64,000 nucleotides of DNA from the NCBI GenBank assembly GCA_004299705.1, contig SCQS01000066.1, positions 62,001 through 126,000 of the forward strand, written 5' to 3'. Below the pieces are notes generated by a model. That model was not told where the DNA came from, made no database searches, and saw nothing but the letters and a program-made list of their open reading frames with translations. The DNA is from Rhodanobacteraceae bacterium (GTDB taxonomy: Bacteria; Pseudomonadota; Gammaproteobacteria; Xanthomonadales; Rhodanobacteraceae). Position numbers and translations under genes: made by a program. Below are positions 1-64,000 of the stretch, piece after piece (the first letter of the stretch is position 1; each line of letters starts with the position of its first letter).

Positions 1-51
1 TGCCGAATAGAAAACCCAAGGCAGACCCCTGTCTAAGAGCGCCAGCGTCAC
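1..51 (-). CDS. Partial gene downstream of pilO (5' end only)
   Basis: A GTG whose GTGA overlaps the pilO stop codon opens a frame that stays open to the window edge (17 codons, beginning MTLALLDRG). The 4-base overlap copies the junction style of the rest of the operon, so a translationally coupled next gene is likely. In R64-type loci a PilQ ATPase gene follows pilO/pilP, but too little is visible here to name it. Confidence 0.5.
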   Translation of the reverse strand, partial: MTLALLDRGLPWVFYSA

Positions 52-1322
52 CGCGAAACCCGACTTACCGTCGCGGTCCACGAAAACGCCGAATTGGTAA
101 TACGTGATTCCCAATGCGTAACACGGAAACCACCAGCAGCGGCCCATTGTACGATAGCCGGGAGCACGGTGCCAACCGGCGTATTGCCTTTCATGGTTAC
201 GTTGACCTGCATCAGGTCGGGGAACCCGACTTGCTTGCCACCCTTGGTTTGCGCGAGGTTGCTGGCCTGCTCGGTGGGATCACCGCTCATGCCGTAAACG
301 TGAATCGGCGCGAGGCCTACCCAATCGGCGGGCGCCATGCCGGCGGGCGGCGGGTTGTGCAGGAACGCATCAGAAATCTCCTCGGGCGCGAAACCCAGCG
401 GCAGTTGGACGCGAATGGCCTTGCCTTGCGTGTCAATCTGCACCGCGGACGCGCCGAAACGCTCCACGAACGGCGTGACCGCCATCGGACCGCCGCGCTC
501 GCGTGCGTAGGTACCGGTGCACGAGGCAGGCTGGCACTCGATCTGCTGCAGAACCCAACCGGTGTAGTTGACCGGCAGCATCGCGTGCACCTTGGCGAGT
601 GCGGCCAGCGCCCACGTGGGATCGGCCGGATAGGACGCGAGCGAACTGCGCGCCCCTGACTCGTAGGCCTGGATGGCCTGCTGGCGCTGCTCGGCCGTAA
701 GGATCTTGTGCTGTGCCGCGAGCTTGTGCGCGTGGTACACGTGATACCCAATGACACCCGCGACCACAACGACCGCAACTTCCGCCACGAGCAGCATGTG
801 CGACTTGTCGGAAGAGCTGACCAGCAGAACGGGATGCTTGGCCTTGACGAGGGCCGCGACGGGATCGAACGGTTGCGCGCCGCCCGGGATTGACACGCCT
901 TCGGCAGCGTAGGTGCTGTCGGCGTCGAGGTTGAGCAGCGCGCGATACTGCGCGACCGCGTCCAGCACCACATCGGACTTGTCGATGACATCCGTGCCGG
1001 GCGCAACGAGGCCGCCCTGCACGACGCAGAACCAAAGCTGCCCCTCGTCCACCTCCGCGACGTACACGCCATCGGTGTGCAGGCCAGCGAGGGTCGCGGC
1101 GTAGCTGTACACCTTGCCCTTTGCTGCCTTGGGCACGATGCCGCTCCCAAGCGCGTAGCGTCCCTTGGCGCGCGTCACGCAGTGGTAGAACGGCTGGCTC
1201 ATCGTCGGGTCCAGCGCTTTCCGCTGACCCGCAATGACTTGCTTGCTCGGCTTGCGCGCCCGGCTCTCCGACCAGGTCAGCCCAAACGCATATTGACGCT
1301 TGCCAATCGGTTCGACGCGCAC
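48..1322 (-). CDS. pilO: Type IVb pilus accessory protein PilO
   Basis: 424-residue protein that matches the R64-type PilO (pilin accessory) pattern: an N-terminal domain starting with a short strand and an RKPSK stretch, an actin-like-looking module rich in G and V (residues ~60-130), one membrane segment at about 180-200 (AEVAVVVVAGVIGY), and a periplasmic C-terminal part. PilO is part of the inner-membrane platform of type IVb thin pili. The start is a GTG three bases after the pilP stop; the preceding GGTGA is a weak Shine-Dalgarno. Last complete pil gene in the window; order here is pilN-pilP-pilO rather than the R64 order N-O-P. Confidence 0.8.
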   Translation of the reverse strand: MRVEPIGKRQYAFGLTWSESRARKPSKQVIAGQRKALDPTMSQPFYHCVTRAKGRYALGSGIVPKAAKGKVYSYAATLAGLHTDGVYVAEVDEGQLWFCVVQGGLVAPGTDVIDKSDVVLDAVAQYRALLNLDADSTYAAEGVSIPGGAQPFDPVAALVKAKHPVLLVSSSDKSHMLLVAEVAVVVVAGVIGYHVYHAHKLAAQHKILTAEQRQQAIQAYESGARSSLASYPADPTWALAALAKVHAMLPVNYTGWVLQQIECQPASCTGTYARERGGPMAVTPFVERFGASAVQIDTQGKAIRVQLPLGFAPEEISDAFLHNPPPAGMAPADWVGLAPIHVYGMSGDPTEQASNLAQTKGGKQVGFPDLMQVNVTMKGNTPVGTVLPAIVQWAAAGGFRVTHWESRITNSAFSWTATVSRVSR

Positions 1323-1325
1323 GGC

Positions 1326-1964
1326 TTATTCACCCAGCAGCAGGGTGCGGTGGGCGCGACCGCGCGCGAGGATGACCGTCGCCGACGTGATCCCGGCAAC
1401 ACGCCACCCGGAAGGCAGGGTGGACCCCAGCCCGACCTTGTAATTCGCGCCGTTCTCGCTGATGACCGCGCGCGAGGACTCGCCGATGCGCACCACGCCG
1501 ATCAGGTGGGTGCTCTCGACGGGCTTGGCCGGCGCCGCGGGGCGGACGGGAATCTTGATCGAGGCGACCGGGGACGATGAGATCGGCGACGGCGGCACGG
1601 GCAAGGACACGGACTGTGGCGCAGCCGAAGATGGGTCGGCATCGCCATTGATCTTCTTCTGCAGGTCGGAAATCTTCGCCTTGAGCTCGAGGATCTGGAC
1701 CTGCTCGCTGAGACGCGCGCGCTCTGACATGTAGCCGGTATCGGCGAGTGGAAGCGTCGTCGCGGGCGTGTTCTGCGTTTCCGCGGAGGGTTTGGCGCCA
1801 GCGGATGGAGCCGACGCCACCGCAGCGCTCGAGGGTGCCGCGTGGCCCGGATTCCAGCCGGGCGGCGGCTGCGCAACGTGTGGCGCGGGCGGATCCGCGA
1901 GTGCGGCAACCGGCAGCGCGAACAACGCAGCAGCAATCAGAACTGAGAGGGCAGAACCGCGCAT
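1326..1964 (-). CDS. pilP: Type IV pilus biogenesis protein PilP
   Basis: 212-residue exported protein with a signal peptide (residues 1-23, ending ALA), a proline/alanine-rich linker, a short coiled-coil stretch (RLSEQVQILELKAKI, ~80-105) and a compact C-terminal domain ending in a run of strands (GVVRIGESSRAVI, LPSGWRVAGI). This layout matches R64-type PilP, a periplasmic protein that links the inner-membrane platform to the secretin. I place the start at the ATG before RGSALSVL, because it gives the signal peptide and has GGAG ten bases upstream; longer in-frame starts would run into pilN. Seven bases separate it from the pilN stop. Confidence 0.85.
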   Translation of the reverse strand: MRGSALSVLIAAALFALPVAALADPPAPHVAQPPPGWNPGHAAPSSAAVASAPSAGAKPSAETQNTPATTLPLADTGYMSERARLSEQVQILELKAKISDLQKKINGDADPSSAAPQSVSLPVPPSPISSSPVASIKIPVRPAAPAKPVESTHLIGVVRIGESSRAVISENGANYKVGLGSTLPSGWRVAGITSATVILARGRAHRTLLLGE

Positions 1965-1971
1965 GGTGGCA

Positions 1972-3804
1972 TCACTCCTGGACAAGCAACTGGGTCCGCG
2001 AGTCGGCATAGGCCAACCGCGGCGCAAACATGGCGGCGTCGGCGATGCGCCAGCGCCATGCCGGGGACAGTGGCGCGGCGATGCTCGCCGTACCGCCATC
2101 CAGCGCGGCGTTCGTGACGACGGGGGTCACCACGATCACGATGGCGTCGCGCGAATGCGTCAGCGCGCGATTGCCGCCGAACAGCCACGTGTGTTCGCCG
2201 AACGGCGTCTTGGTGGTGTTCTGGTTGTGGGATTCGTCGAAGCCGGCGAGTACGAGCGTTTGCCCGGACCGCAGCCACGCGCGCTGGATCGTCTGGCGCG
2301 CACTCACGTCCGGCACCTGGATCTCGTTGCCGCCGCTCGAGATCGTGTTGAGCGATTCCAGAGTCGAATCGGACAGCGTCAGTTGCAGCAGCACGTGTTG
2401 GCCGTCAGCCTGCACGCTCGGCAACACCTGCATCGTCAGGCCGGTTTCCACGCTGCCGGGCGTCAGGGTCGCGCCTGCGCCCACGACGCCCTGCTGTCCA
2501 CCGGACACGCCATTGGTGTACATCGAGGTCGCTTCGGCCAAATAGGACTGGTCGTTGACGTTCTTGATGGTGCTCGGCTGGTTGTTCGTGGTGAAGATGA
2601 CCTGGTGCGTCTCCACAGTCGCGTGGCCAAGCGTCGAGAGCGCCTGCACCATGAGGTTGGAGCCGGCGAACAGGTTGGCGACGGTACCCGCTTTGTTCGC
2701 GTACTTCGGCGCGTTGAACACCATGCTGGTCGAACCGGAAATCGGAATCGGCGTGGTGGCGATCGTGGCGCCGACGTCGTTCGCCAGCCGTCCCAGCGCG
2801 TTGTACATCACGCCCCAGTCGATGCCGCGGTTGTCGCCGTCGTTGACGCTCACACGGTAGATGGTCACGTTGACCTGCACGCCGAGTTGCAGGCGCGCGT
2901 TGACCTGCTTGATGTACTGCGCCACCTGGTCGACGCGGTCGAAGCGATCGCGAACCACCAGCGTGCCGGTGGCTTCGGAAAGCGTGACGTTGCCGTCCTT
3001 GGAAAGCATCGTCTTCACCGCGGCTCCGACCGTCTTCCACACCTCGAGGTCGCCCTTGTAGGCCGTGTTGGCCGACGCGCCGGCAACCGTCGTCGACGAG
3101 CCCTGCTGGCCCTGCACCGTGCGGCCGTTCGAGCCGCCGACGCCGGCATCCGATGTCGAGTTGCCGGGCGTGGTCGCCAAGGTGAACACCTTGGTCTCGT
3201 AGCGGAACATGCGCACCGTGTTGGTGGGAGCGTCATAGCTCCACGCGGCATCCAGCTTCGCCGCGATCGCATCGAGCAAACCCTTGAGGTTGCCGTTGTA
3301 GCTGAGGCTCGGGGCAAAAGCCGGTGCGGCAGCACCTGCTTCGGCGCCAGCGCTTCCGCTCGCATCGCCGATGATCGACGGCGGCAGGTCCAGCGTGGAA
3401 TCCTGGTGCGCGGGAGCGGCAGGCGCCGCGCCGACGCCGGGAAGGCTCGACAGCACGCCGGGCGCCGCGGTGACAGTGACGCCGGTCATATCGGACACGG
3501 TGTGCAGCATCGCGCCAACGGTTTCGCTCGGCTGGAAGTTGACGTCCACCGACTCATCGAACACAGGCGGATAACCAGTCGAGTGCGTGATCGGCACGAT
3601 CGACACGTAGGGCACGTCGAGGACCGCGGGGCCGTGGTCCTTGTGCGGGGTGCGGTCAATCATGTCGAGCGAGGGCCTGGCTGCAGCCGCCGCGCGGGAA
3701 TAGCCGGACTCCACCGAGTTGTGGACCTGCGTCATGGCGGTGCATCCGGTCAGGGATGCAACCGCGGCCGTCGCGACAGCCAACGCCAGAGTACGAATAC
3801 GCAT
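1972..3804 (-). CDS. pilN: PilN lipoprotein secretin of the type IVb pilus
   Basis: 610-residue outer-membrane secretin. The N-terminus is a lipoprotein signal with lipobox LTGC (Cys21). A periplasmic N-domain region follows (VTVTAAPGVL; LKGLLDAIAAKLDAAWSYD), then the conserved C-terminal secretin beta-domain (VQVNVTIYRVS, LTMQVLPSVQ, ARQTIQRAWLRSGQTLVLAGF). It forms the pore through which the thin pilus passes. The start is the ATG overlapping the upstream stop (TGATG) with AGGAG seven bases before it. Neighbours pilP and pilO belong to the same machine. Confidence 0.92.
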   Translation of the reverse strand: MRIRTLALAVATAAVASLTGCTAMTQVHNSVESGYSRAAAAARPSLDMIDRTPHKDHGPAVLDVPYVSIVPITHSTGYPPVFDESVDVNFQPSETVGAMLHTVSDMTGVTVTAAPGVLSSLPGVGAAPAAPAHQDSTLDLPPSIIGDASGSAGAEAGAAAPAFAPSLSYNGNLKGLLDAIAAKLDAAWSYDAPTNTVRMFRYETKVFTLATTPGNSTSDAGVGGSNGRTVQGQQGSSTTVAGASANTAYKGDLEVWKTVGAAVKTMLSKDGNVTLSEATGTLVVRDRFDRVDQVAQYIKQVNARLQLGVQVNVTIYRVSVNDGDNRGIDWGVMYNALGRLANDVGATIATTPIPISGSTSMVFNAPKYANKAGTVANLFAGSNLMVQALSTLGHATVETHQVIFTTNNQPSTIKNVNDQSYLAEATSMYTNGVSGGQQGVVGAGATLTPGSVETGLTMQVLPSVQADGQHVLLQLTLSDSTLESLNTISSGGNEIQVPDVSARQTIQRAWLRSGQTLVLAGFDESHNQNTTKTPFGEHTWLFGGNRALTHSRDAIVIVVTPVVTNAALDGGTASIAAPLSPAWRWRIADAAMFAPRLAYADSRTQLLVQE

Positions 3805-4619
3805 CAGTGCCACTCCTGTTGTGGGTCGGCCGCGGTTGAACCGGTGAGGCACGCGGCCGTGCTCGGCACCATCACAACCACGTGGTTGGGCTTGGCGAAG
3901 CACGGGGCTTCGCCCAACATGCCGCCCTGCACCTTGTAGGCGTTGACGACGTAGGTCACGCCGCTGATGACATCGTCACTGCCCGGGATCGGGAATGGCG
4001 CATCCAGCATGTAGTCATCGGGGATGTTCCACTTGAGCGTCCAGCCTTCGTGCGTGACGTACCGCGCGAGCGCCTTGGAGAGCAGCATGTGCGCGGGCAA
4101 GGTGTAGCTCGCCGGAACCGGGTCCACCTTCGGATAGGCGGGGGCCGGCGCGGCAGCGGGCGCGACGCCCTTCCCGCTCGGGAACGTCTCGGCGGGAATC
4201 CTGGGCATGCTGCTGTTGCCGGCTACAGGCGCGTGCGACGCGGCGAGCGCGACCGGCGGCGCCGGCGGCGGTGCGATGCGCGTTGCAGTGACGTGGACCA
4301 CGCACGCGCTGGTGTCTTGGGTCGACGCGACCGCGTAGGTGTCGTTGCTGGCACTGTCCAGCACCGCGGCCAGCACCTTGTCGGTCGGACCGCCGACGTT
4401 CTTCATGGACACGCGCATGGTGCTCGCTTGCGGCGAGGTCTCGGCCTTCCACGCGGTACCGGCGAGCAGCATGTCGGCAGCCTGGGCCAGGGTGCCATTC
4501 GCGAGACTTACCCCACCGACGCGGTAGACCGACAGTGGAGGGCAGTTGGCAAGCACGGGGCCTGCGGTGGTGACCGCGGCGATCGCGACCGTCAATGCCA
4601 GGATGCGGGAACGCTTCAT
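3804..4619 (-). CDS. PilL/TcpQ-like periplasmic pilus protein
   Basis: 271-residue exported protein: signal peptide at 1-24, a middle region rich in A and P, and a C-terminal ~100-residue domain (LPAHMLLSKALARYVTHEG; VVNAYKVQGGML; HVVVMVPST) of the TcpQ/PilL C-terminal type. Such domains stabilise or pilot pilus secretins. It sits immediately before the secretin, sharing one base (TGATG). The start is the ATG that overlaps the previous gene (ATGA) and yields the signal peptide. Family assignment rests on the C-terminal pattern and context. Confidence 0.7.
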   Translation of the reverse strand: MKRSRILALTVAIAAVTTAGPVLANCPPLSVYRVGGVSLANGTLAQAADMLLAGTAWKAETSPQASTMRVSMKNVGGPTDKVLAAVLDSASNDTYAVASTQDTSACVVHVTATRIAPPPAPPVALAASHAPVAGNSSMPRIPAETFPSGKGVAPAAAPAPAYPKVDPVPASYTLPAHMLLSKALARYVTHEGWTLKWNIPDDYMLDAPFPIPGSDDVISGVTYVVNAYKVQGGMLGEAPCFAKPNHVVVMVPSTAACLTGSTAADPQQEWH

Positions 4620-5371
4620 TTCAAAACCTCCACTTGGACCTTGCCGGACGGCGCGCCCGTGTACTGGACGCGACACGCGAGTCGCATCGACATGCAGGAC
4701 TGCATGGTCGAGTCAGCAGCTTTGGCACCGGCGACCGTGCCATCGGCAACGATCTGCACGATGCCTCCGCGCATGTTGGGATTGAGCAGCCCCGCGCCCT
4801 CGCCTATCGGCGCGGTTTGCGCGTTGCTGCCGGAAAAGGCCGACGCCGCGACAGGCAGGGGGTTCGATCCTGGGGAGGAGATCGTTCCTGTCACGGCATC
4901 GGGGTTCGAATCAAGGGTCACCGCCCCCGTCGTCGCGGAGGGTCCACCTGTGCCAGCGGGCGCTTGCATCGGCGGGGGCGGTGGTGAACTGGGATCCAGC
5001 GCGTTCACGGGCGTGGTCACGCTCGCGACTGGTGCGGTGACAGGCTGGGCGGCGCCGGCGGATGCCACGTAGGCGGTCCACTGGCCGTAGTGCAGCACCA
5101 CGTAGCTCTCGAGCGGCAGGACGATGTACGGCCCGAAGATCCGGTACGGCAGCACCTGCCCGGACTGGCTCATGGGTGCCGGGACCTGATGGATGTTCTG
5201 CAGTTGCAGGTACAGCGCCCCATTGACGCTGAACGCCTGCACCGGAGCCGCCTGCGCATCGCCGGTGACGCGGTAGTTGCTGTCCACGCCGGGCGTGTTG
5301 GCGGCCATGGAAGGGGCTGCCACGGCGGCGCACAGCGCCACCGCCAGCAGGGCTGGAAAATATCGAATCAT
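4616..5371 (-). CDS. Exported protein between virB10 and pil genes, unknown function
   Basis: 251-residue protein with a signal peptide (1-23, ending SMA) and a compact first domain (YRVTGDAQAAP, then LYLQLQNIHQVP, YRIFGPYIVLPL, VVLHYGQWTAYV). The alternation of a strand, a proline and a 'YRI-GPYIVL' stretch recalls the C-terminal fold of VirB9/TraK-like proteins, but this is a weak resemblance. A proline-rich linker precedes a short C-terminal domain with two cysteines (QSCMSMRLACRV). It overlaps both neighbours by four bases (ATGA), so it is coupled between the T4SS core and the pilus secretin. It could adapt one to the other; that is inference. Confidence 0.7.
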   Translation of the reverse strand: MIRYFPALLAVALCAAVAAPSMAANTPGVDSNYRVTGDAQAAPVQAFSVNGALYLQLQNIHQVPAPMSQSGQVLPYRIFGPYIVLPLESYVVLHYGQWTAYVASAGAAQPVTAPVASVTTPVNALDPSSPPPPPMQAPAGTGGPSATTGAVTLDSNPDAVTGTISSPGSNPLPVAASAFSGSNAQTAPIGEGAGLLNPNMRGGIVQIVADGTVAGAKAADSTMQSCMSMRLACRVQYTGAPSGKVQVEVLK

Positions 5372-6630
5372 GATTGAGGGCTCCCGTTCTCCCAGACACC
5401 GGCCTGCGGCTCGGTCGTGTTGACCGGCTCGTTACCGGCGCGCGCGGCCCGCTCGGGCGGCGGAATGACGATGTCTTTCTGGGTCAGCAGCTTGAACGGC
5501 GTGCCGGCCTCGATGATGAAATAAGGCTGTGCGGTGCCGTAGCGGCTCATCACTTCCTGATTCACCTGCGGCGCCATCTGTTCGGCGACGGACGGCGACT
5601 GCATGCCGAACGGTGACTGCTGGTTGCGCTGCTGACCTTTATTGCCCCAGCGGTCCACCGCCGTGCCGATCAGCGCCACGACCAGCGAAGGGCCGAGCGC
5701 GCGCAGGATGTTCGAGTGGTACTTGCCTTGGATGCCGGAAGCACCCGAGTAATCGGTGGATTGCGTCGGGCCGATGTCGACCGCACGCCCGTCCGGGAGC
5801 TCCATGCGCCGGAACACCACGGAAATGGCATGGCTGCCGGCGGCAACCGCCTGGCTGTAGGAACCGATCAGGCGCGTGCCCTTCGGCACCAGCAACTGCG
5901 ATTGGTTGATGCTGTCGTAGACGTCCTGCGTGACCGTCGCGATGACGTTCCCGGCGTTGCGCGTGTCGACCTTCGTGTCGAGAACCGCGCGGATCAGAGT
6001 CCCCTGCTCGAGGATGCGATCGGCGGGCGCGCGCATCGGCTTGACGGCCGGATACGTCCCTTCGGAGGTCGCAGCCGAAACAGGTTCCACGCCGGTGGCT
6101 TCCTGTGCACCGTGCCCAGCCATGCTTGACGTGGACTTCGGGTAGTCCTCGTACGAGCCATCATGATTGCTCACCAGACGATTCGGGCCGAGCTCGAGCG
6201 GACTGTGGCCGGGTTCGCCTGCGTTGGCGAACGCATCGCCTGATGTCGGCTTCTGCGATGCCTTGAAGGCTGCATCGAGCTGCGACAACGTCGCAGGATT
6301 CAACGGTGGCAGTCCGTTGGTCGAAGCTGATGCGGGCTTCTCTGGACTGTTTTGGCCGGTGATCGGCTGGTTGTACAGCGAGCTGGTGCTGAACTGCGGC
6401 TGCGGAGCATTCTGGTCGATGACCTGCTTGGCCGCGGACTCACTTCCTGCCTGCAGTTTCGCAACCGCTTCCTGTTTCGCCGCAGCCTGCGCCTGCGCCT
6501 GCTTCGCCGCGGGGTTCTCGTGCATCAGCGCGGCCAGCAAGGCAACCAGGATCACCACCCCGACGCCCGCCACAATGTAGAGGGCCATCTTGCGGTTGAT
6601 CGGCGGCTTCGGGGTGGAACCCTGGCTCAC
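5368..6630 (-). CDS. virB10: VirB10/TrbI-like T4SS core protein
   Basis: 420-residue inner-to-outer-membrane spanning core subunit. A short cytoplasmic tail is followed by one membrane helix (MALYIVAGVGVVILVALLAAL), a long A/Q/P-rich periplasmic linker, and the conserved TrbI/VirB10 beta-barrel domain (LEQGTLIRAVLDTKVDTRN, VPKGTRLIGSY, RRMELPDGRAVDIG, RALGPSLVVALIGT). I start it at GTG, which overlaps the virB9 stop as GTGA and has GAGG seven bases upstream; a second GTG two codons earlier is possible. It should join VirB9 and VirB8 in the transfer channel. Confidence 0.93.
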   Translation of the reverse strand: MSQGSTPKPPINRKMALYIVAGVGVVILVALLAALMHENPAAKQAQAQAAAKQEAVAKLQAGSESAAKQVIDQNAPQPQFSTSSLYNQPITGQNSPEKPASASTNGLPPLNPATLSQLDAAFKASQKPTSGDAFANAGEPGHSPLELGPNRLVSNHDGSYEDYPKSTSSMAGHGAQEATGVEPVSAATSEGTYPAVKPMRAPADRILEQGTLIRAVLDTKVDTRNAGNVIATVTQDVYDSINQSQLLVPKGTRLIGSYSQAVAAGSHAISVVFRRMELPDGRAVDIGPTQSTDYSGASGIQGKYHSNILRALGPSLVVALIGTAVDRWGNKGQQRNQQSPFGMQSPSVAEQMAPQVNQEVMSRYGTAQPYFIIEAGTPFKLLTQKDIVIPPPERAARAGNEPVNTTEPQAGVWENGSPQS

Positions 6631-7472
6631 TTCAAGCACCTCGCTGGATCGCAACCGCGCTTGATCGTGACCTTCTCGCCGTTGAGGCGAAGAACCAGCT
6701 CGTTGGCCACGCGTGGAACCACGACGTAGCCATCGACGACGGAGTAATCCATCACGTCGAGCTGGCGATCGGTGATCGCGAAGATCGCCGGCAAGTCCTG
6801 CGACTTGCTCGGAAAGCGCAACCACGTACGCACGCCATCGTCGAACACCGCTGACGGGCGGAACGCGGCGTTGCCGTCGATGCGGTAGTCGAAATACATC
6901 GAGCCGGGATTGAGCGTGAGCGGATCACCACCTGCCGTGGTGGGCTGCGAGCCGTGGCCGGCACCATTCTCCGGGCTCCAGTACACGCCAGTGCCGCCCT
7001 GATTCACGGTCGGAAGCACCCATGTCACTCGCTGGAACCACGTCTGGTCGGGCGGCACGGAGACCAGCGTCAACTGGTAGCTGCGCGCGCTCGTCACCAG
7101 CAGGGCGGTGTTGTAGAGGCCCGCCTGTGCCGGCTTGATGAGGACGCGCCGGTGGTCACCAGTCACATGGAAGCTCCAGTCTGTCGCGTTCGAGAGGTAG
7201 AACCCCTCGATCGACTCGCCATTCGGAACCTCGATGTCGGTGTTGACGCCGCTAAGGGAGCGCACAACGAACGAGCGCGATGGTGTCCAGGTGTAGGTCA
7301 CCATGCGACTGCTGTTGATGACCGGTGCAACGTCGAGATCGGGGGCGATCTGGGCCTGGACCGGGGGAAGCGCCGGATGGGCGGAGTGTGGATGCGCGGC
7401 CTGGACCGGCAGGCAGGCAAAGCCCGCGAGCGCGGCCACAAGAGCGCAACAGGCTGTCCTACTGTTGCTCAT
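6627..7472 (-). CDS. virB9: VirB9/TrbG-like T4SS core protein
   Basis: 281-residue periplasmic/outer-membrane subunit with a signal peptide (1-25, ending VQA). The N-terminal domain has the family pattern (MVTYTWTPSRSFVVRS, then EVPNGESIEGF, TDWSFHVTGDHRRVLIKPAQ, and a YQLTLVSV strand). The C-terminal domain (FRPSAVFDDGVRTWLRFP, LPAIFAI, VVDGYVVVPRVANELVLRL) contacts VirB10. The start overlaps virB8 by 14 bases. No separate VirB7 lipoprotein gene is visible next to it. Confidence 0.93.
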   Translation of the reverse strand: MSNSRTACCALVAALAGFACLPVQAAHPHSAHPALPPVQAQIAPDLDVAPVINSSRMVTYTWTPSRSFVVRSLSGVNTDIEVPNGESIEGFYLSNATDWSFHVTGDHRRVLIKPAQAGLYNTALLVTSARSYQLTLVSVPPDQTWFQRVTWVLPTVNQGGTGVYWSPENGAGHGSQPTTAGGDPLTLNPGSMYFDYRIDGNAAFRPSAVFDDGVRTWLRFPSKSQDLPAIFAITDRQLDVMDYSVVDGYVVVPRVANELVLRLNGEKVTIKRGCDPARCLK

Positions 7473-8127
7473 TGGTGACCTCGAAGTGCGTGATCCAGAG
7501 CCCGACCGGGTTCCGATAGACCTCCGCATCCGTTGTTGGTGGAAGGATAGCGAAATTCACGGTTACGAGCAAATGTTTCACGTTATTGGTGGATGAAGTC
7601 AAAGCAACACGGATTGCAGCCGAGTCGTCATTGATGAAACCGATCGCCAAAATTGTAGGATATACGGTTACGTCTGGCGACTGTTTCAACTGCTCGAGCG
7701 GCTTGTACTGGCCGAACTCAAACTGCTTCCACTGGCCAAGCGCCGCGCCACGCAGGAACGCATAGCTGTTGGGCAGACCCTGGGTGCGCGTGTTGCCATC
7801 GACCGTGAGCAGGTTCGTCACCCACTGGTTGAGGAAGTAACGTTTGCTGGCGTCGCTCGGCGTGAAGCGCGTGGCGACCTCATTGGTGGCGCTGACTGCA
7901 CCGCTCTGTGGATTGACGGTTACGAAATACGGGATGCGCTCGTGCAGTGGCAGCATGCGCATCAGGGCAATAGACATGGCGCCGAGCGCCACGGCCAGCA
8001 CGATGATGACCGACATCAGCCGGCGGTTCAGGGCGCGCGGAGCCTCGAACGCACCGAGGTACTTTTGTGCGGCGGCGGTGTTCAAGCCGGGCGGCTTGGA
8101 GTTGATGGAACGGCTGTTGGCTGACAC
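7459..8127 (-). CDS. virB8: VirB8-like T4SS inner-membrane protein
   Basis: 222 residues: cytoplasmic N-tail, one membrane helix (~38-58, MSVIIVLAVALGAMSIALM) and a periplasmic NTF2-like domain (IPYFVTVNPQSGAV, KRYFLNQWVTNLLTVDGN, VTVYPTILAIGFIND, HLLVTVNFAI, NPVGLWITHFEV). Length and layout are typical of VirB8. It assembles the channel with VirB6 and VirB10. A 64-base gap separates it from virB6, the largest gap in this part of the operon. Confidence 0.93.
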   Translation of the reverse strand: MSANSRSINSKPPGLNTAAAQKYLGAFEAPRALNRRLMSVIIVLAVALGAMSIALMRMLPLHERIPYFVTVNPQSGAVSATNEVATRFTPSDASKRYFLNQWVTNLLTVDGNTRTQGLPNSYAFLRGAALGQWKQFEFGQYKPLEQLKQSPDVTVYPTILAIGFINDDSAAIRVALTSSTNNVKHLLVTVNFAILPPTTDAEVYRNPVGLWITHFEVTNEQQ

Positions 8128-8191
8128 GTTGGTTTCCTCTGGTCACGTTGGCAGGGCGACGCGCCTGCGGTCAGGCGCGCTCCGGCCGGTC

Positions 8192-9550
8192 CTACAAATT
8201 GCCCGCATCGTTCGAATCGCGACGGTGCGACTCAACGTCCGCAGCGGCGTTGCGCGCGGCGGTCGCCGTATCGCGCGCGGAGCGGGACGCTTTGAGTTCC
8301 TCGAGCCGACGCGCCCTGCCAGGGCCTGCAACCGCATTGCCGTAGGCCTGCGAGACGCGCGCTCCAATCTTCCCGGCACCAGCCTTTGCCCCGGCATCGA
8401 CGCCCCTGTGCACGCCTTGTCCGACGTTGCCGAACGCCCGTCCGATCGCACCACCCACGGCGCCGCCAACGAGGGCTCCGCCCATGCCGCGGTGGCGGGA
8501 GAAGTGATCGTTGCCGCCGACCAGCGACATCGCCGCCTTGACGGCAATGGAGGTCGAGAAACCGATGAAGATGATGATGCCGCAATAGAGTGCAACGACG
8601 GCGGGCACGCCAAAGCCGTCAGGCCAGTTCGCGCCATTGGCCTGCCACGCGTTGCCGGCATCCTGCAGCGCACTCGATGCCTGCTCGATGAAGTTCGTCG
8701 CGAGGCAGATCATGAACGCCGTCATGATGAAGCCGAGCATGGCGCCCACGGTTTCGCGCAGGAGGTTCTTCGCCCATGCCTTCTCGACGGGGTACACGGC
8801 CAGCATCAGCGGGCCGAACAGCATGGGGATCATGATGTGCGCCCAGGACATCACGAGCTCGAACAGCATCATCGCGAACACAAGCGCGATTGCGATCTCC
8901 ATGACCAGCAGCAGGATCCCGATGAAAAGACCATCGACGCCCGACGACACGTGAGCCCACGCCCAACCGACGAATCCATGGCCGCCAGGGATCGCGAAGA
9001 ACGGAGCCACGCCCTGCGCCGCTTCCTGCATGCTCGTGAAAATCTTGTCTTCCACCCACGTGCCAAGCGCGGGCAGCGGGTCGCCAGTGAGACTCGTCGG
9101 CGCGCCCATGTGATTGGGCACGGCGTTGATGACGGCAACAATCAGGCCGTCGGTCCCAGACCAAACGAACGCGATGATCTGCTGCCACTCGTGCATCAGC
9201 GTCAGCAGGATCGCGACGGTCACGGCAGTCGACACGACGTCCGCGCCGAGATCGCTGGAATTCTTCGACGCCATCATCGGGATCACGATCATGAGGATGC
9301 GCATCGCGACGCAGGCTGCGAGGATCGAGAGTCCCAACTGACCGGCGAATACCGCGGCAACCGCGCTCACGTCGGCGCTGACGGTATGCAGGAACGTGCC
9401 GATCACATTGGTCAGCACGTCGGACACGGCTTGCGGCGAACCGCCCGCTGCCGCCGCACTGGCGACAACGGGGGCCAGCATCAGCACACTGGCGATGCCG
9501 GCAAGCGCTGTCGTCTTCCGTAGCGTGGCGTTGCGCGCGCGAGAAATCAT
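8192..9550 (-). CDS. virB6: VirB6/TrbL-like polytopic T4SS channel protein
   Basis: 452-residue protein with an N-terminal signal-like helix and several long hydrophobic helices between ~60 and ~370 (LSILAACVAMRILMIVIPMM; LVMEIAIALVFAMMLFELVM; VPAVVALYCGIIIFIGFSTS), followed by a glycine- and arginine-rich cytoplasmic tail. This is the usual form of the VirB6/TrbL inner-membrane channel subunit. The start is the ATG overlapping the upstream gene as ATGA. Confidence 0.88.
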   Translation of the reverse strand: MISRARNATLRKTTALAGIASVLMLAPVVASAAAAGGSPQAVSDVLTNVIGTFLHTVSADVSAVAAVFAGQLGLSILAACVAMRILMIVIPMMASKNSSDLGADVVSTAVTVAILLTLMHEWQQIIAFVWSGTDGLIVAVINAVPNHMGAPTSLTGDPLPALGTWVEDKIFTSMQEAAQGVAPFFAIPGGHGFVGWAWAHVSSGVDGLFIGILLLVMEIAIALVFAMMLFELVMSWAHIMIPMLFGPLMLAVYPVEKAWAKNLLRETVGAMLGFIMTAFMICLATNFIEQASSALQDAGNAWQANGANWPDGFGVPAVVALYCGIIIFIGFSTSIAVKAAMSLVGGNDHFSRHRGMGGALVGGAVGGAIGRAFGNVGQGVHRGVDAGAKAGAGKIGARVSQAYGNAVAGPGRARRLEELKASRSARDTATAARNAAADVESHRRDSNDAGNL

Positions 9551-9852
9551 GCCACCGCCTTGATCGCGGTCACGATCCAAAAACAAGCGCAGCCAGCGGC
9601 CAGCGTCCACATGAGTGGATGGCCGCGCATCGAAAGGTAAATGCTCTCAGCGACGACAATGCGCGCCCTCTGCCCGCCGGTAAGGTCGGTGGGGACTGCA
9701 AGAGCGGTGGTCTCCGCCACGAAGCGGCGAGCGCCGATGCGTGCGTACACCGCGCCCTCGAGGTTGCGGCCAGCGATGAGGCGCACCGTCTTGGCTGCCA
9801 CGTACGCCGTGGCTACCTGTGACGAGAACTTGATCGTGTCCGCGAATTTCAT
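9547..9852 (-). CDS. Small membrane protein between virB5 and virB6
   Basis: 101-residue protein, start chosen at the ATG that overlaps the virB5 stop (ATGA) and begins MKFADTIKF. It has one clear membrane segment near the C-terminus (PLMWTLAAGCACFWIVTAI). In many VirB-type operons this slot holds a small entry-exclusion or VirB7-like gene, but no lipobox is present and I see no family match, so the role is unknown. Confidence 0.75.
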   Translation of the reverse strand: MKFADTIKFSSQVATAYVAAKTVRLIAGRNLEGAVYARIGARRFVAETTALAVPTDLTGGQRARIVVAESIYLSMRGHPLMWTLAAGCACFWIVTAIKAVA

Positions 9853-10712
9853 CGCTGCGGCCCCTGTTGAGCCGCCTGCTGCTGATGCAGCGCCTGCTGG
9901 CAACCAGCGATGGCCTGCTGCCTTCCGGGCAAGCCAAGCATCGTCGCCATACTCGCCTCCTGGCACGGCTGGTCAGCAATTTCGTTCGCGCTCTTTTCGG
10001 CCTGGTCCTTCGCCTGTTGCGCCTGCACGGCACCCTGCTGGACCAGCGACGAACTGATGTTGGACAACTGCTGCGAGAGCACTGCGTTGCTCTGCACCAC
10101 GGCCTGCAACCCGCCAACGCTGGACGTGATCTGTGGAGCGCTCGCGGCGATCGCCTGAATCTGCCGGCTCGCCTGCTGCTGCTGCGCAACCGACTGCTGG
10201 TAGTTCTGGAGTACCTGGCCGTACGTGTCGGCGTGCTTCTGCGCGAGCGCGGCCATGCCGAGCTCGTACTGCGCCGGAGTCATGTTGACGCCGCGCGCCC
10301 GCAAATACGTGATCGTGTTGTACGCGTTCTGCGCTTGCGCCTGGATGTTGGGCAAGCTCTGCTGCGACAGTTGCATCGCCGCGAGCATCTGCTGTGCGCT
10401 GGCCAGGTTGCCGCTTGCTACACCGGACATCGACCCGCGCACGCCGTTGATTTCGTTGCGCGCGCTGTTCGGCAGGTTCTTGAGTTGCTGTTCAAGCGCG
10501 ACGTACATTTGAACCTGCGTCATCGCCTGCTGGAGCTGCTTCTCGTACTGCGCGATCAACTCGATGTGGTTGAGGATCTGCGTCGGCTCGGTCGCTCCGA
10601 TGACGGCCGTGGCGCCGGCGACCGGCGACACGATGGCAGCCGAAAACGCAAGGGCGAGGCCACAGGCCAGCGCCTTGAGGGTGGAAACATGACGGATGGA
10701 AAGGGCGCGCAT
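9849..10712 (-). CDS. VirB5/TrbJ-like minor pilin or adhesion protein
   Basis: 287-residue exported protein: signal peptide to about residue 33 (GATA), then a long alpha-helical body very rich in Q and A (IELIAQYEKQLQQAMTQVQM, residues ~45-220) typical of TrbJ/VirB5 proteins, which sit at the pilus tip. The Q-rich C-terminal tail is unusual. The gene overlaps the next by four bases and follows virB4 by 15 bases. Confidence 0.82.
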   Translation of the reverse strand: MRALSIRHVSTLKALACGLALAFSAAIVSPVAGATAVIGATEPTQILNHIELIAQYEKQLQQAMTQVQMYVALEQQLKNLPNSARNEINGVRGSMSGVASGNLASAQQMLAAMQLSQQSLPNIQAQAQNAYNTITYLRARGVNMTPAQYELGMAALAQKHADTYGQVLQNYQQSVAQQQQASRQIQAIAASAPQITSSVGGLQAVVQSNAVLSQQLSNISSSLVQQGAVQAQQAKDQAEKSANEIADQPCQEASMATMLGLPGRQQAIAGCQQALHQQQAAQQGPQR

Positions 10713-10727
10713 GGCGAAACCTCCTGA

Positions 10728-13289
10728 CTACTGGTTGACGGCGGCTGGCACCGCGGCAAGCATTGATTGCTGATCCTGGGCGTCCCACTCGGCCACCCGG
10801 CGCAGGTACTCCTGCTGCCAGTTGGGCGGCGCGGCGCCATCGCGCCAGCACTCGTCGAATATCCGCTGCGCATCAGTCTCGGAGCGCAGCGCATTGACCT
10901 GGCGCGGCGACAGCGAGAGGGACGTCATGCGCGCGATACCCGGCTTAACGATGAAGTATTCCCGCTTGGGAATGGCGTGCGCGATGCGCTCGACCTGCTC
11001 CGGCAGGAGCTGGAAGGTATTGACGTAAAGGTCCTTGAGACCAGTGCTGAGCGCCCGGTAATTGGGCAGGTAGATCGACGTCATGATGTTGTCGCGGATG
11101 GCCGCAAAGGTCTTCTTGACCTCGGTTTCGGCGAAGTCTTCGGGCGACTGCGTGGTGAGCGCGACGCCGGCGTTGAGCTTGGCGAAAGTTTTGAGCCAGC
11201 CCACCAGCTTCGCGGCGAACTGCGGCACCTGCAGCAGGAACGATGCTTCCTCGACGTACACGGTAGTTGGGTACAACGGCTGCCCCTCCACCGGCTGCAG
11301 CGCCAGCTCGGTGCGGTAGAAGACGTAGTCCATCACGGCCGCGGCCAGGATCGGCTGCTGCATGATCGGTCCCATCTCGATGCACACGAAGCGCGAGAGG
11401 TCGAACGAATCCTCGGCGTGGTCGAAGTAGTCGCCGAACTGCCGGCCCTCGATCCACGGTTCGAGCTGACCCTTGAGATTCGGTGGCAGCAGGTTGTAGA
11501 TACCCATGAGCCGGTGGTTGGAGCGGTCGGCGTCGGCCGCGGTGCCCTCGATCGCTTCCCAAATGTCGCGGGTATCCTGGGCCGAGACCTGATAGCCACG
11601 CGAGCCACACAGGTATTCGATCCAGCTCGCGAGGAACATCCAGTGCTTGCGATCGTCCAGCAGGGTGAGCGGGTTGAGCTTGATCTTGCCGCCGGCGCGC
11701 AAGTCGATGTGCTGGCCGCCTTGCAACAGGGTCGGAATCCTGCACGAACGATCGCGATCGAGGATCACGGTGCGCGCGCCTGGATACTTCTGGAACTGCG
11801 ACAGCAGGAAGTTCATGGCGATGGACTTGCCCGAACGCGTCGGCCCCACCACGAATGCGTGTCCCACCTGCCCTTCGTTGAAGTTGAAGTAGAACGGCGT
11901 CGCGTAATCGGTATCCAGCACCGTCAAAGCTGGCTGGCGTCGCCCCATGATCTTGCTGAAGTGCGCGTTCCAGCGTTCACCAGACACAACACCTACCACC
12001 GGCGCCGCATCGACAGCGTTGTCGCGCGACAGCAGGTACCAACGACGACATTCCTCCCACGCACCGGGCATCGTGACCGTCCACGCGGACAACAGATGCG
12101 CTGTCTCGCGCACGGCGCCTGAGAAACGCGAGCCGTGCAGCGCACGCAACGCTTCGGCGGCGATACGCTCGAGTTCTTCCGTGTCGCGCGAGTAGTACAG
12201 CAGCGTGACGTTCAACCAGCCGAAGTACAGGCGACCGGAAGACAGCTCGCCGGCAGCCTCGTTGGCCTCGTCGATCTGCTCCTGCTTTGCAGGATCGGCC
12301 TGGTCCTCGTTCATCTCGCCCTGGCGGACCGCACCGACGATCAGCGATTTGAGCGGGAACTTGGTGAGGTTCGCGTTTCGGCGGCCTGCCGCAAGCTCCT
12401 TCTCGATCAGCGCATCCGGCGCGACGCGGAACGCAACGGACAGCGCGCCTTCGATCGGGCTGACCATCAGCGCATCGAACGCACCACCAGACATAGCCTT
12501 CGGAAATTCCTTGAGCGAGATGGCGGCAACATGCACGCCATCGCCAGCGTCATCACCGATGCGAAGCGTGTCGCGGGAAACATCCAAGGTGTTCTCGCCG
12601 AGCAGCGCGTCGAGATAGCGGCCATCGCGCGCCATGGTCTTCGGAACCATCGGAAGGCCCGGATTGGCCATGCCCCACAGGAAGCCGATCAGGGCGTCGC
12701 CGGTCAGGCGACGCGGACGCAGTAAATTGAGCGTTCCAGCGAAACGGGTCAGCCTGCCTTCGAACACCTCAAGAGCCTGATCCAGCTCTGCGGCGCCCCA
12801 CGCGAATGCTTGACGCGAGGACAACGCAGCGCGCACGCCCTTGACCACGGCGACGACGGGATTGGAGCCATCTGACATGTATGCGCCAATGCGATCCATG
12901 ACCGCATTCGTCGAGCGCTCGGGCATCCACAACACCGACACGAAGCAGCGATTGATGTAGCCGCCCACCTCAAGGAAGTGCGCGCGGTGTTCGTCGTCGA
13001 TCATCTGGCCAACGGCGGTGGGCATCTTGGCGCCCGGATAGTCGTTGGTACGCTCGCGCCGCAGCGTCCACCAGATGGTGACGGGCTGCCCGCGCCAGGT
13101 ATCCATCGCGGTGTCGACCAGGTTCTCGAGTTGGGCGACAGCCGCGTCTGCGCTCCCGTCCGTGTCGAGACCCCGATACTCGAAGCATGCGAGCAGGCCG
13201 GAATCCTTGCACGCAACAATCTGCTCGTTGATCGGCACCAGCCACGGCAGGAGTTCTTGCAGTGGGCGTTCGTGTTCGCTGTGACTCAT
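10728..13289 (-). CDS. virB4: VirB4/TrbE-like T4SS ATPase
   Basis: 853-residue ATPase that powers pilus assembly and transfer. The N-terminal half is the VirB4 family domain. The motor domain holds the Walker A loop GPTRSGKS at residues 482-489 (preceded by FNFNEGQVGHAFVV) and a Walker B-like strand VYVEEASFLL near 690, then the conserved KLNAGVALTTQSPEDF stretch. The ATG was chosen because it overlaps the virB3 stop (ATGA); a longer start would lie inside virB3. Confidence 0.96.
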   Translation of the reverse strand: MSHSEHERPLQELLPWLVPINEQIVACKDSGLLACFEYRGLDTDGSADAAVAQLENLVDTAMDTWRGQPVTIWWTLRRERTNDYPGAKMPTAVGQMIDDEHRAHFLEVGGYINRCFVSVLWMPERSTNAVMDRIGAYMSDGSNPVVAVVKGVRAALSSRQAFAWGAAELDQALEVFEGRLTRFAGTLNLLRPRRLTGDALIGFLWGMANPGLPMVPKTMARDGRYLDALLGENTLDVSRDTLRIGDDAGDGVHVAAISLKEFPKAMSGGAFDALMVSPIEGALSVAFRVAPDALIEKELAAGRRNANLTKFPLKSLIVGAVRQGEMNEDQADPAKQEQIDEANEAAGELSSGRLYFGWLNVTLLYYSRDTEELERIAAEALRALHGSRFSGAVRETAHLLSAWTVTMPGAWEECRRWYLLSRDNAVDAAPVVGVVSGERWNAHFSKIMGRRQPALTVLDTDYATPFYFNFNEGQVGHAFVVGPTRSGKSIAMNFLLSQFQKYPGARTVILDRDRSCRIPTLLQGGQHIDLRAGGKIKLNPLTLLDDRKHWMFLASWIEYLCGSRGYQVSAQDTRDIWEAIEGTAADADRSNHRLMGIYNLLPPNLKGQLEPWIEGRQFGDYFDHAEDSFDLSRFVCIEMGPIMQQPILAAAVMDYVFYRTELALQPVEGQPLYPTTVYVEEASFLLQVPQFAAKLVGWLKTFAKLNAGVALTTQSPEDFAETEVKKTFAAIRDNIMTSIYLPNYRALSTGLKDLYVNTFQLLPEQVERIAHAIPKREYFIVKPGIARMTSLSLSPRQVNALRSETDAQRIFDECWRDGAAPPNWQQEYLRRVAEWDAQDQQSMLAAVPAAVNQ

Positions 13290-13603
13290 TGCGCGGCTCC
13301 GCGTCCGAAATTCGCAGGCCGCAACCCGCGCACAGCGTTCTCGCGCGGCCACGGGTCGTAGCGATCGCGCTGCTTGCTGTAGGTAATGAAAATGACTCGG
13401 GAGAGCGGGTCGTTACGGGCGATCGCCTGCAAGACCTTGTGGATCACGTACATCCCGATCAGGTACCACCAGAAGTGGATGATGATGCACACGATCGCGG
13501 CCAAGCACACGTTGATGGCCACAAACTTGAAATCAGCGCCCGCCACCAGCCGGGGCCGGGCGAGGACCTGATAGACCACGCTCGAGCGGCGGGTGGCGGC
13601 CAT
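13286..13603 (-). CDS. virB3: VirB3-like T4SS membrane protein
   Basis: 105-residue protein with the VirB3 layout: a short N-terminal strand, two closely spaced hydrophobic segments (FKFVAINVCLAAIVCIIIHFWWYLIGMYVI), and a cytoplasmic tail containing the conserved ARNDPLSRVIF stretch. Located between virB2 and virB4 as expected; overlaps virB4 by four bases. Confidence 0.9.
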   Translation of the reverse strand: MAATRRSSVVYQVLARPRLVAGADFKFVAINVCLAAIVCIIIHFWWYLIGMYVIHKVLQAIARNDPLSRVIFITYSKQRDRYDPWPRENAVRGLRPANFGRGAAQ

Positions 13604-13619
13604 GTGGGTCGGGCCTTAA

Positions 13620-13946
13620 TCAGCAGCCAATCGCCGTGGTCAGGCCGAGCCAACCAAGGATGGTGCCGATCGACAGGACAATGGCAATGCCGATGGCGAT
13701 GCGCACCACGAACCCGCCAAGCCCCTTGCCCTCGTTCATGATGAGCAGAAACGCCACGATGATGATGGCCGCTGCCGCCGCGAACGCGATGATGGGCGAA
13801 TGGGTGAAATTGCAAAGCCCCTGCATCAGGCCCGCGCCGATGTTGCTGCCAAAAGCCTGCGCCTGTGAAGCAGTCGCGATCAGGGCAAGGGCGGTTCCGA
13901 CCATGAACCGCGTGAAGTTTCGGTGGGTGTAGAGGTTGGTTTTCAT
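13620..13946 (-). CDS. virB2: VirB2-like major pilin
   Basis: 108-residue prepilin with a long signal peptide (to about residue 31, ASQAQA) and two hydrophobic helices separated by a short polar loop (IIAFAAAAAIIIVAFLLIM, then NEGKGLGG, then VVRIAIGIAIVLSIGTILGWLG). Length and two-helix form are typical of VirB2 pilins. The mature pilin keeps a Cys near each end (Cys44 and the C-terminal Cys), which is less usual and could allow a disulfide. Confidence 0.9.
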   Translation of the reverse strand: MKTNLYTHRNFTRFMVGTALALIATASQAQAFGSNIGAGLMQGLCNFTHSPIIAFAAAAAIIIVAFLLIMNEGKGLGGFVVRIAIGIAIVLSIGTILGWLGLTTAIGC

Positions 13947-13974
13947 GGTGGGTTCCGTGGCAGAGGTTTACGGG

Positions 13975-14988
13975 TTACTTCGTTGCATCGAAGACAGTGC
14001 GCGTGAGATAGCCGGTTTCGGTGGCCCCTGTGAGCCTGACGATGCGCTCCGGCCCACGCACTGCGCCTCGATGCGCGCAATATATCACCGCCGTAAACGT
14101 GTTTGCAATTTGCTGACGTAATGCCGGTAACGGCAGATTCGCAGTATCCGGTGACATACGCACCATGCTTTCAAGGCGATGCAGGGCCAGCTCGGCGGAA
14201 TCGGCGTGCATGGTGCAGGCCCCACCGGAGTGCCCGGTGTTGAGCGCATCCAGCAGGTCGTAGGACTCCGCGCCGCGGACCTCGCCAACCACAATGCGGT
14301 CGGGACGAAACCGCAACGCCAGGCGCACCAGTGTCCGGATGTTCACGCCCTGGTCGGGAGCGGACTCGAAGCTGACCGCGTTCGGGGTGTGGATCTGGAG
14401 CTCGGCCGTGTCCTCGATGGTCAGCAGGCGCTCGGTGGCCGGGATCAGCGCCAGCACCGCGTTGAGGAAGGTCGTCTTGCCGGAGCCCGTGGATCCGGCG
14501 ATCAGGATGTTCTTCTTGGCCGCAACCAGCCAGCGGATGTACCCCATGACCTGATCGGGGTCGGCGGGGTCGATCGTGGGCTCGTCCTGCTGGCGCGCAA
14601 CGTCTCCCAGACGCCCCGCGACGAACGCCTCGCGGTAATCGTCGAGGCTGCGCCGCGTGCGCGCGTGCTTGCGGATGCAGATGGCGGGACCATTGATCCC
14701 GACCGGGGGAAGTGCCGCCGCGATGCGGTAGCCGGGCATCCGGCAGTCGAGCGCCGGCTGGACTTCCTTATGGTTCGCGCCGGCCAGCGCCTTGACTGCC
14801 GAGCGCATGTTGACGTCGGTGATGGCCGGAACATCGACCTTGTGCATGTCGCCGCCGCTCTCGATCCAAATGTCGTCAGGCCGGTTCAGCATGATTTCCT
14901 GGACGCCGGGATCGTCCATGTACTTCCCAACCGCACGCAGGTGCGAGCGGAACTGGTTGAGCGCAAATTCCTCGACCTTGAGTTCCAT
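13975..14988 (-). CDS. virB11: VirB11-like T4SS ATPase
   Basis: 337-residue hexameric traffic ATPase. Key motifs: Walker A GSTGSGKT (165-172), Asp box around RLLTIEDTAELQ (187-198), Walker B VVGEVRG (233-239) and the His box TGHSGGACTMHA (251-262). The start ATG shares a base with the virB1 stop (TGATG). Its place right after virB1 and before virB2 differs from the classical virB order, where virB11 is last. Confidence 0.96.
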   Translation of the reverse strand: MELKVEEFALNQFRSHLRAVGKYMDDPGVQEIMLNRPDDIWIESGGDMHKVDVPAITDVNMRSAVKALAGANHKEVQPALDCRMPGYRIAAALPPVGINGPAICIRKHARTRRSLDDYREAFVAGRLGDVARQQDEPTIDPADPDQVMGYIRWLVAAKKNILIAGSTGSGKTTFLNAVLALIPATERLLTIEDTAELQIHTPNAVSFESAPDQGVNIRTLVRLALRFRPDRIVVGEVRGAESYDLLDALNTGHSGGACTMHADSAELALHRLESMVRMSPDTANLPLPALRQQIANTFTAVIYCAHRGAVRGPERIVRLTGATETGYLTRTVFDATK

Positions 14989-15485
14989 CAGGGGCCGCCC
15001 TCGCCATCAGCATGGTCGGCGGCCAGTGCCAGCTCGGTGCGCAGGTTGCGCACGACCTTAGCCGCGTAACGGACGCGCTTCTCGGGCGATGCGGCGTTGT
15101 AGGCGCCAACGGCCTTCCACGAAACTCCGTAACGCTTGATGTCGTCGCGCAGGATCAGTGCCCCCACCGCGACATTGAGGCAAGGGTCGGAAATAAGGCG
15201 TCGCGCGTCGATCCCGGCCTGTGCCAACGTCGGTAGCCACTGGGAATTGATCTGCATGAGCCCGATGTCCACACTGCCGTCACCGTTGTGGTTGATCGCG
15301 GCTGGGTTGAAGTGCGACTCCGTGCGCGCAATAGCGCGCAACAGCAGGGGGTTGATGTGGTAGTAGCTTCCAACCGTGGTGAAACAGCGGTCGAACTGCC
15401 GTCCGTCAGAGCCGGACTTGGCGGCCGAGGCGGGCAGTGCGCAGGGGAGGCAAAGCGCGGCCAGCAGGACCGCGGCCGCCCTCAT
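14988..15485 (-). CDS. virB1: VirB1-like lytic transglycosylase
   Basis: 165-residue exported muramidase that opens peptidoglycan for channel assembly. Signal peptide 1-22 (ASA); SLT domain with the catalytic Glu56 in ARTESHFNP, the GLMQIN motif (75-80), and the NVAVGALIL and GAYNA stretches. The ATG overlaps the upstream gene (ATGA). Confidence 0.94.
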   Translation of the reverse strand: MRAAAVLLAALCLPCALPASAAKSGSDGRQFDRCFTTVGSYYHINPLLLRAIARTESHFNPAAINHNGDGSVDIGLMQINSQWLPTLAQAGIDARRLISDPCLNVAVGALILRDDIKRYGVSWKAVGAYNAASPEKRVRYAAKVVRNLRTELALAADHADGEGGP

Positions 15486-15826
15486 CGCCCATCCCCGCCG
15501 TCGCTTGCCGGGGCTCGATCTCCGGACTGGTGGCCAGCGCTCTTGGCCCGCTTGGCCTGCTCGACCTCGCGCTCGTACTCGGACTGATAGAACGTCCGGA
15601 ACATCACGAACCGGCAGGACTGGAAAGTGGTCGCGGTGCCGTGCCAGACGCTCGCGGCGGCACTGTCGCTCACGAGGTCGGTCACCGCCGTGGCGGCCTT
15701 GCCAGACCAGGCGATCGGCGAGCAGACGTGATTGATGCGGTCCAACGGCGTGCCCGCCACCAGGATGTAGACGGCGAACACCAGAAAGATCATCCCGAAC
15801 AGGGATAGTGTGACGTGTTTACCCAT
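15482..15826 (-). CDS. Small single-span membrane protein upstream of virB1
   Basis: 114-residue protein starting at MGKHVTLSLF; one N-terminal membrane helix (LSLFGMIFLVFAVYILVAG) and a periplasmic or cytoplasmic tail with two cysteines and a charged coiled-coil-like stretch (YEREVEQAKRAKS). It overlaps virB1 by four bases, so it belongs to the transfer operon. No family recognised. A 13-bp perfect inverted repeat lies just upstream. Confidence 0.7.
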   Translation of the reverse strand: MGKHVTLSLFGMIFLVFAVYILVAGTPLDRINHVCSPIAWSGKAATAVTDLVSDSAAASVWHGTATTFQSCRFVMFRTFYQSEYEREVEQAKRAKSAGHQSGDRAPASDGGDGR

Positions 15827-15839
15827 TTGAGCGTAACCG

Positions 15840-15882
15840 CCTTTCGTTGCGTACCTACACGGTAACACCACGCAACGAAAGG
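15840..15882. repeat. Perfect 13-bp inverted repeat between two operon genes
   Basis: Left arm CCTTTCGTTGCGT at 15840-15852 and right arm ACGCAACGAAAGG at 15870-15882, separated by 17 bases that contain a GTAAC motif. There is no T-run, so it is not a standard terminator. It could be an operator or an RNA processing/attenuation hairpin at the head of the operon. Confidence 0.8.
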
Positions 15883-15902
15883 GGCAAGTGCAGCCTTGAC
15901 GG

Positions 15903-16139
15903 TTACGCCTTCAGGGCGGCCTCGCGCTCCCTGGTGAGACGGGCGCGGGCTACGCGCCGGTTGTGCGCCGCGACCAGACGGTCGATGCGATAGGCGATGG
16001 TCTTGCTGCGGCGGGGCTTGGGACGCAGATGGAACAAGGTCTTCAGCACCCACCAAGCCAGCTTGAGCAGCAGCTTGAAGAGGGTGAAGTAAGCCCAGAT
16101 CGCGAACGCGATGGCAGCGATGAAAATTGCGGCAAACAT
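15903..16139 (-). CDS. Small membrane protein at the head of the virB-pil operon
   Basis: 78 residues from the ATG before FAAIFIAAIAF; an in-frame GTG at 16187 would add 16 residues and cannot be excluded, since a GGAGGT lies between the two and neither start has ideal spacing. The protein has an N-terminal hydrophobic segment extending into a second one (ALWAYFTLFKLLLKLAWW region) and a strongly basic tail (RPKPRRSKTIAYR). First gene of the operon; function unknown. Confidence 0.65.
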   Translation of the reverse strand: MFAAIFIAAIAFAIWAYFTLFKLLLKLAWWVLKTLFHLRPKPRRSKTIAYRIDRLVAAHNRRVARARLTREREAALKA

Positions 16140-16187
16140 GTAATTCAACCCACTTTGTGGGACCTCCTGTAGGGCGTAATTGCCCAC

Positions 16188-16327
16188 ACCCCCATTATAC
16201 CGTGATGGGTTCGTGCCCCGTTTTTGGCCGTTTGGGTTGTAGAATGCCGGTTACGTTTCCCGTATCGCGGTAAGTCACCGCAACGGGTAGGCGCCGATAG
16301 GGCGCGAAAATCGACAGGAAATGGCCC
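16188..16327. promoter_or_regulatory. Divergent promoter region between virB-pil operon and coupling-protein gene
   Basis: 140 bases without a gene separating two divergent transfer operons. On the minus strand a perfect TATAAT lies at 16194-16199, with no clear -35 hexamer 17 bases upstream, so it may need an activator. A GGTTACG motif at about 16249 is one of the recurrent GTAACC-type motifs described in the findings. AGGAA precedes the plus-strand start. Confidence 0.45.
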
Positions 16328-18094
16328 ATGTTGAGCTTTTCGGACATCCGCAACCTCCAGCTTGGTGGGCCGGCTGACGCCAGCGCCGTCGTCGCGGCCA
16401 TGCTGGGAGGCGCCCTCACCAGCCCTTTGGCTCTTGGCCTCGGGCCTGCCGGCATCCTGATCGGTGCCGGGCTGTCCGCCGCCGGCGGCGGTTGGATTGG
16501 CAAGCGGTTCGCCGAGGCCATGCGGCTCGACGTGCTCGAGGAAGGCTCGAAGCTGGCCATCAACTCATCACCGCCCCCGCCCTTCGACCCTGACGGGGTC
16601 CATCTTGGCTTCATTGCCGAAACCGGCGAGCCGCTGGTGATCCCACGCGATAGCTGGGTGCGCCACGGGATGATTCTCGGCAACACCGGTGTCGGCAAGA
16701 CAGTGCTGGGCGAATGGCTGATGTTCCAGCAAATCCTGAAAGGCGGCGGCATCACCTGGATCGACGGCAAGCTCGACGCGGGCAACCTCGAAAAGCTCTG
16801 GGCCATGTGCGCCTACGCCGGGCGCGAGGACGATCTGCTGGTGGTCAACCCCGGCAATCCCGAGGTCTCGAACACGTACAACCCCCTGCTGGACGGCGAC
16901 GCTGATGAAATCGCGGCGCGCTGCGTCAGCCTGATCCCGACCGCCGAGAACAACGCGGGCGCCGACTACTACCGCCAGAGTTCGACCATCGCCATCACGA
17001 CCCTGGTTGAGTCGATCCAGTCGCTCGGCAAGGCCTACGACTTCTCCGATCTGCGCCTGTTGCTCACCAACGACCGCGCTCTGACCTGGTTGCTGGATCG
17101 CGTCGGTGTCGATTCCGACACCGGCCGCGAGTTGAGCCTGTTCCTCGAGCAGTTCCGCAGCGGCGGCCGGCCGGGCTCGCCGGCGGGCTCGATCGCGCTG
17201 GACCGGCTGCGCCAGGTGTTCGGCGGCCTCGGCAGCCGCCTGACCCAGTTCGGCCAGGGCAAGTTCGGCAAGGTGATGAACACCTACAACCCAGAGGTGC
17301 GCCTGAAAGACTGCATCCTCGGCAACAAGATCCTGTACGTGATGCTGCCGACGATGGGCAAGTCGGAAGCCGCGTCCGCACTCGGCAAGATGGTGATCGG
17401 CGACCTGCGTTCAGCCGTCGCCATGGTGCAGGCGCTCCCAGTCGAGAAACGACCGAGCCCCTACTACCTCTCGTTCTTCGACGAGGCGGGCTCCTACGTC
17501 ACCCAGGCGTGGTCGCGCATGTTCGAGCAGGCCCGCTCCGCGCACCTCGTGATGGTGCCGGCGTTCCAGACGAAGGCGAACCTCGAGGTGATCGGCGAGG
17601 AATTGCGCGCGATGGTTTCCGGCAACACCACGACCAAGGTGTTCTTCCAGCCGGGCGAACCCGACACGGCGCAGTGGATGGCCGACATGATCGGCGAGGA
17701 ACTGCAGACCGAATACAGTGTTTCAGCCTCGGCCGCGACCTCGCACAAGGACACCGCAATCACCGAACGCCTGTCGCGCGGCTCGGTCGACACCGACACC
17801 AAGAACAACAACATCGGCTACTCCGAGCGCCTGGTGTCCGGCTACAAGATCGAACCATCCGACCTATCGAAGCTCGGCCTCGGCGAGTGCATCGTGACGT
17901 GGAAGGGATCGCATGTGTACCACGTCCGCGTTCCGCGCCTGACGTTCGACAAGCAATTTCTGGACGAGATCGGTCCGTTCCGGATTCCGCGTTCGCGACC
18001 ACGTTCTGTCAACGGCATGAACCTGATCGAGGAAATGGCGCCGAAGCGCAAGGGCGACGGCGAGAGGGCGGACAGCGATGATTACATCGAGTGA
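16328..18094 (+). CDS. traD: Type IV coupling protein (TraD/VirD4-like ATPase)
   Basis: 588-residue DNA-pumping ATPase that brings the relaxosome to the T4SS. Hydrophobic N-terminus (~20-57), then GEPLVIPRDSW and Walker A GNTGVGKT (118-125); Walker B region YYLSFFDEAGSYV (~380). A TraG/TraD pattern also follows (TYNPLLDGDADEIAARC, NNAGADYYRQSS). It is shorter than F TraD and close to TraD of MobH systems. A GGAA precedes the ATG. Seven bases separate it from the relaxase gene, so the two are co-transcribed. Confidence 0.92.
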   Translation: MLSFSDIRNLQLGGPADASAVVAAMLGGALTSPLALGLGPAGILIGAGLSAAGGGWIGKRFAEAMRLDVLEEGSKLAINSSPPPPFDPDGVHLGFIAETGEPLVIPRDSWVRHGMILGNTGVGKTVLGEWLMFQQILKGGGITWIDGKLDAGNLEKLWAMCAYAGREDDLLVVNPGNPEVSNTYNPLLDGDADEIAARCVSLIPTAENNAGADYYRQSSTIAITTLVESIQSLGKAYDFSDLRLLLTNDRALTWLLDRVGVDSDTGRELSLFLEQFRSGGRPGSPAGSIALDRLRQVFGGLGSRLTQFGQGKFGKVMNTYNPEVRLKDCILGNKILYVMLPTMGKSEAASALGKMVIGDLRSAVAMVQALPVEKRPSPYYLSFFDEAGSYVTQAWSRMFEQARSAHLVMVPAFQTKANLEVIGEELRAMVSGNTTTKVFFQPGEPDTAQWMADMIGEELQTEYSVSASAATSHKDTAITERLSRGSVDTDTKNNNIGYSERLVSGYKIEPSDLSKLGLGECIVTWKGSHVYHVRVPRLTFDKQFLDEIGPFRIPRSRPRSVNGMNLIEEMAPKRKGDGERADSDDYIE

Positions 18095-18100
18095 GCTGAC

Positions 18101-20059
18101 ATGATCGTCAAGAACAGGCTGGTGCTTTCAGCATTCCTCGTCTACACGTTCTGGTACGTGTTGCTGTTCCTCCTGCTTTCTTGGCGGCACGGCGTCATGC
18201 CGATCTGGATAGTTACCGATTACCCGCTGTCGCTGATCGTGATCGGCTGCGGCGCTGGCGCGGGGCTTCTGCTTACCTTCGGTGCCACTGCCATTCGCAT
18301 GCACCAGCGGGAAGCCATCGTCCGGCACGGTGACTCGCTGCGGGGTGCGAATTCATCGCTCGGTGAGCTGCCACGCATGCCGGTGACGCCGGCGGCACAC
18401 CTGATCTCGGCCGAGCGCCACCTCGAGGCCATGCACCATCGCAAATGGTGGGCGCTGATCGCGCGCGAGCATCCCGCGCACGCGGAAGCCCTTAATGCCG
18501 TCATGCGAGTCCTGGCCACAGAGCCGAAGCTGCCTGCCTCGCCCGTCCCGGGTGGACACGGCGGCCGCACGCTGATCGAACACAGCCTCGCCGTTGCAGA
18601 CAGCATCCTCAAGATGGGTCGCGACTGGCGCTACACCGGCCAGCGCACGCGGCAGGGCGAGCTGCAGGTCGGTCTCATGGACACCAGCAAGGACTACCAC
18701 GCCTTCGGGCGCGCGGACGTCGGGCTGCTGGCGCTGGCGGGCCTCGCCCATGACATCGGCAAGCTCTCCTGTTACAAGCCGACCGGCAAGGCGAACGGGC
18801 GCACCGTTCCCGTCACGGAGGTAAAGCCCAACCACGACACGGAAGGCGCGAAACTGTTGCGCTGCGTGCCGGAGATTTTCGCCCTTCCCTACCATGATCG
18901 CCGCGCGCTGCTGCTGGCTGTCGGGTTCTACCACCACGCGGGTTCAATTTCGCTGGCGGAGAACATCGACGACAGGATGCGATCGCTGACCGAGCTGCTG
19001 ATCGCCGCCGACGTCGCTGCCGGTGTCGCGGAAGGCGATGCACAGGCCGAGGCTGCGGCTGCCGACATCGAAGTGGAACGCGAAAGCGAATCGAGCCAAG
19101 CTCCATTCTCCGCGCCGACCAAGCCGGAAAAGCCGAAAACACTGCTGGATGATCCGGACTTGCCGCGCGAGTTGTCACTGTTCCTGAAGGTGCTCAGCGA
19201 TCCGAACGCGATCGGCGCCGACGTGTCAGTCCAGATGGACAAGATCGGATACAAATACGACGGAAACCTCTGGCTCAAGGAAGTCCTTGTGATGGCCAAG
19301 CTCCCATCGCTTCCGGACATCACCGACGTCGAGATTTACTCCACGTACAAGACGGCTGACGACACTCCGACCCCATTCAGTCGCGCCCTACTCGCGCAGC
19401 TCGCCGACCGCAACCTGCTCGAGCGGAAGTTCGAGGGCAAGATTTACCCACCAGCGCGCGCGATGTTCAGTGTGCAGGTGGACAACAAGAAAAAAAGCAC
19501 CATCAAGGATGTGTTCATCGTCAACGCGAACATCCTGCCATCCACGGCCAGACTGCCGGATGGCAAGAAGATGGAGATCGTTGGTGCGCGATGGAAAGAC
19601 AAAGCGCCGAAGAACGCGGCGCAGGCATCGCTTCCTGGTCTGCCCACTGCAGAGGAAAGTGCGGCGGAAGATTCGGGCTTTACGGACCCAGACGCCGAAC
19701 CAAGTGCCACGAATACCCCCGAGCAGATGGATCTCGTCATCCCGAAACCGGAAGCACCCACGCCGCATCCGGCCGGAGAGGCACAGGCGGAGCAGCCCGT
19801 CTCCAGCCAGGAGTCCACGCCGGCGCAGGAGCCGGAACCGGTGTCGCCGCGGCAGGCGCTCGAAAGCCTCGTCGACTTCCTTACGAAGGCATCCACGAAC
19901 CTGGAACGCCGCACCATCGGCGTCCAGACGTACCTCATCGTACCGGCCGATGCCTCGGACCTGATTGAAATGATCGACCAGGTGAGAGCGCTGGTGCCAG
20001 ACAAGGCGATCGCCAACATGGGGCGCGGACGCGCGGTGCTGGTGCCGAGCCAGGCATGA
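18101..20059 (+). CDS. traI: MobH-type HD-domain relaxase (TraI_2-like)
   Basis: 652-residue protein. Two membrane helices at about 10-27 and 44-64 precede the TraI_2 domain of MobH relaxases. Metal-binding residues are visible: His161 in LIEHS, His217-Asp218 in GLAHDIGKL, His245-Asp246 in KPNHDTEG and His278-His279 in FYHHAGS. The C-terminal third holds a TraI_2_C-like wing domain (KIYPPARAMFSVQV) after an acidic linker. It would nick oriT and lead the transferred strand. The two N-terminal membrane helices are not a feature I associate with every MobH relaxase; they may anchor it beside the coupling protein. Confidence 0.85.
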   Translation: MIVKNRLVLSAFLVYTFWYVLLFLLLSWRHGVMPIWIVTDYPLSLIVIGCGAGAGLLLTFGATAIRMHQREAIVRHGDSLRGANSSLGELPRMPVTPAAHLISAERHLEAMHHRKWWALIAREHPAHAEALNAVMRVLATEPKLPASPVPGGHGGRTLIEHSLAVADSILKMGRDWRYTGQRTRQGELQVGLMDTSKDYHAFGRADVGLLALAGLAHDIGKLSCYKPTGKANGRTVPVTEVKPNHDTEGAKLLRCVPEIFALPYHDRRALLLAVGFYHHAGSISLAENIDDRMRSLTELLIAADVAAGVAEGDAQAEAAAADIEVERESESSQAPFSAPTKPEKPKTLLDDPDLPRELSLFLKVLSDPNAIGADVSVQMDKIGYKYDGNLWLKEVLVMAKLPSLPDITDVEIYSTYKTADDTPTPFSRALLAQLADRNLLERKFEGKIYPPARAMFSVQVDNKKKSTIKDVFIVNANILPSTARLPDGKKMEIVGARWKDKAPKNAAQASLPGLPTAEESAAEDSGFTDPDAEPSATNTPEQMDLVIPKPEAPTPHPAGEAQAEQPVSSQESTPAQEPEPVSPRQALESLVDFLTKASTNLERRTIGVQTYLIVPADASDLIEMIDQVRALVPDKAIANMGRGRAVLVPSQA

Positions 20060-20069
20060 AAAGGAGAAG

Positions 20070-20678
20070 ATGAGCATGTCATCCATCAACATCGAAACCC
20101 GTGACGGCTGCGTGCTTGCCAAGGGAACGCTCACCATCTCCGCGATCAGTGGCGTCAGCGCAATGGCGCCCAAGGGATCGGTGCTCGACACGGACCTCGC
20201 AAGAATGGCCGGGGTTGATCTCGCAGCGGGCCTTCCTGCTGATGTGGAAAGTCTCAAGGCCAAACTGCGCCTCGAGATCGAAAGGACAATGAACGCCGCA
20301 CCAAGCGATGGCACCGATCCGGAGCTACGCAAGTGGCTCGCACTTGGACGCCGCGGCGCTTCATCGAACGCGCTCGCCGCATTCCTTTCCGAGCGTTCTG
20401 ACATCGCCGACCTCTGGGACAAACGCGCCCATCCCAGCGATCCCGATGATCTCTGGAGATGCCGCCGGCTGCTCGAGGAAGTTCCGTCACTGCAGGCGCC
20501 GTTCCGTGCGCGCGCAGGCTCGCTCTCCCCGGTCTGGGCACGCCTCGTTGCCGCGTGGGACGACCTCTGCGCGACGATGGACGCCGAGGCGCCAGAATGG
20601 GGCGAAGGCAGAGGCAGCGCGCCGATGACGTACGCCAAGATGAGAGCCATCATCGACGCCGAACCGCAACACGCCTGA
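20070..20678 (+). CDS. Hypothetical protein downstream of the relaxase
   Basis: 202 residues, soluble, no membrane segment. Starts at an ATG with AAGGAG seven bases before it; a second ATG two codons later is possible. The N-terminal part has strand-like segments (NIETRDGCVLAKGTLTIS), the rest is helical with many charged residues. Ten bases after the relaxase gene, so likely in the same operon and possibly an accessory relaxosome factor; that is inference. Confidence 0.7.
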   Translation: MSMSSINIETRDGCVLAKGTLTISAISGVSAMAPKGSVLDTDLARMAGVDLAAGLPADVESLKAKLRLEIERTMNAAPSDGTDPELRKWLALGRRGASSNALAAFLSERSDIADLWDKRAHPSDPDDLWRCRRLLEEVPSLQAPFRARAGSLSPVWARLVAAWDDLCATMDAEAPEWGEGRGSAPMTYAKMRAIIDAEPQHA

Positions 20679-20775
20679 CCGTCAAGCGACACCTACGGCG
20701 CGCGACGCGCTCAACTTGTTGGATAAGAATCTCGCCTTCTCGGCGTCAGAATTGCCACGCAACAGCCAGTGCAGA

Positions 20776-22602
20776 TCACGACGCGTTGTTTCTTAGATGC
20801 GATGGCAGGTGGCCAACAATCACGCGGCGCGACACCTCGTCGGCGTGGAAGTAGATCCTGAACTGGCGTGTCTCGTGCCTGCCGCTGTTCCCCTGCAGGT
20901 GCATGTCGAGCGGAACCCGGCGTCCCGCCCAGGACACGTGGTAGGTTTCGGCGTGCCGGCTCTCTGGCCCGGCACCGGTTTGGCTGCAGCTCAAGTGCTC
21001 ATCGCGCAGGAAACGCTGCCACGTTTCTTGCGCGTCGGCGTTACCGCCGAACTTCATTGCCCAGTAGGCATCGCGCAGCGCTTCCAGCGATCGGTACACC
21101 AAGCCGGGGTCAGCGAAATTGCTCTTGCGCGCGGCGCGCAGCGCCCGCGGCACCACGACCACACGATCATCAAGCGCACGGTGCGCCCACGTACCGAGGT
21201 CCGCGAGCGTTGCTGGAATCGCTGGCACGTCCTCAACAGCGGTGATCGAGGGCGCGCCTAGGGCCGCCACCGCGGCATCACGTTCGGTCTCGGCCGCGTG
21301 CAACGCTTGGCGAAGCGTGTCGACCTGTGCGGCGTAACCGCTCGCCTTGGCCTGTAGATCGGCGCAGCGTGCTTCGAGTTCAGCAATACGCCCATCGGTG
21401 GTTCCGCCACCGACGACAGGCGCTTCATGGTTCGCGGATGCCAGCGCTCCCGCGAGCTCCATCTTCACCCGCTTGATATTCGCGCGTTCCCGTTCAAGCG
21501 ATGCACGCGCCGCGTCGCGCTGCGCGACAAGATCGTCTTCACGATCCCGCCAGCGGCGTTCGTCGCGCTTTCGATCTGCAGCAATCTTCGTCTCACTGGC
21601 CGTGGTTGCGCCTTCGGCAGCCTCAAGCGCGACCATCATTCCAATGTGTTCTTTCAGTTGCCTCGCCGTCCACTCGAACAACGCGGATTCGAGCGAGTCA
21701 CCAACCGGCTTTTCATCGTCCCATTGGCTCGCAAACTGTTTACGCTCAATCGCCGCGGAGACCGCCTGCCACAACGGCTCAGCCTCGGCGCGGGTCAATC
21801 CCAGCCATCCAAGCGTGACACCGTCGATTGCAACCAGGTGATCGTCAACTTTGGCCTCGGCGTCGGATTCGACACTTACCAAAGCGACGGCGACGTGCAC
21901 CATGCAACGGCGGTGCGCTACGGGCAGGACATAGTTCCCTACAAGAATCGTGCACTGTTCGTCATCGACATTGAAGACACCGCCAACCGCCATTTCGAGT
22001 AGCGCGTCACCGACCACTTCGGCCTGGCGTATCCCTACTCCGCTGTAGGAATGGAGCACTCGTTCCGGCGGCTTGATGCCGCAGGCGGAAAGCAGCGCAT
22101 CTCCAACGGTCAGCATCAAGCCGCGCATTTCCCGTACAGGGAAAGTTTCGCCGCCCCACGGCCGAAGCAATACCTGCCCGGTCAACACAGGGGCAGCGGT
22201 CTCCATTTCGCGCACGCGAGGACTGCGACCACTTTCCATCCACCGCTTGAATGAAGCGTTGTCTTCGGGCGATAACAGGGTGTGTAGTTTTCGTCCCAGC
22301 TCACCGAGCTCCCCTACCAACAGGGGCCATGCTCCATGGACCAGTGCGGGCAGATCGTCGTTCCCGTCCAGAACCACATCCTCGCCAGACTTCACGATCA
22401 AGACGAAGCGAGTCTTGCTCGTCCCGGGCAACCAACCTGACTCCGGCGTGATGGCGTGGCTGCGGCACCACTCGCGTACGATGTCTTCGGCTTTTTCGCT
22501 CTGAAGGTCGGCGAGAAGCATCTCGAGGTACGGCAGTGCCCGGCGAGCCACATGGCCACCATTCCCATGGCGCTTCCCGCGCTTGCGCTTCTTCCGGCCC
22601 AT
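20776..22602 (-). CDS. Large coiled-coil protein of unknown function
   Basis: 608 residues. A basic N-terminus (RKKRKRGKRHG), an alpha/beta region (30-330), a coiled coil (~345-460: repeated A/E/R heptads with DRKRDERRWRDRED and LEARCADLQAKASG), and a compact C-terminal domain rich in H and R (YHVSWAGRRVPLDMHLQG, FRIYFHADE, VIVGHLPSHL). That last block looks like the strand-rich end of small RelE-like folds seen behind coiled-coil regions in other bacterial orphans; I cannot name the family. It is transcribed alone, between the relaxase operon (convergent) and the exported-protein cluster. Confidence 0.75.
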   Translation of the reverse strand: MGRKKRKRGKRHGNGGHVARRALPYLEMLLADLQSEKAEDIVREWCRSHAITPESGWLPGTSKTRFVLIVKSGEDVVLDGNDDLPALVHGAWPLLVGELGELGRKLHTLLSPEDNASFKRWMESGRSPRVREMETAAPVLTGQVLLRPWGGETFPVREMRGLMLTVGDALLSACGIKPPERVLHSYSGVGIRQAEVVGDALLEMAVGGVFNVDDEQCTILVGNYVLPVAHRRCMVHVAVALVSVESDAEAKVDDHLVAIDGVTLGWLGLTRAEAEPLWQAVSAAIERKQFASQWDDEKPVGDSLESALFEWTARQLKEHIGMMVALEAAEGATTASETKIAADRKRDERRWRDREDDLVAQRDAARASLERERANIKRVKMELAGALASANHEAPVVGGGTTDGRIAELEARCADLQAKASGYAAQVDTLRQALHAAETERDAAVAALGAPSITAVEDVPAIPATLADLGTWAHRALDDRVVVVPRALRAARKSNFADPGLVYRSLEALRDAYWAMKFGGNADAQETWQRFLRDEHLSCSQTGAGPESRHAETYHVSWAGRRVPLDMHLQGNSGRHETRQFRIYFHADEVSRRVIVGHLPSHLRNNAS

Positions 22603-22722
22603 GTCTTTCTCCGCCGAGGTCGAAGGGCACTGTAATACCGAACGCGCGACCCGCGCAGCTACGATTTGCGCAATTTCATGCGCAGCGTGGCCAGAAACGT
22701 GGGCGAGGCAAAATCCCCTGCG

Positions 22723-22977
22723 CTAAAGGTAAGTCACCACGATCACGCCGGCTCCGCCATGCCCACGCTGAGGATTCACGACACGCACAACGCGTGGTGG
22801 CGAGTCGAATCGCCGGGTCTGCGGCATGCCCACAGTGGGCTCGACGGACAAGGTGCGGACGGTGGGCGTTTCGACGGCACCTGAGAAGGTGATCTGTCCG
22901 GTCGCCCGCGCGGGTGCGGCGGGCAGCGTAGCCACGGCCGTGAGGCCGACAGCAATGCCAAGCCACGCGCCACGCAC
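22723..22977 (-). CDS. Small exported protein
   Basis: 84 residues with a signal peptide (1-26, ending ARA), then GQITFSGAVETPTV, a strand-rich segment reminiscent of periplasmic fimbrial-type small proteins, and a short C-terminus. Starts at GTG directly after the upstream stop codon (TAAAGTG), so it is the last gene of the 22.7-25.4 kb operon. Function unknown. Confidence 0.6.
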   Translation of the reverse strand: MRGAWLGIAVGLTAVATLPAAPARATGQITFSGAVETPTVRTLSVEPTVGMPQTRRFDSPPRVVRVVNPQRGHGGAGVIVVTYL

Positions 22978-22978
22978 T

Positions 22979-23293
22979 TTACGCCCCGAATGCGCTCCGG
23001 CTGATCCCGAGCTTCACCAGCGCCAGATTGTCGAGCAGGTAGGACTCATGGGGCACGATGTGTGCGGCGATGAACCGCAACTCGCGCGCGCTGTTGTCGT
23101 GCTGAGATACCTTGTCGGCCAGGGCCTTCTTTGGATCGCCACCGGAATAGTTCGCGCCCTCTGGAACGACATCGCCGAGGGTCTGTGCGCTCGCCGCGTA
23201 CTTGTCGCGCCGCTGCTCGTGGAATTCCGCCTGCTTGATGCAAAGCTCGCGCAGCTCTACCCCTTCCACAGTCACCTTAAGACCTTCGATCAC
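22979..23293 (-). CDS. Hypothetical soluble protein
   Basis: 104 residues from a GTG start (MIEGLKVTVEG) with AGGAGA six bases upstream. Predominantly helical, with a charged stretch (KQAEFHEQRRDKYAASAQ) and no membrane segment. Part of the operon that includes a bactofilin and exported proteins. No family recognised. Confidence 0.65.
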   Translation of the reverse strand: MIEGLKVTVEGVELRELCIKQAEFHEQRRDKYAASAQTLGDVVPEGANYSGGDPKKALADKVSQHDNSARELRFIAAHIVPHESYLLDNLALVKLGISRSAFGA

Positions 23294-23331
23294 GGTTTTC
23301 TCTCCTGCCAATCGCGCGAACTACGCCGGCG

Positions 23332-23922
23332 TCAGGCCGCCCGGCTGTTCCGCGCGGCGGCGAACGCGGCCGGGCCATCAGCCTGTCCGTCCGCCACGGA
23401 AGCCACGGGACGCTCGCCCATCGCTTCGCGCACAGCGTGGGCCGCGGATTCGCCACAACGCACCACGCCACCCTCGATCGTCGCACCAGCGTCGATGCCG
23501 AGGCGCTCCGCGGTGATCGAGCCGTGCACGATCGCCGTCCGGAACAAGCGCACCGCGCGGCCGACGATGTCGCCGTGCACTTCGCCGGCGATCATCACGA
23601 TCGGCGCCGTGACGTTGCCGCGCACGTGGCACGTCTCGCGAAGAAGGGCCATGCGCGACGTGCCCGTTACGGTGACGTTGCCTTCGATGTTGCCGTCGAC
23701 CAGCGCGCTGTTCTTGGTTTCCACCGGGCCACGGATCGTGGTGCTCGAGTCGATGACCGCCTTGATGCCGAGCGCATTGCGCCGGTCCTTGTGCACCGGA
23801 GCAACTGATGGAACGGCCGTGCCGCCGCGACCGATCATTTCGGCCGGGTCACGGGGAGCCACCACGACTTCCGCCGTGGCTTCGTTTTGGTTGCGCCGAA
23901 AAAGCGCCAGGAAATTAGCCAC
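23332..23922 (-). CDS. Bactofilin-family polymer-forming protein
   Basis: 196 residues. The core (~60-165) shows the right-handed beta-helix repeat pattern of bactofilins: IDSSTTIRGPV, SALVDGNIEGNVTVTG, CHVRGNVTAPIVMIAGEVHGDIVG, AIVHGSITAERLGI, ATIEGGVV. Such proteins form membrane-attached filaments that position other complexes. Start at GTG (ANFLALF), which overlaps the upstream gene by eight bases. A bactofilin inside a conjugation locus is uncommon; it might organise the transfer apparatus. Confidence 0.88.
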   Translation of the reverse strand: MANFLALFRRNQNEATAEVVVAPRDPAEMIGRGGTAVPSVAPVHKDRRNALGIKAVIDSSTTIRGPVETKNSALVDGNIEGNVTVTGTSRMALLRETCHVRGNVTAPIVMIAGEVHGDIVGRAVRLFRTAIVHGSITAERLGIDAGATIEGGVVRCGESAAHAVREAMGERPVASVADGQADGPAAFAAARNSRAA

Positions 23923-24580
23923 AGTTGATCCTCCCGATTGGCCATACCGTATGTGCCTGCAGCATCTCTGCGCCCGCCGACCCTGCCGCGGCGCGGGTCG
24001 CGTCGGCACCCATGCCGTTCTGCTCTGCGGCGAGCTCGCGCACCTGCTTCACCAAGTCGGCGTTGCCGGTGGCTTCGGCCTGCTGCAACAGGGTTGCGAT
24101 GTCGGTACCGTTCGGCGTTGCCGCCGTGGGCACCTGTGTCGCGACGCCATACCCGGCGTACACGATGTAATTCCCGCGCGGCGCGCCATGCGCAGCCGCG
24201 GCCGCACAGACGCCACCGGGGATCTCGAAGCGATGACTCCACTGCGCAGGCAGCGGACCCACGAAGTAGGCGTCGGGCGTCGAGCCAACCTGCCAGCCGT
24301 TCGGGGTGGCATAGCCGCCCTGGTAGCCGGTCGGCTGCCCTGTCGCAGCCGACACGGGGAGCACCGCGACGTAGATGGCACCGGTACGGCCCACGTCGCT
24401 CGGCGACACGGCCACCGCCGCCTCGATCACGTCCACGCAATCGGACGGGTTGGTGCTGGCGGTGTCGGCGCTGCACTCGGCGGAGTTCTGCGCAACCCGG
24501 CCGGTCGCCTCCTGCGCAAGTGCCGGGAGAGCCGGCGCTGCGAGCGCGAGAACGGCCAGGATTGCGGCCAGCGCGCGCAT
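23915..24580 (-). CDS. Exported protein of unknown function
   Basis: 221 residues with a signal peptide (1-23, LAQ). Contains four or more cysteines (ECSADTAS, DCVDV, GVCAAA, INCG) likely to form disulfides in the periplasm, and a domain with TGAIYVAVLPVS and GNYIVYAGYG. It shares one base with the upstream gene (TGATG). Context with pilus and bactofilin genes suggests an envelope role; not identified. Confidence 0.7.
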   Translation of the reverse strand: MRALAAILAVLALAAPALPALAQEATGRVAQNSAECSADTASTNPSDCVDVIEAAVAVSPSDVGRTGAIYVAVLPVSAATGQPTGYQGGYATPNGWQVGSTPDAYFVGPLPAQWSHRFEIPGGVCAAAAAHGAPRGNYIVYAGYGVATQVPTAATPNGTDIATLLQQAEATGNADLVKQVRELAAEQNGMGADATRAAAGSAGAEMLQAHTVWPIGRINCG

Positions 24581-25437
24581 CACGGTACCTTCGCGCCCAC
24601 CGGCAACACGACGGTCTTGCCGGATTCCGTCTTGAACACCGCGCCGTCCTTCAGGATCGCAACGAGATGCGCGCTCGGCGAGTGCTTCACGATGTAGCGA
24701 ACCTTGGGCTTGGCGTCCTTCGCATTGGCCAACGCCTGCTGGGCGGCGGCCGCTTCCGCGGTGGCCTTGGCCAGCGCACGGGTCAGCGCTTCAATCTGCG
24801 CCTGCTGGTCGACGGTAGCCGCGGATGCCGGAGCGGCTTGCTCGGGCGCGGCCCGCGCCGGCGCTGCAGGGGCGGGCGTCGTGGCAACTTGCGTCGGCGG
24901 ATACACGGCGGTGACAGCGGGGTTCTTCGTCGGCGCGTACACAGGTGCCGCGACGGACGTCGCGACCGTGGTCGCGGGAGAAGCCGGTGTCGCTGGTACC
25001 GCCGGAGCAGAGGTGGCCGGTGCCGTCGCGGGAGCCGGCGCTGACGCCAAGGGCGTTACCGAAGGCTGGTAGACGACGGTCTGGGTCGGCAGCGCTTCCG
25101 GCTTGGCGGCGGGCGCCGCTGCTGGCTTGGCAGGCGCGGCGGGCACGGAGGTCGCGATCGCCTGAATGCTCGCCAAGGCTGGGTTGTCCGGGGTGGCACG
25201 ATGGCGAAGATGCGTGATCGACACGCCGGCGCCGACCAGAATGACGACCGCCACGCCCAGCATCATGAGGTTGCGGCGTTTGTGGTTGGCCTGCCGCGCC
25301 CCGGCTGGCTGGACGATCTGCTCGGCGTCGTTCGGGGCCCGCCGCCCATCGGCGTACTGGTCTGCCACCACATCGTCGATTTCCGCGCTCATCGCGGACT
25401 CGGCCAATTCTTCTGGGTACCCTGCTGGATCTTGCAT
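24580..25437 (-). CDS. Single-span membrane protein with proline/alanine-rich linker
   Basis: 285 residues: acidic N-terminal tail, one membrane helix (LMMLGVAVVILVGAGVSI, ~57-75), a ~120-residue P/A-rich extension, a short coiled coil (DQQAQIEALTRALAKATAE) and a small C-terminal domain (VRYIVKHSPSAHLVAILKDG, VVLPVGAKVP). The last module resembles the PilP/TraP type of periplasmic module in this and IncI-type systems, tentatively. First gene of a five-gene operon; the upstream 80 bases carry two GTAAC-type motifs. Confidence 0.7.
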   Translation of the reverse strand: MQDPAGYPEELAESAMSAEIDDVVADQYADGRRAPNDAEQIVQPAGARQANHKRRNLMMLGVAVVILVGAGVSITHLRHRATPDNPALASIQAIATSVPAAPAKPAAAPAAKPEALPTQTVVYQPSVTPLASAPAPATAPATSAPAVPATPASPATTVATSVAAPVYAPTKNPAVTAVYPPTQVATTPAPAAPARAAPEQAAPASAATVDQQAQIEALTRALAKATAEAAAAQQALANAKDAKPKVRYIVKHSPSAHLVAILKDGAVFKTESGKTVVLPVGAKVP

Positions 25438-25520
25438 GGAACGTCACCCGGTTACGTTATACGTGTTACTCATGATAGCACGGCGACCCAAGCCCCAGCC
25501 GCCGACCGATTACGCGATGC
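25438..25520 (-). promoter_or_regulatory. Putative promoter region of the 22.7-25.4 kb operon
   Basis: 83-base gap. On the minus strand it contains TATCAT and, further down, TATAAC just before a GTAACC motif, followed by the ATG. AT-rich stretches stand out from the GC-rich surroundings. No exact -35 match was found, so the promoter call rests on position and base composition. Confidence 0.35.
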
Positions 25521-25796
25521 CTACGTCCGTTTCGTGGATTTCTGACCGACCGTGGGGATCACGGCGCTGCGCGGCAGGAAGTTCCGCAGCAAGGTCACAT
25601 GTGCGCCCCAGAACACCTGCCCGCTCTTGTGCACGATGCTGGCGCTGAACGACCACACCCAGCGGATCAGCGTGCCGATCATCTTGAACACCCACAAGAC
25701 CAGGGCACGGGTGGGCTTGAACAGCAGCATGATGAGGAACACCACGCCGACCAGGATGACCGTGCTGGTAAGGCCGGGAGGAATGTGGGGGTGCAT
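25521..25796 (-). CDS. Small membrane protein
   Basis: 91 residues, start at the ATG that shares a base with the upstream stop (TGATG). One or two hydrophobic segments in the first half (STVILVGVVFLIMLLF, LVLWVFKMIGTLI) and a polar C-terminus. Last gene of the operon that begins at 29.2 kb. Unknown function. Confidence 0.65.
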   Translation of the reverse strand: MHPHIPPGLTSTVILVGVVFLIMLLFKPTRALVLWVFKMIGTLIRWVWSFSASIVHKSGQVFWGAHVTLLRNFLPRSAVIPTVGQKSTKRT

Positions 25797-26380
25797 CAGA
25801 GCCACCTGCGGGCGACACGCGCGAGGTTCCGCGCGGACCCGAACGCCACGGTGACGTCGGGGGATGCGGCAAGTCCGCGCCAGCGGCGCCACCAGCCCGC
25901 GCGGGCATCGGGCAACCAGACGATCCCATGGTTGGCGCGCAGGGCTGCCATCTGGCGGGTCACCTGGGTCCGGGCGTGGAGGCAACGGTCGGACTCCTCC
26001 CACGTGTGGAACGACTTGATCTCGACGGGCATCCGGCGCTCCGCGCGACCCGCCACGATGTCGATGTCGCCAAGGCCCGGCACGGGCAACCCCAGCGCGA
26101 CGACGTTCACGCCAAATTTCGGCAGAACATCGACAGCCTCACGCGCCGCTCGGTCCTCGACGTCGCGGCCATGGAACCGCGCGCGCACCGCGCGCAGCGA
26201 GTGCACGCAGACGATGAGCGCAACCAGGACATAGGCCCCGACCAGCCACTCGAGGCGGCCCGGCAGCCTGGCACCGGACAGCGTGAGGTAGCCGATCGCC
26301 AGGACGCTCACCAGCATGACAACGCCGATGAGCGCCTGTTCGGCGATCGCCGCGCTGACCCGGGAGCCATGGCGCGTCAC
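25796..26380 (-). CDS. Membrane protein with NERD-like nuclease domain
   Basis: 194 residues from GTG (overlapping the upstream stop as GTGA). Two membrane helices (~15-35 and ~46-63) precede a restriction-endonuclease-like module: GLGDIDIVA (Asp105, Asp107) followed by PVEIKSF (Glu120-x-Lys122), the NERD/PD-(D/E)xK pattern. The cytoplasmic domain may cut or bind nucleic acid at the membrane. Similar NERD proteins occur on plasmids with unknown roles. Catalytic activity is inferred from the motif only. Confidence 0.75.
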   Translation of the reverse strand: MTRHGSRVSAAIAEQALIGVVMLVSVLAIGYLTLSGARLPGRLEWLVGAYVLVALIVCVHSLRAVRARFHGRDVEDRAAREAVDVLPKFGVNVVALGLPVPGLGDIDIVAGRAERRMPVEIKSFHTWEESDRCLHARTQVTRQMAALRANHGIVWLPDARAGWWRRWRGLAASPDVTVAFGSARNLARVARRWL

Positions 26381-27294
26381 AGCCCGCCCGCCTCCGCAAT
26401 GCGCCGCTCGCGCATGGCAACGATCTCCTTGAGCCCGTTGGTGATGTATTCCTGGCGCGTGCGTGGCGGGATGCACTCGCCGTTCTGCCAGCGCCAGACG
26501 GTCGATCGGTCGATGTTGAGGAACTTGGCGAGCCCGGCGTAATCGCCGCGCGGCAAGCCTGCCATCCGCAGCCAACTGTTGTAGACCGGTAGAAACGACT
26601 TGTGCGTCGCGCGCTCGAAACCTTCGGCCTCGATGCGATCGCGCACCTTCTCGAGCCGCTCGGCGACCTCGACGGGCAGGAACTTCACCGTGCCGTACTC
26701 GTAATTGCGCAGCGAGTGCAGGCCGACCTCGAGCATGACGGACATTTGGAGCTGGGTCAGCCCGTAGGTGACGCGCAGGAACCGGATGTGCCGGCCGGTC
26801 ATGGCCGATGGCAAGTAGTGGTGCTTGCGCCGGCGCGGCCGCGGCGCTGGCTTACTGCCGTTCGTCTTGCTTTCGCCGAGTTCGTCGTCTTCGTCCTCGA
26901 AGCCATCGCCGTTCAGCGCACCGGCGGGCACGGCGCGATGGCGCGCCTGAACCTCGGCCACCGAGGGGAGATCCGCGCTCGGCGCGGTGATCGCGTCGAA
27001 CGCCTCTTCCGAGTCCACGCCGACCAGCTTCTTGTGGCTGCGCAGGTGCGCGAGAGACGCGCGCCGCGCGGCTTCGCGCAGGAAGCCCTCGACGTGTAGC
27101 AGCGCCTCGTCTTCGCGGGGCGTGTCGTTCGCGGTGAGGAACGCCAGCGTCGCGTCCTGGGCGATGTCGTCGGCGATCGCGCTCGAACTGTAGCGGTGGG
27201 CCGTGCTCCGGCACACCCGTTTGGCCACCTCGGAGAGCTCCCGAACGGCCCGGGGATCGCGCCGGCGCAGCGCGTCGCGGTCAATGATGGTCAT
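26377..27294 (-). CDS. Sigma-region-2-like / HTH regulator
   Basis: 305 residues. Residues ~15-95 follow the sigma-70 region 2 layout (RELSEVAKRVCRSTAHR, then ADDIAQDATLAFL, then LREAARRASLAHLRS). An acidic linker and a basic patch (PRPRRRKHH) lead to an XRE-like HTH (GLTQLQMSVMLEVGLHSLRN) and a second C-terminal HTH-like block (AGLAKFLNIDRSTVWRWQNG). No ordinary sigma region 4 is seen. It may be an element-encoded transcription factor. Overlaps both neighbours by four bases. Confidence 0.65.
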   Translation of the reverse strand: MTIIDRDALRRRDPRAVRELSEVAKRVCRSTAHRYSSSAIADDIAQDATLAFLTANDTPREDEALLHVEGFLREAARRASLAHLRSHKKLVGVDSEEAFDAITAPSADLPSVAEVQARHRAVPAGALNGDGFEDEDDELGESKTNGSKPAPRPRRRKHHYLPSAMTGRHIRFLRVTYGLTQLQMSVMLEVGLHSLRNYEYGTVKFLPVEVAERLEKVRDRIEAEGFERATHKSFLPVYNSWLRMAGLPRGDYAGLAKFLNIDRSTVWRWQNGECIPPRTRQEYITNGLKEIVAMRERRIAEAGGL

Positions 27295-28175
27295 GAGTAA
27301 TCTCCCGTTCCGAACAGGGTTTCGCGCTCTTCAGGCGTCAGCACGTCGGGTCCGCCATCGAGGAAGGTGGTTTCGTCCTGGTCGTCCAGGAAACTGCGGG
27401 CGAAGCTGGTGCGCCGGCTGGAAACGAACTCCGCCGAGCGCGCCGCGAACCAGACCCGGCCTGCTGTCAGGCCGAGGATCCCCGCATCGACCAGGGCGGC
27501 GATCGTCTCGTCGGCGTCATCGACGCCAGCGTCGGCGAGTCCGGCGATGACCTGGGTGATGGCGCGCGACGGATAGCACCACACGTCGGTTGCGACCTTG
27601 ACGCCGTTCCAGCCGCACCGGGTGGCCGCGCCGGCGAAGCTCTCGTGCAGCCTCGCACTCTCGCTCAAGGGGCCGTCGAGAACGATCCCGCGCCGGAACA
27701 AATAGTGTTGGATGGCCGACTGCATGACGTACGGCCGCACTTCAAGCATGTGGCACGTCTGGGCGAACGTCACGCGCTTGGCCCCATCGGACAGCGCGTG
27801 TCCGAAGCACCAGCGCAGTGCCGCGGCGCGCTTGTTCGGTGGCGTGGAGGGCCTGATTGACGTATGGCACATCCGGGCGAAGAGCCGGCAAAAGGGAACC
27901 TGCTCGTCCTCCCAGTCGCTCCATGTCTCGCTCGTCCCGCCCCTGACGGCGCTGTCGAGACGAAGGCGCGAAGCCGTCTGGTCGGCCGCCGGCGCGCGTT
28001 CGAGCAGACCAGGGCCGTCGAACACCGGCATCGCCGGCTGCCGTTTCCGCGCGGGCGCGGCCGGCTCGGCCTTGGCCAGTTCCAGGAACCCGAAGCTCGA
28101 GGCGTCGTCGGTCTCGCCCCAGATGCTGGGATCGACGGGTCCGCTCTCGTCCCTATGCGGCGTGGTGTCGCTCAT
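27291..28175 (-). CDS. Hypothetical protein upstream of the sigma-like regulator
   Basis: 294 residues, soluble. A variable N-terminus is followed by a helical central domain with cysteines (FARMCHTSIRP, RWCFGHALSDGAKRV, TCHMLEVRPYVMQSAI, WCYPSRAITQVIAGL) and an acidic tail. The central part resembles DNA-binding helical domains in general form only. Coupled to the regulator gene by an ATGA overlap, so the two products may work together. Confidence 0.65.
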   Translation of the reverse strand: MSDTTPHRDESGPVDPSIWGETDDASSFGFLELAKAEPAAPARKRQPAMPVFDGPGLLERAPAADQTASRLRLDSAVRGGTSETWSDWEDEQVPFCRLFARMCHTSIRPSTPPNKRAAALRWCFGHALSDGAKRVTFAQTCHMLEVRPYVMQSAIQHYLFRRGIVLDGPLSESARLHESFAGAATRCGWNGVKVATDVWCYPSRAITQVIAGLADAGVDDADETIAALVDAGILGLTAGRVWFAARSAEFVSSRRTSFARSFLDDQDETTFLDGGPDVLTPEERETLFGTGDYS

Positions 28176-28190
28176 GCTGCGGATCCGGCA

Positions 28191-29225
28191 TCAGGCAACT
28201 TCGCCGGCGCCGTCGGCCGCGGCCTTGGCCCTGCTGGCGCGCTTGCGCGGCTTGGCCTCGGCTTCGGCATCTGCCGCATCGCCTTCCTGCTGGCCGCCGC
28301 CCGCCAGTGCGGCAGCCAACTCGTCGTCGGACGGCAGCGTGCCCAGCCCGGCGTCGTCCGTGCCGGCTACCGCGGCAGCGGGTTCAGGCTTGTCACGGTT
28401 TGTCACCGGGGAACGATCAGTGACTTCCGTCGCACTTGAGGCCATCTTCTCGGCATAGAAAATGCGACACGCTTCTTGCCACCACTGTGGCATTTTTCGA
28501 TTTTCGAAGTCGGTGTTGCTTGCTTGCGTGATGCGCCTCGGGTCAGACCAGAACTCGATTGCCACTTTGCCGTCCGCGTCCTGTGCGGACACGGCATCGG
28601 CAACTACCCGCAGCGGCATCAGCTTCTTCAGCCGGCTACCCAGCCGCTGGTCGGCACCACGGATGTTGATGGGAATGTCGCGTGCGCCGTCGGCGTACTG
28701 CGAAAGCATGACCCGCAAATACCCGGGCTTGCTCGGATCAGAGGGAGCGATGTACGTCTTGGAGCCAAGGAAGCCCGTCAATTTCAGGTCGTTGGTGTAC
28801 CCGTTGGCGTATTTGCCGCCCTTCCCGGCCTCTTTCAGGATGGCCTCGATGGTCGCCTCGTCGAGCGCCATGTTTTCACGGATACGGTCGCGGGCGTTGC
28901 GCAGGGCCTCGAACGGGTCCTCGTCCCGGCGGATGTTCAGCAAGGGGAACAGCATGAAGTCCCGGTTGCGGGTCGACTGCACGGTCGCGCGCTTGACCAG
29001 CAGCAGGTGCAGTTCGGGGGTTCCCTGCCAGGAAACGGCATGGGCCTTGACTTCCACGGGGCTATTGTCGACCGGGGGCCGGAAGTTCCGCTTCACGCGG
29101 AAACGCAGGATTCGCTTGGGATCGGCCGACTGGCGGAGCAGGAACAGGTTGTTTTGCACTCCCCATGCGTAACCGGAAAACCAGCAGACATTTTGGGAAC
29201 CGTTAACGAACTGGGAAGCGTCCAT
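28191..29225 (-). CDS. Hypothetical ICE/plasmid-type protein
   Basis: 344 residues. The first ~230 residues form a folded strand-rich domain (FRVKRNFRPPVDNSPVEVKAHAVSW begins it) with several aromatic and basic residues, as in OB-fold single-strand DNA-binding proteins of conjugative elements, though I cannot confirm this. The C-terminal ~100 residues are acidic then K/R/A-rich, a tail layout also common in ssDNA-binding proteins. First gene of a five-gene operon with a recognisable promoter upstream. Confidence 0.6.
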   Translation of the reverse strand: MDASQFVNGSQNVCWFSGYAWGVQNNLFLLRQSADPKRILRFRVKRNFRPPVDNSPVEVKAHAVSWQGTPELHLLLVKRATVQSTRNRDFMLFPLLNIRRDEDPFEALRNARDRIRENMALDEATIEAILKEAGKGGKYANGYTNDLKLTGFLGSKTYIAPSDPSKPGYLRVMLSQYADGARDIPINIRGADQRLGSRLKKLMPLRVVADAVSAQDADGKVAIEFWSDPRRITQASNTDFENRKMPQWWQEACRIFYAEKMASSATEVTDRSPVTNRDKPEPAAAVAGTDDAGLGTLPSDDELAAALAGGGQQEGDAADAEAEAKPRKRASRAKAAADGAGEVA

Positions 29226-29366
29226 GGGTGGCCGTGTGGGTAGTGACTGTGCGCAATAGCGTATTGCATGATGCGTAACCGTGCAAGTACACTCTCATGG
29301 TAACTACTGGCAACGTCACGTTTTGGGGACCAGGGATCTGGGAAATACACAAAACAGAGGGTTCAA
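29226..29366. promoter_or_regulatory. Divergent promoter region with overlapping sigma70-like sites
   Basis: Minus strand: TTGCAC, 17 bases, TACGCT fits a sigma70 promoter for the 28.2-29.2 kb gene. Plus strand: TTGCAT, 18 bases, TACACT fits a promoter for the 29.4 kb gene. The two overlap and enclose GCGTAACCG and GGTAAC motifs, so one regulator could switch both directions. Confidence 0.55.
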
Positions 29367-29708
29367 ATGATGGACTTGGACATCAACGATGCAGCGGGGC
29401 AGCACGAACTTCTCGAGATGGACGCGAAGTGGGACCTGTCGGCCGCCGCAGTGCTGGCGACAGCCCGCGGCGACAAGCACGCGCCTGATCTCGTGGTTGC
29501 AGCGAAAAAGATGTACGACCTGGCCGAACGCGCCAGGCAGGAAAACCTGTTGCCGTGGCCGCAGGTTTCGCTCGAAGACGACATGGAGCGCATGGAGCGC
29601 ATGGTCTCCGCCCGTCCGGCGCTCTGCGGCATCAAGGGCGTGGTCTGGGGTGAGGCGGCGATGCTGATGATGCACCTCGTCACCATCGCGCCGGGGCTCC
29701 TGAACTGA
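29367..29708 (+). CDS. Hypothetical small protein
   Basis: 113 residues, acidic N-terminus (MMDLDINDAAGQHELLEMD), mostly helical, with a methionine-rich stretch (DDMERMERMVS). Two adjacent ATG codons could serve as start. It is followed by a strong intrinsic terminator and so is transcribed alone from the divergent promoter. Unknown function. Confidence 0.65.
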   Translation: MMDLDINDAAGQHELLEMDAKWDLSAAAVLATARGDKHAPDLVVAAKKMYDLAERARQENLLPWPQVSLEDDMERMERMVSARPALCGIKGVVWGEAAMLMMHLVTIAPGLLN

Positions 29709-29723
29709 CGCACGGCGACAAAA

Positions 29724-29749
29724 AAGGCCCCGCTCTGGCGGGGCCTTTT
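29724..29749 (+). terminator. Intrinsic terminator after the 29.4 kb gene
   Basis: Perfect 10-bp stem AAGGCCCCGC / GCGGGGCCTT with a 4-base loop, then T residues; A-rich on the other side, so it may act in both directions. Confidence 0.9.
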
Positions 29750-29856
29750 CGTATCTGGGGTTCTCGGCGGCACTGGCGGCTACCAATGCGCAACCATTGC
29801 GAGGGGTGAGCACGGCCATCACCGCCGATGCGCAACATTCGTTGCACGCGATCGCC

Positions 29857-29895
29857 AAAAAAGAAGATCCCCGGTCGATTGCTCGATCGGGGATC
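29857..29895 (-). terminator. Intrinsic terminator of the 29.9 kb minus-strand gene
   Basis: 13-bp stem with one wobble pair (GATCCCCGATCGA arm) followed on the minus strand by TTCTTTTTT. Confidence 0.88.
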
Positions 29896-29904
29896 TGTTT
29901 GGCA

Positions 29905-30096
29905 TTAGCGGGAGGCCCGCTGTTGTGCCGTGCGCAGCGAGCTGTGATAAGCCAGCACGCCCGCGGCTTGCAAGATGACGGGATTGACTTCCCGACCTTC
30001 ATCGGCTTCCCGGATGATCCTGGAAACCGAGTGCTCCGTTGAGGCGATACCAAAGCGGTTCATCGTTTTGACCGCTTCCGTCTTCGACATGTTCAT
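29905..30096 (-). CDS. Small hypothetical protein under leader element 1
   Basis: 63 residues (begins MNMSKTEAVKTMNRFG), start with GGAG eight bases upstream. Helical, charged; no family match. It has its own leader element and terminator, so it is an independent transcription unit, the most leftward member of the array. Confidence 0.7.
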   Translation of the reverse strand: MNMSKTEAVKTMNRFGIASTEHSVSRIIREADEGREVNPVILQAAGVLAYHSSLRTAQQRASR

Positions 30097-30111
30097 TGCA
30101 GCACTCCGATA

Positions 30112-30176
30112 TGGCTCCCACGAGCCTTCATGGCTACAGGAAACCGGCGCCATTCCGGTCGTGTTGCGTGGTGTGC
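30112..30176 (-). promoter_or_regulatory. Leader element copy 1
   Basis: GTTGCG (plus strand) at 30163-30168 lies 33 bases from a TTC block beside a hairpin with arms GGCTC / GAGCC (30113-30126). A divergent copy: GAAGG replaces GAACC, but the hairpin is kept. Confidence 0.65.
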
Positions 30177-30396
30177 CCTTGAGAATCGGGCGCCGGCGCG
30201 AACCTGGCTCGGGGCGCGCAAGCGCAAGTAAACGGCGCAGCGCGTGGCGCATCAGCGCATCAGGCGGCGCGCGTGACGGCCGTGCTTCGCGCACGCGGCG
30301 GCGCGAATTCGATGGACATCGGTCGCAACGCGTTCAGCGGAAGCGGCGGACGCATCTCCATGAAGCCGTACTTCGTACGGTACGTGGAGAGAAACA
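30177..30396. other. Gene-free stretch before ardC
   Basis: About 220 bases with no convincing gene on either strand. Near the right end (about 30363-30382) is a palindromic CCGTACTTCGTACGG followed by a further GTACG, a candidate operator for the ardC-like gene. No clear -35/-10 pair was found. Confidence 0.4.
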
Positions 30397-31332
30397 ATGC
30401 ACAAACGTGAGCGCCCTCCCCGCCAAGCGGCGGATTGGATGGCGATTCTGCAACAGGCTTTGAACGAGCCTGGCGTGGCCAACCGCGCGTACCACCTGTT
30501 CCACCGGTTCTCGCTGGGCAACTCGCTCTGGGCCGCCCTGCAAATCGAGGGCCGCGGGCTGCCGCTGGGTCCGATCGCTTCCTTCAAGAAGTGGCAGGAC
30601 CTCGGTCGCCAGGTGCGCAAGGGCGAAAAAGGCATCAGCCTCCTGATGCCGGTGATCGTCGGCGGCAAGAAGAAGCGCAAAGACGCGCAGGCGGCTACCG
30701 AAGCACCTGCAGCATGGCTGGTGGGTGGCGGAAGCGAGCCAACCAAGAGTGACGCCGAGTCACAGGCGGGCCGGCGCATCTTCGTCGAACGCGCGCACTG
30801 GTTCACCCTGGCTCAAACCGATCCGATCGAGGGCGTCGAGCCCAACCCGGCCGCGCAAGCGGAGCCGGACGCGATCGAATTCGTGCCCGACCGCGCCATC
30901 GAGAAGCTGGGCTTCCGCCGCGAGCGGTTCCACAACACCGACGGCAACAAGATGGGGTACTCCTATCCCGGCGAAGGCGTCCTGGCCGTCAGCGACCTGG
31001 CAACCGATCCGACGAAGACCCTGATCCACGAAATGGCGCACTGCCTGCTGCACACCGACAGTGAGGCGATCGTGGAAGGCCGCACGCTGCCGCGCGCGAT
31101 CATCGAGGTCGAGGCCGAGTGCGTGGCGTATCTCGTCTGCGCGACGATCGGCCACATGGCCAGTGCCGCACACATGCGCGAGTACATCCAATCGTGGTTG
31201 TCGCTTTCGGGCGAAGGGTCGGACGTGTTCACCAAGAAGAACGCGTCCCGCGTGTTCAGCGCGGCGAACAAGATCATCCAGGCCGGTACCGAGCTGGACG
31301 AAGTGGAAGAAATGCAGCGCGCCGCTGCATGA
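30397..31332 (+). CDS. ardC: ArdC-like antirestriction / ssDNA-binding metalloprotein
   Basis: 311 residues. N-terminal ArdC domain (ADWMAILQQALNEPG, NRAYHLFHRFSLGNSLWAAL, SFKKWQDLGRQVRKGEKGI) and a C-terminal zincin-like domain with HEMAH at 211-215 and a later EVEAEC that can supply the third ligand. ArdC-type proteins protect incoming single-stranded DNA from restriction during conjugation. Strong fit with a leading-region gene. Followed by its own terminator. Confidence 0.9.
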   Translation: MHKRERPPRQAADWMAILQQALNEPGVANRAYHLFHRFSLGNSLWAALQIEGRGLPLGPIASFKKWQDLGRQVRKGEKGISLLMPVIVGGKKKRKDAQAATEAPAAWLVGGGSEPTKSDAESQAGRRIFVERAHWFTLAQTDPIEGVEPNPAAQAEPDAIEFVPDRAIEKLGFRRERFHNTDGNKMGYSYPGEGVLAVSDLATDPTKTLIHEMAHCLLHTDSEAIVEGRTLPRAIIEVEAECVAYLVCATIGHMASAAHMREYIQSWLSLSGEGSDVFTKKNASRVFSAANKIIQAGTELDEVEEMQRAAA

Positions 31333-31344
31333 TCGAGCAACAGA

Positions 31345-31380
31345 AAAGCCGCCGGCATCACTGCTGGCGGCTTTCTCTTG
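31345..31380 (+). terminator. Intrinsic terminator of the ardC-like gene
   Basis: Stem AAAGCCGCC / GGCGGCTTT with a GGCATCACTGCT centre and T-rich end (TTTCTCTT). Confidence 0.88.
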
Positions 31381-31390
31381 TGTTCGAGTC

Positions 31391-31427
31391 GGAAAACAGG
31401 AAGCCCGACCTCGCGCGGTCGGGCTTC
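31391..31427 (-). terminator. Intrinsic terminator of the 31.4 kb minus-strand gene
   Basis: Perfect 11-bp stem GAAGCCCGACC / GGTCGGGCTTC followed on the minus strand by TGTTTTCC. Tail-to-tail with the ardC terminator. Confidence 0.85.
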
Positions 31428-31439
31428 AGGGTGGATATT

Positions 31440-31766
31440 TCAGGCGTGGCCGTACCGGAGCGCCACTTCCGCGAGCAGCGAGTTGACCTCGGCTTCGCTG
31501 GCGTAGCGCAGGATGGCCTTGTAGTCAGGAACTTCGATCCCGCACTTTTGCACGTTGGCGGCGAGCGAGATCAGGCTGCGGATCACGCCATCGCGCTCCC
31601 TGCGCAGATCATTGGCGTGATTGGCCAGTGTCTTCGCGGTATTCAAGGCCGTCTCGCACATGGCATCGGACGTGGCAACGCACCGGTTCAGGCGCCTGTT
31701 CTCGATCACCAGGCTGGCGGTGCAGAAGCACAGCACCAGGACGCCCGCGGCGAGCAAGATCATCAT
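31440..31766 (-). CDS. Small protein with N-terminal membrane anchor
   Basis: 108 residues from the first of two adjacent ATGs, with GGAG seven bases upstream. One hydrophobic N-terminal helix (MMILLAAGVLVLCFCTASLVI), then a cytoplasmic or periplasmic helical region with three cysteines. Has its own leader element and terminator. The size and single anchor would suit an Rz-like or entry-exclusion protein, but nothing confirms this. Confidence 0.7.
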   Translation of the reverse strand: MMILLAAGVLVLCFCTASLVIENRRLNRCVATSDAMCETALNTAKTLANHANDLRRERDGVIRSLISLAANVQKCGIEVPDYKAILRYASEAEVNSLLAEVALRYGHA

Positions 31767-31779
31767 GGTTCGTCTCCGT

Positions 31780-31852
31780 TCCGCCGGATTGGCGGGGTTC
31801 ACGTGAGCAGATGGCCACCGGCGCGCCGAACGTGTTGCGGGAGATGCCCACA
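31780..31852 (-). promoter_or_regulatory. Leader element copy 2
   Basis: GTTGCG at 31834-31839, 33 bases from GGGTTC; hairpin arms CCGCC / GGCGG at 31781-31795, a different arm sequence from most copies but fully paired. Confidence 0.8.
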
Positions 31853-31902
31853 CTTCTGGCAGTAACCGTGTGCGCTGGCACGCAACGCGGTACCCTTCCG
31901 GG

Positions 31903-32574
31903 ATGTGCGGCCGCTTCGTCCAGCTCCCGCTGAAATTCCCGGAACGCCTGCCGTGGCCGGAGCTCGCCGGCGAGCTGCAGGAAATGAACCCGCGCTACAA
32001 CCTGGCGCCGACGCAGCGCGCGGCGGTGGTGTTGGACGAAGCCGGGAAGGCGGTGGTGCGGAAGCTGCGCTGGGGCCTGCTGCCGAGATGGATCAAAGAC
32101 ACCAAGCAGTCGTACTCGATGATTAACGCGCGCATCGAGACGGTGGCGACCAAGCCTGCCTACCGCGCGGCGTTCAAGTCGCGCCGCTGCCTGATCCCGA
32201 TGGCGGGGTACTACGAATGGCGCGACACGCCGGATGGCAAGCAACCCTATTTCATCGCGCACAGGGATGGCATCGACCTGTTCGCGGCAGGCCTGTGGGA
32301 ACCGCGGCACCGGCTGCAACGGGAGACCGAGGAAGGGTCATGCACCGTCATCACGCGCGATGCGCGGGACGAAGCGGGAACGGTCCACGACAGGATGCCG
32401 GTGTTCCTCGAGCCGGACGCGGCCGACCGCTTCATGCGGGCCGGGCCCGACGAAGCCATGGAGATCCTGATGGCGTCGCCAACACCGCCACTCGAGGTGC
32501 GCGCCGTCTCGCGCCGTGTGAACGGCGTCAAAGAGGATGAGCCGTCACTGCTTGATGTGATCGACCGAACGTAG
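31903..32574 (+). CDS. SRAP-domain abasic-site DNA-protein crosslinker (YedK/HMCES family)
   Basis: 223 residues beginning MCGRF, which exposes Cys2, the residue that forms a thiazolidine crosslink with abasic sites in ssDNA. Other active-site residues line up with E. coli YedK numbering: Asn75 (SMINAR), Glu105 (GYYEW) and His162 (VHDRMP). Shields damaged single-stranded DNA, which fits entry during conjugation and its neighbours umuDC. Start chosen at this ATG because Cys must follow Met. A GTAACCG motif lies about 40 bases upstream. Confidence 0.95.
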   Translation: MCGRFVQLPLKFPERLPWPELAGELQEMNPRYNLAPTQRAAVVLDEAGKAVVRKLRWGLLPRWIKDTKQSYSMINARIETVATKPAYRAAFKSRRCLIPMAGYYEWRDTPDGKQPYFIAHRDGIDLFAAGLWEPRHRLQRETEEGSCTVITRDARDEAGTVHDRMPVFLEPDAADRFMRAGPDEAMEILMASPTPPLEVRAVSRRVNGVKEDEPSLLDVIDRT

Positions 32575-32607
32575 CACGATCACAAACCGCCCAGCCAGCG
32601 TCGCGCC

Positions 32608-33102
32608 ATGAACGTCGTGCCACTGCCAACCCTCACCTTTCGCGCCCGCGCAGTCATTGATCCGCCGCTGTGCCCGCGTCCCGTGGGAGCCGTGCGCGCG
32701 CGGCTGGGCTTCCCCTCTCCCGCACAGGACTTCGAGGACGATCAGCTCGACCTCAACCAGCTTCTGGTCCGCAACCCGCCGGCGACGTTCTTCTACCGCA
32801 CGGAAGGTCGGTCAATGGAAGCGTTCGGCATCTTCCACGGCGACATCGTTTCAGTGGATCGGTCGCTGGAACCGTCCGACGGTGCGCTGGTGGTGGCCAT
32901 CTGGGACGACAACGGGCCGGCGTGCAAGCAGCTCCGCGTGCGCGGCGATGGTATCGAGCTCCGCTCGGGCGCCGGTGCGGAACCACCAATCGTGCTCACC
33001 GGCGAAACCAGTGTCGAGGCCTACGTCATCACGGGCGTGGTGCGTGTGCTGGTGACCGGGAACCCGCCGCGAGGCCGCACTCGACGCAACGCGCGCGCCT
33101 AG
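32608..33102 (+). CDS. umuD: UmuD-like S24 peptidase subunit of Pol V
   Basis: 164 residues. Self-cleaving UmuD homologue with catalytic Ser69 (GRSMEAFGI) and Lys107 (ACKQLR). The cleavage-site region is LGFPSP (Leu33-Gly34) in place of the CG of E. coli UmuD. The C-terminus is longer and basic (PPRGRTRRNARA). Works with UmuC in translesion synthesis. No LexA box I recognise lies upstream. It overlaps a convergent small gene at its 3' end, and umuC begins 250 bases further on. Confidence 0.93.
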   Translation: MNVVPLPTLTFRARAVIDPPLCPRPVGAVRARLGFPSPAQDFEDDQLDLNQLLVRNPPATFFYRTEGRSMEAFGIFHGDIVSVDRSLEPSDGALVVAIWDDNGPACKQLRVRGDGIELRSGAGAEPPIVLTGETSVEAYVITGVVRVLVTGNPPRGRTRRNARA

Positions 33103-33271
33103 CGCCGACCGTTGCGCGCTCGATGTGTCCGCACGCGAGGCGCGCGTAATCCATCTCGAACAGTCCGCGGCCATGCACCAGAACTTCCACGATCTCGCGC
33201 AGCGGGCCGCGTTTCTGCCTGCCGACGCGCGGGCGGTGGCCAGCAATCCATCGGTTGGTGAGTGTGCCCAT
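33029..33271 (-). CDS. Small zinc-finger-like protein, antisense to the end of umuD
   Basis: 80 residues (MGTLTNRWIAGHRPRVG...) with a likely metal site: ACGHIE followed by ARCVECG (Cys-x-His ... Cys-x-x-Cys), a common form in small phage/plasmid proteins. GGAG lies nine bases before the ATG. Its last 74 bases overlap the 3' end of umuD in the opposite direction. It sits in the umuD-umuC gap. No leader element is seen upstream. Confidence 0.6.
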   Translation of the reverse strand: MGTLTNRWIAGHRPRVGRQKRGPLREIVEVLVHGRGLFEMDYARLACGHIERATVGARRARCVECGLAAGSRSPAHAPRP

Positions 33272-33351
33272 GGTCGTCATCTCCAGTATTCGCGTTCTCG
33301 CGCACTGGTGCAGACGTGTGACATCCGCGAAATCGCGCGAGGGCATGCGCG

Positions 33352-34605
33352 ATGACTTTCGCCCTTGTCGATGGGAACAACTTCTATGCCTCGGTCGAGG
33401 CGATTTTTCAAATCGCACTGCGCGGCAAGCCGCTGGTGGTGTTGAGCAACAATGATGGGTGCGCGATCGCGCGCTCGGCGGAGGCCAAGGCGCTCGGCAT
33501 CAAGATGGGCCAGCCCGCGCACGAACTCCGCGGCCTGGTCAGGTCGCACGGGCTCCTGATGCGCTCGGCAAACTTCACCTTGTACGGCGACATGAGCGCG
33601 CGCGTGCTCGCGATCCTGCGAGACGCGTCGCCACGCGTTGAGCCGTATTCGATCGACGAATCGTTCATTGACCTTTCCGGGGTGCGCGATCGCATCGGGT
33701 TTGCCAAGGAACTGCGCGATCGCATCCGCCGCTGGACGGGCGTGCCGAACTGCATCGGCATCGGGCCCACGAAGACGCTCGCCAAGGCGGCCAACAAACT
33801 CGCGAAGCGCGGACCGGGCGTGGTCGACCTCACCGACACCGCCGCGCGCTCGGCGGGCCTCGCCGATTTCGCTGTGGGCGACGTCTGGGGTGTCGGTCCG
33901 CGCTGGGAAGCCAAGCTCAACGCACTCGGCATCGAAACTGCGGCGGCGCTGCGCGACGCCTCGCCGGAGCTGATCGTCGGACGTTTCGGCGTGGTGCTGG
34001 CGCGCACGCAGCGCGAGCTGCAGGGCTATCCGTGCGCGGGCATCGAGCCGACGGAGCCGGACCGGCAGCAAATCATGGTCTCGCGAAGCTTCGGTGAGCG
34101 CGTGACGGACCACGCGGCCGTCGCCGAAGCGCTCGCAACCTTCGCCGCGCGCGCGACCGAAAAACTCCGCAACGGCGGTCTCACCGCCGGCGCCGTGTGG
34201 ATCTTCGCCAACTCCGACGTTTTCCGGCCCGAGCTGCCGCAACACCACCCGAGCCGCGCGGTCACACTGCCACGGCCAACCATGGATACGCGGGGCGTGC
34301 TGCAGGCGGTCAGCCTGCTGTTCCGTGGATTCCTGCGTGATGGCTATGCCTACAAGCGAGCCGGCGTGGCCCTGCTCGACCTGGCGCGTCCGGAGCGGCT
34401 GCAGCCTGACATGTTCCGTTCGGCCGTCGCAGGCGATCCGGCACTGATGGCAACGCTCGACGCGATCAATCGCAGGTTCGGGCGCGGCACCGCAGAATTC
34501 GCGGCCACGGGTTGGCGAACGAACCCTGTGTGGGCGATGCGGCAGCGGAACGTGTCGCCGCGGTACACCACGCGTTGGGCGGAATTGCCGAGCGTGGCCT
34601 GCTGA
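33352..34605 (+). CDS. umuC: UmuC-like DNA polymerase V subunit
   Basis: 417-residue Y-family polymerase. Catalytic acidic residues Asp7 (ALVDGNNFYASVEA), Asp102-Glu103 (YSIDESFIDLSG); palm, HhH region (VGDVWGVGPRWEAKL) and little-finger domain are all present and full length. With UmuD it forms the error-prone Pol V. The 250-base separation from umuD with a minus-strand gene in between is unusual for umuDC pairs. Confidence 0.96.
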   Translation: MTFALVDGNNFYASVEAIFQIALRGKPLVVLSNNDGCAIARSAEAKALGIKMGQPAHELRGLVRSHGLLMRSANFTLYGDMSARVLAILRDASPRVEPYSIDESFIDLSGVRDRIGFAKELRDRIRRWTGVPNCIGIGPTKTLAKAANKLAKRGPGVVDLTDTAARSAGLADFAVGDVWGVGPRWEAKLNALGIETAAALRDASPELIVGRFGVVLARTQRELQGYPCAGIEPTEPDRQQIMVSRSFGERVTDHAAVAEALATFAARATEKLRNGGLTAGAVWIFANSDVFRPELPQHHPSRAVTLPRPTMDTRGVLQAVSLLFRGFLRDGYAYKRAGVALLDLARPERLQPDMFRSAVAGDPALMATLDAINRRFGRGTAEFAATGWRTNPVWAMRQRNVSPRYTTRWAELPSVAC

Positions 34606-34756
34606 GCTGTAGGAATTTCCCTACAAATCGCCAGGCCAACGGCTTACAGACTGCAGGTGGGACGTCGCCTACTCTGTACGCGGAGTCCGGTGTCCTTTGG
34701 CGCGCCACGGAACAGGTGCATAGCCGACGCCGGACTCCGTCTGCTTACCGCGCACC
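34606..34756. other. Gene-free stretch with two inverted repeats after umuC
   Basis: A 6-bp stem TGTAGG / CCTACA (34608-34625) lies just after the umuC stop; it lacks a T-run. Further on, a perfect 10-bp inverted repeat CGGAGTCCGG (34681-34690) / CCGGACTCCG (34730-34739) encloses 39 bases. No gene seen. Confidence 0.55.
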
Positions 34757-34789
34757 GAAAAGAAAACCGCCAGCCCGAAGGCTGGCGGT
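34757..34789 (-). terminator. Intrinsic terminator of the Pol-beta-like gene
   Basis: Perfect 10-bp stem ACCGCCAGCC / GGCTGGCGGT with a CGAA/TTCG tetraloop, then TTTTCTTTT on the minus strand. Confidence 0.93.
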
Positions 34790-34795
34790 GGTATG

Positions 34796-35863
34796 TCACG
34801 TGTCAGGTATTCCTGCTTCGTCCACAGTGTCGTAAACGAAGGCCTGCACTTGCGCCGTCGTCGCGGCCATCAGCCACGCATGCTTGCGCTCGGTCGAGCC
34901 GAGCTTGTCGTTGAGCCGACGCATCAGCGCACCGAGCTTGCGATCCTCAAGTCCGGTCCACTGGGCAACGAGGCGACCATTGAGCCGCTCGTGCACCTCG
35001 CGAAGCATGCGCCGTTCACTCAAGGCCTTATCCAGCTCGCAGGCGAATGCGGGAAACCGGTTCCGCGCGCCGATGACGAACGCCATACGCTCCGTTTCAA
35101 CGGCCTCGCTATCGTCGCGGTCGGCCCATGCATGCCGATAATCGGCGGCCGGCGCCTTGCCGGCAGCGAGCCAGTCGAGGAATGCCGAATACGTCTTGCG
35201 CTTGCGATCGCGCGTGCGCGACGTGTGGTTGCGGTTCTCGAGCAGGTACAGCTCCGGCGCGAAAAACCGCGACGACGCCGTGTACGCGAAAATGTCTTCC
35301 ATCGTGTCGAACCCGGCGTTGAAGCGGTCCGGGTCGTAGCCGAGGAAGTCGAGTGCGCGCGGCACGTTCGTCGTGACCGTGACCGTGGCAAACGCATGGT
35401 CGCCGTCGCGCAGCATGTACACAAGCCCGTCCATGCCGTACCGGAAACCCATGCGGTGCGCGATGCGCCCGATCAGGTTCCCGAGGTCGTTCCACGAGAG
35501 GTACGCGAGCTCGAACGCGAAGGTTGCGGCGGGCGCCGAGATCAGGTCGAGCTGGACGCTGCGATCATCGTGGTCGCGGTATTCCACCGAGGTAACGTGG
35601 CCGTTGCGCCGATGCGCACGAGAACCGAAGTCCTGGCCCGCACGATGCACAAGCATGTCGGGCCCGCCGGCGTGCTGCAGAGCCTCACGCTCGATCAGAA
35701 CATCCATGTCGCCGAAGTCTGGCTTGCCGCGATAGGACGGGACGATGGTCGCCCGCCCACCCGGTACCAGCCGGTCGAGCCACGCGATCACGCGATCACC
35801 CATTTTCGCGTAGGCCGCCGCGTCAATGCGTTGCGTTGCGACTGAAAGGGCCGATCCGCCCAT
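34796..35863 (-). CDS. DNA polymerase beta-like (family X) nucleotidyltransferase
   Basis: 355 residues. The catalytic carboxylates of the pol-beta fold are visible: GKPDFGDMDVLI gives Asp52 and Asp54, and SVQLDLIS gives Asp106. After these, AFELAYLSWNDLGNLIGRIA and GFRYGMDGL follow the family X TGS-x-x-FN and C-terminal layout, although the TGS is replaced by LSWND. The C-terminal half is helical and unknown. May repair or modify DNA ends, or be a nucleotidyltransferase with another substrate. Own leader element and terminator. Confidence 0.75.
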   Translation of the reverse strand: MGGSALSVATQRIDAAAYAKMGDRVIAWLDRLVPGGRATIVPSYRGKPDFGDMDVLIEREALQHAGGPDMLVHRAGQDFGSRAHRRNGHVTSVEYRDHDDRSVQLDLISAPAATFAFELAYLSWNDLGNLIGRIAHRMGFRYGMDGLVYMLRDGDHAFATVTVTTNVPRALDFLGYDPDRFNAGFDTMEDIFAYTASSRFFAPELYLLENRNHTSRTRDRKRKTYSAFLDWLAAGKAPAADYRHAWADRDDSEAVETERMAFVIGARNRFPAFACELDKALSERRMLREVHERLNGRLVAQWTGLEDRKLGALMRRLNDKLGSTERKHAWLMAATTAQVQAFVYDTVDEAGIPDT

Positions 35864-35877
35864 GGGATTCTCCTGTT

Positions 35878-35950
35878 GCCGGCGAGTGCCGGGTTCACCG
35901 TGCAGGTGGTGTGTTGCTCAGGCACGTGTGTTGCGGAAGATCATTACCAG
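35878..35950 (-). promoter_or_regulatory. Leader element copy 3 (Pol-beta-like gene)
   Basis: GTTGCG at 35930-35935, 33 bases from GGGTTC; hairpin arms CCGGC / GCCGG at 35879-35892, directly before the start region. Confidence 0.85.
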
Positions 35951-35970
35951 CGCACCGCACGCCGGGCCAC

Positions 35971-36465
35971 ATGGGCACACAACGCAACAGCACGTACCAG
36001 CTCCGGCCCACCTTCCTCCTGAACCCCGCACAACGCGGGACTTGGGAGACGCACTTGAGCGTACAACAGGACATAGCAACGCTTACCGCACGCTGCGAAT
36101 ACAACGAAACGGCGAAGGCGGCATTCCACAGGGTCGCCAAGAAATACCTGCGCCGCCTGGCGGCAACGCTGGCGCTGCCGAAAGGCAGTTACTCGATCCA
36201 CTCCAACCAGGGCGGCATCGCCGTGTCGGGCGAGGTCACACTGCACAGCGAGCACCTGCACCTCTGGGTCGAGCAGTCGTGCATTGGTTCGGCCGATCGA
36301 GTCGTGTGGTACCGCGGCTGTCACGGCCAGAAGGATTACACCGGTATGGTGAACCATGCCGCCGATGCGTCGGAGCTGGTCGATACACCGCGAATGGCCG
36401 ATCTCTGCAGAGCGGTTATCGCGCAGGCGGAAGCGACCGACAAGCGACTGGCCTCTGCAGCCTGA
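35971..36465 (+). CDS. Hypothetical plasmid-type protein
   Basis: 164 residues from the ATG before GTQRNSTYQL. Compact alpha/beta protein with KKYLRRLAATLALPKGSYSIHSNQGGIAVSGEVTLHSEHLHLWVEQ, a strand-rich motif common in small plasmid proteins of unknown role, and two cysteines (SCIGSADRVVWYRGCHG). Ends in an intrinsic terminator. Divergent from the Pol-beta-like gene. Confidence 0.7.
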   Translation: MGTQRNSTYQLRPTFLLNPAQRGTWETHLSVQQDIATLTARCEYNETAKAAFHRVAKKYLRRLAATLALPKGSYSIHSNQGGIAVSGEVTLHSEHLHLWVEQSCIGSADRVVWYRGCHGQKDYTGMVNHAADASELVDTPRMADLCRAVIAQAEATDKRLASAA

Positions 36466-36492
36466 CGCCGGACGCGAGCACGTGAACGAACA

Positions 36493-36522
36493 AAGCCCCT
36501 GCGATTGCAGGGGCTTTTGCTT
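36493..36522 (+). terminator. Intrinsic terminator after the 36.0 kb gene
   Basis: Perfect 10-bp stem AAGCCCCTGC / GCAGGGGCTT, GATT loop, then TTGCTTT. On the other strand it could also end the 36.6 kb ATPase transcript. Confidence 0.9.
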
Positions 36523-36578
36523 TAGTGGTCGCTGCGCACAAGGCTGCGGCGGCTCGCGCGCTCAGGTCCACCGTTGAG

Positions 36579-39074
36579 TCACACTGAACCCAGCTCAGCT
36601 ACGCGTATGCGCACCGGTGGAGAGCCAGCCTCAACCACATACGCCTCGCCAACACCGAGGCTGGCCAGTTCGCTCTCTGGCACCTGGGTCGCCTTTGCCA
36701 AAATCGCCCGCGATCCGACTTCGCCGACCCGAAACACCACTTTGACCGCGGTGTTGCCAATCACGGTGCGGAGCAGGCCATCATCGCACGCCTCGTATTG
36801 AGCGACGGTGTGATTCGCAAGCACCAGCCGCTCTCCAGCGCTCCGGGCCTGCTCAAGCAGCCGCGGCAAGCTGCGGCCCAAAGCGCCCGGCGGTAGCTCG
36901 GTCAGCACCGCAAGGCCGCGGCCGCGTACCGCGTTCCGTACCTGCGTGGCCACCACGGCCGCGCAGTAATCAGAGAGCGTCAGATTAGCCAGCAATGCGT
37001 AAGTCTCCGCGCGCCTCATGAACGCCGGGATGGCGATATGCAGCACGCCGTGACCGCCGAGGTGTTCGCGTAGCCGTACCTGCGGCTCGGTCGCCTGCAG
37101 CAGCGGCGCGGCCTCGCTGGTGCGCATGGCGGCCAGGCGGGGGCGGATGCCTCCCACGTCCACAGCCCGGCTCTGCAGCGCGGCGTTCCACAGTTCGTCC
37201 AGGCAGGTCACAGCCAGGCCATCGTCGCCGTGGCCGATGCCGTCCGCTAGGACGGCTGCGGCGCGATCAGCATAGTAGGCCGATCCGGCGTTGTTTTCAG
37301 GGTTTGGCATGAACGCTGCCACGACCCGGCGTGCCAACGCCGCGGCGTCTTCGTCTTCCCTGAGCGGGTTGTAACTGGCGCCGCGCTCAGGGTGTTGAAA
37401 ATTGACGTCGCGAAAATCAGTGCCACGACCGGCGCGCCGACAGCATTCACGCAAGTGCTCGGCGGTGTTTTCCGAGAAGGAACTATCACCTGAATCAAAC
37501 ACCGTGACGCGGTCGCCATGGGCCACCGCAGCGCCTTCCAGGGCGTGCAGAAAGGTGCCGACCCCCGTCCCTGATTCACCGATCACCAGCACGTGGCCAT
37601 CGAGGTTCGACCATGGGATGGTGAACGGCTCGCCGGTATCGACCCGCACACCGAGATCGACGGCCGGGGCATGCGAGCGCGAAGCGGACACCATGGTGAT
37701 GGCATGGTCGGCTGACGGCGCGTTACCGCGCGGCGCATCGGAAGATCCGATCTCCATTTCCGCACCCGTGAAGTCGCGACGTCGGAGCGCTGCCAGGACC
37801 CTAGAAGTCGGCACCATCACCTCGGCACGCGCAGTACGCCCAATGACCCCACGATTGCCGCAATGCGCGCAACCGTTGGGGCGCGCGGCCGTGTTGCAGA
37901 GTCCGTGGCAGCGGGGGCAAAACGTAGGCACAAGGTCCTGGTAAACAACCGCGCTGACGACGTTCGGCTGGGTCAGTTCACCCATGGGGACACCAAGCGC
38001 CTCCAGCCGCTGGAAAGCCGCGAGTGCGCTGACAGCATGGAGCGTCGCGAACACCACATGGCCAGCACGCACGGACTGGAGGGCGAGACGGGCATCGGTG
38101 GGCTCATCCAGCTCCGGCCCCACGATGATGTCGGGATCGCAATGCAACGCACTCATCCAATCGTTCTTCATCGTGGCCTCCGTGACCTCAAGCGAGGGGT
38201 CACGCTGGATCGTCACAACGCGGAGTCCTGGCGAGGCCTTCAAGCGCTCGCGCAGCAGGAGTTGGAGCGTCGTACTCCTGCCGGAACCGGATGCCCCGCA
38301 TACCAGCAGCAGGCCGACCGGCTTGGCGGCAGCCGCCCTGACGGCCGCCACCTGCTCAGGGGAGCTTAGGGCGGCTGCGTACTCGGGCAGCTCATCGACC
38401 GTGCGGATCATGGACGTCGACTTGCCGGGCCCGGTGGTACCGGAGAACAGGATCAGCTTGTTCGCTGCCGGTGCCTCGGTCAGCGAAGCTTCGAGTGGCA
38501 CACTGGCTCGCTCATCGTCGAACGGCCCCATCATGCCGGCGCCGCGCAATGCGTCGGTCAGCGGAGACTTCCCGCCCACGGCGTATTCCGCAAATTCGTC
38601 CACCACAATCGGCGTCCCGCCAGGCTTGGCGACCACCTTGATATACGTACATTCCTTCAGCAGTCCGCTCCACCGTGCAGGCGCATCAGCAAGCTCCGCG
38701 GCAAACGACCCAAGCCGCTCCTCGAACGCTCGAGGATCATTCTGGCCAGGGACGAGCTCGACGATTGCACTGGCAACGCGGTCGGGTGTTGCCGCGACGA
38801 ATGGGTTGATGCGGCTGGGCAAGCTCGCAATGGCACTCAGTCTCACAACTGCCTCGCCTCTGGCTTTTGCAGTTTCGTCTGCGAATGGCACCGGCAACTT
38901 GCCGTCGCGCTCGGCCGCGAGCGCCGCCGAGTAGGGCTTGCCGTACACCGCGCCGGCGAGCACGTTGTTCCAGGTGGAAAGGCTTACCGGGCCTTTGGCC
39001 AGGGGCGCTACGCGCGCGCGCAGCGCGGCGATGATCGCGCGCGCGATGGACGGTTCTTGGTTACGGTTCGACAT
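36579..39074 (-). CDS. Fused GspE-like / coupling-protein-like ATPase with degenerate P-loops
   Basis: 831 residues in one frame. (1) An N-terminal ~130-residue region. (2) A GspE/PilT-type ATPase region: P-loop SGTTGPGKST (211-220), a second P-loop-like GASGSGRST (260-268; Lys changed to Arg), Walker B-like DPDIIVGPELDEPTDARLA and HVVFATLHA, and a four-Cys zinc motif (Cys386, Cys389, Cys402, Cys405). (3) A C-terminal TraD-like region (GEPFTIPWSNLDGHVLVIGE), closely matching the element's own coupling protein, but with GESGTGVGT (499-507) lacking the P-loop Lys. The start ATG gives no overlap upstream. Possibly a regulator or alternative motor of pilus and DNA transfer. Confidence 0.8.
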   Translation of the reverse strand: MSNRNQEPSIARAIIAALRARVAPLAKGPVSLSTWNNVLAGAVYGKPYSAALAAERDGKLPVPFADETAKARGEAVVRLSAIASLPSRINPFVAATPDRVASAIVELVPGQNDPRAFEERLGSFAAELADAPARWSGLLKECTYIKVVAKPGGTPIVVDEFAEYAVGGKSPLTDALRGAGMMGPFDDERASVPLEASLTEAPAANKLILFSGTTGPGKSTSMIRTVDELPEYAAALSSPEQVAAVRAAAAKPVGLLLVCGASGSGRSTTLQLLLRERLKASPGLRVVTIQRDPSLEVTEATMKNDWMSALHCDPDIIVGPELDEPTDARLALQSVRAGHVVFATLHAVSALAAFQRLEALGVPMGELTQPNVVSAVVYQDLVPTFCPRCHGLCNTAARPNGCAHCGNRGVIGRTARAEVMVPTSRVLAALRRRDFTGAEMEIGSSDAPRGNAPSADHAITMVSASRSHAPAVDLGVRVDTGEPFTIPWSNLDGHVLVIGESGTGVGTFLHALEGAAVAHGDRVTVFDSGDSSFSENTAEHLRECCRRAGRGTDFRDVNFQHPERGASYNPLREDEDAAALARRVVAAFMPNPENNAGSAYYADRAAAVLADGIGHGDDGLAVTCLDELWNAALQSRAVDVGGIRPRLAAMRTSEAAPLLQATEPQVRLREHLGGHGVLHIAIPAFMRRAETYALLANLTLSDYCAAVVATQVRNAVRGRGLAVLTELPPGALGRSLPRLLEQARSAGERLVLANHTVAQYEACDDGLLRTVIGNTAVKVVFRVGEVGSRAILAKATQVPESELASLGVGEAYVVEAGSPPVRIRVAELGSV

Positions 39075-39286
39075 GACGACACCTCGAGCGTGGGCACGCG
39101 GTCGATCCGGTTGGATCCGCGTGCGCCCAGCGAGGGTCGACACGAGGGATGAGGTCCTGCAAGCGCTGTCGAGGTCGGATCGAGCCTGCCCCGCGCCGGG
39201 GTCGGTGTTCTGCTAGTGACAAGTATACGTCATTTGCCATGCCAATTGATGGGAAACGCCGGAAGCGTATTCGCTAATATCAAGTG
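39075..39286. other. Upstream region of the fused ATPase gene
   Basis: About 210 bases without a gene. On the minus strand a TATACT (-10-like) lies near 39226, in an AT-richer patch, with no good -35. No leader element is present here. Confidence 0.35.
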
Positions 39287-39322
39287 AAAATGGAAACCGG
39301 CGCGCCCAAAGGCACGCCGGTT
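39287..39322 (-). terminator. Intrinsic terminator of the 39.3 kb gene
   Basis: Stem AACCGGCG / CGCCGGTT around a CCCAAAGG-type centre; minus strand continues TTCCATTTTC. Confidence 0.8.
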
Positions 39323-39329
39323 GATTGGT

Positions 39330-39668
39330 TCAGTGCTTGGCATCGGATGCCAGCATGGGCAGCGTCCGCAGACGCTGGTACAGGAAGCCGTACAGGTATT
39401 CGGTGGGCACACGCTCGATGGCCTCGGCGCAAATCGGGCGTGCATCGGGCGGCGCTTCGTCGCCGCGCACCATGGCAATGACTTCGGAATCGGCCTCGCC
39501 AGGCTTGGTGAAATAGGCGTAAACGGGCTCGTTGGGATGCTCATGCATCTTCGCGAGGATCCGTTCGGCACCGGCCGTGGCGGCCTTGTCGACGCGGGCA
39601 TGGATGTCGTACATGAAAGCACTGGCATCCTCGGCACCGCGGCGGTAGTCGGGGCTCTTGTCGCTCAT
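39330..39668 (-). CDS. Hypothetical protein with coupled leader peptide
   Basis: 112 residues starting MSDKSPDYRRG. I prefer this ATG because it overlaps the stop of a 15-codon leader ORF as ATGA. The protein is soluble and charged (AAPDARPICAEAIERVP). An ATG at 39725 is in frame but lacks a ribosome binding site. Own leader element and terminator. Confidence 0.65.
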   Translation of the reverse strand: MSDKSPDYRRGAEDASAFMYDIHARVDKAATAGAERILAKMHEHPNEPVYAYFTKPGEADSEVIAMVRGDEAPPDARPICAEAIERVPTEYLYGFLYQRLRTLPMLASDAKH

Positions 39669-39712
39669 GTGCAAGCCATCAAGCGTCGTGCGCCGGCGGT
39701 GGATGTTTCCAT
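39665..39712 (-). CDS. 15-residue leader peptide coupled to the 39.3 kb gene
   Basis: METSTAGARRLMACT: ATG at 39712 preceded by GGAG eight bases upstream; its TGA overlaps the ATG of the next gene. Likely translational coupling; may regulate expression. Confidence 0.55.
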   Translation of the reverse strand: METSTAGARRLMACT

Positions 39713-39729
39713 TGAAAAGCTCCATTGAA

Positions 39730-39800
39730 CGGGCGGGATGCCCGAGTTCAATCGCAAGGATGCGGCGAGGCCGGCAAAGGTGTTGCGGGCGATGCCCACG
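39730..39800 (-). promoter_or_regulatory. Leader element copy 4
   Basis: GTTGCG at 39782-39787, 32 bases from GAGTTC; hairpin arms CGGGC / GCCCG at 39730-39744, a compensated variant of the usual arms. Confidence 0.8.
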
Positions 39801-39849
39801 ATGACGTCGGCGTAACCGGAACGTTGCGCGCCAAGGCGCGCGTCACCGG

Positions 39850-40302
39850 TTACTGCACGCGCACCGGCGCATCCAGGCGCAGGGTCTTCTGGTACACCGA
39901 GAGTGCGTCGCGCAGGCGCTGGTAGGCGTGCGAGTATGGCGCGATGGAGAAGCCAAGCGCGCGGGTCGCGTCGACACCACGGGACAGCGCGATCTCGAGG
40001 TGGTGGGAGATCGTCTCGCGGACGGCTTGGTCGAACTCGTCGTCGCCGAAGATGCACCAGCGGCACCACGCTGCCGGCTCGATGTACGAGCCAGCAAGGA
40101 TCACCCAGCGGCAGTGGGCGCACGCATCGGCGAAGCTGACGCCGGCCGGCTCGGGCGATTCTTCGGTCGTGTTGGACTCGATCTTGGCAACCAAGTCGAG
40201 CATCTCGGGCGTTGCGCCAACCTTCGTGTCGATGGCGCACAGCATGCACGTCGCCCCCGCGGACTCGGCAGGTTCGTCGCCAGAATGTGACGTACTGACC
40301 AT
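39850..40302 (-). CDS. Cysteine-rich hypothetical protein
   Basis: 150 residues with three Cys-x-x-Cys pairs (CMLC, CAHC, WCRWC), suggesting metal binding, followed by a helical C-terminus (HHLEIALSRGVDATRALG). The start is uncertain: the ATG at 40302 lacks a good ribosome binding site. No leader element of the array type directly upstream. Confidence 0.6.
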   Translation of the reverse strand: MVSTSHSGDEPAESAGATCMLCAIDTKVGATPEMLDLVAKIESNTTEESPEPAGVSFADACAHCRWVILAGSYIEPAAWCRWCIFGDDEFDQAVRETISHHLEIALSRGVDATRALGFSIAPYSHAYQRLRDALSVYQKTLRLDAPVRVQ

Positions 40303-40398
40303 ATCGTTAATCCACGGAGGCCAGCAGACGCACACCCGCACGCGACGCGGGTTCGAAAGCGATACCGAAAAACGTTGGAGTCCCCTCCCCTGTTCCTC

Positions 40399-40743
40399 TC
40401 AGCAATCACCACCAAGATCAGCCGCAAGCCAATCAGTGATGTCCTCATCGCGGAGTGCTTCGAGCGGGCGGGCACGCGCCGCCTGGGCCGGATGCGATTG
40501 TACACAGTCGGGGCACTTCGCGACCCAGACCATGTCTCCGTGGACGCGCTCGGGAACTTCGGCCGTCGCCATTGCGTCACCACACTCGCCGCAAAGCACC
40601 GGACGGCGCTTGGGCTGCGAAGGGAGGCGCGACAGTTCGAGTCGTCGCTTGACCACGGCCGGATGTTCGGGGCCGTGATGGCACGCGCGCAACTCGGGCG
40701 GCGCATTCGAGAGCAGAACAACGTTGGTTAAATCGTATTTCAT
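40399..40743 (-). CDS. Small zinc-ribbon-like protein
   Basis: 114 residues. Starts MKYDLTNVVLL with AGGAG nine bases upstream. A zinc-ribbon-like pair CGECG (Cys-x-x-Cys) and CPDC in the middle, acidic C-terminus (EDITDWLAADLGGDC). Resembles small plasmid zinc-ribbon proteins; role unknown. Confidence 0.65.
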   Translation of the reverse strand: MKYDLTNVVLLSNAPPELRACHHGPEHPAVVKRRLELSRLPSQPKRRPVLCGECGDAMATAEVPERVHGDMVWVAKCPDCVQSHPAQAARARPLEALRDEDITDWLAADLGGDC

Positions 40744-40798
40744 GTTGTGAGACTCCTTTTGCACAACGTATCACAACAAGGGATACCCGCGTTTTCCG

Positions 40799-41308
40799 TC
40801 AATCGCTTTCCTGCGTAACCGTCTGACGTTCGGGCGGTCCATCGGCAGCGTCAGCACCCGTCTCTGCCGCCGCGGCGGGCGCACCTGGCGCCTTCACCGA
40901 GAAGTGCTTGGACAGGTCGTCGATGATCTTCTGCGTGCGGGCCTTGGACTCGGCGCTCTCGATGCGCCTCGGCTCTTCCGTGCGATCAGGCGGGCACGCC
41001 GGTAGCGCCGCGAGGAAGTCGGCCGGTGCCGGCCAACGGCGGCAGGTGCGGCAAAGCGTTTCGAACGCCACTTCGAACCGTGGCGCATCACGCCGCTCCA
41101 CCCACACCTTTCCGTTCCCGAGGGTCTGTCCCCACACCGCGGCGGTCAGGCTGATGACGTCGCGCGCCGGGGTACCCTCGAGCGACAGCACCGTGAGGCG
41201 CTGCAGGCCCGCGGCGATCGCGCGGTTAACCCACGCCGGCGGCTGGGAAGAGGGGGAGTTCTTCTGGGCCAGCGTGATCGGGGTGACCGTACGTGTTTGA
41301 GAAGTCAT
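40799..41308 (-). CDS. Replication-accessory-like protein
   Basis: 169 residues. The core VNRAIAAGLQRLTVLSLEG ... FETLCRTCRRWPAPADFLAALP resembles helicase-loader/replication protein P-type modules, where an RRWP-containing stretch recurs; this is tentative. It overlaps the upstream replication-like gene by 83 bases, with GGAGA before its ATG, so the pair is co-expressed. Confidence 0.55.
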   Translation of the reverse strand: MTSQTRTVTPITLAQKNSPSSQPPAWVNRAIAAGLQRLTVLSLEGTPARDVISLTAAVWGQTLGNGKVWVERRDAPRFEVAFETLCRTCRRWPAPADFLAALPACPPDRTEEPRRIESAESKARTQKIIDDLSKHFSVKAPGAPAAAAETGADAADGPPERQTVTQESD

Positions 41309-42353
41309 TGAGGCTCTCCAGCGATTGCAGCGTCTTCGAGGGTGGTGCGGCTTCCGGCATCGTGGGTGCATAGCCGGGCGTGGCGCGGGCGCCGAGGATC
41401 CAGTTCTGCCAGGTCCTCGGCCAGTCGAGCTTGCGACCCTTGCCGCCCGGGATGGCGATCCAGTAGTTGCAGAACTTCAGGGTTTCGAGTTTCGGGTCAA
41501 CATCGGGGCGGGTCTCTGCGGCCCAGGCGAGCAAGTCGGCGTCAGGCGCCCAATCGTTCGGCAACCGCGAGCCGCGCGGATCGGACGACTTGGCAGATGG
41601 GGCCGGTGGTGCGGGTGGTGCTGGCGGCGACACATCAGCGCCTTTCGGTGGGCCAGAGGGTGCGGCTTCGGTGCCATTCACGCCCACGCTGGGGCCTTGA
41701 GGATTGGGCGCTGCGCCAGCGGCGCCAAGCTCTGAAAGCTCTTGGCTGGTGTTGTTGTCTGTACGTTCACTGGAACTGCGTGCAGTGGTGCTACGTAAGG
41801 GGGTGGGTTTGCCGCCGCGGGCAGTTCCGCTGCCGGATTGACCGCCGTTGGCCGCACCGCGGGTGGCGCTTCCACGGTTGGCTCCACCGCCGTTGGAGGT
41901 TCCGCCCTTGGTTCCTCCGCCCTTGGCTGCACCGCCTTTGGCTCCACCGCCCCCGGTTCCACCGCCCTTGGAAAAGTCCACCCCGGTGGAACCCTCGGGG
42001 GAATCCCATCCGGAAGCGGTCGGATCGTCGGTGATAAGGTGCTCCTGGGACATCCTTCCATCGGGACCGCGGGTCTCGGAGCGGCGGTAGTAGCCGACGG
42101 TTTCAAGCTCCTTGCGGATACTGCGCCAACGGTCTACCGAAACCCCCATGGTTGGAAGCACGTGGCCGTTCAGCCGGATGACCCAGTTGGGCCGGCGCGC
42201 GAGGCCGAGCATGTAGGCGAGCAGGCAGCGCGCCTGCAGGGACAGGCGGCGGTCCTCGAGGATGTGCTCGGGCACCGCGGTCCAGGGGCGCTTGATGATG
42301 GCGCGTACTTCGCCGCCTTCACGGTTGGTGGCTTCCCGGGCGGCCGCGTTCAC
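41226..42353 (-). CDS. Replication-protein-like gene with DnaT-type C-terminal domain
   Basis: 375 residues. N-terminal winged-HTH-like region (RLSLQARCLLAYMLGL, VDRWRSIRKELETVGYYRR), a low-complexity Gly-rich linker of repeated KGGG/NGG units, and a C-terminal DnaT-like ssDNA-binding module (LPNDWAPDADLLAWA, FCNYWIAIPGG, LDWPRTWQNWILG). Such proteins act in primosome or plasmid replication initiation. Starts at GTG with GGAGG upstream; the GTG overlaps the stop of a 35-codon leader ORF (GTGA). Confidence 0.65.
   Translation of the reverse strand: MNAAAREATNREGGEVRAIIKRPWTAVPEHILEDRRLSLQARCLLAYMLGLARRPNWVIRLNGHVLPTMGVSVDRWRSIRKELETVGYYRRSETRGPDGRMSQEHLITDDPTASGWDSPEGSTGVDFSKGGGTGGGGAKGGAAKGGGTKGGTSNGGGANRGSATRGAANGGQSGSGTARGGKPTPLRSTTARSSSERTDNNTSQELSELGAAGAAPNPQGPSVGVNGTEAAPSGPPKGADVSPPAPPAPPAPSAKSSDPRGSRLPNDWAPDADLLAWAAETRPDVDPKLETLKFCNYWIAIPGGKGRKLDWPRTWQNWILGARATPGYAPTMPEAAPPSKTLQSLESLNDFSNTYGHPDHAGPEELPLFPAAGVG
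41838..41975. repeat. Short imperfect tandem repeats in the replication-like gene
   Basis: Repeats of about 12-15 bases (variants of CCACCGCCTTTGGCT) encode the Gly/Lys-rich linker. Copy number could vary by slippage. Confidence 0.7.
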
Positions 42354-42457
42354 GGCTCACCTCCGCCTGCGCCGGGCGCGAGCTCGCGGTCGTGGACCTG
42401 CGTGGGGGCGGCTGCCGATTGGCTGTCCGACCCCGCCCTGCCTGATGTTGGATACAT
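42350..42457 (-). CDS. 35-residue leader peptide coupled to the replication-like gene
   Basis: MYPTSGRAGSDS... ending GGGEP. Its ATG lies in an inverted-repeat arm, and its TGA overlaps the GTG start of the next gene. Layout matches leader-peptide coupling used to control plasmid Rep synthesis. The Shine-Dalgarno (GGTAGG) is weak. Confidence 0.5.
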   Translation of the reverse strand: MYPTSGRAGSDSQSAAAPTQVHDRELAPGAGGGEP

Positions 42458-42525
42458 GGAACCTACCCCGCTCGTTACTGGGCGCGCACGCGCACCCCTT
42501 GACGGCGGTCGAGATCCATGTATCC
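42450..42525. repeat. Perfect 11-bp inverted repeat flanking the sRNA promoter
   Basis: GGATACATGGA (42450-42460) and TCCATGTATCC (42515-42525), 54 bases apart. The right arm overlaps the -10 box of the putative sRNA promoter and the left arm covers the leader peptide start codon. Likely operator sites. Confidence 0.75.
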
Positions 42526-42526
42526 T
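42499..42526 (+). promoter_or_regulatory. Sigma70-like promoter of a putative small RNA
   Basis: TTGACG (42499-42504), 16-base spacer, TATCCT (42521-42526): one of the best promoter matches in the window. Confidence 0.65.
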
Positions 42527-42532
42527 GTGCTT

Positions 42533-42643
42533 GCCTGTTGCACAGCTCTCGCGGTCTTCAGCGTCGCCAAACGCATTCGGATCGCTACACGAACCTCGGC
42601 CTTATCGTCTGAACCCGCCTCGCCAAAGGCGGGTTTCGTGTTT
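42533..42643 (+). ncRNA. Candidate counter-transcribed small RNA controlling the replication-like gene
   Basis: About 105-110 bases between a sigma70-like promoter and an intrinsic terminator, with no ORF of note. It is transcribed opposite to the downstream replication-like gene and would be antisense to its leader if that mRNA begins beyond about 42.64 kb. This is the arrangement of antisense RNAs in plasmid copy control. Prediction only. Confidence 0.45.
42612..42643 (+). terminator. Intrinsic terminator of the putative small RNA
   Basis: Perfect 9-bp stem AACCCGCCT / AGGCGGGTT, CGCCAA loop, then TCGTGTTT. Confidence 0.8.
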
Positions 42644-42675
42644 ATGGGCCAAGCGTTTTTGGCACTCGGGCTAAC

Positions 42676-43023
42676 TCATGAAGCGATCTCCATGGCCGCG
42701 CGCGGCGCGGCACGGTTGAATTCGGTGATGGTGTTGAAGACTTCGATCGCCTTGCGGAACTCCGCGGCGCTCGCGCGTCCGGTCTCGGTCCAGCCTGCGG
42801 CCTCCACGACCGTCGGCTGATAGATGCAGACGGCCTTTCCGGTGCCGGTGGGCAGACAGAACAGGCCGATCTCCGCGAACCTGGGTTCCATGTCGACCAC
42901 CGGCAGCGCCAGCGCGCGACCGAAGACGCGGTTGAAGGCGTCATTCGAGATCACGAGCACGTCGCCGCGACCGGCATCGGTCGAGTCGGAATAGAAGCAG
43001 CCTTGGCGCAGGATTTCGTTCAC
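42676..43023 (-). CDS. MazF/PemK-like toxin of a toxin-antitoxin pair
   Basis: 115 residues with the MazF-type endoribonuclease fold pattern: an N-terminal QGCFYSDSTDAGRGDVLVIS (usual R-G-D/IW-V-x-L strand), a LALPVVDMEPR strand, and GKAVCIYQPTVVEAAGW. Located 12 bases downstream of an AbrB-type antitoxin gene. Likely an mRNA interferase that stabilises the element. Confidence 0.75.
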   Translation of the reverse strand: MNEILRQGCFYSDSTDAGRGDVLVISNDAFNRVFGRALALPVVDMEPRFAEIGLFCLPTGTGKAVCIYQPTVVEAAGWTETGRASAAEFRKAIEVFNTITEFNRAAPRAAMEIAS

Positions 43024-43035
43024 GGGAATACCAGC

Positions 43036-43254
43036 TTACACCGTAACCGGTTTACGGGGAAGCACATCGGCCAGGCGCAGGGGCTCCGGGTCGACGGGTT
43101 CCATGACAAGTCGGCCATCGGCGACGCTCATCAGCATCCGCGTGCCTTTGCGGACACGCAGCTTCCGGAGCATGTCCGGTGGGATGACGACGCCAAGGGA
43201 GTTGCCGAACTTCGAAATGCTGCGGACAGGGGGTCTTGTGTTCAGGTTTGCCAT
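43036..43254 (-). CDS. MazE/AbrB-type antitoxin
   Basis: 72 residues with the swapped-hairpin AbrB signature VRSISKFGNSLGVVIPPDMLRKLRVRKGTRM. Binds DNA and neutralises the adjacent toxin. The promoter region ahead carries GATGT / ACATC half-sites 12 bases apart near a TTGACG, a plausible autoregulatory operator. Confidence 0.85.
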   Translation of the reverse strand: MANLNTRPPVRSISKFGNSLGVVIPPDMLRKLRVRKGTRMLMSVADGRLVMEPVDPEPLRLADVLPRKPVTV

Positions 43255-43320
43255 GGGCTGTACGCTCGCGCTGTCCCGATGTACTTATGTTAGCACATCG
43301 TAACGTACGCACGTCAACCA

Positions 43321-43346
43321 GACAGGTTGGGGGCGGCCAACCTGTC
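43321..43346. repeat. Perfect 10-bp inverted repeat
   Basis: GACAGGTTGG (43321-43330) and CCAACCTGTC (43337-43346) with six bases between them; flanked by two copies of GTCAACC. No T-run on either side. Could be a protein-binding site or part of a nic region; undetermined. Confidence 0.7.
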
Positions 43347-43420
43347 AACCACAAGATCATGTGACGCGACCGAAAGACGCGTCGGTGCCGTGTCGCGAGA
43401 GGACCGGGCGCAGCGCGCCG

Positions 43421-43651
43421 TCAGTCTTCGGTGATTTTGCCTTCGGCCTTCATCTCGTCGTACAGACGCTTGATGGCCAGGTGGATGCCTTCGCGCCGAC
43501 GGATATTGGCCGAGTCGAGGATGTCCTCGAGCATGGCCCGGTGCTCCTTGTCGATCAGGAGGTCGAGGCGGGCCATCTGCGGCCCGTTGGGGTCCTTGGT
43601 GAGGCGTTCCATGCGGCGATGCTGGCGGGATTGGGTGAGATTCATAGTCAT
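43421..43651 (-). CDS. Small ribbon-helix-helix-like protein
   Basis: 76 residues: a basic N-terminus, a strand RLDLLIDK and two helices (EHRAMLEDILDSANI, GIHLAIKRLYDEMK), as in Arc/CopG-type DNA-binding proteins. May regulate replication or transfer genes nearby. ATG at 43645 is an alternative start with a better-spaced purine stretch. Confidence 0.6.
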   Translation of the reverse strand: MTMNLTQSRQHRRMERLTKDPNGPQMARLDLLIDKEHRAMLEDILDSANIRRREGIHLAIKRLYDEMKAEGKITED

Positions 43652-43963
43652 TCTCTGCGTTCAGCAGTCTTAGGGTCAGGAGGCGTGGACGGTCGCCGTT
43701 GCAGCGTAACCACGCAACTCCCATCGTACACGTGAAAAGGCGAATCGCGAAAAGCTATCTCGTTCATGTGAAGCGTATCACGTTATTTTCGGGATTGCTA
43801 CTCGTAACCGTGTGACATTGGTTAAGGCTCCTGAACGGAACGCGTGGAGCGGCAGCGCCGGACGCGGGCATCCGGGGCCGGTACTGACTCGCCGCAACAG
43901 CGGGGGATCGCAGCAGGCATCTGTCGGGCGGAACGCTCCAATCGGGAGCATCGGAGATGCCAC
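43652..43963. other. Gene-free divergent stretch (about 310 bases)
   Basis: Holds two CGTAACC motifs (about 43705 and 43802) and AT-richer segments (ATCACGTTATTTTC), so divergent promoters for the flanking genes are likely. No coding region that I can support. Confidence 0.4.
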
Positions 43964-44695
43964 ATGCAACGTACTACATGCCTGCGCGTGCAGGCGTTCG
44001 AACGCAATACCACTGGCCGCGACTTCGTGGTGGGGGACATCCACGGCTGCTTCGGCAAGCTGCAAGAGCGCCTGGACGAGCTGCGGTTCAATCCACAATG
44101 CGACCGCCTGTTCTCGGTCGGCGATCTGATCGACCGCGGGCCGATGTCGCGCGACGTGCTCAACTGGGTGGACGAACCCTGGTTCTTCCCGGTGTGCGGA
44201 AACCACGAGCGGATGGCGATCGGTGTCGTTTCTGGCCGCGTCGACCACGAACTCTACGCGCAGAACGGCGGCGGCTGGTTCTTCGAGCTGCCGGAATCGC
44301 GCCGCGTCACCATCGCGGAGGTCTTGAGCACGCTGCCGCTCGCGATCGAAGTCGACCACCCGTCCGGGAAGGTCGCCATCGTCCACGCCGATGTTGTCGG
44401 CATGGACTGGCCCACCTTCAAATCGCTGGTCGCCGATGCGGCTACCGGCAAGATTGGCGGCGAGGCGGTCAATTCGCTGATTGCAGGGACCGTGTGGAGT
44501 CGTGACCGCATCAACCAGGTCAGCCTTGCCGGCGTGCCTGGCGTCGATTGGGTGGTCACCGGCCACACTCCGGCGCGCTCACCTTTCGCACTGGGCAACG
44601 TCGTCGACATCGACACCGGCGCGTTCGCGACCGGCAACCTTACGGTTCTCGACCTGTCAGCGCTTCCCAGCGTGGAGCGCATTCGCGCGAACTGA
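43964..44695 (+). CDS. PPP-family metallophosphatase (lambda phosphatase-like)
   Basis: 243 residues with the metal-site motifs GDIHG (24-28), GDLIDRG (53-59) and GNHE (79-82), and a late VVTGHTP. Similar to lambda PP and bacterial serine/threonine phosphatases of phages and plasmids; could act on proteins or nucleotides. Start: ATG with GGAG seven bases upstream. Own terminator. Confidence 0.92.
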   Translation: MQRTTCLRVQAFERNTTGRDFVVGDIHGCFGKLQERLDELRFNPQCDRLFSVGDLIDRGPMSRDVLNWVDEPWFFPVCGNHERMAIGVVSGRVDHELYAQNGGGWFFELPESRRVTIAEVLSTLPLAIEVDHPSGKVAIVHADVVGMDWPTFKSLVADAATGKIGGEAVNSLIAGTVWSRDRINQVSLAGVPGVDWVVTGHTPARSPFALGNVVDIDTGAFATGNLTVLDLSALPSVERIRAN

Positions 44696-44701
44696 ATCCA
44701 C

Positions 44702-44732
44702 AACGCCCCGGCACACCCGGGGCGTTTTCTTG
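44702..44732 (+). terminator. Intrinsic terminator of the phosphatase gene
   Basis: Stem AACGCCCCG / CGGGGCGTT with a GCACAC-type loop, then TTCTTG. Confidence 0.9.
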
Positions 44733-44748
44733 TGCCCGCGCCGAGCGT

Positions 44749-44783
44749 AAAAAAGAAAACCCCGAGCTGGTTGGCTCGGGGTT
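44749..44783 (-). terminator. Intrinsic terminator of the three-gene unit 44.8-45.6 kb
   Basis: Perfect 10-bp stem AACCCCGAGC / GCTCGGGGTT, then TTCTTTTTT on the minus strand. Confidence 0.93.
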
Positions 44784-44811
44784 CGGGGTTTCGATCAGGC
44801 CAGATAGGCCA

Positions 44812-45159
44812 TCAGGATTTCGGGCTTGATACCGGGTGGCATTCGAACCGTTCGAGCGCGGCCTTGAGCGCCGCGGCGTCCTTCGTATCCATCGTGACCA
44901 TCGGATACCCGGTGGCGTGGTACACGCAGGTGGTGCGCTTTCCGACGGTGGCCAGGATCTTCATCCCGGGTTTCGCGTAGCGCGCGCGCCCGCCCATCGT
45001 GGCCAGCTCACCGCCGCTCGATCCGTAAACCGGCGATTTCGACGTCGGGATCCGGACGAGCTGCTCGGACGTGTGGCCGTCGGGCACGAAGCCGTGGGCC
45101 TCGAGCGTCGCGATCGCGTCCAGCATGGCCCGCTGGGATGGCGTGACCTTCCCGCTCAC
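44812..45159 (-). CDS. Hypothetical protein, third gene of a leader-element operon
   Basis: 115 residues from GTG (GTGA overlap with the gene before). Contains a helix (SQRAMLDAIATLEAHGF), then strands (KILATVGKRTTCVYHA, YPMVTMD). Unknown function; last of three coupled genes. Confidence 0.65.
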   Translation of the reverse strand: MSGKVTPSQRAMLDAIATLEAHGFVPDGHTSEQLVRIPTSKSPVYGSSGGELATMGGRARYAKPGMKILATVGKRTTCVYHATGYPMVTMDTKDAAALKAALERFECHPVSSPKS

Positions 45160-45425
45160 GACACGGCATCCGCATTGCGTGGATGCCGCGCGCGCCAGTC
45201 GAGCAGGTCGCGCGTCACTTCCACGGAATCGGCCATCAGCGCCATCGCGTCATCGGCGGTGTCGGAGAACTCGGCCAGGTCGGGGAACTCTCGGCTGAAA
45301 GCCTCGTACTTCCCTTCGCACTCGCGGAAGACCGCGATCTTGAGGGCGTCATCGCGCGCGACCGCGTTGTGCACGGCCGCGTCGAATTCCGCCTGGTGCG
45401 TGGCGAGTTGCTCGGCGGCGTTCAC
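45156..45425 (-). CDS. Hypothetical helical protein, second gene of the operon
   Basis: 89 residues, GTG start overlapping the previous stop as GTGA. Acidic, almost entirely helical (AEQLATHQAEFDAAVHNAVARDDALK). No family match. Confidence 0.65.
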   Translation of the reverse strand: MNAAEQLATHQAEFDAAVHNAVARDDALKIAVFRECEGKYEAFSREFPDLAEFSDTADDAMALMADSVEVTRDLLDWRARHPRNADAVS

Positions 45426-45646
45426 GCCACCACCCGAATCACGGAGTCAGATTCCAGAACGGAGATAATGAAAACCCCGCCATTCGAATCATGCCGTTCA
45501 TCGCAAGCGTCGATCGCTTCCTGCGACCGATTGCCGCGCATCTCATCCCTGAACTGCTCCTTGGCGTCCTCGGCATCCTCCGCTTGAAACACGAGCACCG
45601 TGTCGTCGTCGTCACCAGGGACGCGGCCCTGCACTGCAAACCACTT
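45422..45646 (-). CDS. Small protein of the strand-EDA domain group, first gene of the operon
   Basis: 74 residues: WFAVQGRVPGDDDDTVLVFQAEDAEDAKEQF. This strand, acidic turn, strand, helix layout with 'AEDAEDAKEQ' recalls the PWIVLYR-type domain found elsewhere in the array. Shine-Dalgarno lies before the ATG; leader element copy 5 lies upstream. Confidence 0.7.
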   Translation of the reverse strand, partial: KWFAVQGRVPGDDDDTVLVFQAEDAEDAKEQFRDEMRGNRSQEAIDACDERHDSNGGVFIISVLESDSVIRVVA

Positions 45647-45667
45647 CATGGTTGATTCCTTGACGTT

Positions 45668-45738
45668 CCGCCGTTGTGGCGGGTTCGCGTGACGGGTGCC
45701 GGCGATCGCACAGCGGTGTTGCGGAGAGTAATTAAAGA
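45668..45738 (-). promoter_or_regulatory. Leader element copy 5
   Basis: GTTGCG at 45718-45723, 31 bases from GGGTTC; hairpin arms CCGCC / GGCGG at 45668-45682 (compensated relative to the common CCGGC / GCCGG). Confidence 0.85.
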
Positions 45739-45754
45739 GCCCGGGCAGCAAAAT

Positions 45755-45785
45755 GAAACCCCCGGCCGCATGGCAGCCGGGGGTT
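45755..45785 (-). terminator. Intrinsic terminator of the 45.8 kb gene
   Basis: Perfect 10-bp stem AACCCCCGGC / GCCGGGGGTT; T-rich on the minus strand (TTTCATTTTG). Confidence 0.9.
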
Positions 45786-45810
45786 GAGGGTAAGCGGGAA
45801 CGCGCTGGTG

Positions 45811-46362
45811 TCAGGGATACGAGTAGCCGAGCGTCTTGCGCACGCGCTTGACCTGCATGTCCGCAGCAAACAAAGCTTCGTCATGCCCGCGATCGCTGTA
45901 TCCGTTCGCACCGCGCCTGCCGAGGTACGCCGACAGGAATGCGGCGCGCTGCGTGATCACGGCGGCAACGCGCTCCAAGTCGCGAGCGTTGTCGATCGTG
46001 ATGCCTTCGCAGAGCTTTTCGAGCTCCGCGTGGCCAGCATTCATGGCAGCCCAGGCTCGACCCTCGGCTTCACTCATTGCAACGTGCCGCAACATGCGGG
46101 CTTGGCCTTTGCCGCCGGGGAGTGCCGCCAAGGCATCCTTCAGACCGGCGCGAAGCGAGTCGTGGAATATCTCGTGGGCCGACCGATCGTCGGCTTCTGC
46201 ATCCACCTTCGTGATGCGCTTCTTCGCTCCTTGGCTGTAACTCTTGTTGGCAGCGAAGCACAAAGGGGATCGCGCCTCTTCCGCCCGCTTGGCCTGCACC
46301 GACTTCGCGGCGCGCTTCGTGGCGCCACCTTTCGAGGGCTGTTTCTTCATGGGGATGTCCAT
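45811..46362 (-). CDS. Hypothetical protein with basic N-terminus
   Basis: 183 residues (or 179 from the ATG at 46350). The N-terminal 30 residues are K/R/A-rich, as in nucleic-acid-binding tails; the remainder is helical (EIFHDSLRAGLKDALAALPG, ARDLERVAAVITQRAAFL). Unknown function. Own leader element. Confidence 0.65.
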   Translation of the reverse strand: MDIPMKKQPSKGGATKRAAKSVQAKRAEEARSPLCFAANKSYSQGAKKRITKVDAEADDRSAHEIFHDSLRAGLKDALAALPGGKGQARMLRHVAMSEAEGRAWAAMNAGHAELEKLCEGITIDNARDLERVAAVITQRAAFLSAYLGRRGANGYSDRGHDEALFAADMQVKRVRKTLGYSYP

Positions 46363-46367
46363 GGTAT

Positions 46368-46436
46368 CGGCGAATTGCCGGGTTCAATCGACGAGAGGCG
46401 GCGTGCGTTCGAACCGGTTGCGAGCCATTACCACAA
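46368..46436 (-). promoter_or_regulatory. Leader element copy 6
   Basis: GTTGCG at 46417-46422, 31 bases from GGGTTC; hairpin arms CGGC / GCCG at 46368-46380. Confidence 0.75.
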
Positions 46437-46451
46437 TCAATACGCCGGCGG

Positions 46452-46486
46452 GCGCAATTGCGTTTTGCGATTCGCAATTGCGAAAG
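46452..46486. repeat. Paired GCAATTGC palindromes, copy A
   Basis: Two GCAATTGC palindromes at 46454 and 46474, exactly 20 bases apart, in a GCGATTCGCAATTG-type context that recurs at 47.9 and 52.8 kb. Intergenic here. Confidence 0.75.
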
Positions 46487-46487
46487 C

Positions 46488-46524
46488 GAAAACGCCCCGG
46501 GCATGGCTGCCTGGGGCGTGGGTT
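46488..46524 (-). terminator. Intrinsic terminator of the 46.5 kb gene
   Basis: 10-bp stem with one mismatch (ACGCCCCGGG / CCTGGGGCGT), then TTTTCGCTTT on the minus strand. Confidence 0.8.
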
Positions 46525-46534
46525 TTCGGATGCG

Positions 46535-46825
46535 TCATGCTTCGGCGACGGCGCGCGGCACCTGCGGCGTGTGTTGGCCATGTGTGTCGGCGTACAGCTC
46601 CCCTTCCCGTCTCGCGGTTTCGACCGAATCGAACGTGTACTCGGTCGGGCTGAAACCGCAACCGGGATACCAGCAATCCAGCGTCGCGAATCCAACCCCG
46701 ATGTGCAGGGTCACGCGCCAGGGGTGATCGGAAATCGAGCCCGAGGGGTAGTGCTGGATGCCGTAGTAGGGCCTCGTCCACTGGCCGGCCGGGCTTTGCT
46801 CGACGCAGCTCTGATCGTTGTCCAT
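46535..46825 (-). CDS. Hypothetical small protein
   Basis: 96 residues: strand-rich, with WRVTLHIGVGFATLDCWYPGCGF and a Cys pair, then an acidic helix. Own leader element and terminator. No family recognised. Confidence 0.65.
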   Translation of the reverse strand: MDNDQSCVEQSPAGQWTRPYYGIQHYPSGSISDHPWRVTLHIGVGFATLDCWYPGCGFSPTEYTFDSVETARREGELYADTHGQHTPQVPRAVAEA

Positions 46826-46841
46826 CGACGTATCTCTCTCT

Positions 46842-46912
46842 GCCGGCGATCGCCGGGTTCGCTGGAATGCGTGCCGGCGCCAGCGGCAGGATGTTGCGGG
46901 CAGTTGGCAGCA
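46842..46912 (-). promoter_or_regulatory. Leader element copy 7
   Basis: GTTGCG at 46893-46898, 32 bases from GGGTTC; hairpin CCGGCG / CGCCGG at 46843-46856 with a two-base centre. Confidence 0.85.
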
Positions 46913-46931
46913 CTCCGCGCGAAATGAGGAA

Positions 46932-46964
46932 ACAAAACGCCCCGGCGCGGAAGCCGGGGCGTGG
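46932..46964 (-). terminator. Intrinsic terminator of the 47.0 kb gene
   Basis: Stem ACGCCCCGGC / GCCGGGGCGT, then TTTTGTTTCC on the minus strand. Confidence 0.92.
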
Positions 46965-46975
46965 TGTTTCAGGGG

Positions 46976-47404
46976 TCAGGCTGCGGCGAAGAGCGCCGCG
47001 TAAGCGCGAAGGCGCGTATCGCTCAAGCCGAAGGTCTTGGCCCGGCGACGCAGCGCAGCACGCATGGCCTCAGGGGTCTTGCCACCATCGTGCGCACGCT
47101 GCAGGCTGCGGATCAGGCGGCTGTGGATGAACGGCACGATGTGCTTGCGCACCAGTACGGTCCACGTATTCCCTTCCATACGCCAAGCGACGAACTCGTC
47201 ATCGGCCACGCAGCATCCGGCCGCGCAGGCAAGTCCATCTTCGCTGCGGTAAGCGCAGCTCTTCCCCATCCACGACGACGTGACCACGCTTTGCCTGAAA
47301 CCTTGCTTGGCCATCCGGTAACACACGTGATCGAACACCTCCTGGGGCGTGCGCTTGGCCAGGTTGGCCAACGTGACCACCTTCGGTACCTTGATCTTGT
47401 CCAT
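46976..47404 (-). CDS. Widespread phage/plasmid-type protein of unknown function
   Basis: 142 residues with TPQEVFDHVCYRMAKQGF near the start, then CAYRSEDGLACAAGCCVADDEF. That CAYR-x-x-DG-x-x-CAAG-C-x-x-DDE pattern is one I associate with many phage and conjugative-element proteins without assigned function. Own leader element and terminator. Confidence 0.75.
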   Translation of the reverse strand: MDKIKVPKVVTLANLAKRTPQEVFDHVCYRMAKQGFRQSVVTSSWMGKSCAYRSEDGLACAAGCCVADDEFVAWRMEGNTWTVLVRKHIVPFIHSRLIRSLQRAHDGGKTPEAMRAALRRRAKTFGLSDTRLRAYAALFAAA

Positions 47405-47421
47405 CTCTGAATCCTCGAAAT

Positions 47422-47492
47422 CCCGGCGGAGGCCGGTTCACGGGGATGCGGAGGCCGCGCGCGGCCACGCTGTTGCGCGAGGTGACTACGCA
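47422..47492 (-). promoter_or_regulatory. Leader element copy 8
   Basis: GTTGCG at 47472-47477, 32 bases from CGGTTC; hairpin arms CCGGC / GCCGG at 47423-47436. Confidence 0.85.
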
Positions 47493-47508
47493 GCAAAAGG
47501 GAGTGGAA

Positions 47509-47541
47509 ACGAAAACACCCACGCCAAAAAGCATGGGTGTC
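47509..47541 (-). terminator. Intrinsic terminator of the 47.6 kb gene
   Basis: Stem ACACCCA / TGGGTGT, then TTTTCGTTTCC on the minus strand; weaker stem than other units. Confidence 0.7.
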
Positions 47542-47568
47542 GGTTCGATACGGCGGTGTGCACGAAGG

Positions 47569-47808
47569 TTACACGGCCGTGCCAACGTTCTCGCTGTCGC
47601 GAAGACTGGTCTCGAGTTCGGCGAGCCGATCTCGGCACCCCTGAAGATACTCCAACGAATCCTCGTACTCCGCCAGCCGCGCCTGGCGCTGTTGTCTGGT
47701 CTCGCCAAGTGTGATGGACCGGCCGAATGAGTGTGCACGGTCCATCGCGTAGGTCACCTGCGAGCGCAGGGAAGCGAGCCGCCGGGTTGTCTGCTGATCG
47801 AGTTGCAT
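47569..47808 (-). CDS. Small helical/coiled-coil protein
   Basis: 79 residues starting MQLDQQTTRR; helical with heptad-like spacing (RQARLAEYEDSLEYLQGCRDRLAELETSL). Possibly a DNA-bound or dimeric small protein. Own leader element and terminator. Confidence 0.65.
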   Translation of the reverse strand: MQLDQQTTRRLASLRSQVTYAMDRAHSFGRSITLGETRQQRQARLAEYEDSLEYLQGCRDRLAELETSLRDSENVGTAV

Positions 47809-47820
47809 CCTGGTTCTCCT

Positions 47821-47890
47821 TGCCGGCGGCATGCCGGGTTCGGGAACGGAACCAAGCGGCGGCAACTGCGCTGTTGCGAGGGATCACCAG
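47821..47890 (-). promoter_or_regulatory. Leader element copy 9
   Basis: GTTGCG at 47873-47878, 31 bases from GGGTTC; hairpin arms CCGGC / GCCGG at 47823-47837. Confidence 0.88.
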
Positions 47891-47930
47891 ACGGCCTGTC
47901 GAGCCCATACCATGGCGCGGCCGAAGTACA

Positions 47931-47965
47931 ACGCAATTGCGATTCGCGATTCGCAATTGCGGAAA
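47931..47965. repeat. Paired GCAATTGC palindromes, copy B
   Basis: GCAATTGC at 47933 and 47953, again exactly 20 bases apart and in nearly the same local sequence as copy A. Intergenic, upstream of a plus-strand gene. Confidence 0.75.
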
Positions 47966-48016
47966 CGGCAACGCCGGTTCCGCAACAGGGGAGCCACAGC
48001 GCGTTAAGCTGGCGCG

Positions 48017-48811
48017 GTGCCAGCGCCATCGGTCTACATACGTAAATTGCGCGCCAGCGGAATACGCGAAGGCCGATTCACCCGCGAGTGGAGCGCGAAA
48101 ATTCATGTCGAGCGCGTCGCCAGGTACGGCAAGCGGGTCGAAATGCTGTTGTCAGAGGTGAGCGGCGCCACAGAACTTACACGGACACTGCTTGGTGTGA
48201 GGCTTCCCAATCCAGAGTCGACGCTGACCAGCCGCCGTTTACGCTGCTCAAACTTCGTCAGATTCATTCTTCGCCGAGAGAAGGAAACCTGGCCGGTCAG
48301 CCGTGGCCGGGACCTGTTGGCGGTGGTGCATGCCGAGTACGTGCTAGAGGCGCCTTCAGACTACGAGCCACACCGCTCGGCGTCTATGTACGAACAAGCG
48401 CCTGATCGTAGTGAACCACACATGCTGCTGACTGGGCGGCTTCTCGACGTCCATGTTCAGCCTGGTATTGATAGTGAGCGCGGCGCGATCGTTACAGAAG
48501 CTGGACGGGTCTTGGCGGAGCAGATGGCGCGGCACGCAGCCTGCGCAGCATCGGTGCTCGACAACGGCGACGACCTTTACGAGCGTCCGACATTGGTACT
48601 GCAATATCGGTTTCAGGGGCGCTTAGGAATACCGCTCGAAGGGGCCATTGTGCGCGCGGGCATCGTAAGATTCCGACATGCGCCCATTGAATGGCAGGAC
48701 GGCTCGATATGCGATACCCGTGCTAGTGCCTGTGCAGCGGACGCGGACGCGCGGTTCGAGGATGCGATCATCGCCTGTCGTAGTCCTGCCCGAATGTGCG
48801 CACACAAATAA
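48017..48811 (+). CDS. Hypothetical protein, one of few plus-strand genes in the array
   Basis: 264 residues from a GTG start; other starts downstream are possible. Mostly alpha/beta with many Arg residues in the first half and no membrane segments. No family recognised. Opposite in direction to the array and lacking a leader element; followed by a strong terminator. Confidence 0.6.
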   Translation: MPAPSVYIRKLRASGIREGRFTREWSAKIHVERVARYGKRVEMLLSEVSGATELTRTLLGVRLPNPESTLTSRRLRCSNFVRFILRREKETWPVSRGRDLLAVVHAEYVLEAPSDYEPHRSASMYEQAPDRSEPHMLLTGRLLDVHVQPGIDSERGAIVTEAGRVLAEQMARHAACAASVLDNGDDLYERPTLVLQYRFQGRLGIPLEGAIVRAGIVRFRHAPIEWQDGSICDTRASACAADADARFEDAIIACRSPARMCAHK

Positions 48812-48842
48812 AAGCCCCGATCAGTGATCGGGGCTTTCGTTT
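48811..48842. terminator. Bidirectional intrinsic terminator
   Basis: Perfect 13-bp stem AAAGCCCCGATCA / TGATCGGGGCTTT with a one-base centre. It ends the plus-strand gene (T-rich end TTTCGTTT) and lies just after the 48.9 kb minus-strand gene (A-rich flank AATAAAA). Confidence 0.93.
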
Positions 48843-48851
48843 GCCAGAACA

Positions 48852-48986
48852 TCAGTCGCGTGTGAAGACGCTTGGCGGCGATTTCGCCGTTCCGCGCCGC
48901 TCGTGCCTGATGATGAGGTAGCAGATGCCGGTCATCACGACCGCAAACAGCACCACGCCACCTACGACAATGTAAGCCGGAATCAT
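48852..48986 (-). CDS. 44-residue single-span membrane protein
   Basis: MIPAYIVVGG... one membrane helix (VVLFAVVMTGICYLII) and a basic tail ending TRD. AGGAG lies seven bases before the ATG. It begins 41 bases after the 49.0 kb gene on the same strand, so both are probably one unit. Confidence 0.75.
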   Translation of the reverse strand: MIPAYIVVGGVVLFAVVMTGICYLIIRHERRGTAKSPPSVFTRD

Positions 48987-49027
48987 GGGGTTCTCCTGTT
49001 CCGCTTCACTGGTTCGATCCAGCATCC

Positions 49028-49249
49028 TCATTCAACTGCGCCGGGATCGCGATCCACGGGCTCGGATGCCAGGACCGTCACGACGAACGCCATGCTTTCG
49101 ACGACTGCCCAGACAGCGACAGCCAACACGGCTCCAAGAACTTCATGGGCCTTGAAATAGCCCAGCGCGGAGCTGAAGCCCGCAGCCACCCATGCGGCCT
49201 TCCGAAACTCGGAGGCCAGGCCAGAAAGGGCCTTCGCATACTTGCTCAT
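49028..49249 (-). CDS. Small membrane protein
   Basis: 73 residues (MSKYAKALSGLASEF...) with two hydrophobic segments (AAWVAAGFSSALGYF, LGAVLAVAVWAVVESMAFVV) and an acidic C-terminus. Start chosen for the amphipathic N-terminus and position after leader element copy 10. Unknown function; co-transcribed with the 44-residue protein. Confidence 0.7.
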   Translation of the reverse strand: MSKYAKALSGLASEFRKAAWVAAGFSSALGYFKAHEVLGAVLAVAVWAVVESMAFVVTVLASEPVDRDPGAVE

Positions 49250-49266
49250 GGTGGACTTCCTGCACA

Positions 49267-49345
49267 TGGTCGGCAACCGGCCGACCTTCGCCAGCCGGTG
49301 GCCTCGGCGGCCGGCCGGCATGTTGCGAGCTGTTACCTTGAGCGG
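49267..49345 (-). promoter_or_regulatory. Leader element copy 10
   Basis: GTTGCG at 49322-49327, 32 bases from CCTTC; hairpin arms GGTCGGC / GCCGACC at 49268-49286, a longer and quite different stem that is still fully paired. Confidence 0.7.
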
Positions 49346-49390
49346 CCCGCCAACACCCCATTTCGCTAGCCTTGCGCAGGGCCATGTCGT

Positions 49391-52282
49391 TCAGGGTGAG
49401 GCGCTCTCGATCAACAAAATCTCTTCGGGCGTGAGTCCATAGAGGGCGTACACCAGAGCGTCCAAGCGACCGGAAAGCGCTGCAAGCTTGTTGCTGGCGA
49501 CGTTCCGTGTTGCCATGGTGCTCGCGGCCGCCGCGCGGGTCGCCTGCAGCAATCTGTCAACGATGTCCTCCACCGCCGCCTGCTTCTCGCGCTCGACGCG
49601 GCTGCTGAAGTCGATCGGCGCGATCGGCAGGCGATCGGTCGATGTGGCATCGAAGTGCATGGTGCGGATGGCCCGCCCGTATACGAACCGGTACATGTAC
49701 CAGTTCATCAGCTTCGAGTTCAGCAGCCCCAGCAGGTACTTCCCGGAAAGGCGCGTCGTCGCGCTGATCTGGTTGATGGTATCGAGCGCGATCATGCGCG
49801 CCGCATCCGCATCGGCGAGGGTGGCAATGATCGCGATGTGCGGCACCGGTCGCGTGATGTGCGCGACGATGTTCTGAACCAGCACGCTGCCTTCGCGGAC
49901 TCGTCCGTTGGACGGAACGTCGGTCCCGGCGACGAGCCGGGACGGGGACGAACGGATGGCGAAGCGTCCGATGTGCCGGCCACCAATGACAGCCGGACCG
50001 CGACCGGCTTCCGTGGCGTTCGACTGCAGCATGGCGCCACGGGTGTTGCTCGCGACCGTCCCCATCCCGACGCCACGCGCATGGATTTTCTCGCCCAAGC
50101 GCAACTCGGCCTCGGACACGCCGTTCAACCAGAACCCGAAGGTCTCGCTGGTGCTCTTGGATATTCGCGTCGCGTCCACGAAATCGTTGCCGCCGCGCCG
50201 CAGCGAGGTGTAGTCGTCGCCGGCGTCGCTCGAGAAGATGCAAATGGACTGCTCGAGCTTCACCTCCTTCCACACCTTGCCGACGTCAACGAGGGTGTCG
50301 AGCGCGGGCATCATCCGCGCGCGCGTACCGGCCCACGTCGATGAGTAGGTGAGCGGTTTCGGAAGGATCATCCCGATCATGGAGCCAGAGGGCTTCGTCA
50401 ACCCGGCGGCCGCAACCAGCATCAGCGCAGCAGTGTCGGTGGATCCGATCTGGAACCGATCGCTGAGGAAGGCTCGTTCAATCGGCTGCAGTTCGGCCCC
50501 GTAGGGCGGATTGCCAACGATGGCGTCGAACCCGCCGCTGAGTCGTGTCGCCCTGAACGCGGTGGCCAGGTCCAAAGGATTCAGGCGCAATTCTTCCTGG
50601 GCGGAGAGCGGCGCGCTGTCGGCGATACTCCAGTCGACCAGACTGTTGCCGCACACGATGTTGCCGTTGAGGTCGGGCAGCAGCTTCTTGAGTTCGGGGT
50701 TGCGTGAATAGTCGAACTGGTACTGGCGAGCGGTGACGGCCTTCTCGTCCTCGAGCAGTTTCAGGAACAGGGATAGCTGCGCGACCTCCACAGCCTGACG
50801 GTCGATGTCGACGCCGAAGATATTGTTCAGCAGCACCTCGCGGCGTTGCGCCAGCGACAGTCGCCAGCGGCCGTCATCCTCGCTGTAGAGGCACTTGGCG
50901 GCCTTGGCGGCCTTGGCGTTCTCGGGCCGGTTGTACCACTCGGCCTCGTGGCGCAGCAGCACGTCGAACACGGTGAGGAGGAAGCTGCCGGAACCGCAGG
51001 CGATGTCGGCGAAGCGCATCTTGGCGACCTTGGAAGGCCGCTTGCCACTGAGCAGGCGGCCAACCGCCTGGTCCACAATGTAGCGCACGATGTACTCGGG
51101 CGTGTAGTAGACACCGCCCGCCTTGCGGACTGCCGGCTTGTCCTCGATGGACACGTCGGTCTCGGTTGCGCAAATCGTGCTCCCGAGGAAGCGCTCGTAG
51201 ATGGACCCGAGGATGTGGATCGGGATCACGTCGAAGTTGTAGGGCGAGTTCTCCGCAGCCAGCGCCTCGCAGATGCCGGCGAATGCAGAGTCATCAGGAT
51301 TAAAGGCGGGGTTGTCGAGCGGCGGCTCGGGCTTGAACACGACGCCGTTGTAGATCCCGTCCATGCGCTTGCTGGCATTGATGAAATCACGCCAGACGCT
51401 CGTGCCACGGCCGAAGTCGGACACTCGCACCTCGGTTTCGATCTGCTTGTCTTCGAGGAAACGCATGAACACCAGCCGGTCGAGTGCGCGCTGCACCATC
51501 GCGGTCAAGGTCGCCGAGTCGAGCGAGGTGTCGGCCGCCTTGAACATCCGGGCGAGGTCCAGCCGGTAGCTCTCCAGCTCGGCCAGGAAGCTCTCGTCGA
51601 CGGGCTGGTACCCGCCAGGCAGGAGCCCGCGTTGCCGCGAGGGGCCGCGCGCGCGCGGCAATTCGGCGGTACGACGGTCGAACGATCCCTCGGCGTGCGC
51701 CTCGCGTGAGAACAGCCAGTAAAACTCGGCGAATTTGCCGGGGTCAACGAAGTCCGTGTAGTACCAGTGCTTCCAGGTGCGATCGAGGGCGGCGTCAGGT
51801 TCAGGCCGGGCGCGACAGTCCACGACGCGGATCTGTTCGAAGTCGGTGAGCACGGCCAGCGGCGTGCCGGCGCTGTAGCCGTAGCGCCAGACCTGGAAGT
51901 GCGAATCAGCGCTGTGGTCGAGGTCGACGCTGGGTTTCTTCGCCTCGACGAAGAAGCGAACGTCGTGGAAATTTGGCGCGAGGAAAAATGCGTAGTCGGC
52001 GCGTTTCTGCGCGCGCGCGCCGCTGATGCTCATGCTTCGCTCGACCTTGACCTCCTGCTCGTAGGGGTTGCGCTCGCGCTCGTGGTCGACGTCCCATCCA
52101 AGGGCCTTCAGGAAGGGGTCGATGAAATCCTTGCGCGCCTGGGCCTCCGAATACGAGGGCTGCATGTAGAGGTGTGCGCCATGTTGGAAATCAGCAACCA
52201 GACGCAGGACCTTGGCGTGCGCGGCGTCAAAAGCTGACGTGCGGTTCACGTCAAGGGCGCGGGGAGCGGCGGATGGCGTCAC
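49391..52282 (-). CDS. Single-chain type IIG restriction-modification enzyme
   Basis: 963 residues. N-terminal PD-(D/E)xK nuclease-like region (RADYAFFL with Asp96; FVEAKKP with Glu113-x-Lys115), a GGVYYTPEYIVRYIV segment (389-403), SAM-binding motif FADIACGSGSF (424-434), catalytic NPPY (591-594), then a C-terminal target-recognition region. One gene can thus cut and methylate. GTG start without a good ribosome binding site. It lacks the array leader element, so it is regulated separately. Confidence 0.88.
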   Translation of the reverse strand: MTPSAAPRALDVNRTSAFDAAHAKVLRLVADFQHGAHLYMQPSYSEAQARKDFIDPFLKALGWDVDHERERNPYEQEVKVERSMSISGARAQKRADYAFFLAPNFHDVRFFVEAKKPSVDLDHSADSHFQVWRYGYSAGTPLAVLTDFEQIRVVDCRARPEPDAALDRTWKHWYYTDFVDPGKFAEFYWLFSREAHAEGSFDRRTAELPRARGPSRQRGLLPGGYQPVDESFLAELESYRLDLARMFKAADTSLDSATLTAMVQRALDRLVFMRFLEDKQIETEVRVSDFGRGTSVWRDFINASKRMDGIYNGVVFKPEPPLDNPAFNPDDSAFAGICEALAAENSPYNFDVIPIHILGSIYERFLGSTICATETDVSIEDKPAVRKAGGVYYTPEYIVRYIVDQAVGRLLSGKRPSKVAKMRFADIACGSGSFLLTVFDVLLRHEAEWYNRPENAKAAKAAKCLYSEDDGRWRLSLAQRREVLLNNIFGVDIDRQAVEVAQLSLFLKLLEDEKAVTARQYQFDYSRNPELKKLLPDLNGNIVCGNSLVDWSIADSAPLSAQEELRLNPLDLATAFRATRLSGGFDAIVGNPPYGAELQPIERAFLSDRFQIGSTDTAALMLVAAAGLTKPSGSMIGMILPKPLTYSSTWAGTRARMMPALDTLVDVGKVWKEVKLEQSICIFSSDAGDDYTSLRRGGNDFVDATRISKSTSETFGFWLNGVSEAELRLGEKIHARGVGMGTVASNTRGAMLQSNATEAGRGPAVIGGRHIGRFAIRSSPSRLVAGTDVPSNGRVREGSVLVQNIVAHITRPVPHIAIIATLADADAARMIALDTINQISATTRLSGKYLLGLLNSKLMNWYMYRFVYGRAIRTMHFDATSTDRLPIAPIDFSSRVEREKQAAVEDIVDRLLQATRAAAASTMATRNVASNKLAALSGRLDALVYALYGLTPEEILLIESASP

Positions 52283-52556
52283 GGCGCTGCGCTATGCGGC
52301 CGCGGCGGGCTATCTGGAAGCATGGTCGCACACGACTGTTCTCGCCAGCTCTCGCAAGCGCGGTTGATGTCACCACCGGATGGCATCTTAGGACCCCCTC
52401 ATGGCGCGGATGGATGCGGTCACGCGGTAATGGCCTGGCTCGACACCATGGCCGCTACAAACATTTTACCAAGCCGCATCTTCCGCATGTTTTGATGACC
52501 GACTTCCGGCTGGGGGCGGTTGGCATCGCGGCGCCGTTGGCGGAACAGCGTGCGCA
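52283..52556. other. Gene-free stretch upstream of the restriction-modification gene
   Basis: About 275 bases. No coding region supported on either strand and no leader element. Holds the presumptive promoter for the type IIG gene, which I could not pin down, and ends at the terminator of the 52.6 kb operon. Confidence 0.4.
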
Positions 52557-52589
52557 ATAAAACGCCGCCTGCTTGGAACAGGCGGCGTT
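52557..52589 (-). terminator. Intrinsic terminator of the four-gene operon 52.6-54.4 kb
   Basis: Perfect 11-bp stem AACGCCGCCTG / CAGGCGGCGTT then TTTATTG on the minus strand. Member of the repeated terminator family. Confidence 0.92.
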
Positions 52590-52594
52590 GGGGA

Positions 52595-53443
52595 TTACAG
52601 CGGGTCGATCTCGTCGACCGGCAGGCCGAGCGCCTTGGCACGGCCCAGAACGTCCTCGTAGCTGTTGGCGAGTTCCTTCCACGGCCAATCCTGCTTGAGG
52701 TCGCGCAGCATGGTCAGGGTGTCCATGAGCAACACCTGCAGCTTTGCGTCTTCGCGATCGTGCTTGGCATTCCGCAATTGCGAATCGGAATCCGCAATTG
52801 CGACTTCCGCCGCGACATCCGTGGTAGGCGCCACGATGGGCACTGCACGGCAACGCATGCCGACATAAGCCGGAATGGTCGTGATACCGCGAACCTGGCA
52901 AGCGCCGACACGGTGGTTGCCGTCCCAGAGCCATGCGCCGGTGGGCGTGTCGTAAACCACGATCGGCTCGTCGATCGGACGATCGAGCATGTCGGCGTAC
53001 CGGTGCGGCTGGCCTTCCTCGGCCCACGTCTTCTCCTCACCACGGAACCAGTCGGCGTCGGGCGCATCGTTGAGGCGCGCGATCGGGAACTCCGCGACAT
53101 ACCACCACTGCAGCTCCCTGGGATCGGCGTAGCCGGTCTCGCCGGGGCTGTACTGGTCGCGGCAGAACGAAGCGGCATAGCCGCCGTGCTGAGGCGCGGG
53201 AACCGCGCCGGCTCGCCAGGCGCCATCCCAGGCCGCTTTGGTTTCGAGCGACCTCATGTACTCGGCGTGTGCGGCTGTTGCGCTGGTGCCGCGCGTGGTC
53301 CAGAGGACTTCCGCATCGGCGTGGATCTTGTGGAGCTGCGCTGCGGCATCTTCGACGTTCTCGGCAGTGCAGCAGAACGCGCGCGTGCCGCCCGGGTGCA
53401 GAATCGGTTCCTTGCGATACAGAACCACCATGGACCGGCTCAT
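52595..53443 (-). CDS. ParB/sulfiredoxin-like protein fused to a PWIVLYR-type domain
   Basis: 282 residues. N-terminus (SMVVLYRKEPILHPGG... CCTAENVEDAAAQL) follows the PWIVLYR-type layout. A ParB-like nuclease fold follows: PIDEPIVVYDTPTGAWLWDGNHRVGACQVRGI, where DGNHR is the signature. The segment around residue 215-235 (AIADSDSQLRNAK) is encoded by GCAATTGC palindrome copy C and looks inserted. Last gene of a coupled operon. Confidence 0.8.
   Translation of the reverse strand: MSRSMVVLYRKEPILHPGGTRAFCCTAENVEDAAAQLHKIHADAEVLWTTRGTSATAAHAEYMRSLETKAAWDGAWRAGAVPAPQHGGYAASFCRDQYSPGETGYADPRELQWWYVAEFPIARLNDAPDADWFRGEEKTWAEEGQPHRYADMLDRPIDEPIVVYDTPTGAWLWDGNHRVGACQVRGITTIPAYVGMRCRAVPIVAPTTDVAAEVAIADSDSQLRNAKHDREDAKLQVLLMDTLTMLRDLKQDWPWKELANSYEDVLGRAKALGLPVDEIDPL
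52772..52806. repeat. Paired GCAATTGC palindromes, copy C (inside a gene)
   Basis: GCAATTGC at 52774 and 52794, exactly 20 bases apart, inside the coding region of the ParB-like gene and in frame. Same spacing as copies A and B. Confidence 0.75.
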
Positions 53444-53898
53444 GCGCCGTCTCCGTCGTCATCCTCTACGTCATCCGTGTCGCGCACGGTGCGGCCGGTG
53501 GTGATGACGATCTCGGCGATGGCCGAGGTGGTGTCGGAGTTCCATTCCTTGCCATCGAGCAGCGCGGCGATGTCATCCATCGACTTGCTGTCGAGGCTGG
53601 GCTCGAACGGCATCGCGAGCAGCTTGGCGAATTCGCGCCCCACCTGCTCAACCATGGTGGCGGTGCGCCGCGCCGGCGGCGTACGGATGCACTCGTTCAC
53701 GATCTTGGCGCATTCCGTGCCAGCGATCTTGCGGACGATCTCGAGGTGGTTGCGCTTGGCGGCGCAGGCCTCGAGGTCGAACAGTTGCTTCACCGCGTCC
53801 TCGCCGTCGCGTGCCATGCACGTGAAGATGAGGTGCGGTTCGGTGGGATCGAGGTGTTTGGTGCGATACAACACGATCCACGGGTTCAGTTCATTCAT
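53440..53898 (-). CDS. PWIVLYR-domain protein
   Basis: 152 residues beginning NELNPWIVLYRTKHLDPTEPH, then FTCMARDGEDAVKQLF. Clear resemblance to the 60.1 kb gene product (QPWIVLWRDRHLDANKPHH; MAEDGPSAVARV; KIVNECIR vs TVNEFIR). Acidic C-terminus. Overlaps its neighbours by four bases on both sides. Unknown function. Confidence 0.75.
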   Translation of the reverse strand: MNELNPWIVLYRTKHLDPTEPHLIFTCMARDGEDAVKQLFDLEACAAKRNHLEIVRKIAGTECAKIVNECIRTPPARRTATMVEQVGREFAKLLAMPFEPSLDSKSMDDIAALLDGKEWNSDTTSAIAEIVITTGRTVRDTDDVEDDDGDGA

Positions 53899-54137
53899 GA
53901 CGGGTTGGTCTCCGTTTCAGCTTCGGTGAAGTAGGCCTGCATCGAATCCCCCCAGTGCTCGACGGCATCGGTGTGGCTGGTGCCGGGTTCGGACCACGGG
54001 ATGACGCATCCGGGATGTGCGGCCTGGCACTGCTCGTCCGCCTCGTCCATGTCCGCGGCCTCGCAGGCGAAAGACAGGGGTTCGGCGACGATGCCGGGCA
54101 TCTGGTAGAGCACGATCCACGGCTGTTTACCGTTCAC
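53895..54137 (-). CDS. Short PWIVLYR-domain protein
   Basis: 80 residues from a GTG that overlaps the upstream stop as GTGA: NGKQPWIVLYQMPGIVAEPLS, then FACEAADMDEADEQCQ. A minimal copy of the domain repeated across the array. Unknown function. Confidence 0.75.
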   Translation of the reverse strand: MNGKQPWIVLYQMPGIVAEPLSFACEAADMDEADEQCQAAHPGCVIPWSEPGTSHTDAVEHWGDSMQAYFTEAETETNPS

Positions 54138-54424
54138 GACGCTGCCCCACTGGCCAGCATCGCGTGGCTCCGCGCGTAATCGAACCGCGCGAACTCGAAC
54201 AGCTTGTCCTGCGGCAGCTCGGCTCCGGCCTTGGCCAGCGCGAGCGTCTGGAAGTCCGTGCAGGGGTACGCGCCATCCTGCTTCGGCCAATCCTTGGGGA
54301 AGTGGAGCGTGTATGGGATCTGCGGACGGAAGCGCGGTTTCGTCTCGATGACGAAGCCGTCGTTCGATTCCCAGTAGGCGTAGTTGGTGCCGTCGGGCGG
54401 CTGTTTCTTCCAACGCCTGGGCAT
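54134..54424 (-). CDS. Hypothetical protein, first gene of the four-gene operon
   Basis: 96 residues, basic N-terminus (MPRRWKKQPPDG), strand-rich middle (YAYWESNDGFVIETKPRFRP) and helical C-terminus. Heads an operon of four genes linked by 4-base overlaps under leader copy 11. Unknown function. Confidence 0.7.
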   Translation of the reverse strand: MPRRWKKQPPDGTNYAYWESNDGFVIETKPRFRPQIPYTLHFPKDWPKQDGAYPCTDFQTLALAKAGAELPQDKLFEFARFDYARSHAMLASGAAS

Positions 54425-54440
54425 GGGGTTCTCCTTGGTT

Positions 54441-54512
54441 CCGGCGAAGTGCCGGGTTCGGCACCGAGCGCGGCTGGTCGCGACTGGGCTGTTGCGCGGG
54501 ATCACCATTCGG
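54441..54512 (-). promoter_or_regulatory. Leader element copy 11
   Basis: GTTGCG at 54491-54496, 31 bases from GGGTTC; hairpin arms CCGGC / GCCGG at 54441-54455. Confidence 0.88.
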
Positions 54513-54526
54513 ATGGCGCGCGCACG

Positions 54527-54557
54527 AAAAACGCCGCCTGCGTGAACAGGCAGCGTT
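54527..54557 (-). terminator. Intrinsic terminator of the 54.6-55.1 kb unit
   Basis: Stem ACGCCGCCTG / CAGGCAGCGT (one mismatch), then TTTTTCGTG on the minus strand; member of the repeated terminator family. Confidence 0.88.
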
Positions 54558-54582
54558 GATGCAATCGGGTTGAAGGAATCCG

Positions 54583-54804
54583 TCAGAGAGCGGCAGTCGA
54601 TCGGACGGGGGTCGTTTTCACGCCCGCAGAGCCGTTCAGGCACACCCACTCGTTGCCGATCTTGCGGTAGCGCTCAACGCCGCCTTCGATCATCACTTCG
54701 TAGTACGCCAGCCCACGACGGTTGGCTTCCTTCTCGAGGTCGCCCGCCTGGTCGCCACGGAAGCCGACCAGCTTGCCGTCAGGCTTTTTGCCCATCGCGA
54801 TCAT
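54583..54804 (-). CDS. Small hypothetical protein
   Basis: 73 residues (MIAMGKKPDGKLVGFRG...), ATG overlapping the previous stop (ATGA). Alpha/beta, basic, with YYEVMIEGGVERYRKIGNEW. Second gene of a two-gene unit. Unknown function. Confidence 0.68.
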   Translation of the reverse strand: MIAMGKKPDGKLVGFRGDQAGDLEKEANRRGLAYYEVMIEGGVERYRKIGNEWVCLNGSAGVKTTPVRSTAAL

Positions 54805-55136
54805 GCCGCGACGGGACCGTCTTCTTCTTCGACGTAATGGCAGCGGACGCCTTTCGGGAGCAGGTGGATGACCCCGCCGTCGTCTCCGTACACCTTGTCG
54901 ACAAGGATGGCGGGCAATCTGAACTTCGACATGTCTCCGCCGCTGCGCCGATGCGCCAGAACGGTCTCGATGTCGAGAAGATCGACGCCAGTCCCGCGGG
55001 CTTCCTCGGCCACGATGATGAACTCGTAGGCGTGGCGCGCGTAGGCCTCGGCCGCCGCCTCCTTGGACTCTGCCTCGATCGGTTGCAACGTCGGTGTGCC
55101 GCTGTCGGTCACGCGAACAATGACCATGAATTGCAT
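54801..55136 (-). CDS. Small protein of the strand-EDA domain group
   Basis: 111 residues: MQFMVIVRVTDSGTPTLQPIEAESKEAAAEAYARHAYEF, a strand-turn-strand-helix layout similar to the 45.4 kb protein, then an acidic middle and a strand-rich C-terminus (GVIHLLPKGVRCHYV). Shine-Dalgarno GAGGAA before the ATG. Leader copy 12 lies upstream. Confidence 0.7.
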   Translation of the reverse strand: MQFMVIVRVTDSGTPTLQPIEAESKEAAAEAYARHAYEFIIVAEEARGTGVDLLDIETVLAHRRSGGDMSKFRLPAILVDKVYGDDGGVIHLLPKGVRCHYVEEEDGPVAA

Positions 55137-55153
55137 GCGTAATTTCCTCGCGC

Positions 55154-55225
55154 TCCGGCGGATGCCGGGTTCGCCGGCAGAAACGCGGGGTGGTGATCGG
55201 GCTGTTGCGCGCGATTGCCACAACG
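55154..55225 (-). promoter_or_regulatory. Leader element copy 12
   Basis: GTTGCG at 55203-55208, 31 bases from GGGTTC; hairpin arms CCGGC / GCCGG at 55155-55168. Confidence 0.88.
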
Positions 55226-55279
55226 CTCGGACTCGTCATCCACAGCGCCGGCACCCGCGGTCTGCATGGCGGGATTCGG

Positions 55280-55314
55280 AAAAAGGAACCCCACCGGCAA
55301 GTGCCGGTGGGGTT
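55280..55314 (-). terminator. Intrinsic terminator of the 55.3 kb gene
   Basis: Perfect 12-bp stem AACCCCACCGGC / GCCGGTGGGGTT, then CCTTTTTCC on the minus strand. Confidence 0.92.
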
Positions 55315-55325
55315 GTGGGCGCGGG

Positions 55326-56093
55326 TCAGTAGTCGATGTCGTTCCATTCGACGATCTCGATGTCGCCCTTGGCGATCCCGAGGACACGCAGGTTGTCCTT
55401 GTCCCAAGGCTCCGATTCGGTACCCCAGTCGACGGACACCTGCTCGATCGCCGCTGCGGCCGCATCAGCGGCAGTCGCGGCCTCGTAGTCGGCGATGTGC
55501 ACGGTACCGCGGCCATCGGCCTGCTGGACGAACACGGTGAACGTAGACATGGCCGGCTCGGCCGCGTCGTCGGACGGATCGCCATCGGGGTCGCCGCGCG
55601 CGGTCCGGATCAGCGATTCGGCGAATTCGGGGTCCACAAACGGCGCGCGGACTTCGCACGCCACCGGCACCTCGGCGCCATCCTCGTCGTCCAGGCAAGG
55701 CAGCTTCGGCAGCTCGTTCAGCCGATCATCCTCCATGCCTTCCACGTCGTAATCCGCGACCAGGACCTCCACCGGCACGCTGGCGATCACGTCCTGCACC
55801 AGCCCGCCGTCCAGCCGCACGACCACCATTGGTTTCCGCGCCGGCGCCAGCTCGGCCGCCGTCTTCAGGAGCGGTCCGAACTCCTGGTCGTCGAAGAACA
55901 CGAACGGTTCTTCGTAGCCGCCCGCCTCCGCCATTTCCTTCGCCTTGAGGTAATGCTGTCCGTGGTCGAACTCCAGATCGGTGACGCTGACGGTGAAGAT
56001 CGGCATCTCCGGTTCACCACTGGCGCCAGTGCAGGCCACGGCCACACGGACGGGCCGCTCGGCCGACTGCTGCGGAATTGCATTGGTATCCAT
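55326..56093 (-). CDS. Hypothetical acidic protein with a plasmid-type core motif
   Basis: 255 residues. The middle carries PMVVVRLDGGLVQDVIASVPVEVLVADYDVEG, which I associate with a small domain common on proteobacterial plasmids. The C-terminal part (TFTVFVQQADGRGTVHI ... ATAADAAAAAIEQV) has the strand-EDA layout. The start at 56093 is preferred because GGAAGTGAG lies just upstream; ATG at 56105 is the alternative. Unknown function. Confidence 0.7.
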   Translation of the reverse strand: MDTNAIPQQSAERPVRVAVACTGASGEPEMPIFTVSVTDLEFDHGQHYLKAKEMAEAGGYEEPFVFFDDQEFGPLLKTAAELAPARKPMVVVRLDGGLVQDVIASVPVEVLVADYDVEGMEDDRLNELPKLPCLDDEDGAEVPVACEVRAPFVDPEFAESLIRTARGDPDGDPSDDAAEPAMSTFTVFVQQADGRGTVHIADYEAATAADAAAAAIEQVSVDWGTESEPWDKDNLRVLGIAKGDIEIVEWNDIDY

Positions 56094-56106
56094 CTCACTT
56101 CCCATT

Positions 56107-56178
56107 GCCGGCGGGATGCCGGGTTCGCTGCCAGCGCGCAGTCAAGCCAACCATGGGTGTTGCGGGAGGTCATCAAGG
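56107..56178 (-). promoter_or_regulatory. Leader element copy 13
   Basis: GTTGCG at 56159-56164, 32 bases from GGGTTC; hairpin arms CCGGC / GCCGG at 56108-56122. Confidence 0.88.
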
Positions 56179-56207
56179 CGTGGCGACGGTGCGGCGATCG
56201 TGCGCGC

Positions 56208-56241
56208 AAAAGAAAACGCCGCCTGCGTGAACAGGCGGCGT
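56208..56241 (-). terminator. Intrinsic terminator of the 56.3 kb gene
   Basis: Stem ACGCCGCCTG / CAGGCGGCGT, then TTTTCTTTTG on the minus strand. Repeated terminator family. Confidence 0.95.
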
Positions 56242-56256
56242 GGGTGTGGACTGCGA

Positions 56257-56697
56257 TCAGGCCGCGCGCGGCGATCCCTGGGTGGCCAGCAGGGCGTGGA
56301 CGCGCGAGGCAATGACGGCGGGACTGAGGCTGATGTCGTCCCGGCAGGTGAAGAACCGATCCCGGGTGCGGGCGAAGACGTTGGTGATCGTCCCGGACAG
56401 GCGCTCGCTCCACTTGAACGACTCGACGCCATCGGTGGTGTGCCACCCGGAGGGCGGCAGCACGTTCAGCGCCTTGTCGTAAGCCTCGGCGGTGATCTCC
56501 TTGAACGGGGCGCGCCAGTGGGCGTCGTGGGCGGCGCGGAATTCCTCGCGGGTGCCGACACGGAGCTCGGGGCCGTATTCCTCGACGAGCTGGGCCTGGG
56601 TCTTGCCGCTGTAGCCACCGGCGAGGGTGCCGTCATCGCGCTGGTACACGACGTCGATCGCGCCAGCACCGACAAAGAACAGCTTGTCAGTTTCCAT
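56257..56697 (-). CDS. Hypothetical protein
   Basis: 146 residues (METDKLFFVGAGAID...). Alpha/beta, soluble; includes GKTQAQLVEEYGPELRVG and FTCRDDISLSPAVIASRVHALL. Own leader element and terminator. No family match. Confidence 0.7.
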   Translation of the reverse strand: METDKLFFVGAGAIDVVYQRDDGTLAGGYSGKTQAQLVEEYGPELRVGTREEFRAAHDAHWRAPFKEITAEAYDKALNVLPPSGWHTTDGVESFKWSERLSGTITNVFARTRDRFFTCRDDISLSPAVIASRVHALLATQGSPRAA

Positions 56698-56710
56698 GGG
56701 GGTTCCTTGT

Positions 56711-56785
56711 GGACCCGCGAATTGCGGGGTTCGGAAGGTGAAGCGGCCGGCGGGGCGGCACGCTGTTGCGCACGGTGACCACCGG
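56711..56785 (-). promoter_or_regulatory. Leader element copy 14
   Basis: GTTGCG at 56765-56770, 32 bases from GGGTTC; hairpin arms CCCGC / GCGGG at 56714-56728, compensated relative to the common stem. Confidence 0.88.
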
Positions 56786-56807
56786 TCCGCGCGCGTCAGC
56801 ACCGACG

Positions 56808-56838
56808 AAAAACCCGCACGCCGGAAAGGCATGCGGGT
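56808..56838 (-). terminator. Intrinsic terminator of the 56.8 kb gene
   Basis: Stem ACCCGCA / TGCGGGT around a GCC-rich centre that can pair further; then TTTTTCGTC on the minus strand. Confidence 0.85.
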
Positions 56839-56845
56839 GGTTGGG

Positions 56846-57211
56846 TCAGTTGGTGGTCCACGGGAACCGGACGGCGCCTTTCCGGAGATCGAACGCCTCG
56901 GCTTCGCCCAGGATTCGCACGCCGGCGTCGAGGTCGGCGAGCGGCATGGAGGTGTCGACGGTGGTGACCACCCTCTTGCCGTTCTGCCGATCGAAGGTCC
57001 GCTGGGTCGTCACGACCACGGTTCCGGGGCCCCAGGCCTTGGTGCGCGGCTGGAAGTCGTCGCTGGCCTCGAACTCGGCCTTCAACGTCTCGGCGACGGA
57101 CTTGCCGTCCGGCACCTTGAGGCAGACGGACTTGACGCCGCGGCCGCCCTGCAGGAGCACGCCGTACACGGTGCCGACGACGCGGGTGGTGGATTGCGAT
57201 TGCGTTTGCAT
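56846..57211 (-). CDS. Hypothetical strand-rich protein
   Basis: 121 residues from the ATG at 57211, which has AGGA eight bases upstream; ATG at 57220 is the alternative. Strand-rich (RVVGTVYGVLLQGGRGV, PGTVVVTTQRTF, KRVVTTVDTS), soluble. Unknown function. Confidence 0.68.
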   Translation of the reverse strand: MQTQSQSTTRVVGTVYGVLLQGGRGVKSVCLKVPDGKSVAETLKAEFEASDDFQPRTKAWGPGTVVVTTQRTFDRQNGKRVVTTVDTSMPLADLDAGVRILGEAEAFDLRKGAVRFPWTTN

Positions 57212-57226
57212 GGGAAGCATCCTCTA

Positions 57227-57298
57227 TCCGGCAATGGACCGGGTTCATCACCAGCGCGGTGCCGGGGCAACCAGTGGTGTTGCGGGGGATGACCATCG
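57227..57298 (-). promoter_or_regulatory. Leader element copy 15
   Basis: GTTGCG at 57279-57284, 32 bases from GGGTTC; shorter hairpin CCGG / CCGG with a 7-base loop (57228-57242). Confidence 0.75.
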
Positions 57299-57327
57299 GA
57301 ATAGCGTCGGCGCGGAGCCCGCGCGCA

Positions 57328-57362
57328 CAAAGAAACGCCGCCTGCGTGAACAGGCGGCGTTG
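57328..57362 (-). terminator. Intrinsic terminator of the helicase gene
   Basis: Stem AACGCCGCCTG / CAGGCGGCGTT, then TCTTTGTG on the minus strand. Repeated terminator family. Confidence 0.92.
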
Positions 57363-57379
57363 GGTTTCCGAATGACTTG

Positions 57380-58885
57380 CTATGCGGCGTGGGCCAGTTC
57401 ATCGAGCCTCAAGCCCGCGCGCCGCGCAACGTCACGAATCGCATCGCTGTTGCCGGCATCAAGCCGCAGCTTGGCGCGTGTGACGGCAACATACAGGATG
57501 TTGCCTTCCTCGGGGTTCCACTTCCGGTAGCCCTGCTGGCCGGGCTTCTTGTCATCGCGGACCTTGAAGTCGCCAAGCAGCTCCACCGATTCGAACTCCC
57601 TGCCCTTGGCCCGGTGCGTGGTCGAGAAGACCCGCTTGCACTGGGCCTCGTCCCGCTCGTTGCCCTCGGCGCGCCCGAGCTCGTCCAGCAGTTGCTCGGT
57701 ACGGTAGGTTTCCACCAGGTCAACCAGCGGCCGCAAGTGCGCGTAGGGCGGATCGGCCGTGGCCTGCATCAGCGCGCGCCACGAGACGAACTCCAGCAGC
57801 TCGGGGTTGCTCGAGCGCTTCCCGCGCATCAGGTCCTGGATGCCGTACAACAGCGACTTCATCTCGGCGACCCCGCCGACCACGGCGTACTTGTTGTGGC
57901 GGTCGCGCATCTGGGTCTCGATCAGTTCCACGATCAGGGCGGCGTTGGTGCGTGCCACCACGGCCCGTGCCGGCTCCATGCGGCCCGCCACGTTGACGGT
58001 CGAGCCGAGATCGGGCGAACCCTCGATGTGCAGGTCCTTGGCGCCGGCGTACTGTGCCAGCACCGAGTTGGCCAGGGTGGCGATCGCGGGGCCGAACCGG
58101 AATGACCTGGTCAGCTTGCCGACCACGTCCACTTTGAACTGGCGCATAGCGTTGACTGCACCGCGCCAAGCGTAGATCTGCTGGTAGCGGTCGCCGACGA
58201 TCACGCGCTGGGCGTGCGTCTGCTCGGCCAGCAGCCGGATCATCAGGCCGCTGGTGTCCTGCGCCTCATCCAGCAGGATCGCGTCATACTCCAGCCGCGG
58301 GTGCGTAAGCGCCCACGACTTGAGGTACACGTCGTGCGTGATCGGCACCCGATCCCCGGGCGCCATCATTCGTTCCCACACCGCGCGCGCCTGTTCCAGC
58401 ACGCAACGGGTGTAGCCACGATCGACATTGCCTTCGGCGTCCAGCAGCAGCGGCACATGATCGGTGGCGAGGTCGTCATCGCCGGAGCCGCAGAAGTTGG
58501 CGATGGTCTGCATGACCGCATAGCCGCCTTGGGTGGTGTCCGCGTGGGGCGCGAACACGCCGCTGCCCCAGCCGCAGGCCTGCGCCAACTGATAGCCGGT
58601 GACGCGGTTCTGCAGCCGGCCTTCGGCCCGCCACTGGCTGCCGCAGGATCGGTAGGCCAGGCTGTGGTTGGTACGTACGTCCACGTGCGCCGGGAACCGC
58701 GATCGCGCTTCTTCGACGATCTTGCGTCCGAAACTCGTGTACAGCGTGCGCCCCTGGCGCGCGCCGCGGGCCATCAGGTAGCGCAAGGTGGTCGTCTTGC
58801 CCGAGCCCGCCGCGGCGTCGATCCGCAGGTCTTGACCGCTGTTGAAGGCGGCCAGACAGGTCTTTTGTTCCGCTGTGGCTTGCAT
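57380..58885 (-). CDS. UvrD/Rep-like superfamily 1 helicase
   Basis: 501 residues. Walker A AAGSGKTT (25-32), motif II LLDEAQD (204-210), motif III-like GDRYQQIYAWRGA (231-243), and late motifs STTHRAKGREFESVEL and LYVAVTRAK. Shorter than full UvrD (about 720 residues) and closer to compact phage/plasmid UvrD-like helicases. Likely acts in DNA repair or replication of the element, or in defence. Own leader element and terminator. Confidence 0.93.
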   Translation of the reverse strand: MQATAEQKTCLAAFNSGQDLRIDAAAGSGKTTTLRYLMARGARQGRTLYTSFGRKIVEEARSRFPAHVDVRTNHSLAYRSCGSQWRAEGRLQNRVTGYQLAQACGWGSGVFAPHADTTQGGYAVMQTIANFCGSGDDDLATDHVPLLLDAEGNVDRGYTRCVLEQARAVWERMMAPGDRVPITHDVYLKSWALTHPRLEYDAILLDEAQDTSGLMIRLLAEQTHAQRVIVGDRYQQIYAWRGAVNAMRQFKVDVVGKLTRSFRFGPAIATLANSVLAQYAGAKDLHIEGSPDLGSTVNVAGRMEPARAVVARTNAALIVELIETQMRDRHNKYAVVGGVAEMKSLLYGIQDLMRGKRSSNPELLEFVSWRALMQATADPPYAHLRPLVDLVETYRTEQLLDELGRAEGNERDEAQCKRVFSTTHRAKGREFESVELLGDFKVRDDKKPGQQGYRKWNPEEGNILYVAVTRAKLRLDAGNSDAIRDVARRAGLRLDELAHAA

Positions 58886-58906
58886 TACATGTCTCCAGGT
58901 GAATTT

Positions 58907-58978
58907 CCGGCTGGTGCCGGTTCATGGAGACGGCGACGTGCGCCACGATGGGTGCGTTGCGCGGCATGACTATGGGAT
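58907..58978 (-). promoter_or_regulatory. Leader element copy 16 (helicase gene)
   Basis: GTTGCG at 58956-58961, 32 bases from CGGTTC; hairpin arms CCGGC / GCCGG at 58907-58920. Confidence 0.85.
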
Positions 58979-59002
58979 CGCGATGGCGCGGCGGTCGCGC
59001 GC

Positions 59003-59036
59003 AATGAAAACCCCGGGCTCGCGAGAGTCCGGGGTT
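59003..59036 (-). terminator. Intrinsic terminator of the 59.0 kb gene
   Basis: Stem AACCCCGG-CTC / GAG-CCGGGGTT with one internal mismatch; then TTCATTG on the minus strand. Confidence 0.85.
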
Positions 59037-59042
59037 GGCGTG

Positions 59043-59255
59043 TCAGTGGTAACCGAAGGTGAGGGCTTCGGTCGTGGCGGGCCCGAAATAGATCGTTTCG
59101 AGCCCCTTGTCGGTGAAGTACATCCCGCCACCGTTTGCGACGATGGCCGGTGCGCCCGTGCGCGCCACGAACCAGACCTTGGACCAGGCGATGTCGCCAC
59201 GCCATGCGTGGCCCACGGCGCGGAAGGTGCGCCGGATGCGGATGTGAAGCGGCAT
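59043..59255 (-). CDS. Small hypothetical protein
   Basis: 70 residues (MPLHIRIRRTFRAVG...), GGAGA eight bases before the ATG. Strand-rich with VWFVARTGAPAIVANGGGMYF. Own leader element and terminator; unknown. Confidence 0.68.
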   Translation of the reverse strand: MPLHIRIRRTFRAVGHAWRGDIAWSKVWFVARTGAPAIVANGGGMYFTDKGLETIYFGPATTEALTFGYH

Positions 59256-59276
59256 ATCGTGATTCTCCGTTTGGTT

Positions 59277-59348
59277 GCCGGCGGATGCCGGGATTGCCAT
59301 CCAGCGCCACCGGCCGCCGCCGCGCTGTTGCGCGGGAGTGCCATGCGA
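59277..59348 (-). promoter_or_regulatory. Leader element copy 17
   Basis: GTTGCG at 59327-59332, 31 bases from GGGATT (C to T change); hairpin arms CCGGC / GCCGG at 59278-59291. Confidence 0.82.
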
Positions 59349-59366
59349 ACAGGTGTGCCGCACGCG

Positions 59367-59399
59367 AAAGGAAACGCCGCCTGGGTGAACAGGCGGCGT
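59367..59399 (-). terminator. Intrinsic terminator of the 59.4 kb gene
   Basis: Stem ACGCCGCCTG / CAGGCGGCGT, then TTCCTTTCG on the minus strand. Repeated terminator family. Confidence 0.92.
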
Positions 59400-59411
59400 C
59401 GGGATCTTCAG

Positions 59412-59966
59412 TCAGGCTGCGCGCGGTGGCGCCGGCGATGATTCCGCGGAGCTCTTGGCATCATCGGCGTTGAGCTTGTCGGCACGCTTCTGCGCGTTGC
59501 TCTGGTTGTTGAACTCGCCGGGCAGAGTCACCTGCTCGTCGATGTCGAACACGCGGAACGGCGAATGCTGGCCGCCTACGCACAGGGCGCTTTCTTCGTG
59601 GGGCGATGCGTGCCCCTTCACGATGTAGCGCGGCAGTCCGCTGCGGATGCGCAGCGCGCGCGCCACGGCGGGTGTCGCGGCATTTTCGGTGCCGCCAAAC
59701 CCAAGCACTGCCTCGCGGGCGAGCGTCAGGCGCTGCTCGTAGGGCATGTCCTTGGTGATTTCCAGCACATCCATCGCGCGCCACGCCGCGACGCCTTCCT
59801 GCAGGCCGCGCACGGTGTGCTGGGCGAGGAAGCACGCACAGGTGAACGCGACCGTCCACCTCACCTGCTCCGGCGCGCCGCCCTTGCAGTCCTCATGGTC
59901 CTCGAGCGAGAACGTCACGATCTGCGCCAGGACCTCGGGCAGCGTGAATCCGAATTGTTCTTTCAT
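59412..59966 (-). CDS. Hypothetical protein with low-complexity tail
   Basis: 184 residues (MKEQFGFTLPEVLAQI...). Helical first half with cysteines (CKGGAPEQVRWTVAFTCACF), strand-rich middle (LPRYIVKGHASPHEESALCVGGQ) and a K/S/A-rich tail. No family recognised; own leader element and terminator. Confidence 0.7.
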   Translation of the reverse strand: MKEQFGFTLPEVLAQIVTFSLEDHEDCKGGAPEQVRWTVAFTCACFLAQHTVRGLQEGVAAWRAMDVLEITKDMPYEQRLTLAREAVLGFGGTENAATPAVARALRIRSGLPRYIVKGHASPHEESALCVGGQHSPFRVFDIDEQVTLPGEFNNQSNAQKRADKLNADDAKSSAESSPAPPRAA

Positions 59967-59979
59967 GGGTTCTCCATCC

Positions 59980-60055
59980 GCCGGCGAGATGCCGGGCGCG
60001 CAAGCCGAAGACCGGCGGTCGAGAGGGTCGTGTTGCGCGGGCGTGGCACGCGCGC
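59980..60055 (-). promoter_or_regulatory. Leader element copy 18
   Basis: GTTGCG at 60032-60037, about 34 bases from the hairpin edge; arms CCGGC / GCCGG at 59981-59995. The GGGTTC block is changed to GGGCGC. Confidence 0.75.
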
Positions 60056-60070
60056 GGCGCGCCCGCGCAC

Positions 60071-60103
60071 GAAAAAACGCCGCCTGCGTGAACAGGCGGC
60101 GTT
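60071..60103 (-). terminator. Intrinsic terminator of the 60.1-60.8 kb unit
   Basis: Stem AACGCCGCCTG / CAGGCGGCGTT, then TTTTCGTG on the minus strand. Repeated terminator family. Confidence 0.95.
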
Positions 60104-60108
60104 GGTGG

Positions 60109-60636
60109 TCAAGCGGTAGCGTTGTCGCGCGCGGCTCGTTCGCGTGCGGCCTGCAGGGCCTTGTAGGTCGCCTTGGCGTCCTCGATGTCTTCGCCTTCGT
60201 AGGCGCTGACGATGTCGTGAGCGCCGAACATGCGACACTTCGAGCGCGCATCCTCGGCGGTGATCGCCTGGCAGGTGAACGCGAGGACCTCGCCGGGCAG
60301 ATCGCTGTCGCGGTAGAGAACCACCCAGGGTCGGGTGGCGGTGTCCACTGCGAGCCACTTGAGCATACCGGCGAACTCAGTCGCCACCTTGGCGAGCAGC
60401 TCGGGATCATTGCGGTCCCACGAATCGCCGCGGATGAACTCGTTGACCGTGGCCGAGCACTGGTTGCCGGGAATGGTGTACACGATGCTGGCGCAGCGGT
60501 CTTCTTCCATCACGCGGGCGACAGCGGAAGGGCCGTCTTCGGCCATGCCGGTCCAGATATGGTGCGGCTTGTTCGCGTCGAGGTGGCGATCGCGCCACAG
60601 CACGATCCACGGCTGGAGCTTGTCGTCGTCGTTCAT
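60109..60636 (-). CDS. Tandem PWIVLYR-domain protein
   Basis: 175 residues with two copies of the repeated domain: KLQPWIVLWRDRHLDANKPHH ... MAEDGPSAVARV near the start and RPWVVLYRDSDLPGEVLAFT ... ITAEDARSKC from about residue 100. The first half resembles the 53.4 kb protein, the second the 53.9 kb protein. The ATG overlaps the previous gene (ATGA). Unknown function. Confidence 0.75.
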   Translation of the reverse strand: MNDDDKLQPWIVLWRDRHLDANKPHHIWTGMAEDGPSAVARVMEEDRCASIVYTIPGNQCSATVNEFIRGDSWDRNDPELLAKVATEFAGMLKWLAVDTATRPWVVLYRDSDLPGEVLAFTCQAITAEDARSKCRMFGAHDIVSAYEGEDIEDAKATYKALQAARERAARDNATA

Positions 60637-60800
60637 GCGAGCACTTCCACGCCGAGGTCGCGGGCCTCATCGACCATCGCGTCTACATCGACGTCGCTAT
60701 CGAGCGGCTCGCCCTTGTTCAGGCTGACCAGCGTTTCGAGCGCATCCTTGAGCAGGGCCTCGAGGCGTTGCTCGCGGCTGGGGGTGGGCGTATCGCCCAT
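60633..60800 (-). CDS. Small acidic protein
   Basis: 55 residues (MGDTPTPSREQRLEALLKD...); helical and acidic (DSDVDVDAMVDEARD). First gene of a two-gene unit with the tandem PWIVLYR protein. Unknown function. Confidence 0.68.
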   Translation of the reverse strand: MGDTPTPSREQRLEALLKDALETLVSLNKGEPLDSDVDVDAMVDEARDLGVEVLA

Positions 60801-60816
60801 GGCGTCTCTCCTTCGT

Positions 60817-60890
60817 ACCGGCGGGTGCCGGGGTTCGCGGGAGGGTGGCCGCGGCCCGCGCGCGCCTGTTGCGTGGCGTGACCATGAGGC
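60817..60890 (-). promoter_or_regulatory. Leader element copy 19
   Basis: GTTGCG at 60868-60873, 31 bases from GGGTTC; hairpin arms CCGGC / GCCGG at 60818-60831. Confidence 0.88.
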
Positions 60891-61062
60891 GTGGTGAGGG
60901 CGCGCAGCATCCACGCAGATTGCGGGGATGCAAATTGCGGTGACGCAGACCACGGGAACGCGGACCGATGCGCACGCGGAGGGGTGGTCGAGCTGCTGCT
61001 GGTCGTGGGTTGCAATGAAAAACACATATGGGTGTCACCCACGTCCAAGAAAGGAGGACACG

Positions 61063-61443
61063 ATGGTCACCCACAGCAACCATGGCAGCAAGGCGCCCGA
61101 AGACCGATTCAGCGCGATTCAGGCAATTTTCTCCAACCCCAAGGATCCACTAGGTCGTTACGCCCGTAGGCACTGGCCACGGGAATGCTTCCCGTCCCGG
61201 GTCGCCGAGGGGGATGTCTACGGCTACGTCCTTTGGCGGTTCATCCGCGCGAAGCGCGCCCACATGGCCAGGCGGGAGGCATGGGTGCGCCCGCCGGTGA
61301 TCCTGCGGATCGGGGTGCGCATCAGCCAATGCAGGCTCGCGCGGGCGTTGCGCACGATCAGGCGCGCGCTTCACCGCCACAGCCGGCGCCAGCGGCGTAA
61401 GCGACGGGTCCGCCCTGCCCCGCCCGCAGAACCCGGCCCGTAG
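61063..61443 (+). CDS. Basic hypothetical protein on the plus strand
   Basis: 126 residues from an ATG preceded by a strong AAGGAGG. Very Arg-rich C-terminal half (RRALHRHSRRQRRKRRVRP), suggesting nucleic-acid binding. Runs against the array and has no leader element. High Arg content also arises easily in GC-rich reading frames, so the call leans on the ribosome binding site. Confidence 0.55.
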   Translation: MVTHSNHGSKAPEDRFSAIQAIFSNPKDPLGRYARRHWPRECFPSRVAEGDVYGYVLWRFIRAKRAHMARREAWVRPPVILRIGVRISQCRLARALRTIRRALHRHSRRQRRKRRVRPAPPAEPGP

Positions 61444-61467
61444 CTGGAAGTCGGGCGCCACGCGCGC

Positions 61468-61500
61468 AATAAAACAGCCGCCCCGTGGAGGGCGGCTGTT
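61468..61500 (-). terminator. Intrinsic terminator of the 61.6 kb gene
   Basis: Stem ACAGCCGCC / GGCGGCTGT, then TTTATTGCG on the minus strand. Confidence 0.9.
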
Positions 61501-61561
61501 GGTGTGCACTGTAGCCGGATCGGCCAAGCGGGTACGTGCCCGCCGGAAACAGCCGGGGCCT

Positions 61562-62443
61562 TCAGTCGAACCGGCGCTCCCAGGCATCGCGAAGCGCGCT
61601 TGCCCGGTCGGGATCGAAATACTCGAGCATTCCGGTTTCCTCAAGCTCGTCGCCGTAGAACCCCCAGCAGGAGTCCTGCAGCCGGCCGGCGCGGTCCATG
61701 ACCTCGAACCCCCACACGTTGCCGCGCAGGTACTGGTCGTAGGTCAGGAGCTCGGCATCCATGCAGGCGCGGGCCTTGGTCTCGTCGCCGGCGAACTCAC
61801 GGTCGAGCGTCTCGCGGGTCATGTAATGGACGCCAACCAGGCCGGAGTCCCACACGTCCGTCGGCGTGCCGTGACTGATCGTGATGCCGCTGTGGTCGTA
61901 CAGCGAGAGCGGGATCGCGATGGCGACGTCCTCGCGCACGAAGCGCCGGGTTTCGCTGTTCTCGAGGCACGCGCGGAGCGCCTTGATGGCGGTGTCGATC
62001 GCGTCGAGGGTCCACGGCCCGAAATCCTCCACGCCTTCGGCGTATTCCGGATCTTCGCGCATGGCCTCGATGCGGCCTTCCAGCGTCTCGTAGGTCTCGC
62101 ACAGCATGTCCATCGCGTACTCGATGCCGTCGACGCTCATCCAGCGACCGTCCACCATGGCGCCCTCGACTTCATCGAAGGGGTCTTCGGCGTTCTTGTC
62201 GCCGAGCGTGTAGCGGCGGTGCTGGCAGAACATCACGCCGACGTTGTCGTCGTCGCGCGGGTTCGTGGGGTTGCGATCCGTCAGGACCTTGACGACGGGG
62301 CGCTCCATTTCCTCGATGAAGGCGTCGATCGCCGTGCTGGTCTCGTCCGGGACCCCGGGCGAGGTCGAAAGGGATTGCAGCAAGCCGAGCGACCGTTGCA
62401 GGTCGGCAGCATAGGTGTCGCAGCCACGCGCCTTGGTGACCAT
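61562..62443 (-). CDS. Large conserved mobile-element protein of unknown function
   Basis: 293 residues with VGVMFCQHRRYTLGDKNAEDP, IAIPLSLYDHSGITISHGTP, DVWDSGLVGVHYMTRE, LTYDQYLRGNVWGFEV and DSCWGFYGDE. I recognise this motif series from many phage and conjugative-element proteins lacking an assigned function. Own leader element and terminator. Confidence 0.82.
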   Translation of the reverse strand: MVTKARGCDTYAADLQRSLGLLQSLSTSPGVPDETSTAIDAFIEEMERPVVKVLTDRNPTNPRDDDNVGVMFCQHRRYTLGDKNAEDPFDEVEGAMVDGRWMSVDGIEYAMDMLCETYETLEGRIEAMREDPEYAEGVEDFGPWTLDAIDTAIKALRACLENSETRRFVREDVAIAIPLSLYDHSGITISHGTPTDVWDSGLVGVHYMTRETLDREFAGDETKARACMDAELLTYDQYLRGNVWGFEVMDRAGRLQDSCWGFYGDELEETGMLEYFDPDRASALRDAWERRFD

Positions 62444-62458
62444 AGGATGTCTCTCCGA

Positions 62459-62532
62459 GCCGGCGGATGCCGGGTTCGCTGGTCGGTGGCCGCGCGCCGC
62501 GCGCACGTGTTGCGCGGCATTGCCATGCCGGT
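62459..62532 (-). promoter_or_regulatory. Leader element copy 20
   Basis: GTTGCG at 62509-62514, 31 bases from GGGTTC; hairpin arms CCGGC / GCCGG at 62460-62473. Confidence 0.88.
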
Positions 62533-62549
62533 CGCGGCGAAGCGCCAAC

Positions 62550-62583
62550 AGGAAAGCCCCGGCTCCAGGTGGAGTCGGGGCTT
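62550..62583 (-). terminator. Intrinsic terminator of the 62.6 kb gene
   Basis: Stem AAGCCCCG-CTCC / GGAG-CGGGGCTT with one mismatch, then TCCTGTTGG on the minus strand; T-run weak. Confidence 0.8.
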
Positions 62584-62614
62584 GGTGCTGGTCAGGGCAC
62601 CGCCAGACGTTTGT

Positions 62615-63379
62615 CTAGCAGGGCGAATACACGGTCCAGCCGAGCTGGTACAGGGCGTCGTGCGCAGCGGCATCGACACTCGTGGCGTCGATCTCGAAGC
62701 TCTCGTTGCCGTCGGTGTTCTTCCGTACCACGAACGTCTGCGTGGATTGGCCCGCCGGCGGCTCGCTCGTCCTGTGCGTCGTACCGGCTCGGGCGGTGGC
62801 GATGGCCTCGCGCAGGGTTTCGCACCCGCGCACCATGAACGCGCCGTCGCAGGCCCCATTGGAGATGCTCCAGCGGGACGTTTCTCGGTGGGAGATGTGC
62901 AGGGTGTCGTGCTTGGCGAGCCAATCCAGGAGCGCCGTGTCATCCACGGGTTGCGTTTCCTGCGGGACGGCCACGTCCGCACCGCCCAGCAGCGTATCGA
63001 GGGACACCGACACGGATTCGGCCCGGAAGCCGGTGTGGTGTTCGAACGCGTAGAGGTGGGCCGTGTCGCCGAACACCGCCAGCGATTTGCCGTCGAAGGG
63101 CACGTCGGTGGTCAGAGCTTTCGCTTCGTCCTGCGTCAGCTCGACGCACTCTTCGTCATCGAGCCGTTCGGCCAAGGTATCGCCGCACGTTTCGGGGATC
63201 GTGAAACCGCCGCGCAGATCGACCACGACGTGCCGGTAGCCGCAAGCCTTCACGGTTTCCCGGGCCTTGCGAATGGTCTTGCGCATCGCGTCGGTCAGTG
63301 TCCACACGAAGCACGCCGGGCATGGCACGCACAGGCTTTCGCGGGCCATCTCGGCCTTCAGGGCGAAAATCTTGTCCAT
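62615..63379 (-). CDS. Hypothetical protein
   Basis: 254 residues (MDKIFALKAEMARES...). N-terminal Cys pair (CVPCPACF), alternating strands and helices, and a strand-rich C-terminus (QTFVVRKNTDGNESFEID). Soluble, no family match. Own leader element and terminator. Confidence 0.7.
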   Translation of the reverse strand: MDKIFALKAEMARESLCVPCPACFVWTLTDAMRKTIRKARETVKACGYRHVVVDLRGGFTIPETCGDTLAERLDDEECVELTQDEAKALTTDVPFDGKSLAVFGDTAHLYAFEHHTGFRAESVSVSLDTLLGGADVAVPQETQPVDDTALLDWLAKHDTLHISHRETSRWSISNGACDGAFMVRGCETLREAIATARAGTTHRTSEPPAGQSTQTFVVRKNTDGNESFEIDATSVDAAAHDALYQLGWTVYSPC

Positions 63380-63392
63380 GGGTTCCTCTTGA

Positions 63393-63464
63393 TGCCGGCG
63401 GGATGCCGGGTTCGCGGGGTGCGCGCGCGTTGCGGCGCCGGTGCTGTTGCGGGAAGTGTCCACG
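63393..63464 (-). promoter_or_regulatory. Leader element copy 21
   Basis: GTTGCG at 63446-63451, 32 bases from GGGTTC; hairpin arms CCGGC / GCCGG at 63395-63409. Confidence 0.88.
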
Positions 63465-63483
63465 CTGACTGCGACACGATTCC

Positions 63484-63515
63484 AAAAGGAAAGCCCCGGC
63501 GTGATGCCGGGGCTT
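63484..63515 (-). terminator. Intrinsic terminator of the 63.5 kb gene
   Basis: Perfect 10-bp stem AAGCCCCGGC / GCCGGGGCTT, GTGAT loop, then TCCTTTTGG on the minus strand. Confidence 0.92.
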
Positions 63516-63538
63516 GTGGAGGGATGCAACGGAGTCGC

Positions 63539-64000
63539 TTACGCCACCCGCGCCTTGGCGCGAGCCTTGGCACGCGCCATGAGCGCTTGGACCTTCGGGA
63601 CGATCACAAGGACCTCGGGGTGCTCCCGGTGGTGTTCCAGGAGACGGCTCAAGTGGTAGGCGGTTTCTGGGGCCAGCTTCCTCCGCAGTCGAGCGGACCT
63701 GAAATACGAGAGCTCATCTTCGACGCCGCATTCGGTGAGCGTGTAGTCGAGCAAGGCACCACAGTCTTCGCAATGACAGCACCCGTCGTTGTCCTGCTGC
63801 CAGCCGCCATCGACGAATTCCGCGTCGCCGGCCGCAACATGCTTCTGCGCACACTCGAGGCAGTACGAAGGGCCTTGGTCCGCGTTCTGCCCGCCCAACC
63901 AGTGGGGATATGGCACGTCGATCTGGTGTGCAATGGCCTCGAGGCGCCTCACGAGCGCATCCACAGTCGAGGCCCTGGGTTTGGCCGTTTTCTTGCTGGC
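63539..64000 (-). CDS. Partial cysteine-rich protein at the right edge
   Basis: The frame stays open to the window end, so the true start may lie outside; a GTG at 63964 would give 141 residues. Two probable zinc-binding clusters (YCLECAQKH and CCHCEDCGALL) are followed by a helical, basic C-terminus (RAKARAKARVA). Unknown function. Confidence 0.65.
   Translation of the reverse strand, partial: ASKKTAKPRASTVDALVRRLEAIAHQIDVPYPHWLGGQNADQGPSYCLECAQKHVAAGDAEFVDGGWQQDNDGCCHCEDCGALLDYTLTECGVEDELSYFRSARLRRKLAPETAYHLSRLLEHHREHPEVLVIVPKVQALMARAKARAKARVA

Follow-up and report, generated by a model that had tools for sequence, protein, structure and literature searches.

How does a large plasmid switch on the many genes that it carries? 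Plasmids are usually thought to depend on host promoters. The stretch of DNA analysed here (the window, 64 kb) raises this question with a short leader that recurs in front of one gene after another. On a large conjugative plasmid, one short promoter followed by a small RNA hairpin appears to stand before about 80 of the plasmid's own genes. This suggests that the plasmid brings its own gene-switching system, possibly including an unusual sigma factor of its own.

A short leader repeated across two contigs

The window contains 24 leader copies, 21 on the minus strand (within 30106-63462) and three on the plus strand (Table 1). The first-pass annotation had reported at least 21 minus-strand copies before mostly unknown genes, and both statements hold. 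It had also taken all copies to run in one direction and to lie between 30 and 64 kb, but about 80 copies on both strands are spread over two contigs (C59 and C5), with 60 on the minus and 25 on the plus strand among the 85 scored. The contigs share a 120-bp overlap and probably form a single conjugative replicon of ~215 kb. In a whole-genome scan with model R1, built from 16 source copies selected for a single loop length and a single stem position, 66 of the 68 matches fell on these two contigs. The PWM, which was trained on these same copies, found 79 sites scoring above 15, against 0.7 per Markov null set (three sets), and the window holds 34 CGCAACA words (shuffles: mean 15.7, maximum 27; 0/100 reach 34). 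Gene starts were the calls of our own gene caller, not annotation; 63 of the 90 PWM hits sit 60-95 nt ahead of a called start whose strand they share, on which ground an orientation-free binding site was rejected. Six of the 85 copies have their motif overlapping a called gene.

Each element consists, in order, of TRGnnAYnnnnCGCAAC(A/G), a spacer, GAA, a hairpin, the SD and the start codon. The TGG, the 4-5 bases, the C-rich stretch and the CGCAACA described earlier give way to an 18-bp block, TRG-N8-CGCAAC(A/G), whose gap includes a conserved A and Y; the matrix was fixed at 18 bp and only this gap length was scanned. In the 69 copies retained, CGCAACA is separated from GAA by 29-32 nt, rather than by 31-34 variable bases. 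The other 21 PWM hits were set aside for having no GAAC-like word at 26-35 nt; several of these do not lie before genes, and others are true-looking copies with an altered GAA. Among the 63 copies preceding a called start, GAA lies exactly 30-32 nt past the motif in 54 (background 31/1638), and two of the remaining nine have it at 29 nt. A pyrimidine directly precedes GAA in 87% of the 69 copies. Of the hexamer GAACCC noted earlier, GAA is constant, whereas CCC is mostly stem and varies. Spacers are about 33% identical between copies, against 30-31% expected from composition, and are unstructured (mean z -0.10; motif plus spacer -0.06; GAA and the following 22 nt -2.57).

Table 1. Leader copies, terminators and candidate factor in the window.
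Feature	Position	Strand	R1 (bits)	Remarks
Candidate cognate factor, 305 aa	26377..27294	-		ECF-like sigma region 2 + XRE-type HTH
Copy 1	30106..30179	-	13.2	GGCTC/GAGCC; PWM 24.7
Copy before ArdC-N-like antirestriction gene	30313..30385	+	18.2	ArdcN match; start 30397; PWM 20.6; 84 nt to start
Copy 2	31777..31850	-	49.1	CCGCC/GGCGG
Copy 3	35873..35946	-	30.6	TAA replaces TGG; PWM 11.7
Plus-strand copy	35972..36044	+	61.5	CCCGC/GCGGG
Copy 4	39726..39798	-	30.6	CGGGC/GCCCG
Copy before metallophosphatase gene	43882..43954	+	50.5	GCTCC/GGAGC; Metallophos match
Copy 5	45663..45734	-	56.4	CCGCC/GGCGG
Predicted intrinsic terminator	45757..45785	-		before copy 5
Copy 6	46362..46433	-	37.5	
Copy 7	46837..46909	-	37.4	
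Predicted intrinsic terminator	46937..46962	-		before copy 7
Copy 8	47416..47488	-	29.8	
Copy 9	47818..47889	-	61	
Copy 10	49266..49338	-	14	7-bp stem GGTCGGC/GCCGACC; E 0.069; PWM 23.5; 89 nt to start
Copy 11	54436..54507	-	64.8	
Copy 12	55149..55220	-	43.5	
Copy 13	56103..56175	-	46.5	TGA replaces TGG; absent from PWM hits
Copy 14	56709..56781	-	61.8	CCCGC/GCGGG
Predicted intrinsic terminator	56812..56838	-		before copy 14
Copy 15	57223..57295	-	44.1	U-G closes stem
Predicted intrinsic terminator	57334..57361	-		before copy 15
Copy 16	58900..58972	-	25.5	before UvrD-like helicase gene; UvrD-helicase match
Copy 17	59273..59343	-	30.5	CAATCCC replaces GAACCC
Copy 18	59976..60048	-	20.5	without GAA
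Predicted intrinsic terminator	60076..60103	-		before copy 18
Copy 19	60813..60884	-	33.1	
Copy 20	62454..62525	-	43.9	
Copy 21	63390..63462	-	60.9	
Predicted intrinsic terminator	63491..63515	-		ends 28-29 nt before copy 21 motif; insulates unit

Hairpin pairing and the start of transcription

The hairpin, mostly of 5-7 bp, changes in sequence from copy to copy while its arms continue to pair, and every varied arm pair that had been quoted was recovered in its place (copies 1, 2, 4, 5, 10 and 14). Among the 81 copies with a GAA-like triplet there are 34 distinct arm words, some merely extending others. A stem of at least 4 bp forms in 69 of these copies, against a mean of 30.3 and a maximum of 39 in 300 swaps of the 3' halves, and one of at least 5 bp in 60 (swaps: mean 15.2, maximum 22). 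A fitted alignment of 85 rows, biased by the fitting towards structure, holds 59 double-change cells, matched by 0/500 shuffles. Compensation is far beyond chance. Neither a strict nor a near hairpin was found in 8 of 76 copies.

The most fitting reading of the compensated hairpin is an RNA within a 5' leader. Of the earlier proposal of an RNA or ssDNA structure, the first half is supported; a ssDNA structure serving a leading region is not, with copies pointing both ways. Counting G-U pairs for RNA versus DNA gave 3 T-G against 5 A-C/C-A, and the fitted alignment contains 4 G-U/U-G cells. The hairpin as a terminator was rejected, as no T-run follows it on the 3' side.

Where would such an RNA begin? 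For 35 of the 85 copies an intrinsic terminator ends within the 6-66 nt upstream (random positions 3.9%; leaderless starts 10/78), and in eight copies the distance is only 6-13 nt; by the strict rule, the other 50 have no upstream terminator. Because terminators end just upstream of many copies, transcription should start inside the element. Divergent copies are also closely packed, with 16 bp between the motifs of the pair at 57112 (minus) and 57129 (plus) on C5 and 25 bp between those of copy 3 and its plus-strand neighbour in the window. T content is 25% at -10..-1 versus 11.5% at -26..-11 (p 1e-13), and the minimum of duplex stability between motif and hairpin falls around GAA, part of this dip being due to GAA itself and the TRG block being less stable still. 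The spacer stretch following GC is the most stable of the element. Among the 63 copies before a called start, ten have no strict hairpin and seven of these retain GAA (two with a 4-bp stem and one a doubtful site), so GAA seems to be part of the start region rather than of the hairpin. From this geometry and composition we infer that the transcript +1 lies at GAA, which would set the hairpin at the 5' end of the mRNA.

The first-pass annotation could place no sigma70 -10/-35 pair in the element, and the same result was obtained here: none of the 69 copies has a TAnnnT that begins between -19 and -8 (upstream control 3), and no sigma70-like site lies at 44-64 kb of the window. A sigma70 promoter was rejected on both counts. 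Apart from a weak SSGCNY signal, seen against a monomer-shuffle null only, no other type of conserved -10 emerged.

A candidate driver and rival explanations

What could read such promoters? From the part of the plasmid proteins scanned against Pfam, the 26377-27294 product was chosen and is, judged by its domains, a plausible driver. A predicted ECF-like sigma region 2 spans residues ~15-90 (an ECF HMM matched 15-88 in hmmsearch) and an XRE-type HTH ~165-217, with a possible second HTH at ~250-285 by eye. Its matches to Sigma70_r2 (PF04542, 8e-4), HTH_31 (8e-5) and sigma70-ECF (TIGR02937, 2e-4) are all below curated cut-offs, the sigma-region scores being 19.6 of 24 bits and 20.9 of 42.9. Foldseek placed sigmaE region 2 on top (E 0.33), and six of the best seven matches were sigma region 2, at E 0.33 or worse; the AF2 models were weak (mean pLDDT 46.6 and 61.8), that of the whole factor being unusable. 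Alignment to six host ECF factors with hhalign joined the wrong part at probability 0.1, with shuffled sequences at 0.1-0.2. No sigma region 4 family was among the matches, an XRE-type HTH being matched instead. The candidate may resemble an ECF sigma in region 2, and differs in having an XRE-type HTH in the place of region 4 and a putative bipartite site of 18 bp without a visible -10. Searches found no relatives of the protein; two other genomes of 369 gave matches, confined to its HTH part (E 7e-4 and 9e-4). Neither PWM nor R1 found a leader copy ahead of its own operon. A search for a T7-type RNA polymerase gave no match, but control genomes equally gave none.

The best explanation of the whole, which we lean towards by a little, is a plasmid-specific promoter with a compact 5' leader, with this protein as its likeliest driver. 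Many accessory genes of the ~215-kb plasmid would thereby each gain their own transcription unit, many of these units insulated by upstream terminators. Recognition would take place at the 18-bp block (about -49 to -32), and the next 30-32 bp would be a GC-rich, weakly specified start region melting at the T-rich stretch just 5' of GAA, with transcription beginning at its G or within 1-2 nt. The mRNA would then open with pppGAA and pass directly into the hairpin, SD and start codon, giving an untranslated leader of ~35 nt. At this extreme 5' position the hairpin would most likely guard the mRNA against 5'-end-dependent decay (RppH/RNase E) and leave the SD free, and its sequence could drift so long as the arms pair. 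In this driver, XRE-type HTH domains joined to sigma region 2 would stand in for region 4 and recognise the 18-bp block. A compensated stem, as in 5'-terminal mRNA stem-loop stabilisers, is present. As in ompA and papA, it would lie within a few nt of the 5' end, although here that end is deduced and the stabilising role predicted. Tens of natural variants would form a test set for the minimal mRNA-protecting 5' structure.

Several rivals share parts of this evidence. The 18-bp block might instead bind a plasmid-encoded regulator of CII-, FlhDC- or XRE-like type (activator or repressor), with host housekeeping RNA polymerase starting at GAA without a visible -10 and the rest of the leader unchanged. 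Class II activator sites fit the position -49 to -32, and the 26377-27294 protein could itself be an activator instead of a sigma. However, activated sigma70 promoters normally retain a -10, and the TAnnnT count in the 69 copies speaks against one; in addition, KorA/TrfB were not found on C59/C5, and FlhC was not found in the genome, by which an FlhDC-type activator was rejected. We consider this reading unlikely. A sigma54 promoter is far less probable still: the host has one RpoN gene and the motif TGG..A.....CGC resembles -24/-12 boxes, but sigma54 requires GG-N10-GC and the consensus here is GG-N9-GC, on which spacing it was rejected. It would also leave the fixed 30 nt to GAA unexplained, and the spacer after GC is more stable than any other part of the element.

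Improbable too is a reading of the entire element as a structured cis-regulatory RNA, similar to an attenuator or riboswitch, made from promoters farther upstream, as expected for DUF3085 RNA (Rfam RF02959). The compensated hairpin suits it, and DUF3085 RNA is likewise a repeated upstream leader; it occurs on Azonexus hydrophilus plasmid NZ_CP151407, whose T4SS and type IV pilus region are related. However, motif and spacer lack structure, and where terminators end 6-13 nt before eight motifs, or divergent motifs stand 16 bp apart, no room is left for an upstream promoter. DUF3085 RNA differs in sequence and fold and has no match in the window, where no Rfam family reaches its gathering score; at 30-64 kb nothing matched up to E 1 but one sRNA hit (48703-48842) well short of its cut-off and overlapping no copy, and DUF3085 or another Rfam RNA was rejected. 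We give equally little credence as to sigma54 to a Frpo-type single-strand promoter working on the incoming transferred strand. The element is conjugative, one copy precedes an ArdC-like antirestriction gene and the hairpin could form in ssDNA, but copies occur in both orientations and the fold is a ~15-nt hairpin with no reconstituted -35/-10 seen. Frpo1 and Frpo2 resemble each other to 92% and reconstitute canonical boxes (PMC9849209).

With the plasmid-specific promoter preferred, a private promoter repeated about 80 times and a candidate private sigma would, if true, amount to an orthogonal gene-expression system and explain how a large plasmid holds many unknown genes under one control, apart from the host. 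Only tentatively do we extend this to a self-contained, host-independent programme, in which a hybrid sigma (ECF region 2 plus two XRE-type HTH) would serve ~80 GC-rich promoters without a -10 consensus, yielding mRNAs that start with GAA and a 5' hairpin, and such a private promoter-plus-leader code may have evolved separately in each member of the class of large conjugative plasmids.

Known systems and other plasmids

The CUP repeats of IncN plasmids, described as ArdK-controlled (PMC6289460), had been named as a likeness in organisation, with an unlike sequence. Both remarks stand, as one element is repeated before several plasmid genes, antirestriction genes included; membership does not follow. 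The repeats of R46 are 58-300 nt blocks of 88-100% identity, in contrast to the divergent spacers here, and its repeat region has sigma70-like boxes (TTGACT/TTGACC, 17 nt, GATAAT) at four places. On R46, R1 gave nothing below E 0.25, its best value (50,000 of 50,969 bases searched), and ArdK-type repressors (TrfB/KorA family, PF16509) were absent from C59/C5, with matches only on C67 and C22. A CUP repeat was rejected on sequence, sigma70 boxes and ArdK alike. In EGeRS1/EGeRS2 of Bacillus pLS20/p576, too, several operons, ardC among them, have a conserved regulatory sequence directly ahead of the RBS, which defines a plasmid regulon (PMC8708921). On pLS20 there are five copies, of 420-751 bp, 62-95% identity and complex predicted folds (PMC8708921), whereas the ~80 copies here are ~73 nt long and linked only by motif, spacing and pairing. 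Thioalkalivibrio plasmid pTK9001 repeats AAATCGAC before many genes, and some copies have GGAACCGGC-loop-GCCGG just before the SD. It differs in a clear sigma70-like -10 (TAnnnT at offset 25 in 24/47) and in hairpins in only 9/28 copies (shuffled 2.25); a like scan thus did reveal its -10, in contrast to the present leader.

No other element carrying the leader repeat has been found so far, which the first-pass annotation had listed as an outcome against its reading, and no published description was found in the literature searched. Among relatives, where 25 candidates per genome were scored with stricter filters, 1/197 genomes was positive, the source genome itself. A first search of viral contigs gave 81 stretches, with one match each among the 80 listed; of further searches, one gave 0 and another eight stretches with one match each, six of which yield one identical R1 alignment without the hairpin. 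Genome contigs gave 22 stretches in unrelated taxa with a single pattern match each, on which R1 had 21 matches up to E 0.5 (best 33.9 bits), never clustered. The seven genome-contig matches inspected resembled coding sequence by eye. On 12 large plasmids R1 found no carrier and weak matches only (best E 0.0016). Two of these 12 have analogous repeated leaders of unrelated sequence, which makes it a testable question whether each big plasmid has its own leader code.

A leader repeated across a putative plasmid

The leader repeat reported by the first-pass annotation is real but was understated. The window contains 34 occurrences of the word CGCAACA where 15.7 would be expected. A position matrix (PWM) for the 18-bp left block, derived from seed copies, gives scores of at least 11 at 90 sites on contigs C59 and C5; 79 of these sites exceed 15, compared with 0.7 per null set. 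A covariance model of the leader (R1), built from 16 copies selected for a single loop length, gives 85 matches at E <= 0.1 in 216 kb. Across the whole genome, with 150 of 8299 candidates scored, it returns at least 68 matches at E <= 0.01, 66 of them on C59 or C5. The 21 minus-strand copies of the window hold up, but not the claim that all run in one direction, as three plus-strand copies are also accepted, one with an ArdC-like antirestriction gene downstream. The copies avoid the transfer region, with only weak matches below window position 29,000 (R1 E 0.056; PWM 13.4 and 11.2).

C59, of which the window covers positions 62001-126000, measures 143,896 bp in a genome of 3.62 Mb and 78 contigs. 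Its end shares 120 bp exactly with the start of C5 (70,924 bp), and shared contig ends are the usual mark of adjoining contigs; joined, the two make about 214.7 kb. In the transfer region, an HD-domain protein occupies the position where an Azonexus plasmid carries its MobH relaxase, and the gene set further includes KfrA-type, DnaB helicase, ribonucleotide reductase and SSAP annealing protein genes. C59 and C5 are read as a single large, putative conjugative plasmid. It also encodes an RNB exoribonuclease; RNB relatives occur on other plasmids (145 records).

Coordinates of the features (L handles are DNA stretches with their own local coordinates)
Feature	Location	Description
Transfer region	window, first 29 kb	PilO- and secretin-type pilus genes, VirB4 and VirB11 ATPases, TraD-like coupling protein
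Bactofilin gene	window 23332-23922	downstream of the sigma-like gene
Candidate factor	window 26377-27294 (-)	sigma region 2-like, XRE-type HTH
831-aa protein	window 36579-39074	type II/IV secretion ATPase domain and second, TraD/FtsK-like ATPase domain
Palindrome CGCAATTGCG, clustered within longer repeats	window 46453-46496, 47932-47975, 52753-52816	first two clusters directly precede leader copies
Near-alike terminators (5-6), AACGCCGCCTG..CAGGCGGCGTT	window 54527, 56212, 57331, 59370, 60073 (and 52548)	between units
Nuclease, ERCC4-type	L001:5779-6762	with helix-hairpin-helix domain
Ribonucleotide reductase large-subunit gene	L002:7624-9795	own leader copy 84 nt upstream (C59:27540)
RNB (RNase II/R type) exoribonuclease	contig C5, L009:4896-7010	double-stranded-RNA-binding domains at C-terminus
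Azonexus leader GGTAGCTGG	NZ_CP151407.1 (L153-L168), e.g. 21003, 83236, 119860	many times on one plasmid; Rfam: DUF3085 RNA
pTK9001 repeat AAATCGAC	NC_013930.1 (L187-L198), e.g. 14586, 29895, 71202	before many genes; TAnnnT box ~17 nt later

Anatomy of the leader and its hairpin

Across 78 copies, the conserved block has a sharp left edge at TRG and runs as far as CGCAAC(A/G), spanning 18 bp with an internal A and pyrimidine. Upstream of the T, the adjoining base (A or G) holds 0.39 bits and the other 59 positions at most 0.17. A GAA follows 29-32 nt after the motif in the 69 copies kept; in a less selected set of 63 copies, defined as lying 60-95 nt before a called start, it falls at exactly 30-32 nt in 54, against a background of 31/1638. 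A pyrimidine directly precedes GAA in 87% of the 69 copies. The spacer is without structure (mean z -0.10), and the GAA+22 stretch has a z of -2.57. Mean pairwise spacer identity (0.33) is near the expectation from composition (0.30-0.31), so the leaders did not arise by recent duplication. The near-alike terminators between units are 77-94% identical to a reference over 35 nt, a mutual likeness exceeding that of the leader spacers.

GAA is followed by a stem, usually of 5-7 bp around a loop of 3-7, whose start lies 3-5 nt downstream of the G in 67 of 69 copies; it comes in 34 kinds of stem word. Its compensated pairing, noticed at first sight of the sequence, is borne out by double-change cells, 14 in a 16-row and 59 in a fitted 85-row alignment (0/500 shuffles each), and exchanging 3' halves between copies leaves a mean of 30 stems where the true halves give 69.

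A proposed dedicated promoter and its candidate factor

For 35 of 85 copies, a strict intrinsic terminator ends 6-66 nt before the motif (33 within 46 nt, eight within 13 nt), compared with 3.9% of random positions and 10/78 leaderless gene starts, and two divergent motif pairs are separated by only 16 and 25 bp. The RNA of the downstream gene should therefore begin inside the element. T makes up 25% of the ten bases directly preceding GAA, up from 11.5%, and duplex stability between motif and hairpin is highest in mid-spacer and lowest around GAA, partly through the two A's of GAA itself. Together with the preceding pyrimidine, these features point to +1 at GAA, which would place CGCAACA at about -38 to -32. 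The earlier failure to place a sigma70 -10/-35 pair is upheld: TAnnnT is absent from the right zone in all 69 copies, and window 44-64 kb holds no sigma70-like site against a shuffle mean of 2.5. A weak SSGCNY signal lies near -14 to -8, as judged against monomer shuffles only. The best interpretation of the repeat is a dedicated promoter used throughout the plasmid and followed by a 5' leader with a hairpin.

With +1 at GAA, the stem would start a few nucleotides from the 5' end and end directly before the SD. According to PMC3997798, 5'-terminal structure hinders RppH and RNase E. Variation in both stem and loop speaks against a sequence-reading RNA-binding protein. Among the 10 copies of the 63-copy set without a strict hairpin, seven retain GAA, at 10-33 nt from the start codon and mostly below the median of 35 for copies with one, which fits a modular promoter with the hairpin as an optional stabiliser.

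The leading but unproven candidate for driving these promoters is a sigma-XRE protein. A sigma region 2 search of the same genome gave 14 matches, of which this protein, below the family cut-off, is the only one on the plasmid. Its N-terminus matches Pfam Sigma70_r2 (8e-4) and NCBIfam sigma70-ECF (2e-4), both below cut-offs, an HMM from six host ECF factors aligns with residues 15-88, and XRE-type HTH models match residues ~165-217. Queried with a low-confidence AF2 model (residues 1-110, mean pLDDT 61.8), Foldseek ranked E. coli sigmaE region 2 first and sigma region 2 structures in six of the top seven places, with no match at E < 0.33 and unrelated folds from rank 8. Region 2 would contact core RNAP and melt DNA, and the HTH domains, replacing region 4, would read the -49 to -32 site; such a make-up would fit the odd promoter. 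Neither PWM nor R1 found a leader copy before the protein's own operon (start 29225).

Parallels on other plasmids

Known parallels of the leader are CUP, the EGeRS sequences of pLS20/p576, and Frpo; in membership tests, it was rejected both as a CUP and as an Frpo element. The expectation that another element would carry the same leader as an upstream repeat found no support, as R1 detected no copy in 196 other genomes and weak matches only on 12 large plasmids picked via related proteins. On the Acidovorax, B. glumae, C. pauculus and pDK1 plasmids, the best words recur in just 4-10 regions. Two of the 12 have different repeated leaders of their own. On Azonexus NZ_CP151407, GTAGCTG occurs in 18/180 upstream regions and in none on the reverse strand, and Rfam identifies this leader as DUF3085 RNA (three matches in 140 kb scanned of 319 kb). 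On Thioalkalivibrio pTK9001, a scan of 140 kb out of 240 kb yielded no Rfam match; AAATCGA occurs in 31/165 upstream regions versus 7, hairpins in 37/165 versus 6 when shuffled, and the repeat has a clear -10. In some copies of this repeat, the last part ahead of the SD is GGAACCGGC-loop-GCCGG.
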